Source: Tupaia tana
Taxonomy: Eukaryota; Chordata; Mammalia; Scandentia; Tupaiidae
Direction of reading: 5' to 3'
Assembly: GCA_026018925.1 (NCBI GenBank)
Contig: JAKSZU010000031.1
Coordinates: 12,632,648-12,696,647, forward strand
Length of the DNA: 64,000 nt
Position 1 is the stretch's first letter. The number at the start of each line of letters is the position of its first letter. Below, one piece after another: positions 1-64,000 of the stretch. A program made the position numbers and the translations under genes. Below the pieces are notes generated by a model. The model worked only from the letters and a program-made list of their open reading frames with translations, was not told the DNA's origin and made no database searches.

Positions 1-577
1 CTTTGGTCACCTTCTCCCCACCCCCTGTAACTGACAACTCATAAAAGCCTCGTGGTTGGGCGGCCAGATTTACCCTCAATCTCCAACTCGAAAGGCAACA
101 GTTGAAATCACTGAGCGCTGGGGACGCTTTCTCCCGGCAGCGCGGGAGGCAAAGGCATGTTCTGGTGCAGACGCTCCACGGGCTGCCCAGAGATGGGGCT
201 GACAGGGCCCTGCCAGGGCTCCTCTGGTAACCGCCCATTCATTTCCTTCTCGGGTTCTAAGTTAGGAGTGCCCAGAGAAAAGAAAGTCACCCTGGCACCT
301 TCCTGGCTGCAGTAACCCAGCCATCCTTCAAAGCCTTGCTCTGAAAGCAAAAAGGCATTTTTCTAGCCCCAAAACCCATCCTTGCTTCTCCATTGTCTGA
401 GCTCCGCCTGGTCCCACCCTGAAGGTCAGACACGTTCCCTTGGCAGTTTCTTTATAGCCATAGAAACAGCAAGTGCTTTTTGAGAGCTGGGAGACTGGGA
501 GCACAGACGTGGAGGTGGGTCTTCTGACAGGGATTTGCAAGAGCTGGTGAGGAAAGACGGGGCTGGCGGAGCCAGTC
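1..577. other. Unique sequence at the left edge
   Basis: This is unique, SINE-free sequence, expected to be XG intron downstream of the candidate juxtamembrane exon. I searched the minus strand for a hydrophobic transmembrane exon and did not see one. Confidence 0.4.
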
Positions 578-619
578 CCTGATGTCCAGGGTCTCTGTAA
601 GCTGCGTGATCTTCTCCAC
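578..619 (-). CDS. XG: Candidate XG juxtamembrane exon, donor apparently lost
   Basis: After acceptor cttcccttccag the phase-1 frame reads GGEDHAAYRDPGHQG, which resembles the human XG GGDHHSTYGNPEGN segment just before the membrane helix. At the expected exon end the sequence is CAGG followed by ga, not gt, so the donor is not canonical. It may be a decayed exon or a chance match. Its position, next in order after copy 14, fits XG. Confidence 0.33.
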
Positions 620-3600
620 CTGGAAGGGAAGCGGACCCGCCCGTGTGTTCATCCTGCAGAGCTAATGGAGGGCTTTGTATGGTGGCCATTGTTGGCAGGC
701 TGACCACGGGCTGGGACAATGAGCGCAACACACACGAAAATCTCCGTGTTCACACACTTCCCGTTCTGTCAGCACAACGTAGGAAGACCGTGCTGACGTC
801 AACAGGGGTGCACAGTATTTTCTTTGCACACGGGTACACCTGTTCTTTCGGGTGCATCTTGAACGTTTTAAGGAGCTGCCAAAGCATTTTCTTGTTCATT
901 TGCTGTAGGGCATGCGCCAGAGACAGAGAAATGAAAGAGGGCGAGTGTGAGAGCTCCCCCACCCAGGCTATGACCACACAACAATCCTTTCTCCTCCTTT
1001 CTTCTCTTGGGATTTTGTGCACACACACACATCCCAGCATGCATTCTAAGCTGGGGATCAGGACTCAAACTGTTCACCCAGCCATGTGGGATCCAGTGGC
1101 CATAACCACCACACCACAGGTTGGCACATCATTTTTTAGAACATCTGTCCCACTTACTCTCCCATCTGTAATATGCCAGTGTTCCCATCTCCCCACGCCC
1201 TGGCCACCTGTCATTATTTTCCTAGTTTTCATCTGCGTTCTCCCCGCGCAGCGTCTCTGTGGTCCTGACTTGCCTTTCCCTAATGACTCTGGGTGGCTTT
1301 CAACATCTGCTAAGGGGTCCGTAGCTGGCATCTCTTTAGACACTCCACAATCCTGGAAGGCATCTTCACTCACGCCCCCAAAAACATCATCTCAAGGAGG
1401 GCCATCAGGAGGTGAGGTGGTTTCTGGATTCTCACATGGTTGTCTGTGGTTTAAGTCCCGGACCCAGCACCTTTAAACACACAATGAGCACATGCGCATG
1501 CATGCCCCAATACCTTAGAGGAGAATGGGGGAAAGGGATAGCGGCACGGCCAGCCACCCTGAAGGGTGATTTCTCACGTTCCCTCTCTTTTTTTCTCTCT
1601 CTGTCTCTATGCAAGCACACGTGCCTTATAGCAAAAATCTGCCTTAAAAAAAAAAAAAAGGCAACCACGCTAAGCCCCTAGGAAACAGAAGGCGAGCTTC
1701 GCGGAAGCAGACTAGGGGAGTCTAATGGCACACGAAGACCTCCTACCTCCACTGTTGCTAGGACGTGCAACTTGGGGGATATTCCGTTGATCCAGGTTGC
1801 CTCCTGTGGGTACACAACAACGCTCGGTTAAAGGAGACATTTTCCCGTCCCTTCAGAACACCCAGCTAAACGTGTGTGTGCACTGACTCCGCATTGCGCG
1901 TTTCCAGCTCATTTGCTTCTCTGGGCGTCTTTTTTTTTTTTTTGAGAAGTTTTCGCTGTAGGGCGCGTGCGCTCGCCAGACAGACAGAGAGAGACAGAGA
2001 GACAGAAAGCGAGAAATCATCCCCCAGGGGGGATGGCCATGCTGCAATCCCTTCTCCTCCATTCTCCTCTCGGGATCTTGGGCACGCACACACACGCGCC
2101 CGGCGTGAGTTGTAAGCCACCGGGTCTGGGATGCGAACCGCGGTCGACTACGTGGGAGTCCAGCGACATAGCCATTACGCTAACTGCTGGTTCTGGACGT
2201 CTTTACAGATCACCATGGTCCGGCTAAAAAAAAGTCACTTCACCACCCGCAGGAAGACCACAAGACTGAGCACCTAAAAAATAATAATAATAATAAAAGG
2301 CTTGGGCCAGCAGCTGGGGTGAAGTTCAAGGTGCCGGATGCCACAGGAACAGCTGCACGGTGCGTGTCCTGGACCAGGCAGTTGAACCTCACAGTAAGTG
2401 CATGCATGCGTGTGTGCCCAAAGTCCTGAGAGGAGAATGGAGAGAGGACTGTGAGGTGGCCATCCCCCCAATGGGAGCGGGCGAGTTCCAACTTTCCCTT
2501 TCTCTGTCTCTCTCTGGTGAGCACATGTGCCCTAGAGCAAAAAACTCAACATTAAAGCAGTAAATAAAAAAGTAAAAAGGCTCATTTTTATTCCTCAAAG
2601 CTATTGTTTTTAAGTTTTTATTTTTTGAGTTTGTTTCATTGTTGTACATCTTCAGGGGGAACAGCATGGTTTTTCAAAGCGTGTGTGCAGTGTGGTCATC
2701 AAATGAAGGACATGGCAATGTTCACACAGTAACTTGGTCAGCAGTCACCTCTCCTTTCTCCTTTCTTTTTTTAAAAATAATTATTTAATGTTATTTATTC
2801 ATTCATTTATTTTATTTTATTTTAATTTGACCAGAGCGAGACACAGAGAGAATGTGAGAAAGCAAGCCACCAGGTCTGGGACCCAAACCATGGTTGGCCA
2901 CGTGGGAGTGTCCAGCACCTTAACCACCACACCACCTGTTGGTCCCCTCTTCTTTCTTTTCTTTTTAAAGGTTTCGCCATTGGCGAGGGAAAGTGAGAAA
3001 ACCCCCATCCCCACAAAGGGGGATGCCCACGCCACAATCCTTTCCTATATATTCTCCTGTTGGGATCTCGGACGCGTGTGCACACACGCCCACACACATA
3101 CACAGCATTATTTTCAGGTCTACATGTCTGAGACTCTCAGCAAGGCAAGCCACGTGGGAGTCCAGCCCCATAACCACAAGGACATGGGCCGCGTGGGCTG
3201 GCCCGGGATCTCCTCCCTGGCTACGGCTGAGGACTAATTCCATCAAGGGCGACACCACATCTTGTTTACTCCCTCTTCACTGCATGGACAGTTGGGCGGT
3301 TTTACCTTCTGGCTACCATGACAGTGCGCTGCCCTGAACACGTGTGCACAAGATTTTCTTCGCACACAGGGACCCCGACTCTGTCGGTACATACCTAAGT
3401 GAGGGCACTCTATGTTTAACTTTCTGAGGGACTGCCAAGTGTTTTCCTTTTAATTTGCCATGGGGCATGTGCCAGAGATAGACAGAGAAAAGGAAGAGGG
3501 AGAGTGCAAGAGCATCCTCATCCGAGGTGATGGCCACACCACAATCCCTTCGCCTCCATCTTCCTCTCGGGATTTTGTGCACGTACACACACACACACAC

Positions 3601-5593
3601 GCCCAGTGTACTTTCTAAGCTGTGGGATCCAAGACTCGAACTCTGCACCTGGCCATGAGGAACCCAGTAGTCATGACCCCCACGCCACAGGCTGGCCACC
3701 ACCCACCATTTATTTAGCATCTGTCCCACTTTACACTCTCAACGTTAATTGGCAATAGTTCCCGTCACTCCATGCCCTTGGAATCCATTATTTTCCTTGT
3801 TTTTCATCTGCGTTCTCCAGGCGCAGCATCTCTGTGGTCCTGACTGCATTTCCCTAAGGACTCGGGGCGGCTTTCAACATGGGCTAAGTGGTCCGTAGCT
3901 GGCATCTCTTTGAGATTTTCCACAGCCCCAGTAAGCATCTTCAGTCATGTCCTCAAAAACATCATTTCAACCAGACCAGCAGAGGGTGAGGAGTTTAAGG
4001 CCCTAAATTCTCACACGTGTGACTGTGATTCGAGTCTAGAACCGACACCTTGAAATACACATGGAGTGCGTGTGCGTGCGTACCCAAAATCCCGAGACGA
4101 GAGTGCAGGAGAAGGGTGGTGGTGTGGCCATCACCCCCTCAGATTCTGTCTCTCTGTCTCTCAGTCTCCATATAAGGACACGTGCCCTATAGCAACAATC
4201 TCTCTCTCTAAAAAGAAAAGGAACTCAGCAAAATTGCTAGTTAATAAAAGGCGAAGTTAATGGAACCGGACCAGAGGGGTCTAACCGCACACGGAGAGCT
4301 CTCACCTGCACTGGGGCCAGGGTGTGCACACTGGAGCGGGTACAGGTGGTTCTGGTTGACCACTGCAGGTAAGCAAACGCAGTGCACGGTTAAAGGAGAG
4401 GTATTCCCTTCCCCTCGGAGCCCCCGCAAACGCGCACATCCACTGTCTACTGATCGCACGTTCCCAACACCTGTGCTCAGCTGGGCGTCTTTATAGACGA
4501 CCACTGTCTGGCCAGAAAATGACTTAGCACCAGTAGGAAGACCTCAAGATGGAAATAAAAATGTAAAAGGCTCCTATTCCTAGAAGTCTTTCCTTGTTAT
4601 TTGTATGTTTTTGAACATGTAAGAGTTGTACATCTTCACGGCGTAAAATACGGTTTTTAAAGCATGCATTCAGTGTGGTAATCAAATGAAGGATGCTGCT
4701 CTATTCACACAGTGATCTGTGTCAGCGTGTCTTTCCTTTTCCTTTTCTTATTATTTAAGGTTCTTCAATAGGCAAGAGAAAATGAAAAATCACCCTCTAG
4801 GGTAATGGCCACGCCACATTCCCTTCTTATCCATTTTCCTCTGAGAATTTTGGAAATGCATGCCAATGAATCCTACATTGTATTTTAAAAAAAGAGGGAG
4901 AGAGAGAAAGCAACCCCCAGGGAGGACAGCCACACAACAGTCCTCTCTCCCCATTCTCCTCTCAGGATTTTGTGCACGCACACACACACGGCCAGCGTGC
5001 TGTCTAAGCTGTGAGGTCCAGGACTCGAACTGTGCACCCAGCCATGGGGGATCCAGTCGGAATAACCACCATGCCAAGACTGGCCACCACCCATTGTGTT
5101 TAGAGCATCTGTCCCACTTACACCCCCATCCGTAATATCCCAGTGTTCCCATCTCTCCACGCCCTTGCCGACTCTCATTACTTTCCTAGTTTTCATCTGA
5201 TTCTCCCGGCGCAGCGTCTCTGTGGTCTTGACTTGCCTTTCCCTAAGGACCCCGGGTGGCTTTCAACATCCGCTAAGGGGTCCGTAGCTGGCATCTCTTT
5301 AGACACTCCACAGCCCTGGTGAGCATCCTCACTCATGCCTTCAAAAACATCATTTCAAGGAGGACTAGCAGGAAGTAGTAAGGTTCAAGCCCTGGAGACT
5401 CACACGTATAATTGTGGTTCGAGTCTAGATCCGGCAGCTTGAAGTACACACCGAGTGCATGTGCGTGCGTGCCCAAAATCCTGAGAGGAGAGTGTTGGAG
5501 AAGGATTGTGGTGTGGCCATCGCCCCTGTGGGGGTATTTCTCATGATCCCTCTCTGCCTCTCTGTGTCTACATAAGCACACGTGCCCTATAGC

Positions 5594-5630
<37 letters not shown>

Positions 5631-8600
5631 AAAAGAAAAAACTCAGAAAAACTCCTAGGAAATAAAAGATGAACTCATAGAACCGGAGTAGCAGAGTCTA
5701 ACGGCACACAGAGAGTTCTTACCTCCAACGGGGACAGGATGTGTACATAGGAGTCTATACCACATATTCGGGTAGACTTCTGTGGGTCAATAATGAGAAC
5801 GCATGATTAAAGGAGAATACCCCCTTCCCTTCGGAGCCCCCTGCAGAAGGCGCTCATCCACTGTCTGCTGATGTCACGTTTCCAGCGCATTTGCTCATCC
5901 AGGTGTCTTTACGGATGACCATTGTCTGGCTAAAAAAATTATTTAGCCACCTGCATGAAGACCTCAAGACTGAAACAAACAATTTAAAAAGCTCCTGTTT
6001 GATCCTAGACATGATTCGTTTTTGCCATTTTATGTCTTATGTCCATATAATTTTTGTACATCTTCATGGGATAAAGTCTGGAGAGGAGAGTGTGGGAGAA
6101 GGATTGTGGCATGGCCACCACCCCTGGGGGGGTGATGTCTCACGTTCCCTCTCTCTGTCTCTCAGTCTCTATATAAGCACACATGCCCTATAGCAAAAAT
6201 GTCTCTCTCTCTTAAAAAACAAACAAAAAAAGCAACTGAAAAAGACTCCTAGGAAATAAAAGGAGAAGTTCGTGGAACCGGACAGGAGGCGTCTGACCAC
6301 ACACATCGCTCTTACCTCCAGTGGGGGTGGGGAGAGGAGGTCTACAATGGTGTGAAGACCACTGATGCGGGGTGATTCCTGTGGGTGAACAAGGACAATG
6401 CACACTTAAAGGAGAGACACACCCTTCCCTTCGGAATCCCCGGTAACGTGAGCACATCCGCTGTCCATAGATGGCACGTGTCCATCTCCTTTGTTCATCT
6501 GGGCGTCTTCATAGATGACCATTGAGTGGCTAAAACAGTGACTTAGCCCCCAGTAGGAAGACCTCAAGACAGAAACAAAAAACTTGAAAAGCTCTTATTT
6601 GTGCCTAGAAGTTTTTCCTTTTTAATGAAATGTCCTCTGTACGGATCATCGTTGTTCATCTTCACAGGGTCAAGTATAGGTTTTGAAAGCACGCCTTCGG
6701 TGTGATGATGAACCCACGGACGTGGCTATATTCACACAGCGACCTGTGTCAGCATTGCTTGCTTGCTTGCTTTAAGTTTTCCCATAGGCAAGAGAAAAAA
6801 TAAAATCACCCAGTAAGGTTGCCAAGCACAAGGTCAATTTCTAACAATCAGTATCTCCTCGACACCCGCAGCAAGCAACTAGGAACCGTACCAGACAATA
6901 AAGCACCATTCGTAATAGCGATAAACGCCTAACGCATAATATTCAGAAATTGCCTAATGACTTGCAAGAGCTTTATGGGAAAAATTTTAAACTCTAGTTA
7001 AGGACATTTAAAAAACAATAAATGAAGAGATGGACCATGGACAGGTGACTTTACATGACAAAATGACCAACGTCATCTCTAAATGCAACGTTTTACCAAG
7101 CGAAATCACATCAAATTGTAAGGAGCTCCGTAAACTTACATAATATATGAGGAAAAATGCAAAAAGAAATCACCCTCTGGGGGAATGGCTACACCACAAT
7201 CCCTTTGATTCCATTTTCCTGTTAGAATCTTGGAAATGCACACCAACACACCCAGAATGATACTCAAAAAAAGGAGACAGAGAAAACAACCCCCAGGGAG
7301 GACGGCCACACCACAGTCCTCTCTGCTCATTCTCCTGTCCGGGATTTCGTGCACACACACACGGCCAGCGTGTTCTCTAAGCTATGGGGTTCCGGACTCA
7401 AACTGTGCACCAGCCACAGGGGATCCAGTGGCCGTGACCACCACGCCAAGGCTGGCCACCACCCACCATGTTTGTAGCACCTGTCCCACTCACACTCCCA
7501 TCTGTAATACGCCAGTGTTCCCATCTCTCCACGCCCTGGCCACCTGGCATTACTTTCCTAGTTTTCATCTGCGTTCTCCCAGCGCAGCGTCTCTGTGGTC
7601 CTGACTTGCCTTTCCCTAAGGACTCCGGGTGGCTTTCAACATCCGCTAAGTGGTTCGTAGCTGGCATCTCTTTAGACATGCACAGCCCCAGTGAGCATCT
7701 TCACTCACGCCTTCAAAAACATCATTTCAAGAAGTGTCACCAGGAGGGGAGGTGGTGAAGGCCCTGGATTCTGACACGTGTGACTATACTTCAAGTACGG
7801 ACCCTGCAGCTTGAAGTACACGCTGAAGACGTGTGCGTGCACGCCCAAAATCCTGAGAGGAGAGTGTGGGAGAAGGATTGTGGCGTGGCCATCACCCCTG
7901 GGGAGGTGATGTCTCACGTTCCCTCTCTCTGTCTCTCTGTCTCTACATAAGCACACGTGCCCTATAGCAACAAGCACTCTTTCTCAAAAGAAAAGCAACA
8001 AAGCAAAACTCTTAGCAAATAGGCGAAGTTCATGGAACCGGACCAGAGGGGTGTAACCGCACGCGAAGAGCTCTTACTTCCATCGGGGCCAGGATGGACG
8101 CATATGAGTGTGTACCACAGACTCGACTCGACTCCTGTAGGTAAACAGTGACAACGCACAGTTAAAGGAGAAGCACCCCCTTCCCTCGGAGCCCCCTGCA
8201 AAACGAATGCACCCACTCTCTACTGATGTCACGTTTCCAGCGCATTTGCTGGTCGGGGTGTCTTCTTTTAAAATTTTTATTCATTTATTCATTTTTTTTT
8301 CTTTTTGGAGAGGTTTTCGCTATAGGGCGCGTGCGCTCGCCAGACAGACAGAGAGAGACAGAGAGACAGAAAGCGAGAAATCACCCCCCAGGGGGGATGG
8401 TCACGCCGCAATCCCTTCTCCTCCATTCTCCTCTCGGGATCTTGGGCACGCACGCACACGCGCCCAACGTGAGTTTTAAGCCACCGGGTCCGGGACTCGA
8501 ACCGCAGTCGACTACGTGGGAGTCCAGCGACATAGCCATTACGCTAACCGCTGGTTCCCGTTTATTCATTTTTTTTAATTTGACCATAGAGACACACAGA

Positions 8601-11600
8601 GAAACAGAGACAGAGAGAGAGAGAGAAAGCAAGCCACCATGTCCAGGACTTGAACCGTGGTTGACCATGTGGGAGTGTCCAGCACCTTAACCACCACGCC
8701 AGCTGCTGGTCCTGTCTGAGTGTCTTTATAGATGACCCTTGTCTGGCTAAAAAGTGACTCAGCCCCCAGGAGGAAGACTTCAAGACGGAGACAAAAACTT
8801 GAAAGGCTCATATTTGCTCCTAAACCTTCTTTTTTTGAATGTCTTATGTACATATCATTGTTTTACATCTTCACAGGGTAAAGCATGGCTTTTGAAAGCA
8901 TGCATTGGGTGTGATAATGAAACCAAGAATATGCTATATCCATGCAGTGACCTGTGTTAGCATTACTTGCTTTCTTTTTTTCTTACTTTCTTTCCTTTTC
9001 TGTTTTTTGAGAGACTTTTGCAATACGGTGCGTGTACTCTCCAAAGACACAGAGAGAGAAAGAGAGGAAGAAATCGCCCCTTTGGAGAATGGCCTGGCCT
9101 CAATCCCTTCTCCAACACCCTTCTCTTGGGATTATGGAGACACAGCACACATACCCAGAATGTTTTAAACTGCCGTGTCCAGGACTCGAACTGAGTTCAA
9201 ATACACCAGAGTACAGCAACATAATCATTATGCCATCTGCTGATACCCCCCTCCTTTTTTTTTTCTTTTTTAAAGGTATTTGCCTTGGGCGAGAGAAAAT
9301 GAAAAATCATCCTCTGGGGGAATGGGCATGCCACAATCCCTTCTCCATTTTCCTCTCAGAATCTTGTATCTGCACATCAACTCACCCAGCATGACATTAA
9401 AAAAATAAAAAAGAGGGAGAGAGAGAAAGCGATCCCCAGGGAGGACAGCCACGTAACAGTTCTCGCTCCTCATTCTCCTGTCTGGATTTTGTGCACGCAC
9501 ACACGTGTGGCCAGTGTGCTGTCTAAGCTGTGGGGTCCTGGACTCAGACCGTACATCAGCCATGGGGAATTCAGTTGCCATGACCACCACGCCAAGGCTG
9601 GCCACCACCCATCACGTTTACAGCATCTGTCCCTCTTACACTCCCATCTGTAATATGCCAGTGTTCCCACCTCGCCACGCCCGTGCTGACGGTCATTACT
9701 TTCCTAGTTTTCATCTGATTCTCCCGGTGCAGCGTCTCTGCGGTCCTGACTTGCCTTTCCCTAAGGACTCCGGGTGGCTTTCAGCATCCGCTAAGGGGTC
9801 CGTAGCTGGCATCTCTTTAGACACGCACAGCCCTGGTAAGCATCCTCACTCACGCCTTCAAAAACATCATTTCAAATGAACCCATTGAGAGTGAGGAGAT
9901 TAGGGCCCCGGATTCTCACACGTGTAACTGTGGTTCGAGTCTAGACCCGGAAGCTTGAAATACACGGCGAATACGTGTGTGAGCACGCCCAAGATCCCGA
10001 GAGGAGAGTGCGGGAGAAAGGACTGAGGCGTGGCCATCGCCCCTGGGGGTGATGTCTCACGTTCCCGCTCTCTGTCTCTCTGCGCGTACGTAAGCACACG
10101 TGCCCTGTAGGAAAACATCTCTCTAAACAGAAGGCAGCAACACAAAAGCCCTAGGAGACAAACGGTGGACCAAGGAACCAGGTAGAGGGGTCTCACTGCA
10201 CACGGAGATCTCTTACCTTCGGGGCCTGGAGGTCTACACTGGAGTTCATACCACGGATTCAGGTTCACTCCTGCGGGTAAACAGCGACCGTGCACGGTTA
10301 AAGGAGAAACATGCCCTTCCCTTAGAGCCCCCTGCGAACACGCACAGCAACCGCCTACTGATTTCCCGTTACCATCGCGTTTGTCCTCTGGGTGTCTTTA
10401 TAGCTGGCGTCTCTTTAGACACTCAACAACCCCCATTTTCACTCACGCCTTCAAAAACATCATTTCAAGGAGGGATAGAACGAAGTGTGATTTTTTCATC
10501 CCTGTGACCCTCTCTCTCGGGATCAGCAGTTGGCATAATGGCTATGTTGCTGGACTCCCGTGCAGTCGCCTGCAGTTCGAGTCCCAGACTCAGTGGCTTT
10601 AACCCACGCCGGGCACATGTGCGTACGTGCCCAAGATCCTGAGAGGAGAATAGAGGAGGGATCGCAGTGTGGCCATCCCCCCCGACGGGCGATTTCTCAC
10701 TATGATTTCTTTCTGTCTCTTTGTCTTTTTGGCGAATGCAAGCATCCTATAGCAAAAACCTCCAAAAATAAATAAATAAAAATAAATAAATTAAATTAAA
10801 TTAAAAATATCTCTCTGTAAAAAGAAAAGCAACTAAGCAAAATTCTTAGAAATTAAAAAGCGAACTTCATGGAACCAAATTAGAAGAGTCTAACTGCCCA
10901 CGGAGAGCTCTTACCTCCACTGGGGGCAGGACGTCCGCATTTCAGTGCATACCATGGATTTGGGTTGGCCCCTGTGGGTTAACAGAGACAATGCACGGTG
11001 AAAGGAGAGACACACCCTTCCCTTCGGAGCCCCCTGCAGAACGCACGCATCCGCTGTCTATGCATTTCACGTGTCCGTCCACCTCATTTGTTCATTGGGG
11101 TGTCTTCATAGATGACGATTGTCTGGCTAAAAAATGACTTAGCCCCCAGCAAGAAGATCTCAAGACTAAAATAAAAAATTCAAAAGGCTCATATTCATTC
11201 CTAGACATTCTTTTGTTTCTATCTTATGTACACACAATTGTTTTACTTCTCGTGGGCTAAAGTATGGCTTCTGAAAGCATGCACTTGCTGTGATAATCAA
11301 ACCAAGGACATTGCTGTATCCACGCAGTGACCTGTGTCAGCATTTCTGTTGTTCTTTTTTTTTTCCTAAATGTTTTTGCCTAGGTGTGTGTGTGTTGGGG
11401 GCGGGGGACGGATGGCCACACCGCCATCCCTTCTTCTCTGTTTTTCTATCAGAATCTTGGAAATGCACGCCCACACACCCAGCATGATATTAAAAAAAGA
11501 GGGAGAGAGAGCAACCCCCAGGGCGGACGGCCACACAACCGTCCCTTCTCCCGTTCTCCTCTCGGGGTCGTGTGAGTGTCAAGCTCCCAGGGCCAGCGCT

Positions 11601-14296
11601 CGCTCCGTGGTCAGCCAGGTGAGAGCTCAGTGACGCAGTCATCACGCCATCTGCTGGACCCTTTGCACACTGTCCTCTGAGCCATTCAGCAGGTGGAAAG
11701 CAGCCTCAGGTCTCTGGATTCCTACTTCTCTGTCCCAGGGTTGCTCAGGACCGTGTCTACACCCTCCCTCTGGTTCTGATTCACGAGTACCTGGCCTGAG
11801 CCCCACAGCCACGTGTCACGGCAATGCACAATCCTCAGGAATTGGAATTTTGATCTCAGTTTGCAAACGACAGTCACCACGTTAGACTTCGGTTCATCCA
11901 AGCAAGTCCAGGACCCCTAAGCAACGGCTCTGCCATCTCCTCCGATGAGGTCACCCTGCCCCTCCCGGCCATCGTCCCAGATCTCCCACAGCCTGTGCTG
12001 TCTCTCCTCCCGCCCTCTCTGAAAGGCTCTTGCACAATACGGGTAGGCTGGGCGGAACCCGGCTGTTATCAGGAAGGAGACCCAGCCACCTCTTGAGAAG
12101 CACATCTGCAGATAGGATCCTGCCCAGAGCTGGGGAGGCAGGCGGCCAGGGCCAGCTCCAGTCGCTCTAGAAATCACCCAGGACGGCTTCCTTCCCCATC
12201 CCAAGTCATCCCGTGCCCTGCTCCTTGCACACGGGCGTCTGCAGCTTTGCTGGCTCCAGATAACCTCCGAGGGGTGGCAGGAAGAGGGGAGAGGGTACAG
12301 AGGAAGTGAGCCTGTCAGTTTGAGGCTTTGCAGGGTTTCAGGGTTCACTGCACACAGCACTTGCTGTCAGCGTGACTCACACCCACGGCAGGGTGCTGGA
12401 CTCACCTAGAACTCCTTACATAACCCGGGAGGACTCCAGCCAGCTCGGAGACAGCCCCTCCTCCTGTGTGCCCAGACACGCTCTCCCCACCGGAATCAGG
12501 GCACATGCATTGCAAGGGTCTCCATGTGCTTTATCAGTGTCCAAGGTGGAAGAGGACCCTGTAGAGGATGCTAACTCTAGGGGCTCCATCCCAGGGGTGG
12601 CCTCATCACAAGTAATTGCATTTCTGCTCCCGGGATCTTGTGAACATACGCACATGCACCCATCATGAGTTTTAACCTGCTGGGTCCAGGGCTTGAACTG
12701 TAGTCAACTCTGGGTCCAGGACTTGAACTGTAGTCAACTATGTGGGAGTCCAGTGACATAACCATTATGCCATCGGCTGCTCCCTCCAGATAGCTTTTGA
12801 TTTGTTTCTGTCGGGGCTTCAGTTTCTCCCTAAGTTCATCCTATTGTCAAATTTGACATGCGTTTCTGTCCCAACAAGACAGCCAACATTCTACAGATGG
12901 CTGGATTCTCAGGGCCAACAGGTGGCATTTTGGCTAAAGAGGTGGATTCCCTCCTGTATGCCCAAGTGTGGTTCAAATCCCAGACTAGGTGTCTTGAAAA
13001 TCCGTCCTGGCGCACATGCATGTATGCTCAATATCCCAGAAGAAAAATGGAGGAGAAGGGATTGCAGCATGGTCATTCCCACTGGGAGGGTGACTTCCCG
13101 CTCACTTTCTCTCTCTGTCTCTCTCTGGAGAGTACATTTAAAAAATAAAAAAAGAAGAAAGGTTAAAAAAGAAACAGGGTGTGGGGACCAGTAGACGCAT
13201 AGCGGTTACATCACTGGAATCTCACATGGCCAACTGCAGTTCAAGTCTTGGACATGGTGACTTCAAAATTATGCCAGGCATGTGTAAGTGTGCCCAAGAC
13301 TCAGTCTGGAAAATGGAGAAGGAATTGGGGCACTTTATCATGTACTGAGCTTTAGGCTTCAACAATAAATTTTTTCTTCTGTTTTCCTTTTTTTTTTTTT
13401 TTTGAGGAGGAAGGACACAATTTAGCCACAACTTCTGGGTCTGGAGGCACTTTCTGCATCCCGTTTGAGCCACTGTGTCCCTGTGATTCTTGGGAACTGC
13501 GGTTGGCCATGTGGGAGTCCAGGGCTTTAACCACCTGCTGGCCCCTGGAATATGTTTGGGGGTCTTGTGATGATCTTGCGCTGCCTCCCAGCTAGTGATA
13601 TTAAGAATGAGGAGGGAGGATATCCATGCATCTAATTAACTACTCAAAATGCAGATGATCCTCAACCACCGCACGCCTACCTTACTGACACAGAAGCTCC
13701 TGGATCCAGGCTTGTTCTCTTCCCTTCTCTACTCTCTCCCTGGGTATGGGAGCCAGCCTGAAGAAGGACCATTGTGATTTGGGGAGTGAAGGCTCGGTAT
13801 ACAGTGGGATGTGTACGGAGAGACTTGAGAGAGCAGCAAATGTAAATCACAGGATGACCTGCTGTGCTATAAACCCTGCAAATTGAAAATCACTTATTCG
13901 TAAAATAGTGTGTTACAGCTGAGAGCACAGAGCCCTCTGCCTGGGTCCAAGTCCTTCTCCCTTTGAGCAGCAGTGTGGTCATGGGCAAATGATTGAGCCT
14001 CCCAGTGCCTCAGTTTTCCCATCTGTAAAAGGGTCTTAAACACAGTAATGGGCTGAGTGAGGACTGCAGTGTTTAGGAAGCATGGCTATCATTAAAAGAA
14101 TGTAGAGGGGCTAGCAGGTGGTGTGGTGGTTAAGGTGCTGGATTCTCAGGTGGTTGACCATGGCTCAAGTCCCAGACCTGGGGACTTGAGACTCATGCCA
14201 GGCACATGTGCATGCGTGCCCAAGATCCCAAGAGGATAATGGGGGAGAAAGGACTGTGTCATGGAGATCCTCCCTGGGGGGGGTGATTTCTTGCTT

Positions 14297-14328
<32 letters not shown>

Positions 14329-15011
14329 TCTGGTGAGCACATGCAACCCTATAGCAAAAATCTCCAAAAGGAAGAAAGAGAAGAAAGAAAAGGATGGAAT
14401 ACACTACACATTGCAGAAGTTGTGCTGCTTGGAGATCTGTGGTTGAACTTTGGCTCTCCTGCAAAGAGAATAAATTCTTGGGAGCACTTTTCTAGGGAGC
14501 TGGGTTGCTATGGAACACCTCTGTGTGTACAACTTCAGCCCTTGTATTGATGTGGGTACAGTGTCTCCTGACAAATGCATTTTGGGGGGTCCATGCACTG
14601 TGCAAAATCTAAGCACAACATCAAAGAGCAGAAAGATGGAGCTGAAGGGGGAGCTCTCTATGCAAGGATCTATCCCTGAACATTGTATGCCCACAAACCA
14701 CCATCTCCGCCTTACAACTGTCCTTAGACAAGATAAATAGGAAAGGCCGTCACAAAAGCATCTGAATACAATCTTTTCCTTCCTAAGAATCAACACATCT
14801 CAACTTGTTTCAGTTGACTACTTCATTCTCAGGAGTCGCAATGTTAAGATGAAACCCCCACCACCACCGCCAAAAAACATTTGCTGGTCAAATCCCACAC
14901 TATAGAATTTCATTAAAATTCCTTAACAAGGGGCCGGCAAGTGGTGTGGTAATTAAGGGCACTGGACTCTCATATAGTCAACCGTAGTTTGAGTCCCAGA
15001 CCTGGCAGCTT

Positions 15012-15048
<37 letters not shown>

Positions 15049-18000
15049 ATCTCTCTCTTTCACTCTGGCCTCTCTCGGGTCAAATTAAAATAAATAAATA
15101 AACAAATAAATAAATAAATAAAGTTAAATAAAATAATTCTTCAGAAAAGAATTCCTTCATTCAGTCTCCCAAAGAACCAACCAGCCAAACAAACAAAAAG
15201 AAGTTATTCCTGGGGTCTGAGAGAGACAAAGCACAAGTAAATGTTGAAGTTCTTGGCATAAACTATTCAGATGATTCTAATTTGCAAAAAATAACACTGG
15301 CACATATGGAAAAGTTTACTTTTTTTTTTTCATCAACGATACCACCCTATGGGCAAAACTAATCTTTGGTAAGCTTTCCCCAGGATGAACTTAAGTGTTC
15401 ACTCTTTTTTTACCATATGAAAATAGCCAGAACTGGGTCATTGGGGTTGTTTTTTGGACCCAGGTATTTTATATCAGAAATTTATATCACGACCTATATT
15501 TCCCATCCACCCAGTGGTGTGTAAACCACCCAGTAAAGCAGAGCACTTTTTAAATGCATGAGACACACATGGGTCAGAAACAAGGAACACAGTTACTACC
15601 TAAATGCACAAGAAGAGCTCTTACCCACGTTGTAGCCAGGTTGGATAGAAGTGACTTGATTCTGTTGAGCCAGGTTGACTCCTGTGGATAAACAACCACA
15701 GTGCATGGTTAAAGGAGAAATATACCCTTCCCTCTGGAGCACCCAGCCAAATGAGCACATCACCTGTCTACTGATTTCACATTCCCATCCCGTTTGCTCA
15801 TCTGGGGTCTTTATAGATTACCATTATCTGGCTAATAAACATCTCATAGCTACCGGCTTAAAGACCTCAAGACTGAAACACTAATAATAATTTTAAAAAA
15901 GAAAGATGGGGCCAGCAGGTAGCATGGAGTTTAAGGTGCTGCATTCCATAGGCCTGGCTGCATGGTTCAAGTCCTGAACAAGGCAGTTGAAAATCATGGT
16001 CGGTGCATGCATGTATGTGGCAAAAATCAAGAAAGAGGATGGAGAAGGCATTGTGGCATAGCCATTCCCCCTGGGGGGAGGGGGTGAATACTCAATTTCC
16101 CTCTCTCTCTCTCTTTCTCTCTCTCTCTCGCACATGTGCCCTATAGCAAAACAAAAAATATATAAGCAAATAAAAAGTTTAAAAGACTCATCTTGTAGCT
16201 TGAATTTTTTTGTTAATTTTATGTCTTATGTACATTTAATTGTTGTACATCTTCACACAGTCAAAGAGGGTTTTTCAAAGCATGCATTTGGTGTGATAGT
16301 CAAATCAAGGTTATTGTTATACTCACACAGGAATCTGTGTTAGCATTTCATCCTTTTTTTTCTATTAATACTGAGGTGAGGGAAAGCGAGGAATCACCTC
16401 TGATGCGGGGTTGGGGGGAGATGGCCATGCCATAATCCCTTCTTCTCTGTTCTCCTCTCAGGATCTTGGGAATGCACACACATGCACCCAGCATGATATT
16501 CAAGCCACCAGGTCTGGGACTCGAACCATGGTCAGCCAATAGGAAGTCCAGAAACTTAACCACCACACCACCCGCTGGCCCTAGGAGTTCCTCCCTTGTT
16601 AAGGCTAATCTTTCACTCTATGGCTCGACCACATCTTGTTTATTCACTCATCACAGGATGGACAGTTGGGTGGTTTACCTTTGGCTACCATGACTACTGT
16701 GTTGCCCTTAACACATGGGCACTAGATTTGCGCTGCACACGGAAACCCCAATTATTTTGGGTACATACCTAAGAGAGGTCATTCCATCTTGAACTTTCTA
16801 AGGATCTGCAAACCATTTTATTTTTAATTTGCTGTAGGGCATGTGTCAGAGACAGAGAAATGAGAATGGGAGAGTATGAAAGCACCACTACAATCCCTTT
16901 TTCTCCATTCTCCTTTTGTGTTTTTGTGCACACACACACATACCCAGCAGGCTTTCTAAGCTGTCCGGTCCAGGACGCACATAGGGCACCTAGCACATGG
17001 AATCCAGTTGCCATGACCTCCATGCCAAGGCTGGCCACCACCCATGGTGTTCATAGCATCTGTCCCACTCACACTCCCATCTGTAATACGCCAGTGTTCC
17101 CATCTCTCCACGCCCTGGCCACCTGGCATTACTTTCCTAGTTTTCATCTGTGTTCTCCCAGCGCAGCATCTCTGCGGTCCTGACTTGCCTTTCCCTAAGG
17201 ACTCCGGGTGGCTTTCAACATTGGCTAAGTGGTTGATGAGGAGGTTAAGGCCCTGGATTCTCACCCCTGTGACTGTGGTTTGAGTCTGCCTACACCCAGT
17301 AGCTTGAAATGCATGCCAAGTCCTGTGCGTGCATGCCCAAAATCCCAAGAGGAGAATGCAGGAGAAAGGACTGTGGTGTGGCCATGGGCCCTGTGGAGGG
17401 ATTTCTCACGTTCCTTCTCTCTGTCTCTCTGTCTACATAAGCACTCGTGCCCTATAGCAACAATCTGTCTCTCTAAAAAGAAAAGCAACTAAGCAAAGCT
17501 CCTAGGAAATAAATTAGTCAAACTGCATGGAACTGGATTAGAGAAGCCTAAGAGAACAAGAAGAGCTCTTACCTACAACGGGCCCAGGGTGTACACATTG
17601 GACTGGATACAACTGATTCGGGATGACGCCTATGGGTGAACAGCGACAACGCATGGTTAAAAGAGAAACACACACTCCACTTTGGAGCCCCCTGCAAAGC
17701 AAGTGCATTTCACGTGTCCATCTCATTTGCTCACCTGGGTGTCTTTATAGATGACCATCGTCTGGCTAAAAAATTACTTAGCCCCAGCAAAAAAGACCTC
17801 AAGACCGAGACAAAAAATTTAAAAGGCTCATTTATGTTCCTTTTTAATTTTATGTGTTTCATACATATAATAGTTCTATATCTTCGTGGGTTAAGTATGG
17901 TTTTTCAGGGACCAGCAATTGGCGTAATGGCTATGTCGCTGGACTTCCATGTAGTCAACCACGGTTCGAGTCCTGAACCTGGTGTCTTAAACTCACGCCG

Positions 18001-19734
18001 GGCGTGTGTGCGTGCGTGCCCAGGATCTCGAGAGGACAATGGAGGAGAAGGGATTGCGGCGTGGCCATCCCCCCTGGGGGGTGATTTCTCGCTTTCTGTC
18101 TCTCTGTATTTCTGTCTTTCTGGCGAGCACATGCCCCCTATAACAAAACCTCTCCCCCCACAGAAAAACATGGTTTTTCAAAGCATACATTCAATGTGAT
18201 AATGAAGACAAAGATATTGCTATATTCACACAGCAACCTGTGTCTTCTTTCTTTCTTTCTTCTTTCTCTTTTTTTATTTAATGTTTTTGCCACGAGACAA
18301 AATGAAAAATCACCCTCTAGGGGGATGGTCACATCACAATACCTTCTTCTCCATTTTCCTCTGAGAATCTTGGAAATACCAGCAACACACTCAGAGTGAT
18401 ATTCAAAAAAAAGAGGGGCAAAGAGAAAGTGACCCTCAGGGAGGATGGCCACACCATAATCCTCTCTCCTCCATTCTCGTGTTGGGATTTTGTGCACGCA
18501 CACACACATGGCCAGTGTGCTGTCTAAGCTGTGGGGTCCTGGACTCCAACTGTGCACCCAGCCATGGGAGATTCAGTTGCCATGACCACCATACCAAGGC
18601 TGGCCACCACCCACCATGTTTATAGCGTCTGTCCCACTTACTCTCCCATCTGTAATACGCCAGTGTTCCCATCTCTCCACACCCTGGCCACCTGGCATTA
18701 CTTTCCTAGTTTTCATCTGCGTTCTCCCAGCGCAGCGTCTCTGTGGTCCTGACTTGCCTTTCCCTAATGACTCCGGGTGGCTTTCAACATCCGCTAAGGG
18801 GTCCGTAGCTGGCATCTCTTGAGACACGCACAGCCCCAGTGAGCATCTTCACTCACCCCTCCAAAAACATCATTTCAAGGAGGACCAGCAGGAGGTGAGG
18901 TGGCAAAGGCCCTGGATTCTCACACGTGTGACTGTGGTTCGAGTATGGACCCAGCAGCTTGAAGGACATGCCGAGTGCATGTGCGTGCATGCCCAAAATC
19001 CCAAGCGGAGAGTGTGGGAGGACTGTGGCGTGGCCATCGCCTCTGGGGGTGATTTCTCACGTTCTCTCTCTCTGTCTCTCTGTCTCTACATAAGCACACA
19101 TGTCCTATAGCAAATATCTCCCTCTCTAAAAAGAAAAACAACTAAGCAAAACTCCTAGGAAATAACAGGCAAACTTCCTGGAACCGGGCAGGAGGAGTCC
19201 AACCACACATGAAGAGCTCTTACCTCCAGCTGAGATGGGAAGTGAGCATTTGAGAGGATACCAGCGATTCGGAGCAACTCCTGTAGGCAAACAACGACAA
19301 TGCGTGATTAAAGGAGAAATATACCCTTCCCTTCGGAGCCTCCTGCAAAACAAGCTCATTAACAAGTATTTATTTCATGCTTCAAATGCATTTGCCCATC
19401 TGGGTGTCTTTATAGATTACCATTGTCTGGCTAAAAAATCACTTAGCCACCCACAGGAATACCTGAAGACTGACACACACACAAAAAAAAAAAAAAATGT
19501 AAAAGGCTCATTTTAATTCTTAGACCTTATTTTTCCTTTAATTTTATGTCTTATGCATATATCATTTCTGTACATCTTCAAGGGGTAAAGCATGGTTTTT
19601 GAAAGCATGCATGCCATGTGATAATCAAACCAAGGATATTTCTATATTCACACAGTAACCTGTGTCAGCATTTCTATCCTTTCTTTCTCTTTCTTTCTTT
19701 CTTTCTTTCTTTTCTTTTCTTTTCTTTTCTTTTC

Positions 19735-19767
<33 letters not shown>

Positions 19768-20429
19768 TTTTGAGAGTCTTTTGCTATAAGGTGCATGCAT
19801 TCTCCAAAGACACAGAGAAAGAGAGACAGGGAGCAAGAACTCACCCCCCCCCCACCTTGGAGGATGGCCTTGCCTAATCCCTTCTCTTCTATTCTCCTCT
19901 CAGGATTATGGGGACACAGCACACGTGCCCATTATGAGTTTTAAGCTGTCAAGTCCAGGACTCGAATCGCAGTCGGTGACATGAGAGTCAAGCAATGTAA
20001 TCATTACATCATCTACAGGTCCCTCCTTTTTTTTTTAAAAAAAAAGAAAGGTATTTACCGGAAACCAGCAGTTGGCGTAATGGCTATGTCGCTGGACTCC
20101 CACGTAGTCGACCGCGGTTCGCATCCCGGACCCGGCTTAAAACTCACGCCGGGCGCGTGTGTGTGCGTGCCCAAGATCCCAAGAGGAGAATGGAGGAGAA
20201 GGGATTGCAGCGTGACCATCCCCCCTGGGGGGTGATTTCTCGCTTTCTGTCTCTCTGTCTGTCTGGCAAGCGCACACGCCTTATAGTGAAAACCTCTCCA
20301 AAAAAACAAAAAAAAAAGGTATTTACCATGGGCGAGAGGAGAATGGCCATGCCATAATCTCTTCTTCTCCATTTTCCTCTGAGAATCTTCAAAGTGTATG
20401 CCAATGCACCCAGCATGACATTCACAAAA

Positions 20430-20463
<34 letters not shown>

Positions 20464-23400
20464 CAACCCCCAGGAGGATGGCCACAGAGCAATCCTCTCT
20501 CCTCCATTCTCCTCTCAGGATTTTGTGCAAGCACACACACGTGGCCAGCGTGCTTTCTAAACAGTTGTGTCCTGGACTCAAACTGTGCACCCAGCCATTT
20601 GGGATCCGGATTCCATGACCACCACGCCAAGGCTGGCCACCACCCATCGTGTTTAGAGCATCTGTCCCACTTACACTCCCATCTGTAATGCGCCAGTGTT
20701 CCCGTCTCGCCACGCCCCTGCCGATGGTCATTACTTTCCTAGTTTTCATCTGTGTTCTCCCAGTGCAGCGTCTCTGTGGTCCTGACTTGCCTTTCCCTAA
20801 TGACTCCAGGTGGCTTTCAACATCCGCTAAGTGGTCCGTAGCTGGCATCTCTTTAGACATGCACAGCCCCAGGGAGCATCTTCACTCACGCCTTCAAAAA
20901 CATCATTTCAAATGCACCAGCGGGAGGTGGTACAGTAGTTAACGCCCTGGATTCTCACATGTGTGACTGTGGTTCAGGTCTAGACCCGACAGCGTGAAAT
21001 ACATTCTGAGTGCATGTGTGTGCATGCATGTCCAAAATCCCGAGAGGAGGCTGCTGGAGAAACGATTGTCGCGTGGCCATCACTCCGGGGGATGACTTCT
21101 CACGTTCCTTCTCTCTGTGTCTCTGACTGTATATAACCATACATGCCATATAGCAAGAATCTCTCTTTCAAAAAAGAACTAAAACATTAAGCAAAAGTCC
21201 TAGCAAATCGACAGTGACTTTCTGGATCTGGACTAAAGGACTCCAACTGCACAAGAAGAGCTCTTACCTCCAGTGGGGACAGGTTTTGTACACTGGTATG
21301 AAGACCATCGATTCTGGTAGACTCCTATGGGTAAACAGCAACAGCGCACAATTAAGGAGAAACGTACCCTTCCCTTCCGAGTCCCCTGCAAAATGAGCGC
21401 ATCCATTGTCTGTTGACTTCCCATTTCCATCTCATTTGCTCATCTGAGGTCTTTATAGATGACCATTGTTTGGCTAAAAAAAATGACTTAGCCCCAGCAG
21501 GAAGACCTCAAGACTGAAACAAAAAATTTACAAGGCTCATCCTTGTTCCTAGAAAGACTTCCTTTTTAATTTTATGTCTTCTGTACAGATAAGAGTTGTG
21601 CATCTCCACGAGGTAAAATATGGTTTTTGAAAGCATGCATTCACTGTGAACATCAACCCAAGGATATTGCTATATTCACACGGTGACCTGTGTCAGCATT
21701 TCTTTCTTCCTTTTTAAAATTTATTGTTATTTTTATTTAAGTTTTTCCCATAGGCAAGATAACGTGAAAAATCACCCTCTGGGGGAAATGGCCACACCAC
21801 ATTCCCTTCTTCTCCATTTTCCTGTCAGAATCTTGGAAATGCAGGCCAATTCACTCAGCATGATATTCAAAAAAAATAGGGAGAGAGAGAAAGCGACCCC
21901 CAGGGACAACAGCCACACCACAGTCCTCTCCCCCTCATCTCCTGTCAGGATTTTGTGCACGCACACACACGTGGCCAGCATGCTTTCTACACTGTGGGGT
22001 CCTGGACTCAGACTGTGACCCAGCCACGGGGGATCCAGTGGCCATGACCACCACGCCAAGGCTGGCCACCACCCACCATGTTTGTAGCATCTGTCCCACT
22101 TACACTCCCATCTGTAATACGCCAGTGTTCCCATCTCCCCACACCCTGGCCACCTGGCATTACTTTCCTAGTTTTCATCTGCGTTCTCCTGGCACAGCGT
22201 CTCTGTGGTCCTGACTTGCCTTTCCCTAAGGATTCTGGGTGGCTTTCAACATCCGCTAAGTGGTCCGTAGCTGGCATCTCTTTAGAGACTCCACAGCCCT
22301 GGTGAGCGTCCTCACTCACCCCTTCAAAAACATCATTTCAAAGAGGACTAGCAGGAGGTGGTGAGGTTAAGGACCTGGGTTCTCACACATGTGACTGTGG
22401 TTCCAGTCTAGACCCGGCAGCTTGAAATACATGCCAAGTGTGTGTGCGTGCGTGCCCAAAATCCCAAGAGGAGAGTGTGGAGAAAAGGATTCTGCAGTGG
22501 CCATGACTCCTGGGGGGGGGGGGGTGATTTCTCATGTTCCCTCTCTCTTTCTGTCTCTATATAAGCACACATGCCCTATGGCAAAAATCTCCCTCTCTCC
22601 AATGAAAGGCAATTAAGAAAAGCTCCTAGTTAATAAAGACGAACTTCATGGAGTCAGATAGAGGAGTCTAACTGCACATGAAGAGCTCTTACCTCCGCTG
22701 GCGGCAGGGAGCATACAGACAAGTGGATACCATGGATTCAGATTGACTCCTGTGGGTAAACAATAACAAGCATGGTTAAAGGAGAAATATTCCTGGGACC
22801 AGCAGTTAGTGTAACGGCTATGTCGCTGGACTCCCACGTAGTCGACTGCGGTTCGCATCCCGGACCCGGTGGCTTAAAACTCACGCCGGGTGTGTGTGCG
22901 TGCATGCCCAAGATCCCAAGAGGAGAATGGAGGAGAAGGGATTGCAGCATGGCCATCCTCCCTGGGGGTGATTTCTTGCTTTCTATCTCTCTGTCTCTCT
23001 CTGTCTATCTGGTGAGCGCATGCACCCTATAACAAAAACCTCTCAAAAAATAAATACATAAATAAAGGAGAAATATTCTCTTCCTTTTCGGAGCTCCCTG
23101 CAAAGCGAGCATACCCACTGACTGTTGATTTCACGTCTCTATCTCATTTGCTCTCTGGTGTCTGTATAGATGACCATCGTCTACCTAAAAAATTACTTAG
23201 CCACCAGCAGGAAGAACTCAAGATAGAAACAAAAAATGTACAAGGCTCATAATTTTCCTAGTGATATGGAGCAACCTGAGACTATAACCTCATGAAACTT
23301 CTGTTCTGATATGGAGGCACTTGTGAGAAACCTTGCAGCCCATGGCTGCTAGCTGCTTGGGCTTTCTGTTCCCCCCATGAGCTAGCTGCCTCTGTCCTGA

Positions 23401-26400
23401 GGGGGCCTTGAGCAGGTTGGATTCCCTGCTTCTCTGCCAGCTCTGTATTAGGGCAGACACTGAGCCCCTTCCCTGATACGACACTCCAAGCGTGCCGATA
23501 CTGTCCCTCCCCAGCTCACCCATAAAAGACTGTGTCCAACTCTCAGCTGGGGCTGGAGATTCCGAGTATGAGCTCTTCTGTGCCCACTGGCATAATAAGA
23601 CAGCTCTCCTATCTCTCTGACTGCTGTTCTTCCAGTCATCGGTGTCTGGTTTTCTGCCACATTTTCATGCATTGGCCGGGAAGTAGAATCAGGCTGGCCC
23701 TCTGAGCCACAGATCCCAGGGTATCCCCCTCTGGGACAGGCAGAGGTCCAACTCCTGGTCCAGGGCCCAACTCCTGGACCCTGATGCATCAACTCTGGTC
23801 AACTCTGGTAATCTGGTAATCTGGTAAACCCCCCTCCACCTCCCAGGTATCTGTAGAGCCCTAGTCAGACAGACCTACATGGAATGAGTAGAAGAGGAGA
23901 CCCAACCAGTCTCCTTTGGTCGTAGGACAGGCAGTGAGGGCTCATCTGGCGTATGGCTGGTGTGGCGAGGGAATGTATAACCTCGGAATGAATGTGAGTG
24001 TGTGTGATGAGCAAATGTGGTTGTGGCTCCATGGCTTCTCACTATGGAGCATGACTGGGTCTGTCACTGCATTTCTGGGGTAGTTCCGTGAAGGCTAAAT
24101 GGCAGAATTGGTGCTGGGGGACCCAGTCCCTCTTTACGCATTCAATCTGGCAGAGGCTCGGTATCCAATTGCTTATTGCCAAGGAACGACACAAATCTCG
24201 AGAGGGACATGGCCAGAGAGATGCCTGATTGGACTCCTCTGGGGGTCGCCCACCCTTTGTCTATTTGTAACACCATTCCTAGGAAGAGGGACACAAAGGC
24301 TCATGGGAAGGTTTTCGCTGTAGAGGCAGAAAGGCAGAGTAATGAATGTCCGATCGTAGATTTTGCCCCCGGGAATTGGGGCACAAATGTCTACCAACTG
24401 TGATGCATTTATAGATAGGTTGCAAACATCTTTGCAAAGGCAGGTAGAGAATGTAGCTGTGGCTGAGGCATTGTTGAAGCAACTGGCCTTTAAAAAAGTT
24501 AATGTGCAAGCAAAATGAGAAATAGCAATTGACTGTTTTAAAAAATAATTAGAATAATAATAATAATGATTGGGGAAAACATAGAAAAGATATTGAATGT
24601 TGAAGCAGGGAGATTAATGTCTCTGTACTGACTGACATGCATGGCATTCCCTTTTGAAAAAGCAATGTAATACACTGTAAAGTTATAGGTAATTCAATGT
24701 AATATAAAGAAGAATATGATGATAATAAAAAATTTTTTTTAAAAAAGGAGGAGATATACTCTGAAAAGCTGTTGATATAAAAGTCCAAAGTCCATTTTGG
24801 ACAAAAAAAAAAAAATGTGAATTATCAAGATGTGATGAAGAAAATTTACAGCCTGTGGTGACCTTGTAGCTCAGTCCCCATAGCTACTTAGCAACTCTTA
24901 ATGATCTTGTACCCCTGAAAACAGCCTAACAACTCTGTTTAGTGCTGACAGACACTGTGTTAACCCTTTTTTATCGCTAGCGTGCTCAGGATTTTCTGTT
25001 TATGGACAGTTGGTTTGCGATTTCTGTTTCTGCCTTCTAAAGGTTTTTTGCAAATGATTAAAATCTTAAACTGTTATCAATAAGAATGTTTTGTTCTATT
25101 TTGGGAAATTTGTTGAACAGTTTTTGTTTGTTTGTAAAATACGCATCAAAGAATAAAACAAATTCTCACAATTTATGTAAAACGAAAAAGGGGGAGCTGG
25201 ACACCCCCTACATATGCTGCCAAATGACTGTACCTAACCATGTTCAAATTAAATCACTTAAATTTGACTTTGACTCAAAGTCACATCAACAGAGCACCTG
25301 GCAGCATTTATCACCTACTCAAAAGCTTCCTCTAGCAAGTGATCTCCCAAGCCTTCTGAGAAGAGCAGGCTTTTGATATCTGGAGAGGTCAGAGATATTT
25401 GGAATACGATGGGAAAACCTCAGTCCAAGTCTTCCAGGCCTACTGTACTGGACTGTATGCTGACGGATTTTAAAAAGGGCTTCTCTGGTGATTATGAAGT
25501 TGAATGGAAACTGGAGAGGTTAAGACTCCTCTGTGAGATTGAATGGCCTCTTTTTAAAGTGAGATGGCCACTGGAGGGAAGTTTCCATCTCCCCACCGTG
25601 TGGGTTATGTACAATGGTTACTGCCACCCCAGGCCAATCTAATCAGTTTCCCTATGCTGACTCCTGACTGTAGTTAGCCCAAGTCATTCTGCACTGGGTG
25701 TCAATCTGCATAAGAGAGAAAAGTCAATGCACCATTTTGGCCACTCATGTCATGCCTCCACACCCATCTCTGACCAAAAGAAACCCAGGGCTCCAATCTT
25801 GCAGGGCTTCTCCAAAGAGGAGCCTTTAGCAGCTCCACCCCCACATGCCCCAGCCGAGCTGATCATCAAAACCCTGCCTCTATCTGTTTCTCCAGAGCCT
25901 GAAGAGTAGCCCGAGGAGCCAATCCCAGCTCTGCCATCAGCAGAGGGGGAAGCCACCAGCTGTCCTGAATCCCACGCCCAGATTTTGCCTCACCTACCAT
26001 CACCTGATGAGCTGCTGCTGCCCGGGAAAACCTCACTCTTCAGATGCTCCACCAGGGGACACGAGGAACCCCCTAGATAGGTGCAGATGGGGCTATTGCA
26101 GATGGCCGAGCAACTCTCTGCTACCAGCCCTTCTCCACCACTGATATGTTTAACTGGAAACACCACACACACCCCCTACTCGGAACAGCCCCAGGCAATG
26201 TCAAATCTCATGCAGTCTATACTCCAAACACACCAGCCCATCTGGGACGACTGTCGGCAACTACTCCTCACGCTACAAAACACAGAGGAGCGCTGCAGAG
26301 CCCTGCAGCAACAAAGTAATGGCTCCAAGAGCACGCCTCCAGCGACGTGGTAGGTCCCGAGGCTTGGGCCAGAACTGCTTTTCCGAATGAAAAGCCTGGC

Positions 26401-29400
26401 TGAGATTTCAGCACTGAGGGCGGCGACGCCCATCTCAGCAAGTACCAGGAGGCACTCCTACAGGGAATGGAAACCCATGCAAAGAAACCTATCCCGAGAG
26501 CCCAGAAAGCCAGCAAACGACTAATGCCACCTTTCTGGCCCCATCGGCCCCTGACATCCATAGAAAACTCCAAAAGTAGGAAGGCTTTGCTGGGGTGAAT
26601 GCCACCCAGCTCCTGGACACTGCCAATCAAGTCTTCATGAGCCGAGATGGACAGGAAACAAAGGAAGCAGACCAGCGGATGAAACAGAAGGTAACCCTGT
26701 TGGCCAGCACCCTCAGACAATCAGACACCCCATCTGGTCCAAGACGGGGGCCAACACCTGGCCACCCCAGCCTCAGGCCAACCCAGTGTGCTTACGGCAA
26801 AGAGGATGGACACTGGAAAGATGAATGTTCCAAGCAGAAGGCAAACCAAGGGAAAGTGAGCAAAAATCCACCAGGGGCCCCAAGACTTTACACTCAGAGC
26901 CCCCAAGAGACCTCCTGGCCAGGACAGAATCAGAATAGGACCAACCAGGCTCCATGATCCTGGGCTCCCAGCAGCCCCTGGTCAATGTCACAGTGGGGGA
27001 GCAGCCAATGACATTCCTGGTAGATACCGGAGCTGAACACTGCATTGTCACCCGGCCCCTGGCCGCCCAGTCAGGCCAAAAAGCCCCCATCATGAGGCCC
27101 ACTGGAAACACCAAAACTCAGCCCTTTTTACAGACAAGAAGCTGCCAGCTTGGCGGGGGGAGGGGGGGGCACCTGATTACCCACAGGTTCCTGTATCTGC
27201 CTGATTGCCCAATCTCATTGCTGGGAAGGGACGTATTGACTGAACTCAGAGCACAAATCAGCTTTGACTCATCAGGCTTGGCTGCGTTGACTGTCAGCCC
27301 TGCCAAAATCCTGACTGTCCCAGTGCCCCAGAGGATGAATGGCCAATATTCACTCCCAGAGAAGCACTGGCTACCGACGTCGAGAATTTTCCAGGTCAGG
27401 AAACTGGGTGTACTCTGCTCCAACATGTTGACAACCATTGCTCACTAGATCAACCAGAGAAAATTGCTGGAAGGGAACTCGAGTACCGCGCCGGCTTCTC
27501 TCCCAGGCTGGAGACAAGGTCTCAGTGAAGAAGGCCCAGATCTGTCGTACTCCAGTGCGGTTCCTACGATGCACTCTGACTCAAAGAGAGCATGCTCTCG
27601 CAAATCAGAATAAGACCGACCGGGCCCCATGATCAAGCACGAACACAAACTGGTACTAGCTGGGCTGCCTCAGCCCACAACCAGGAGACTACTGCACAAA
27701 TTCCTGAGAGCAGCAAGATTCAGTGAGATTTGGATCCCGGGCTGGGCTGAGAACGCAAGACCACTGTATGAACTGTTAAAAGGCCCAGAAGAAGCCCCGT
27801 TTGAATGGGGACCCCTCCAAGAGCAGGCTGTCCAGGATCTTCAGTCAAGCCTCAGGAAAGTCCTGGCTTTGGGACTCCCAGACACTACCCGAGAATTCAA
27901 TCTGTTTGTATATGAAAAAAGTCAGACAGCACGAAGAGCTCTGATTCAGCCTGTTGGACCTTGGGAGAGTCCCATTGCCTCCCTGGCTAAAAGATTAGAC
28001 CCAGTGGCACCAGGATGGCTCCCTTCCTCCAAGGCCTTGCTCCCAATGTTAAACTAATTAAAGAGGAGGACGAGTTAACCTTAGGCCGTCATCAATGCCC
28101 ATGTCCCTCATTCAGTGACCTCAAGTCCGCCCTGGCTAAGCTGTGTCAGGACACTGGACGCCCCTGGGGGGATGTCCTCCCACTGGCCCTGCTCCGACTT
28201 CAATGTACACCCCAAAGACAAGGTCATTCCCCTTATGAGATTCTCTTTGGCTGGACACCCTCTCTGGTCACCCAGATCCAAACAGCTGACGACAGTCAAC
28301 TGAGCAAGGCAATCCTGACTCAAGATCTAGTGGCCTTGGGGAAAACTTTCAAGGAAATAGTTTGTGTAACCTTAGACTGAACCCCTGTTCCTCGCAGAAA
28401 CTGGGTACACAAATATGAGCCTGGAGACTTGATGTGGATTAAAAACTGGGGGAAAAAATCACTGCAGCCCACCTGGTTGGGGATACCTGTTGTTGTGCTT
28501 GGTACCCCACACTGCAGTTGAGGTTGCAGGGCTGGCCCCTTGGATCCACCACTTGAGAGTGAAGTGAGCTGCAGCACCAGAGGACACCGGGACCTGGACG
28601 ATGCTAAACGACGCTGAGCAGCAACCAAGGTGACTTTCCAGAAGGCCAACACCCGTCATCGGGACTACAGCCCTTCTGCAACCATTCCTGGGTTGGCTGC
28701 TCTACGCATGGTGGAAGTGAGCTGCAGCACCACAGGACGCCGGGACCTGGACGATGCTCAACGACGCTGAGTAGCAGCCAAGGTGACTTTCCAGAAGGCC
28801 AACACCCGTCATCGGGACTACAGCCCTTCTGCAACCATTCCTGGGTTGGCTGCTCTATGCATGGTGGAAGTGAGCTGCAGCACCAGAGGACACCGGGACC
28901 TGGACGATGCTAAACGACGCTGAGCAGCAACCAAGGTGATTTTCCAGAAAGCCAACACCCGTCATCGGGACTACAGCCCTTCTGCAACCATTCCTGGGTT
29001 GGCTGCTCTATGCATGGAAGTTTGAGGAGACTACAGCCGTGCTTTGGTCACTCTGGACGCTGACCAGTCTACGCACAGCAGGAGCTTGAGGACAGAGATG
29101 GATGACACCCCAATAATACCCGTACAACCCCCCGCCTTTGAGGCCGTCAAATATCAACTACTTGTCACGGCCCAGAAAACTATGTTTATCACCCTCCTGT
29201 TAACTGACCCTCCTCGAGTATGGCTGATGAAGTTCAAGAGCGGGGGAATGATGTGGAGCAACCCAAGGCTGATAGCTGCCTGAACCTTCTGTTCTGATAT
29301 GGAAGAACTTGCGAGCGACCTTGAAGCAGCCCAGGGCTGATAGCCGCCTGGGCTTCCGGTTCCCTGACGATCTAACTGCCCCTCCCCTGAACTGCTGAGC

Positions 29401-32400
29401 AGCTAGAGGCCTTGAGCACGCTGAATTCCCTTCTTCTCTGACAGACACTGAGCCCCTTCTCTGATAGGACGCTCCAAGCATGCTGATACTGCCCCTCCTC
29501 AATCCTCAGCGTAATGGCTATGTCGCTGGACTCCCATGTAGTTGACTGCGGTTCGAGTCCCGGACCCGGTGGCTTAAACTCACGCCAGGCACGTGTGCGT
29601 GCATGCCGAAGATCCCGAGAGGAGAATGGAGGAGAAGGGATTGCGGCGTGACCATCCCCCCTGGGGGGTGATTTCTCGCTTTCTATCTCTCTGTCTCTCT
29701 CTGTCTGGAGAGCGCACACGCCCTATAGCAAAAACCTCTCCAAAAATAAAAAAAAAAAGACTGTGTCCAACTCTCAGCTGGGGCCAGAGATTCAGAGTAT
29801 GAACTCTTCCATGCCTGCAGACATAATAAAACAGTTCTCTTATCTCTCTGAGTGCTGTTTATTCATTCCTTAGCGTCCGGTTTTCTCCAACACTAGACAT
29901 TATGTTTTCTTTCATTTTATGTCTTATGTACATATAATTATTGTACATCTTCACTAGGTAAACTATGATTTTAGAAAGCATGCATTCAGTGTGATAATGA
30001 AACCAAGGATATTGCTATATTCACACAGTAACCTCTACCAGCATTTCTTTCTTTCTTCTTTCTTTTTTAATTTTGAGAGATGTTTGCTATATGGTATGTG
30101 CATTCTCCAAAGACACACAGAAAGAAAGAGAGCGCAAATTACCTATAATGGAGGACGGCCTTGCCACAATCCCTTCTCCTCCATTCTCATTTTAGGATGA
30201 TGGGGACCCAAACACACACACTGTTTTAAACAGTCGAATCCAGGACTCAAACCACAGTAGGCTACGTGGGACTCCAGCAACATAAACATTATGCCATCTG
30301 CAGGCCCCTCCTTTTTTTACAAAAAGTAATTTGCTATGGGCGTGAGAAAATGAAAAATCACCCTCTGGGGGGATGGCCACACCACAATCCCTTCACATTT
30401 TCCTTCTCAGAATGTTGTAAATGCATGCCAATGCACCCATCATGATATTGAAAAAAAAGAGAAAGAAAGAGAAAGTGACCCCCTGGGAGAACAGCCACAC
30501 AACAATCCTCTCTCCTCCATGCTCCAGTTAGGATTTTGTGCACGCACATACACATGGTCAGCGTGCTCTCTAACCTGTTGGGACCAGGACTCAAACTGTG
30601 CACCCAGCTGTGTGGGATCCAGTTGCCATAACCACCATGCAATAGGCTGGCCCACCACCCAGCATCTGTTCCACTTTCCAATCCCGTCTGTAATACGCCA
30701 GTGTTCCCACCTCTCCACGCCCTGGCCACCTGGCATTACTTTCCTAGTTTTCATCTGCGTTCTCCCAGCGCAGCGTCTCTGTGGTCCTGACTTGCCTTTC
30801 CCTAAGGACCCCGGGTGGCTTTCAACATTCGCTAAGCGGTCCGTAGCTGGCATCTCTTTAGACACTCCACAGCCCCGGTGAGCATCTTCACTCACGCCTT
30901 CAAAAACATCATTTCAAGGAGGACCAGCAGGAGGTGAGGTGGTTAAGTCCCTGGATTCTTACACGTGTGACTCTGATTCAGGTCTAGACCTGGCAACTTG
31001 AAATACACACAGAGTGCATGTGCGTGCACGTCCAAAATCCCTAGAGGAGAGTGTGTGGGAAAAAGGGCTGTGGTGTGGCCATCAGGCCTTGGAGGTGATT
31101 TCTCACATTCCCTCTCTCTGTCTGTCTCCATATAAGCACATGGGCCCTATAGCAACAATCTCTCTCACTCTCTCTCTCTCTCTCTCTCTCTCTCAAAATA
31201 AAAGCAACTAAGCAAAACTCCTAGGACATAAAAGGTGGACTTCATGGAACCAGACAGAGGAGTCTAACCGCACACAAAGAGCTCTTACCTCCACCGGGGC
31301 CAGGAGGCACACACTGGAGTGTATACCGCTGATTCGGGTTGACTCCTGTGGGTAAACAAGGACAACGCATGATTAAAGGAGAAACGTACCCTTCCCCTGG
31401 AGCCCCCTGCAAAGCGAGCACATCCACTGCCTATGGATTTCACGTTTCCACCTCATTTGCTCATCTGGGCGTCTTCATAGATGACCATCGTCTGGTTAAG
31501 ACAATGACTTAGCCACCAGCAGGAAGACCTCAAGACTGAAGGAAAATTTTAAAAGGCTCATTTTTATTCCCAGAAGTATTTCCTTTTAATTTTTATGTAT
31601 TTTGTACATTTAATAGTTGTACATCTCCATGGAGTAAAATATGGTTTTCGAAGGCATGAATTCGGTGTGATAACAAAAAAAAAACAAGGATATTGCTATA
31701 TTCACACAGTCACCTGTGTCAGCATTCTTTTTTTCTTTCTTTTCTCTTTTTTTTTTTTTATGTGAAAGAAAATGAAAAATCACCATCTGGGGGAATGGCT
31801 ATGCCACAATCCCTTCTCCATTTTCCTTTCAGAATCCTGGAAATGCACACCAGTGCACCCAGCATGATATTCAAATAAAGAGGGAGAAAGAGAAAGCAAC
31901 CCCCAGGGAGGACGGCCACACCACAGTGCTCTCTCCTCCATTCTCCTGTTGGGATTTTGTGCACGCACACACACATGACCAGCGTGTTTTCTAAGCTGTC
32001 GGGTCCTGGACTCCGACTGTGCACCCGGCCATGGGGGATCCAGTTGCCATGACCACCACACCTAGGCTGGCCACCACCCGTCATGTTTGTAGCGTCTGTC
32101 CCACTTACTCTCCCATCTGTGATACCCCAGTGTTCCCATCTCTCCACGCCCTGGCCACCTGTCATTACTTTCCTAGTTTTCATCTGCGTTCTCCCAGTGC
32201 AGCGTCTCTGTGGTCCTGACTTGCCTTTCCCTAAGGTCTCTGGGTGGCTTTCAACATTGGCTAAGGGGTCCGTAGCTGGCATCTCTTTAGAGACTCCCCA
32301 GCCCGGGGAAGCATCTTCACTCACCCCTTCAAAAACATCATTTCAAGGAGGACCAGCAGGAGGTGAGGAGGTTAAGACCCTGGATTCTCACACGTGTGAC

Positions 32401-35400
32401 TGTGGTTCGAGTCTAGACCCAGAAGCTTGAAATACATGCCAAGTGCATGTGTGTGTATGCCCAAAATCCTGAGGGGAGAGTGTGGGGAAAAGGATTGTGG
32501 TGTGGCCATCGCCCCTGAGGGTGATGTCTCACGTTCCCTCTCTCTGTCTCTCTGTCTCTATATAAACACACGTGCCCTCTAGCAAAAATCTCTCTCTCTC
32601 TAAAAAAAGGCAACTAAGCAAAACTCCTAGGAAATAAAAGATGAACTTCATGGAACCGGACAAGAGGAGTCTAACCGCACATGAAGAGTTCTTACCTCCA
32701 CCGGGGCCAGGACGTCCACACTGAAATGTATTCCACGGATTTGGAGCAACTCCTGTGGATAAACAAGGACAATGCATGATTAAAGGAGAAATAGTCCCTT
32801 CCTCTTGGAGCCCCCTGCAAAACAAGCACATCCACCGTCTACTGATTTCACGTTTCCAACTCTGTTCATCTGAGTGTGTTTATAGATGACCGTTGTCTGG
32901 CTACAAAAATTACTTATCTCCCAGCAGAACGACCTCAGGACTAACATAAAAAATTTTAAAAACTTGTATTTGTACCTAGACATTATTTTTTTATGTCTTA
33001 TGTACATATAATTGTTTTACCTCTCATGGGGTAAAGTATGGTCTTTGAAAGCATGCGTTTGCTGTGATAATCAAACCAAGAATACTGCTATATTCACACA
33101 GGGACCTGTGCCAGCATTTCTTTTGTTTTATTTAATTTATTTTATTTTATTTTATTTTATTTTATTTTTTGAACGTTTTTGTCATAGGCGAGGGAAAATG
33201 AGAAGTCACTTTCTGTGGGCGGGGGGGAGGAGATAGCCACACCACAATCCCTTCTTCTCCGTTTTCCTCTCAGAATCTTGGAAATGCATGCAGACGCACC
33301 CAGCTTGATATTTAAAAAAGAGGGAGAGACAGACAGGAACCCCCAGGGAGGATAGTCACATGACAATCCCTTCTCCTCTGCTCTCCTCTAGGGATTTTGG
33401 GTGTGCGTGCACACACATATGGCGTGGGTTTCAAGGCTTCAGGTCTATCACTCGATCTGTGGTCAGCCACGTGGGAGTCCAGCGACATAATCACCAGACC
33501 ACCTGCTGAACCCTTTGGTCACTGTCTTCTGAGCCATTCAGCAGGCGGGAAGCAGCCTCAGCCCCTGGACTCCTGCATCTCCGTCCCAGGGTTGCTAAAG
33601 AGGTGCCCACACCCTCCCTCCCTCCGGTCTGGGTTCACAGATTCCCCACAGCCACGTGTCACGGCACTGCACGCACCTCAGGAGCTGGAATTCCAAATTC
33701 TCAGATGGCCAATGACAGTCACCACGTTGGACCTCGCTCATCCAAGCAAGTCCAGGATCCCCTAAGCAATGGCTCTGCCATCTCCTCTGATGAGGGCGCC
33801 CTGCCCCTCCCGGGCATCGTCCCAGATCTCCCACAGCCTGTGCTGTCTCTCCTCCCGCCCTCCCTGAAACGCTCTTGCCCAACACAGGTAGGTGGAACCT
33901 GGCTGTTATCAGGACGGAGATGCACTTCTGCAGATAGGATCCCGCCCAGAGCTGGGACTGCAGCCAGGGCCAGCTCCAGTCGCTCTGGAAATCACCGACA
34001 ATGGGTTACTTCCCCCTTCTAAGTCATCCCGTGCCTTGCTCCTTGCACATGCGTGTGCGTAGCTTTGACAGTTCCAGATAACCTCCGAGGGGAGGCAGGA
34101 AGAGAGGAGAGGGCGCGGAGGAAGTGAGCCTGTCGGTTTGAGGCTTTGCAGGGTTTCAGGGTTCACTGCACACAACACTTGCTGGCAGTGTGAGTCACAC
34201 CCACGGCAGAAGGCTGGGCTCACTCAAAATCGTTAGAAAACAGGGAGGACTCCAGCCCGCACAGAAACAGCCCCTCATCCTTGTGCCCAGACACGCTCTC
34301 CCCACCGGAATCAGGGCACACGCGTTGCAAGGGTCTCCATGTGCCTTTAGCGAGTGGCCCGGGGTGGGAGATGACCCGGTAGAGGATGCTAACTCTCGGG
34401 GCTCCATCCCAGGGGTGGCCTGGTCACAGGTAATTGCTTTTGAGGGGTATCTTTCCCCACTCAGAGCAAGGGATGTGTTTCTCCTGTGTCACGCTTTTGC
34501 TTACTGAACTCGGCAGTTTTTAATGAAACCCTCATGTTCCGATTTCTCCCCGAGGAGACAGCACGCTCGTTTTGTCTTGGGGTTCTCACACTGGCCCTCA
34601 CTGCTGGGTCTCGGGGGAGGTGGGCTTAAAATACTTCAGGCTGGTGGGAGGGACCATAATCATTACCATGCAACCAGACGTGTCCCCAAAGCCCTCCTGC
34701 TCTGGGACCTTAAGAAAAAAATCACACTATGGGACCAGCAGGTGACATGGTGGTGAAGGCACTGGATTCCCGCACGGCCGAATACGGTTCAAGTCCCAGA
34801 CCTGGTGGCTTGATTTCTCTTTCTCCCTCTCTCTTTCAAGCATATGTGTCCTATAACAACATTTAAAAATAACAATAAGTTAAATAAAATAAAATAAATA
34901 AATAATTGTCGGGACTAGCAGATGGCATAATGGTTACATCGCTGGATTCCCACACGGCTGACTGTGGTTCGAGTCCCCAGGCTTGAAACTCACGCCAGGT
35001 GTATATGCATGTGTGCCCAAAATCTTGAGAGGAAAATGGCAGAGAAAGGATAGCAGCGTGGCCCTCCCCCTGAGGGGTGATTGCTCTCTTTCTCTCTTTC
35101 TCTGTCACTCTGACTAGTGCATACATCCTATAGCAAAAGTCTCTCTAAAATAAATATTTAAAAAGGAGAGAGAAAGATACATTGAATGGCCCTTGGAAGA
35201 ATTCTTCTATCCCCTGGAGGAACCAAACCCTTGCTAGATTCAAATTTCATCCCCACAAGATTCCAAGATGGTTGCTACTGGAGTTTTCTTCTCCTGAAGT
35301 TCTAAGTCTGCTCAGACCCACGGTCACGTTGGCAGACAACCACTCGCAAGGCAGAACGCAGTGCTGTTCAGGGCAGTAAGAGCTCCACTGTGGAAGCCAG

Positions 35401-36329
35401 TGCCGATCGCTAGAGGTCCCTGGCCACTGGCAGTGGCCCTTCTGCAGGACGGGAGAGAGAAGCACAACCATGTCAGACCTCCAGTTCCCCATGGCTTATT
35501 TACTTCCATCTAAAGGAGGAAACCAGCCCCAGGCAGGCTCTGAGAAAGAAGGGAAATAAAAAGAGAAAGCCAAAGATGGTGTGAGGCTCTGACACCAACT
35601 CCTGCAAATAGGGTAGAACTTCCACACCACCGAGTTGGATTCAAGGCTACTGCATCCCTCTGGGGAGAGCAGCCACCCCGGTAATGCAGACAGAATCTTC
35701 TAATCCATGTTTCAGACCCACATCCTTTTTCCGAGTCCACTAGAGAGACGTCTCCCTTTAGGGTGATTGTTTTCCATTGTTTCCTTTAGGATTTTACTGG
35801 TTTCGTTTGAAGTGTGGCTGAATTTAAAGCGATCTTGCTGGGGTCAGCTGCGGCAGACTAAGCCATTCCTTGAGGCTTAAATCTACACCACCTTCTTCTC
35901 CTTGAAGATCCCTCTGAGGAGACCATCATGGGAGTCGCGTGGCTCACGCAGGGACCCCACGGGAACACATATGGACTCCCTTCAGGCACACGGTGAGGTT
36001 GTCCTTTGATTTGGGTTCTACAGCTTTTGAAAATATGTGTACAGAGTTGTTTATTGGGACTTGGAGAAGCCCATCTTGCCCCAAACCCTATGACATCAGG
36101 ACACCTGCCCCAGAAGGCCTTGCTGCAAGGTGAGCCATTTGCAGCAGCTGGTAGGGGTGTTGCAGTGTGTGGCTCATCTCCTCCACCACGGGACTTGGAA
36201 TTCTCACTGGGACTTGGAGAAGCCCATTAGCAAAAAATCTCTTTAAAAAAATGAAAGAAATAAAAAGAGAGAAGGAAAGGAAGAAAGAAGGAAAGAGAGG
36301 AAAAAAAGAAAAGAAAGAAAGAAAGAAAG

Positions 36330-36365
<36 letters not shown>

Positions 36366-37701
36366 AAAAGGAAGAAGAAAAAGAAAAAAAGGGAAGAAGA
36401 AAAAGAAAGAAAGACAGACCCAAAAAGAAGAGAGGAACAAAAAGGTAGAAAGAATGAAAAAGGGAGAAAGAAGGATAGAATACACTACACATTGTATTCC
36501 ATAGAAGTTGGACTGCCTGGAGAAATGTGGTTGAACTTTGGCTTTCCTACAAGGAGAATAAATTCTCAGAAGCACTTTTCTAGGGAGCTGGGTTACCATC
36601 GAACACCTCTGTGTGTACAACTTCAGCTCTGGTATCAATGTCGTGGCAGTATCTCCCTACAAATGCATTTTTGGGGTGGGGGTTCCATGCACTGTGCAAA
36701 ATCTAAGCACAACACCAAGAAGAAAGATGGAGTTGAAGAATGTGCTCTCTATGCCAAGATCTATCCCTGAACATTGTATGCCCACAAACCACCGGCTCCT
36801 CCTTATAACTGTCCTTAGACAAGATAAACAGGAAAGGCCATCACAGAAGCATCTGAATACAATCTTTTCATTCCTGAGCATCAATACACCTCACTTTTAA
36901 GTTTTGCTTGACTGCTTCATTTTCAGGAGTCACAATGTGAAAATGAACCCTTCCCCTCAAAAAGTAATTGCTGGTCAAATCCCACACTTTAGAGGCTCAT
37001 TATAACTTCTTAACTAGGACTCCCAAGGAACCAAAAACAAGCAAACAAAACAACCCATTCCTGGCATCTGAGAAAGACAGAACACTAGTTAATGTTGAAG
37101 TTCTAGGCATGAACACTTCTGATGATTATCATTTGCAAAAAATAACCATATATGAAAGGGTTTAAAGAAAAATTTTAAATAGATGATACCACCCTTTGGG
37201 CAAACCCAATCTTTGGTAAGCTCTCCCCAGGATGAAGTTATGTTTTCACTACAGTTCACAATATAAAAATAGCAAGAACTGGTTATTTTAAATATATATT
37301 TAAAAAAACTTACATTTCCCATCCACCCAGAGGTGCATAAACCATCCCATAAACTAAGGCACTTTTTAAATGCATGAGACACACTGGTCAGAGGCAGAGA
37401 ACACAGTTACTATCTAAATGCTTTTAGTTCGCATCCTGCTTTTCTGGATCTAATTTCCAGACCCCAAATTGGCACCTGTTCCCTCTCCCTCCCTCCGAGC
37501 CATCTCTCTCTATCTCCTTTTTAATCCCTCCTGACACATGAAAACCATTTACTTCTCTTTACTGAGAAAAGAGATTTCAAAAGCCAAGAGAGAGAAATCC
37601 ACAGCCACACAGCTTGCCCTGAAAGCCCAGCGCTTCTTACCTGGAGTGTGCACCAGAAAACACAGGAGCAAATACCGAGAGAGTCTCCTCCAGGGCTTCA
37701 T
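578..37701 (-). CDS. XG: XG glycoprotein gene, partial, with a tandemly amplified mini-exon array
   Basis: XG encodes the Xg blood-group sialoglycoprotein, a CD99 relative with a signal peptide, a Pro/Gly/Asn-rich ectodomain and one transmembrane helix. Seen here on the minus strand are a signal-peptide exon (37641-37701), 14 mini-exons (32752 down to 1747) and a weak candidate juxtamembrane exon (578-619). All are phase 1, as in CD99. The mini-exons follow a pattern near G-V-N-P-N-x-W-Y-x-L-Q-C-x-x-P-G-P-x-G. The last copy (GGNLDQRNIPQVARPSNSG) is closest to the human XG exon with GGNIYPRPKPRPQPQPGNSG. An exon equivalent to human exon 2 (the DFDLADAL motif) was not found, and the transmembrane exons must lie left of the window. 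Position downstream of CD99 supports XG. A CD99-like paralogue other than XG remains possible. Whether all copies are spliced into mRNA is unknown. Confidence 0.72.
1747..1803 (-). CDS. XG: XG array exon copy 14 (last in transcript order, cysteine-less)
   Basis: This 57-nt exon has acceptor cccacag and donor gtagg. It encodes GGNLDQRNIPQVARPSNSG, the copy most like the human XG segment with GGNIYPRPKPRPQPQPGNSG, sharing GGN, Arg and the NSG end. This is the best link between the array and XG. Confidence 0.68.
4306..4362 (-). CDS. XG: XG array exon copy 13
   Basis: This 57-nt exon has acceptor cctgcag and donor gtgag. It encodes VVNQNHLYPLQCAHPGPSA. LYPxQCxHPGP pairs it with copy 6. Confidence 0.68.
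5723..5779 (-). CDS. XG: XG array exon copy 12
   Basis: This 57-nt exon has acceptor cccacag and donor gtaag. It encodes EVYPNMWYRLLCTHPVPVG, and the first base A turns the split codon into Glu. It lies only about 0.6 kb from copy 11 because the intervening repeats were deleted at about 6070. Confidence 0.68.
6316..6378 (-). CDS. XG: XG array exon copy 11 (63 nt)
   Basis: This exon has acceptor cccacag and donor gtaag and is 63 nt long, two codons longer than most. It begins GITPHQWSSHHC, followed by RPPLPTPTG. WSS pairs it with copy 4. The insertion keeps the reading frame. Confidence 0.66.
6815..7160 (+). mobile_element. L1 ORF2 fragment inserted in a SINE
   Basis: The segment with aaggttgccaagcacaaggt, then acaatcagtatctcctc, and caataaatgaagagatgg resembles the 3' part of L1 ORF2 (thumb/Cys-rich encoding region). 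It splits a minus-strand SINE, and aaatcaccc occurs on both sides (about 6803 and about 7166), a likely target-site duplication. It is too decayed to give a reading frame. Confidence 0.55.
8078..8134 (-). CDS. XG: XG array exon copy 10
   Basis: This 57-nt exon has acceptor cctacag and donor gtaag, with final exonic base A rather than G (codon AGT, Ser). It encodes GVESSLWYTLICVHPGPDG. SINEs inserted at 8285-8563 and 8570-8712 lengthen its unit. Confidence 0.68.
10217..10270 (-). CDS. XG: XG array exon copy 9 (54 nt)
   Basis: This exon has acceptor cccgcag and donor gtaag and is 54 nt long, one codon shorter than most. It encodes GVNLNPWYELQCRPPGPE and keeps phase 1 despite the deletion. Its unit is fused to the next at about 10400, so spacing to copy 8 is only about 0.7 kb. 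Confidence 0.68.
10915..10971 (-). CDS. XG: XG array exon copy 8
   Basis: This 57-nt exon has acceptor cccacag and donor gtaag. It encodes GANPNPWYALKCGRPAPSG. CGRP pairs it with copy 1. It opens the second superblock, just below the internal copy of the unique segment. Confidence 0.7.
11640..15598. repeat. Segmental duplication copy A (internal)
   Basis: Non-array sequence is shared with 33.5-37.4 kb. Matching parts are 11640-12610 (tcagcaggtggaaagcagcctcagg, the cccgccctctctgaaaggctcttgc block, ctctccccaccggaatcagggcac) and 14395-15598 (tacactacacattg through gaacacagttactac). The middle (12615-14390) differs, holding SINEs here. The duplication includes the adjacent exon-bearing unit (copy 8 here, copy 1 in the other). 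No gene is recognised in it, and the 14.4-14.9 kb block is conserved between copies but of unknown origin. Confidence 0.8.
15625..15681 (-). CDS. XG: XG array exon copy 7 (cysteine-less type)
   Basis: This 57-nt exon has acceptor atccacag and donor gtaag. It encodes GVNLAQQNQVTSIQPGYNV, without the Trp, Tyr and Cys of the other copies. It resembles copy 14 (GxNLxQxN), which holds the same last place in the other superblock. Confidence 0.65.
16590..16815 (+). mobile_element. L1 3'UTR fragment
   Basis: The text catcacaggatggacagttgg, gtttacctttggctacc and gggtacatacctaagag follows the order of mammalian L1M 3'UTR (the widely conserved 'ttgatggacatttgggttg, ttggctattgtg, gggtatatacc' region). 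Similar pieces lie at 3256-3450 and, truncated, at 800-895. They are parts of the ancestral L1 that was duplicated with the array. Confidence 0.7.
17573..17629 (-). CDS. XG: XG array exon copy 6
   Basis: This 57-nt exon has acceptor cccatag and donor gtagg-like gtaag. It encodes GVIPNQLYPVQCVHPGPVV. Leu replaces Trp before Tyr, as in copy 13 only. The final codon is GTA G, still open. Confidence 0.68.
   Translation of the reverse strand, partial: ASSRISCIQSNVYTLGPL
19224..19280 (-). CDS. XG: XG array exon copy 5
   Basis: This 57-nt exon has acceptor cctacag and donor gtaag. It encodes GVAPNRWYPLKCSLPISAG, with the Trp, Tyr and Cys framework intact. Confidence 0.7.
21268..21324 (-). CDS. XG: XG array exon copy 4
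   Basis: This 57-nt exon has acceptor cccatag and donor gtaag. It encodes GVYQNRWSSYQCTKPVPTG. WSS and the PTG end recur only in copy 11. Confidence 0.7.
22693..22749 (-). CDS. XG: XG array exon copy 3
   Basis: This 57-nt exon has acceptor cccacag and donor gtaag. It encodes GVNLNPWYPLVCMLPAASG. The intron just upstream on the minus strand was later split by a SINE (22797-23050) and then by the class I provirus (23262-29892), so any transcript must splice across about 8.5 kb to reach this exon from copy 2. Confidence 0.7.
22797..23050 (+). mobile_element. tRNA-SINE in the intron of array copy 3
   Basis: This is a full-length element from ggaccagcagttagtgtaacgg to aacctctcaaaaaataaat. It is flanked by the direct repeat ttaaaggagaaatattc, present before 22795 and again after about 23065, which I read as its target-site duplication. 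It is private to this unit. Confidence 0.88.
23262..23661 (+). mobile_element. 5' LTR of class I ERV
   Basis: The LTR is 400 bp, starting TGATATGG and ending CCACA. It contains a cataaaag TATA-like box at about 23521 and aataag in place of a poly(A) signal at about 23594. It is alignable with 29249-29892 once the SINE there is removed, with many substitutions and small gaps, so the insertion is old. Confidence 0.88.
23665..23682 (+). other. Retroviral primer-binding site, tRNA-Gly type
   Basis: Just after the 5' LTR, tcatGCATTGGCCGGGAA matches the complement of the 3' end of tRNA-Gly(GCC) except in the first three to four bases. This suggests a glycine-tRNA-primed class I element. Confidence 0.65.
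24100..25200 (+). pseudogene. ERV leader with a class II-like Gag fragment and a purine tract
   Basis: Between the class I leader and its gag start lies material unlike a gammaretrovirus. At 24402-24521 the frame CDAFIDRLQTSLQRQVENVA continues with VAEALLKQLAFKK, resembling the C-terminal end of betaretrovirus-type capsid. AT-rich sequence follows, and at 25185-25199 aaaaagggggagctgg resembles a retroviral polypurine tract. It could be a nested or recombined class II relic. All of it is non-functional. Confidence 0.4.
25409..26942 (+). pseudogene. Class I ERV gag remnant
   Basis: A matrix start is recognisable at 25409-25642 (MGKPQSKSS start, then LTDFKKGFSGDY and LCEIEWPLFKVRWP), ended by a stop. 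A proline-rich middle follows, then a capsid portion near 26190-26350 (LMQSILQTHQPIWDDCRQLL). The nucleocapsid zinc knuckle at about 26787-26830 reads CAYGKEDGHWKDEC, so the second Cys of the CCHC motif is Gly. Several stops and frame changes break it. The upstream frame runs in from a TTG and is not the start. Confidence 0.82.
26954..27448 (+). pseudogene. Class I ERV protease remnant
   Basis: The frame contains the retroviral aspartic protease signature LVDTGAEHCIV at about 27018-27050 and the later PISLLGRDVLTEL segment at about 27205-27245, in the correct order and spacing. It follows the gag zinc knuckle region directly. It is disrupted by the loss of neighbouring pol sequence. Confidence 0.82.
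27629..28057 (+). pseudogene. Class I ERV RT connection/RNase H remnant
   Basis: The frame holds FLRAARFSEIWIPGW, then ARPLYELLKG and FEWGPLQEQAVQDL. These are typical of the thumb/connection part of gammaretroviral RT. The palm domain with its active site is absent: only about 180 nt separate this from the protease. It runs out before a complete RNase H. Confidence 0.78.
28060..28563 (+). pseudogene. Class I ERV integrase remnant
   Basis: The frame includes SDLKSALAKLCQDTG, LLRLQCTPQRQGHSPYEILFG and later EPGDLMWIKNWGKKSLQPTW, the last third of gammaretroviral integrase. Stops interrupt it at about 28380 and beyond. The N-terminal zinc-binding domain and most of the catalytic core are missing. 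Confidence 0.78.
28564..29022 (+). repeat. 153-bp tandem triplication inside the ERV
   Basis: Three near-identical 153-bp units begin gtgagctgcagcaccasagg at 28564, 28717 and 28870, starting right at the integrase C-terminal remnant. The period is a multiple of three, but each unit has in-frame TGA codons. The copies are much closer to one another than the LTRs are, so the triplication is younger than the insertion. Confidence 0.9.
29237..29248 (+). other. Retroviral polypurine tract
   Basis: The tract agagcgggggaa lies directly before the 3' LTR start TGATGTGG, the normal place for the plus-strand primer. Confidence 0.7.
29249..29892 (+). mobile_element. 3' LTR of class I ERV, split by a SINE
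   Basis: It starts TGATGTGGAGC and ends CCAACA. It matches the 5' LTR up to about 29504 and again from about 29758 (agactgtgtccaactctcagc). A plus-strand tRNA-SINE at about 29505-29757 interrupts it, with loss of the short segment holding the TATA-like box. AATAAA at 29825-29830 is intact here, unlike the 5' LTR. Confidence 0.88.
29505..29757 (+). mobile_element. tRNA-derived SINE inside the 3' LTR
   Basis: The head gcgtaatggctatgtcgctgg, B box ggttcgagtcccgg, body with ggagaatggaggagaaggg, CT-rich segment and A-rich tail are complete apart from the first bases. It must be younger than the provirus. Confidence 0.88.
31289..31345 (-). CDS. XG: XG array exon copy 2
   Basis: This 57-nt exon has acceptor cccacag and donor gtaag. 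It encodes GVNPNQRYTLQCVPPGPGG, close to the family consensus, with Arg in place of the usual Trp. It shares CxPPGP with copy 9. Confidence 0.7.
32696..32752 (-). CDS. XG: XG array exon copy 1 (first in transcript order)
   Basis: This 57-nt exon has acceptor atccacag and donor gtaag, phase 1 to phase 1. It encodes GVAPNPWNTFQCGRPGPGG. The CGRP motif is shared only with copy 8, its partner in the second superblock. Confidence 0.7.
34731..35165 (+). mobile_element. Two tRNA-SINEs in XG intron 1
   Basis: A short-type element (about 34731-34908: head, CT stretch, TAAA tail) is followed at once by a full-type element (about 34909-35165). Stretch 35170-36235 after them holds no recognisable element apart from the small open frame noted as a finding. 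Confidence 0.82.
36240..36480. repeat. GA-rich (AAAG/GAAAG)n tract
   Basis: About 240 bp of almost pure purine. In the other copy of the segmental duplication the same place (about 14365-14398) holds only a short SINE tail with a few aag units, so the tract grew from a SINE A-tail after the duplication. Confidence 0.85.
37641..37701 (-). CDS. XG: XG exon 1: start codon and signal peptide
   Basis: The ATG at 37699-37701 opens 61 nt encoding M-K-P-W-R-R-L-S-R-Y-L-L-L-C-F-L-V-H-T-P and one base of a Gly codon, then the donor gtaagaag. This has the form of a signal peptide: basic N-region, hydrophobic core, small residues at the end. The LCFLVHTPG end parallels LCFLMHARG of human XG. The phase-1 donor matches every acceptor of the downstream array. 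The upstream 5'UTR (from about 37702) has an in-frame context with no earlier ATG close by. Confidence 0.8.
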
Positions 37702-38504
37702 TGTTCACTTCAGGACAGTGAAACAATCAGTGAACACCCCAGCCAACAGGGTTGTGAGATGCAGGCACCCGCCCTCGGCTTGTTGACTTCCTGTGCCCAG
37801 CTTCAGGGGAACAGATATGATGTCTTTAAGCGGAAAATATGAAATCAACTCTCATCGCTTTGCCAAAAGCAAATGGCTTGGGAGTTCAGATTCCAAACCC
37901 TACTGCCAGGAACTTGCGGATGAGTGCACGCCTGCTCCAGGGCTGCCTTGAGCTATCCCAGCCAATGCACACCCCCGAGGAGGACAGGAGGAAGAGGAAA
38001 CCGGGGTGGTTAGCAAACACCAGTGAGTCTGGACTGTGGCGGGAGGCTGGCACACCTGCTGGGTAACTGCTCCGTGGGCCCCCCTCTCCACCCCCCCCCC
38101 CCCGCAGGTTCAAAGGCACCAGCTGGGAACCAGGGAAGACACTGCCCACCAGGGTCCTTCCCGAGAGCTGTCTGTAGGTGACATGGCTCAGTGACAGCTA
38201 ACGAGGAGCGAATATAAAGATAACTACATGGACCTCAGGGGCAGCCTTTGCTTTGGTAACTAACCAACTCCATTGGCTTCGAAGGGGTCACTCTCGGTCC
38301 TCAGGTCTCAGCTGTTATCGGGAGTAGAACCAGGGAAGGGTATAGGAGGGACGTGGGTGATAACTGGCCTCTCTTTTTTCACCTCTGCCCCATTAGAGCT
38401 GGTGGGTGTTCTGCTTTCATACACCCCAGGATTTCCACCTTCCCAAGTATGACAGCTTAGATAAGTTCATACATTCAAAAAACTTGGAAATCCTTGCATA
38501 GCAT

Positions 38505-38672
38505 TTTTTTTTAATTTTTAAAATTTGCCATAAGGCATGTGCACTCACCAGAGACAGATGAGGACAGAGACAGGGAAAGTGGGAAAACAAGCCTCCGGGT
38601 CTGGGATTTGAACAGTGGTCAGCTATGTGGGGTGCCCAGCAATGTAACCACTACACCACCTGCCAGCTCCCA
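38505..38672 (-). mobile_element. Short-type tRNA-SINE upstream of XG
   Basis: The A/T tail, CT complement (gagacagatgaggacagag) and B-box complement are followed by the head ending ccacctgccagc. Around it, 37702-38500 and 38680-39120 are unique non-coding sequence, probably XG promoter and upstream region. I see no further exon there. Confidence 0.78.
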
Positions 38673-39009
38673 CCATTAATTTTGTAGAGCTGCATTCACT
38701 TGCCGGAGAGAGTCAGAAAGAGAGAGGGGGAAAGTGAGACAGCAGGGGTGGTCCCCCTCTTTCCAATGGGAAATGCATCCTATGTCCAGGGGACCCTACA
38801 TACTTTATGTTTCTGTAATCTGATCACCAACCTGGTTGCTAAGTGACCAGTAGACCCACAGTGTTTACCACGAGGATCTGCAGGAAAGGAAAAGGGATGA
38901 TTGACGTCCAGAAAGGACAGTGAGGTTTTTTTATTGTGCTACCGAGAATAGTGCGCAGTTTGGGACTTATGAATAGTCTGTTTCCAGAAGTTTCCATTTG
39001 ATATTTTCC

Positions 39010-39075
39010 GAGATGTGGTTGACCACAAATAAACGGACAGTGTGGAGCGTGAAATCACAGATAAGCAGATAAGGG
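39010..39075. promoter_or_regulatory. RUNX/GATA motif cluster upstream of XG
   Basis: The back-to-back TGTGGT and ACCACA (39014-39027, RUNX-type) are followed by two AGATAAG sites (39059-39065 and 39067-39073). They lie about 1.35 kb upstream of the XG start codon in unique sequence. Human XG is expressed in red cells under GATA1 control, which makes the cluster plausible, but single motifs of this kind are common by chance. Confidence 0.3.
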
Positions 39076-39125
39076 GAGGACTCCTGTGCCGAGAATAGTG
39101 TGAATCACAGAGCAAGCATTCGGGG

Positions 39126-40720
39126 GGCTAGCCAACGGTGTAGTGGTTAAGGCGTTGAACTCCCGCATGGTCAACTGCGATTCGAATGCCAGACCTGGCA
39201 GCTTGAAACTCACGCCAGGTAGGTGAGTGAGTGTGCACCCAACATCCCGAGGGGAGAATGGAGGAGAAGAAATGGCGGCGTGGCCATCTCCCCGGGCAGT
39301 GATTTCTCACTTTCTCTCACTCTGTGTCTCTGGCAAGCACAGGTGCCCTATGGCGCCAATCTCTCGAAAACCAACCAACCAACCCACCCATGAATCCATC
39401 CCTGGGGACGCTCCTTGATAGATCTGGTGAGGTTTCAGGAGACAGTAAGCGACGGGATTACCATTCCAGTCAAAGGTTTCTCTGTGTTAGAGCCAGCAGG
39501 TGGCATGGTGGTGAAGGCACTGGACTCCCACATGGCAGGCTGCAGTTTGAGTCCCAGACCTGATGGCTTGCGTTCGCACTTTTTATTTCTCTCTCTGTTT
39601 CTGTCTCTCTCTGGTGAGTGCACATGCCCTACAGCAAACTTAATAATGATAATAATGATAATAAATTAAATAAATAAAATTGTAAGGCTTTAAAAAGAGA
39701 AAAAAGGCTTCTTTCTTCAACCTGCCTGTCCTGCTGTTGTCTGGCTTAAAGTAAGCACTCAAAGGACCAGAAAATGGAGTCATGGTTACGTCGCTGGACT
39801 CTCATGTAGTTGACCATGGTTCGAGTCCCGGACCTGGCGACTTAAAACTCATGCACAGCACGTGTGCGTGCGTGCCCAAGATTCCGGAAGGAGAATGGAG
39901 GAGAAGGGATTGCGGCGTCGCCATACCCCTGGGGGGTGATTTCTCGCTTTCTGTCTCTCTTTCTCTCTCTGTCTGTCTCTCCAGCACACACGTCTATAGC
40001 AAACATCTCTTTAAAAAAAAATATACACTCAAAATCATTTGTCAAGGTACAGAGAAAGGAAATGACATGAAAGTGGCTGGGAAAAGAACCAAGATGATTT
40101 CCGACCTCCCGTGTCCATGCCCAGGTGAGCTGGGCTGCTTTAGAGTGAGAGAATGTCCACAGCCTTGAATAACAAGAGGGTCCGGGTCTACACTGAACCT
40201 CCGTGTCTTCGTGAAGGATCGGAGTTCCTGCCTGCGTGAGTGACTTGGTGACCATCTACTTTACGTAAAGCACAGCGCCCCCTTCAGGAAACGCGTGACT
40301 GGGGTTGCGGGGTGGCCTGAGTCTGCTCACAGATAGATGTTGAAGTGCGAACCCAGGACCTACTGGAACTCAGGACATGACAGGATCAGTGTAGATGTCA
40401 TAAATTAGAAGGAGGCCATATTGGATTAGGGAAGGTCCTATATCCAGTGACAAATGACTTTACGCGTGACAGCAGAGATGGGGCCGGCTAGGTGGCATGG
40501 TGATTCAGACACTGGATTCCCACATCATTGACTACAGTTCAAGTCCCAGACCTAGGAGTTTGAAAACCATGCCAGGTGTGGGTGCATGCATGGTTTTCAA
40601 AGAGGAGAAGGAACTTCAGCGTGGCTATTCCCCTTGGGAGGGGATTTCTCGATTTCTGTTTCGGTGTCTCTCTCTAGTGGGCACACAAATCCTATGGCAG
40701 AAACTACAGTACAAAAGAGA
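39126..40720 (+). mobile_element. tRNA-SINE cluster, XG-CD99 intergenic region
   Basis: Plus elements lie at about 39126-39372, 39491-39688 (short type, with a TAATGA tail), 39764-40022 and 40481-40720. The stretch 40030-40480 between them is unique, non-coding and unremarkable. Confidence 0.83.
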
Positions 40721-40966
40721 GAGAGACAGAAGAGGAGACACAGACACAGAGGAGAACTCATGTGAAGATGGAGGCAAGAAAGCACACGTCTCTAGAAAAA
40801 ATCTCCCTGAAACAAGCACACACATTGATCATTCAATCCTTCAGAGCACGCCTACTTCCATGTGGGGAGCTTTCAGGAAGTCGTAAGCAATGCGGTTACG
40901 AGTCAATTCCAGGAATCTAAGTTAAAGGCCATATCTGACACAGCCACAAGCCAACAGATGCCTGGA

Positions 40967-42112
40967 GCTCCCGGGAGCTGGGAAGGGAGGAAGGAGCCTC
41001 CCCTGGGGTCCCCAGGAGCCGGGAAAGGAAGGAGGAGCCTTCCCAGGAGACCAGGAGCTGCGAGAGGAGGAAGGAGCCTCCCCCGGGAGCTGGGAGAGGA
41101 GGAAGGAGCCTCCCCCGGGAGCTGGGAGAGGAGGAAGGAGCCTCCCCCGGGAGCTGGGAGAGGAAGAAGGAGCCTCCCCCGGGAGCTGGGAGAGGAGGAA
41201 GGAGCCTCCCCTGAGCCCTGGGAGCTGGGACAGGAGGAAGGAGCCTCCCCTGGGAGCTGGGAGAGGAGGAAGGAGCCTCCCCCGGGAGCTGGGAGAGGAG
41301 GAAGGAGCCTCCCCCGGGAGCTGCGAGAGGAGGAAGGAGCCTTCCCCGGGAGCTGGGAGAGGAGGAAGGAGCCTCCCCCGGGAGCTGGGAGAGGAGGAAG
41401 GAGCCTCCCCCGGGAGCTGGGAGAGGAGGAAGGAGCCTCCCCCGGGAGCTGGGAGAGGAGGAAGGAGCCTCCCCTGAGCCCTGGGAGCTGGGACAGGAGG
41501 AAGGAGCCTCCCCTGGGAGCTGGGAGAGGAGGAAGGAGCCTCCCCCGGGAGCTGGGAGAGGAGGAAGGAGCCTCCCCCGGGAGCTGGGAGAGGAGGAAGG
41601 AGCCTCCCCTAGGAGCTGGGAGCTGGGAGAGGAGGAAGGAGCCTCCCCCGGGAGCTGGGAGAGGAGGAAGGAGCCTCCCCCGGGAGCTGGGAGAGGAGGA
41701 AGGAGCCTCCCCCGGGAGCTGGGAGAGGAGGAAGGAGCCTCCCCCGGGAGCTGGGAGAGGAGGAAGGAGCCTCCCCCGGGAGCTGGGAGAGGAGGAAGGA
41801 GCCTCCCCCGGGAGCTGGGAGCTGGGAGAGGAGGAAGGAGCCTCCCCTGGGAGCTGGGAGCTGGGAGAGGAGGAAGGAGCCTCCCCTAGGAGCTGGGAGC
41901 TGGGAGAGGAGGAAGGAGCCTCCCCCGGGAGCTGGGAGAGGAGGAAGGAGCCTCCCCCGGGAGCTGGGAGAGGAGGAAGGAGCCTCCCCCGGGAGCTGGG
42001 AGAGGAGGAAGGAGCCTCCCCTAGGAGCTGGGAGCTGGGAGAGGAGGAAGGAGCCTCCCCTGGGAGCTGGGAGCTGGGAGAGGAGGAAGGAGCCTCCCCT
42101 GGGAACTCTGGA
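40967..42112 (+). repeat. 32-bp GC-rich minisatellite
   Basis: About 35 tandem copies of a 32-bp unit (gggagctgggagaggaggaa, then ggagcctccccc). Variants include an extra gggagct (gggagctgggagctggg), tgagccctgg insertions and C/T changes. The strand asymmetry (purine-rich first part, C-rich end) and subtelomere-like character are typical of pseudoautosomal minisatellites. Since 32 is not a multiple of three, the array cycles through all frames. Having no stop in any, it yields long meaningless open frames on both strands. Confidence 0.95.
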
Positions 42113-42449
42113 GGGAGCAGGGCCTTGCCTCACCTGGACCTCAGACTTCTGTGCTCCGGGACTGAGAAAGAATAAATTCCTGTCGTTTTGTAAGCCGTGG
42201 TTTGTGGTCATTTATTATAGCAGGGACCAGACACTAACACACCTTCCTTTCTCTGACACGGAAAAGTGACGCCAATAAGTGAAGTCCTTTTCCTTCTAGC
42301 ACAGCAATCAGCCTCCAATTAACAGGTACGGTCCCCGTCAGGAGAGACACGACGCGTCACGCTGTACGATCACACGCAGACCTTTTTCCAAATTGTCTGT
42401 TTTTTCCCTGCAGAGAGGATTTGGAGTAGAACAAAAAGTGTATCTTTAG

Positions 42450-43995
42450 GGGCCAGCAGAGGGCATGGTGGTTAGGTTGCTGGGCTCTCACACACATGGT
42501 CGAGTCCTGGACGGAGTGGCTTGAAAGTCCTTCTGGGCAGGTGTGCATGCATGCCTAAGATCCCAGGAGCAGAGGAGGGATTGTAGCATGGCCACCCCTC
42601 TGTGGGGGGTGAGTTCTCACTTTCCTGTTCACTGTCTCTGTCTCTCTCCAGCAAGCACATGCACCCTGTGGCAAAACACTCTGAAGAAAACAAAAAGATG
42701 TATGCTTCTAAATAGGGTTAGAGATGAATATTTTTAAAAAGTGGGGGAGGGGAATCAGCAGATAGTGTAATGGTGATATTGTTGGACTCCCATGTAGTTG
42801 ATCGTGGTTCAAGTCCCAGACCCAGCAGCTTAAAACACGCCAGGCATGTGTGCGTGCGTGTTCAAGATCCCGAGAGGAGAAAGGAGAAGGGATTGCGGCG
42901 TGGCCAACCCCCTGGGGTGATTTCTCACTTTCTGTCTCTCTGTCTCTCTCTGTCTCTATGGCAAGTGACTGTACCCGATAGAAATTTCTTTTTTTTTTCT
43001 CCTGAAGTGCCTGTCAGTTCTTCCTCACACATGGACCTGCAGGAAAAATGCAAGAATTCTCTTTAAAAGCAATTCTACTAATACAAAAAGCAACCTTTCT
43101 GGGGTCTCTTAGAGGTGAAGAACGACGAGAAATTGGAAGGAGATTGCCAGCTCCCAGGACAGAGGAACTCTGTAATCCCTAGGACTCATCGCAGGGAGGG
43201 TTCCGGTGAGCGTCGGCGGGGTAATGAGAACTCATTGACCGCCCGCCCTGGAAGAGTCTGCAGCGAGGAACGGAAACGCACGGGAACAGCGTCCACGTCC
43301 GACGCTGCAAATGGGTGTCCTCCGTTGTCACAGGGTCATTTCTCTCTACAAGAACAAAGCAAAGAGGAGGGCCGAGGGGACAGGAAGAGCACGCCTCACT
43401 GAAGTCCGGGGTGTTCGATGTAACTATGGAAATCCGTGCCTTTCTTTTGAAATCTCCCTGGAGGAGGAAAAACATGGCCTGGTGTCTGAGTGTGCACACG
43501 AGTCCTGTGTTCACGGCGGTGACTTCGCTTTCCCCTGCAGATGTGGGACTGCATTGAATTTTATTTATTTTTTTTTAAGAATTACTTAAGTAACAGCAGA
43601 TAACATACTAGTTACATTGCTGGAATCCCACGTAGCCAACCATGGTTGGAGTCCCAGACCCTGGGGCTTGAAAATCACACTGAGTGTGTGTGCGTGTGCG
43701 TGAGTGCTCAAAATCCCGACAGGAGACCAGAGGAAGAAGGAATTGCGGTATGGCCACCCCCCAGCCCTCCTAGGGGGTGATTTCTCACTTTCCTTCTCTC
43801 TGTCTCTGGGTAGCACATGTGCACTATAGCAAAACTCAAAGAGAGAATTATTTATTTTATTTTATTTATTTTTACTATTTTAAAATTTGACCAGAGAGAA
43901 AGAAAGTGAGAAAGCAAGCCGTCATGTCCGAGACATGAACCCTGGTCGGCCACATGGGAGTCCAGCACCTCACCCACCACGCCGCCTGCCGGCCC
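42450..43995. mobile_element. tRNA-SINE cluster, 42.4-44.0 kb
   Basis: Plus elements lie at about 42450-42690, 42749-42990 and 43580-43840, and a short-type minus element at about 43848-43995. The stretch 43085-43560 between them is unique and rather CpG-rich, with no convincing exon on either strand. Confidence 0.82.
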
Positions 43996-44312
43996 CACCC
44001 ACTGTCTAATCTATCCGTGCGCCCTCACTGGTGAACCGTCTCTAGCCGCCCCCCGCTAAGAGGCGGGGAGTCCTGGAGAGCTCGCCTCTGCGGGTCAGAT
44101 GTGCTGGGGCAACCCGAAGGCAAGCTCCGTGATGCTGACGCCAGAAGGAAACCACCAGTTTGCGTCCTGAAGTTTCCCCGGAAAGGCCGGAAAGGAGCCT
44201 GTGCCCCAAGCTGACAGCCCTGGGGTGGATCGTCATATGACACCGGGGAGCCCCTCTCTCTTTCTCTCTCTGTCATGGAAGAAATAAAGTCTAAAAAAAT
44301 ATTTAACGAGAG

Positions 44313-44427
44313 GAGCAACAGGTGGCGCGGTGGCTCCCACATGGCCGACTGCGGTTCAAGTCCCGAACCTGGCGACTTGTTTTCTCGCCTCTCTCTGGTG
44401 AGCTCATGTGTCCTGTAGTATATTTAA

Positions 44428-44459
<32 letters not shown>

Positions 44460-46210
44460 ATACAATTAAATAAATAGTTCTTTAAAAAGTCTTTTTAGGG
44501 GCCGGCAAGTGGCATGGTGATTAAAGGCGCTGGACTCCCACATGGCTGACCATGGTTCAAGTCTCAGTGACTTGCTTGCTCACTTCCTCTCTCTCTCTGT
44601 CTCTCTTGGATCAAACTGGAAAGTAATAATGATAATAGTAATAAATAAAGTTAAATAAAAGTAATTCTTTTTAAAAAAGTCTTTTTAATGAAAAATAAAA
44701 AAGCTAGCATTTGCAAAGAGCTTTGAACTCCTGTGGTCCATGAAGTAAGGCAGGAGACAGAGAGCTTCTAAACCCTGGTTGTAAGAGAGTTTGCAAAGTC
44801 CTAGAGAAGCGATTAATGCCCGTCAGACCTGAATGAAGAAATGCATCTTGCACCTTTCTGCATGGAGATTTGGGCACCTGAAAATGTTATGCACTGGGTC
44901 AGCAGATGGAGTAGTGGTTACGTCACTAGACTCACATGGGCGACTGCAGTTCGAGTCCCGGACCCGGTAGCTTGAAAATCACACTGTGTGTGAGCATGCG
45001 TGCCCAGGATCCCAGGAGGAGACTGGAGAAGGTTGTGCAGTATGATCAGACTCCTTGGAGGGTGATTTCTCACCTTGTGTCTCTCCGGCAAGTGCACACA
45101 CCCTATACCAAAAATCTCTCTAAAGACAAAAACAGAGAGAAAAAAAAAACTTTCCACAAGAAAAGCCACGAGAACACGAGGAAACATCTCGGTGAAGGGG
45201 AAGGTCTGGGTTAAGGAGCTATGGACACTCAAGAGCAGATCTGGGTGCAGGGCCTAGTGGCGGGGGATACCTGGGTACAAGGGAATGTTTTCGTGGATTT
45301 TTTTACAACTATTTTTTGCTATAGGGAGTGTGCTCTCACCAGAAAGACAAGAGACAGAAAGCAAGAAATCACCCCCCAGGGGGGATGGCCACGCCGCAAT
45401 CCCTTCTCCTCCATTCTCCTCTCGGGATCTTGGGCACGCATGCACACGCACCCGGCGTGAGTTTAAGCCACCAGATCTGGGACTCGAACCGCGGTTGACT
45501 ACATGAGAATCCAGCGACATAGCCATTACACTAACTGCTGGTCCCAAGGGATTATCACAATGGAGGAGAGTGTCTGGAAACAGGGGTGGCTAGACCGAGG
45601 GGAGGTGTCTCCAGACCGATGGCGTGCACGTCCGTGGGAAGGTGTGGGAAGAAAACCTAGACTGAGAACGTGGGTGGGAAAGTTGTGTCAGGGCTGCCCA
45701 GGGAAGGCAACTGAAAATCCATCCCACCTTTTTCCAGAACCTGCTTTAAAATCCACCCTACGGTAGGGCCAGCAGGTGCCATGGAGCTTAAGGCAGTTGG
45801 ATCTCACGTGGCCAACTTCACGGTTCAAGTCCTGGACCCAGCAGCTTGAATTCATACAGGGCGCATGTGTATGCATGTCCAAAATCCCAAGAGGGTGGAA
45901 GAGAAGGGATAGTGATGTGGCCATCCTCCTTGGGGGACAATTTCTCACTTTCTCTCTCTCTCTCTGTCTCTCTCTCTATATATCTCTATGTCTCTCAGTG
46001 AGTGCACGTGGCCTGTAGGAAATATGAAAAATCTAGGGACCAGCAGGTGGCATAATGGTTACGTCACTGGACTGCCACGTAGTCGACTACAGTTCGAGTC
46101 CCGGACCCGGTGGTTTCAAACTCACATCAGGCAAGTATGCGTGCATGCCCGAAAATCCTGAGAGGAGAATGGAAGAGAAGGGATTGCAGCGTGGCCATCC
46201 CCCTGAGGGC

Positions 46211-46249
<39 letters not shown>

Positions 46250-46300
46250 TTCTGTCTCTCTCTGTCTCTGGCGAGTACACGTGATCTATAGCAAAAAATC
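44313..46300. mobile_element. tRNA-SINE cluster downstream of CD99
   Basis: Short-type plus elements lie at about 44313-44475 and 44499-44665, with AATAAT-type tails. Full-type plus elements lie at about 44893-45125, 45766-46030 and 46035-46300, and a full-type minus element at about 45296-45546. The element at 46035-46300 has a 33-nt run of T inside its body. The unique stretches 44000-44300 and 45550-45765 show nothing recognisable. Confidence 0.83.
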
Positions 46301-46349
46301 TCTCAAAAGAAAAAAAAAATCCACCCGATGGCAACACATGTATGTAGGA

Positions 46350-63524
<17,175 letters not shown>

Positions 63525-63832
63525 CTGGAAATGAAAACACAGTGTCATTGGTCACACTGGAACCATTGGGAAGGCGTTTTGGCATCTTGGAACGAAGGCA
63601 AAACATTATTAGAATCAAAAGCAAGCCCAGCTTCAGGGGCATGGTCGGTAGTACCCTGAAATACATAGTCAGTGCTGGAAGCCATGTGGCTGGCTGTGGG
63701 TTCAAATCCCCAGCCCAGGTGATCTGAAACATACTGTGACCCTGAGCACGTGTGCCCAAGGTCCTGCCAAGATGGAGAGCTGGAGAAAGGGAGGCAACCG
63801 CAGCGAGTGGGGAGACCCTGTTGAGGGTGCTC

Positions 63833-63878
<46 letters not shown>

Positions 63879-64000
63879 GCATGCACTCTTTAAAAGACAC
63901 AAAAATTGTAAAACTGGGAATCCACAGGGCCAGTGGGTGGCAGGTGGTTAAGGCGCTGGACTCCCACATGGTCCACATGGAAAACTTAATGGGCCCGTAA

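Follow-up and report, generated by a model that had tools for sequence, protein, structure and literature searches.

A tandem array of 14 intact mini-exons in a tandem duplicate of the XG gene of Tupaia tana

The 64,000-nucleotide stretch of Tupaia tana DNA analysed here (the window) carries 14 copies of one small exon in tandem on the minus strand. All of these copies have retained their splice sites and reading frame, even though their residues appear to be nearly free to change. This departs from neutral decay and makes a strong case for selection acting on splicing and frame. Homology and gene order indicate that the gene hosting the array is a tandem duplicate of XG, here called XG-A, which is located between CD99 and canonical XG.

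The host gene and its neighbours

Canonical XG begins 12.3 kb below the window (positions below it carry a minus sign), and its exons are those of the signal peptide, DFDLADALDDP, YPKP, GYYND, G6, GDDH and the transmembrane segment. Exons that we take to be those of CD99, by comparison with the human XG and CD99 sequences, were located in the window at 59.8 and 50.7 kb and also beyond its upper end. CD99, the array and canonical XG all lie on the minus strand. A location of the array inside canonical XG was ruled out, since the array is upstream of canonical exon 1. The earlier note had placed the array in XG, which holds only in part, as the array lies in the duplicate and not in canonical XG. 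The homologous pieces of XG-A and canonical XG, namely the 5' flank, exon 1, the intron, the GDDH region (86%) and the 3' flank (in pieces matching at 77-91%), were found in collinear order, and the comparison was repeated with repeats filtered. The features of XG-A outside the array are as follows:

38534..39329, minus strand: 5' flank of XG-A, matching at 77% over 808 nt to -11332..-10568, upstream of canonical XG
37641..37701, minus strand: coding part of XG-A exon 1, MKPWRRLSRYLLLCFLVHTP/G, with the phase-1 donor CAG/gtaaga
33382..34253, minus strand: intron upstream of array exon 1, matching at 90% over 879 nt to canonical intron 1, -25122..-24247
551..701, minus strand: GDDH-exon homologue and flanks, 87% to canonical exon GGDDHVAYGNPQ, frame open, GT donor lost

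XG-A possesses an intact XG-type signal-peptide exon 1 with a phase-1 donor, which aligns with canonical exon 1 (MEPWWGLSLSVLLCFVMHAR) over 61 nt without an indel and differs from it at 14 of 61 bases; its surroundings matched canonical XG at 78% over 1.65 kb. An exon 1 probably seen by the earlier note (37701-37641) is this exon of the tandem duplicate.

In the downstream part of XG-A, the exon part of the GDDH homologue (approximately 619-584, counted by eye) has ATCAGG in place of the canonical donor GTAAGG. The DFDLADALDDP exon, which is present in canonical XG and in an inverted XG-like locus, gave no window match at E<=0.01, the GYYND exon had none in the window either, and the sole window match of the G6 exon, of 41 nt, falls beyond the array at 62.0 kb. 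Across the readable genome the XG transmembrane exon was matched once, by that of canonical XG; its expected place in XG-A reads N. A motif search for the XG C-terminus returned nothing, whether in the 3' region of XG, in that of XG-A or at the window end. The inverted locus contains nine further mini-exon copies, three of which are broken.

Passages of PMC9957549 (2023) describe human XG and CD99 as lying side by side in one orientation, with 10 or 11 exons each, and attribute the origin of XG to a CD99 duplication in the amniote ancestor. XG-A resembles these genes in its signal-peptide exon, its small phase-1 ectodomain exons, its position beside CD99 and its orientation. It differs in that one exon is present 14 times, several XG exons were not found and the transmembrane exon was unseen. 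Neither an exon array nor a second XG gene was described in the open-access titles and abstract openings listed or in the passages of PMC9957549.

Intact splice sites and frames across the array

The array runs from 32752 to 1747 and consists of twelve exons of 57 nt, one of 54 nt and one of 63 nt, as listed below:

32696..32752, minus strand: array exon 1, GVAPNPWNTFQCGRPGPGG
31289..31345, minus strand: array exon 2, GVNPNQRYTLQCVPPGPGG
22693..22749, minus strand: array exon 3, GVNLNPWYPLVCMLPAASG
21268..21324, minus strand: array exon 4, GVYQNRWSSYQCTKPVPTG
19224..19280, minus strand: array exon 5, GVAPNRWYPLKCSLPISAG
17573..17629, minus strand: array exon 6, GVIPNQLYPVQCVHPGPVV
15625..15681, minus strand: array exon 7, GVNLAQQNQVTSIQPGYNV, the most divergent, differing from the consensus at 24 of 57 bases
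10915..10971, minus strand: array exon 8, GANPNPWYALKCGRPAPSG
10217..10270, minus strand: array exon 9, GVNLNPWYELQCRPPGPE, 54 nt
8078..8134, minus strand: array exon 10, GVESSLWYTLICVHPGPDG
6316..6378, minus strand: array exon 11, GITPHQWSSHHCRPPLPTPTG, 63 nt
5723..5779, minus strand: array exon 12, EVYPNMWYRLLCTHPVPVG
4306..4362, minus strand: array exon 13, VVNQNHLYPLQCAHPGPSA, donor GTGAG
1747..1803, minus strand: array exon 14, GGNLDQRNIPQVARPSNSG, donor GTAGG

Each of the 14 has an AG acceptor, a GT donor, phase 1 on both sides and no stop, forming a tandem array of homologous symmetric exons as the earlier note had described it. Thirteen were re-found by donor pattern and the copy at 1803-1747 (donor GTAGG) by profile search; donor scores on a consensus scale ranged from 78.8 to 93.3. 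The exons encode a diverged 19-residue repeat with the consensus GVNPNQWYTLQCVHPGPGG and, as had also been estimated, would together add 267 residues (12x19+18+21). As small phase-1 ectodomain exons, they share in-frame homology with the canonical XG exon GIYPKPPYPPQPGRPDNSG, the putative parent type. Two canonical exons (-29022..-29078 and -29709..-29765) aligned in frame, and the best among the matches listed between the array and canonical XG was 76% over 170 nt of exon and flanks. An intact exon was present in each of 11 unit bodies (counted by eye), and three further exons (6378, 10971 and 15681) survive where the unit body is truncated.

A profile search of the window and flanking sequence (nhmmer --max, E<=10) returned, besides the 14 copies, only three weak window matches. 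One of these, at 23094-23063 (E 0.0073, model positions 2-32), is merely the upstream flank of copy 22749; the others were at 43361-43271 (E 3.8) and 27944-27918 (E 7.2). No decayed copy in the window had therefore been omitted, which rules out selective reading as the source of the intactness.

The array was then set against a neutral simulation built on the spectrum of the flanking introns, in which the copies were treated as independent, though some groupings of copies do have support in the intron tree. None of the 56 splice bases had changed, against approximately 10 (10.2) expected and 449 changes in 2526 flank bases. No stop was observed where about 6 (6.1) were expected (P=0.00125), and no frameshift occurred in 795 exon nt, compared with 23 in 2526 flank nt and about 7 expected; the two exon indels present are both in frame. 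On average 9.8 of 14 copies should have been broken, and none of 4000 simulations left zero broken. Controls within the flanks, both requiring letters in at least 12 copies, agreed. Of the 121 AG/GT sites in the flank consensus, only 1 was kept in all copies with letters there, and none of 703 overlapping stop-free flank windows of 57 nt remained open in every copy. When copies 15681 and 1803 (downstream flank only) were left out, none of 508 windows was open in all, with a mean of 52%. The splice, stop, frameshift and window controls thus all bear out the earlier claim that neutral decay is unable to explain the intact splice sites and frames.

Divergence of the encoded residues

The mean pairwise p between exons was 0.378 over 91 pairs, so divergence somewhat exceeds the quarter to a third given earlier. 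The exons were more diverged than their near flanks (p 0.38 versus 0.30), and the furthest upstream flank bin (120-165 nt) reached a mean p of 0.365, about the exon level; this table by flank bin covers 13 of the 14 copies, with copy 15681 left out. The earlier note had asked for dN/dS across the copies. Pairwise pN/pS was 0.93 (0.80 without copies 15681 and 1803, and 0.98 with the two XG exons added), which rules out strong purifying selection on the residues and indicates little average residue constraint, while splice sites and frame are kept. The two most notably kept residues are Pro15 (14/14) and Cys12 (12/14), and Trp7 is present in 9/14; the repeat has both Trp and Cys, whereas the homologous canonical XG exons have neither.

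Non-synonymous codon changes numbered 115, where the rate of the local flanks predicts 89.3 (P=0.00025). Diversifying selection on the array exons is only possible, since this excess vanishes if the exon mutates 1.4 times faster overall (118.1 expected). Overdispersion was 3.4 for exon codons versus 1.9-2.7 for intron triplets. Given that the intron triplets are overdispersed too, residue-level patterns lend weak support and site-wise positive selection is not claimed. The IQ-TREE codon models were run on 16 sequences of 21 codons, with more parameters than sites, and a 750-nt intron tree gave very long branches to copy 15681 and one XG exon.

The joined XG-A protein had no homologue at E<=1 in a protein set that may be without mammalian proteins, and a PDB search with it found nothing. 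In Pfam, the signal peptide joined to the 14 repeats matched no family at E<=10, CD99L2 (PF12301) included; canonical XG joined from its exons scored 29.2 bits against CD99L2 (E=1.3e-6), below the 34.4-bit cut-off.

Proposed origin and competing explanations

We consider it likely that a tandem duplicate of XG arose between CD99 and canonical XG, that the 57-nt exon homologous to GIYPKPPYPPQPGRPDNSG multiplied within it to 14 or more symmetric phase 1 exons, each full unit carrying about 1.4-2 kb of intron, and that the homologues of other XG exons went missing. Transcription would start from the XG-type exon 1, and the signal peptide would be spliced to some or all array exons. The product would be a secreted or membrane-anchored ectodomain of at most 267 residues in repeats of about 19. 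Splice sites and frame would be held by selection and most residues would not, so that exon divergence was either free or driven by diversifying pressure. It is plausible on this evidence that the array lengthens the ectodomain and that its exons can be skipped, and the pattern suggests a putative long, fast-changing surface protein.

An alternative that we consider unlikely is that exon 1 and the array form an alternative 5' module of canonical XG. Transcripts would start at 37.7 kb, include the array exons and continue by phase-1 splicing to the canonical exons, the transmembrane exon among them, about 28 kb on; XG's own first exon, a start exon and so presumably without an acceptor, would be skipped. 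The boundaries of the array, exon 1 and the canonical DFDL exon all fit phase 1 and share one orientation, the sole transmembrane XG exon in the readable genome belongs to canonical XG, and the last downstream exon seen in XG-A has lost its donor. However, the array is separated from canonical XG by flanks homologous to the XG 3' region, a transmembrane exon of XG-A's own may be concealed by the N stretch, and the read-through is itself putative. The lost GDDH donor, the several XG exons not found in the window and the three of nine copies broken in the inverted sister locus would also be consistent with a relic, in which the array was spliced and translated for most of its history and XG-A is now a young pseudogene broken in its 3' part. 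This is less probable again: the 14 exons and exon 1 have no lesion, where some 9.8 of 14 copies should be broken over the whole divergence time, so inactivation would need to be very recent, and the donor loss may just delete one symmetric exon.

A satellite-like duplication that was neutral and never spliced, with intactness due to chance or selective reading, agrees with a pN/pS near 1 but is rejected by all four sets of controls and by the profile search; we regard it as very improbable. Assembly artefact is scarcely credible, as nothing was found in its favour, mean divergence between copies is about 30% for near flanks and 38% for exons, the contig measures 14.1 Mb and its flanks match the gene order CD99-XG.

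Tandem exons of a single phase, any subset of which stays in frame, also occur in titin PEVK, nebulin, tropoelastin and the fibrillar collagens, and XG-A shares with these genes its tandemly duplicated symmetric exons. Their repeats are generally conserved in residue or composition, whereas XG-A retains its splice sites and frame with nearly free residues. Arthropod Dscam, with its known selector sequences, likewise has clusters of many homologous exons with variable residues in a surface protein, a location that is putative for XG-A; Dscam exons are mutually exclusive, whereas the symmetric exons of XG-A need no exclusion. As a speculative and doubtful extension of the proposed origin, XG-A might be a diversity-generating surface receptor with at least 14 mini-exons, any of which could be skipped and most of which contain one Cys. 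Diversifying selection would make their coding sequence change faster than their own introns, with strict retention of splice sites and frame. The combinatorial ectodomains would be displayed on red or other cells, and a pathogen binding XG/CD99-type proteins might be the driving force.

XG is a classic blood-group gene whose function is poorly understood. An array that is kept open while its residues change would show that rapid remodelling of XG ectodomains is possible, and it offers, within one genome, a test of how selection treats splicing and frame separately from the encoded protein. For annotation it is also a warning, as arrays of this kind are easily missed because their exons are of 54-63 nt and have little conserved protein sequence.

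Array copies and their location

Searches covered the window (C442:12632648-12696647, C442 being contig JAKSZU010000031.1) and the genome (2.95 Gb, 1198 contigs). Comparison of the window with itself revealed diverged units spaced ~1.4-2 kb and more. Fourteen exon-like copies were identified on the minus strand from 32752 to 1747, 13 by pattern and one (1803-1747) by profile search. Their lengths were 57 nt in 12 copies, 54 nt in one and 63 nt in one, and all 14 displayed an AG acceptor, a GT donor and an open phase-1 frame. The profile, built from the exon plus flanks and run at full sensitivity, matched the 14 window copies, three sites in canonical XG (two strong, the third with E 5e-7) and nine at a further XG-like locus; the three remaining window matches were weak (E 0.0073, 3.8 and 7.2), the one at E 0.0073 covering flank only. 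All of the mini-exons that the earlier note had read as intact in splice sites and frame were recovered by pattern and profile.

The genes were placed with the human XG and CD99 sequences. Canonical XG was located below the window, on the minus strand.

Exons of canonical XG and CD99 (window-based coordinates, negative below the window start; handles are encoded residues)
-12255, minus: XG exon 1
-26062, minus: XG DFDLADALDDP exon
-29022, minus: XG exon GIYPKPPYPPQPGRPDNSG
-29709, minus: XG exon GIYPKPPYPPQPGHPDNGG
~-32.9 kb, minus: XG exon DIYPKPKPPSYPQPGNPGHGG
-36141, minus: XG GYYND exon
-37.5 kb, minus: XG G6 exon
-43.3 kb, minus: XG GDDH exon
-47.1 kb, minus: XG transmembrane exon
59.8 kb and 50.7 kb inside the window, and further ones above it: CD99 exons

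Given these mapped positions, the array lies between CD99 and canonical XG, 5' of that gene's first exon, and not inside canonical XG; the earlier note had placed it in XG. By eye, the canonical transmembrane exon (~-47.2 kb) has an apparent GC donor (AACG|GCAAGT). A CD99 ectodomain exon is tandemly duplicated just above the window (65292-67716; unit ~1.24 kb, 77%), and GC-rich minisatellite-like repeats occupy 40964-42107, between CD99 and the array-bearing copy of XG; similar repeats apparently occur near -71 kb, as seen in chance tblastn matches.

The XG duplicate and related loci

With repeats filtered, the window region was collinear with canonical XG, and this tandem copy (XG-A) contains the array.

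Identity of XG-A to canonical XG
5' flank: 77%
Exon 1 region: 78% over 1.65 kb
Intron 1 piece: 90%
GDDH-exon region: 86%
3' flank pieces: 77-91%

Exon 1 of XG-A spans 61 nt from ATG to donor without an indel relative to its canonical counterpart (MKPWRRLSRYLLLCFLVHTP vs MEPWWGLSLSVLLCFVMHAR), 14 of the 61 bases being different. Within the window, the DFDLADALDDP and GYYND exons had no match, and the sole match of the G6 exon was 41 nt at 62.0 kb, outside the array. In the GDDH-exon homologue the frame is open, whereas the GT donor is gone. Where the transmembrane exon would be expected, the retrieved DNA reads N, and the canonical transmembrane exon matched the readable genome once, at canonical XG itself. 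A competing, less likely explanation is that XG-A is a very recent pseudogene.

A further XG-like locus lies on the same contig, in the opposite orientation to the array.
C442:12335318-12378370 (~-297 to -254 kb), plus: inverted XG-like locus

It holds an exon 1 (MEPWWSLSLSMLLCFLIHAQ), a DFDL-type exon (DFGLTHALNNP) and nine array-type copies. Judged by eye, AG, GT and the frame are all preserved in six of the nine, while in the three broken copies the acceptor region is deleted, the donor GT is changed to CT, or the donor GT is changed to AT. Arrays of this kind can therefore decay, the broken fraction being 3/9 here vs 0/14 in the window (one-sided Fisher P = 0.047, calculated by hand). CD99-like features here comprise two ectodomain exon matches and a transmembrane exon, and the locus is possibly a mixed XG/CD99 paralogue. 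A GDDH-exon match (93%, with a GT donor) at ~-309.8 kb (C442:12322.8 kb, plus strand) hints at yet another XG copy.

Constraint and divergence

With the 14-copy consensus as reference, 449/2526 bases were changed in the flanks, 195/795 in the exons and 0/56 in the splice dinucleotides. The flanks carried 27 indels, 23 of them not a multiple of three, from which ~7.2 exon frameshifts were expected by hand calculation; the exons carried two indels, both in frame (-3 and +6). A neutral simulation of 4000 runs, using the flank substitution spectrum and copy-specific rates and treating copies as independent, gave means of 10.2 splice changes, 6.1 stops and 9.8/14 broken copies, with P(no stop) = 0.00125 and zero broken copies in 0/4000 runs. 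In the intron tree, inner branches were mostly short and some groups were supported. Two flank controls are independent of the simulation model: only 1/121 flank-consensus AG/GT sites was intact in all copies with letters there, and 0/703 stop-free consensus flank windows (57 nt, overlapping) remained open in all copies (mean 49%, best 92%). Simulation and controls thus disagree with neutrality, and the preservation of splice sites and frames beyond neutral decay, as the earlier note had argued, is well supported.

The exons diverge more than their immediate flanks. Mean pairwise p was 0.378 in the exons, 0.297 in the upstream flank (122 nt) and 0.295 in the downstream flank (74 nt), the exon value being higher in 75/91 and 78/91 pairs, respectively. 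By codon position it was 0.348, 0.445 and 0.351, and pN/pS across the exons was 0.93. Among 13 copies, downstream intron bins showed a mean p of 0.16-0.30, and upstream bins started at 0.25 and reached 0.365 in the 120-165 nt bin, on a par with the exon (0.362). At the local neutral rate, non-synonymous codon changes were in excess (115 vs 89.3 expected, P=0.00025) and synonymous changes were not clearly so (30 vs 25.4 expected); a 1.4-fold higher exon mutation rate would fit both counts. Pro15 occurs in 14/14 copies and Cys12 in 12/14, which is only a hint of residue constraint since the intron triplets are overdispersed as well.

Array growth and interpretation

Growth of the array apparently involved duplication of blocks that included XG intron 1 pieces, in addition to single units, because larger blocks recur inside it (10803-12623 and 32584-34441, 77% over 1.9 kb; 14366-15607 and 36440-37421, 73-81%). 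The mammalian substitution rate is ~2.2e-9 per site and year; an intron p of ~0.25 would then put the age of the units at tens of millions of years, and the array is therefore expected in close relatives. A SINE-like dispersed repeat (22795-23054), whose tRNA-like head may resemble that of colugo SINEs, splits the upstream flank of exon 22749 ~45 nt before the acceptor, leaving the exon intact. For a related element (20060-20319), a 501-base query gave 2547 first-look genome candidates, of which 40 were scored. A 153-nt tandem repeat (three copies, 95%, 28561-29017) lies in what is probably the provirus of the earlier note.

Tandem exon duplication is an established process, of which the XG-A array is an instance; its length, the gene involved, and intact exons diverging more than near introns are what set it apart. 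Among the titles and abstract openings listed in open-access literature searches, none described an XG exon array or second XG gene. A published account derives XG from CD99 by duplication and gives the human genes 10 or 11 exons each (PMC9957549). Less probably, the array could serve canonical XG as an alternative 5' module. Most likely, the array represents symmetric coding exons of the duplicate gene; it would supply these to XG-A, whose ectodomain would gain up to 267 residues.
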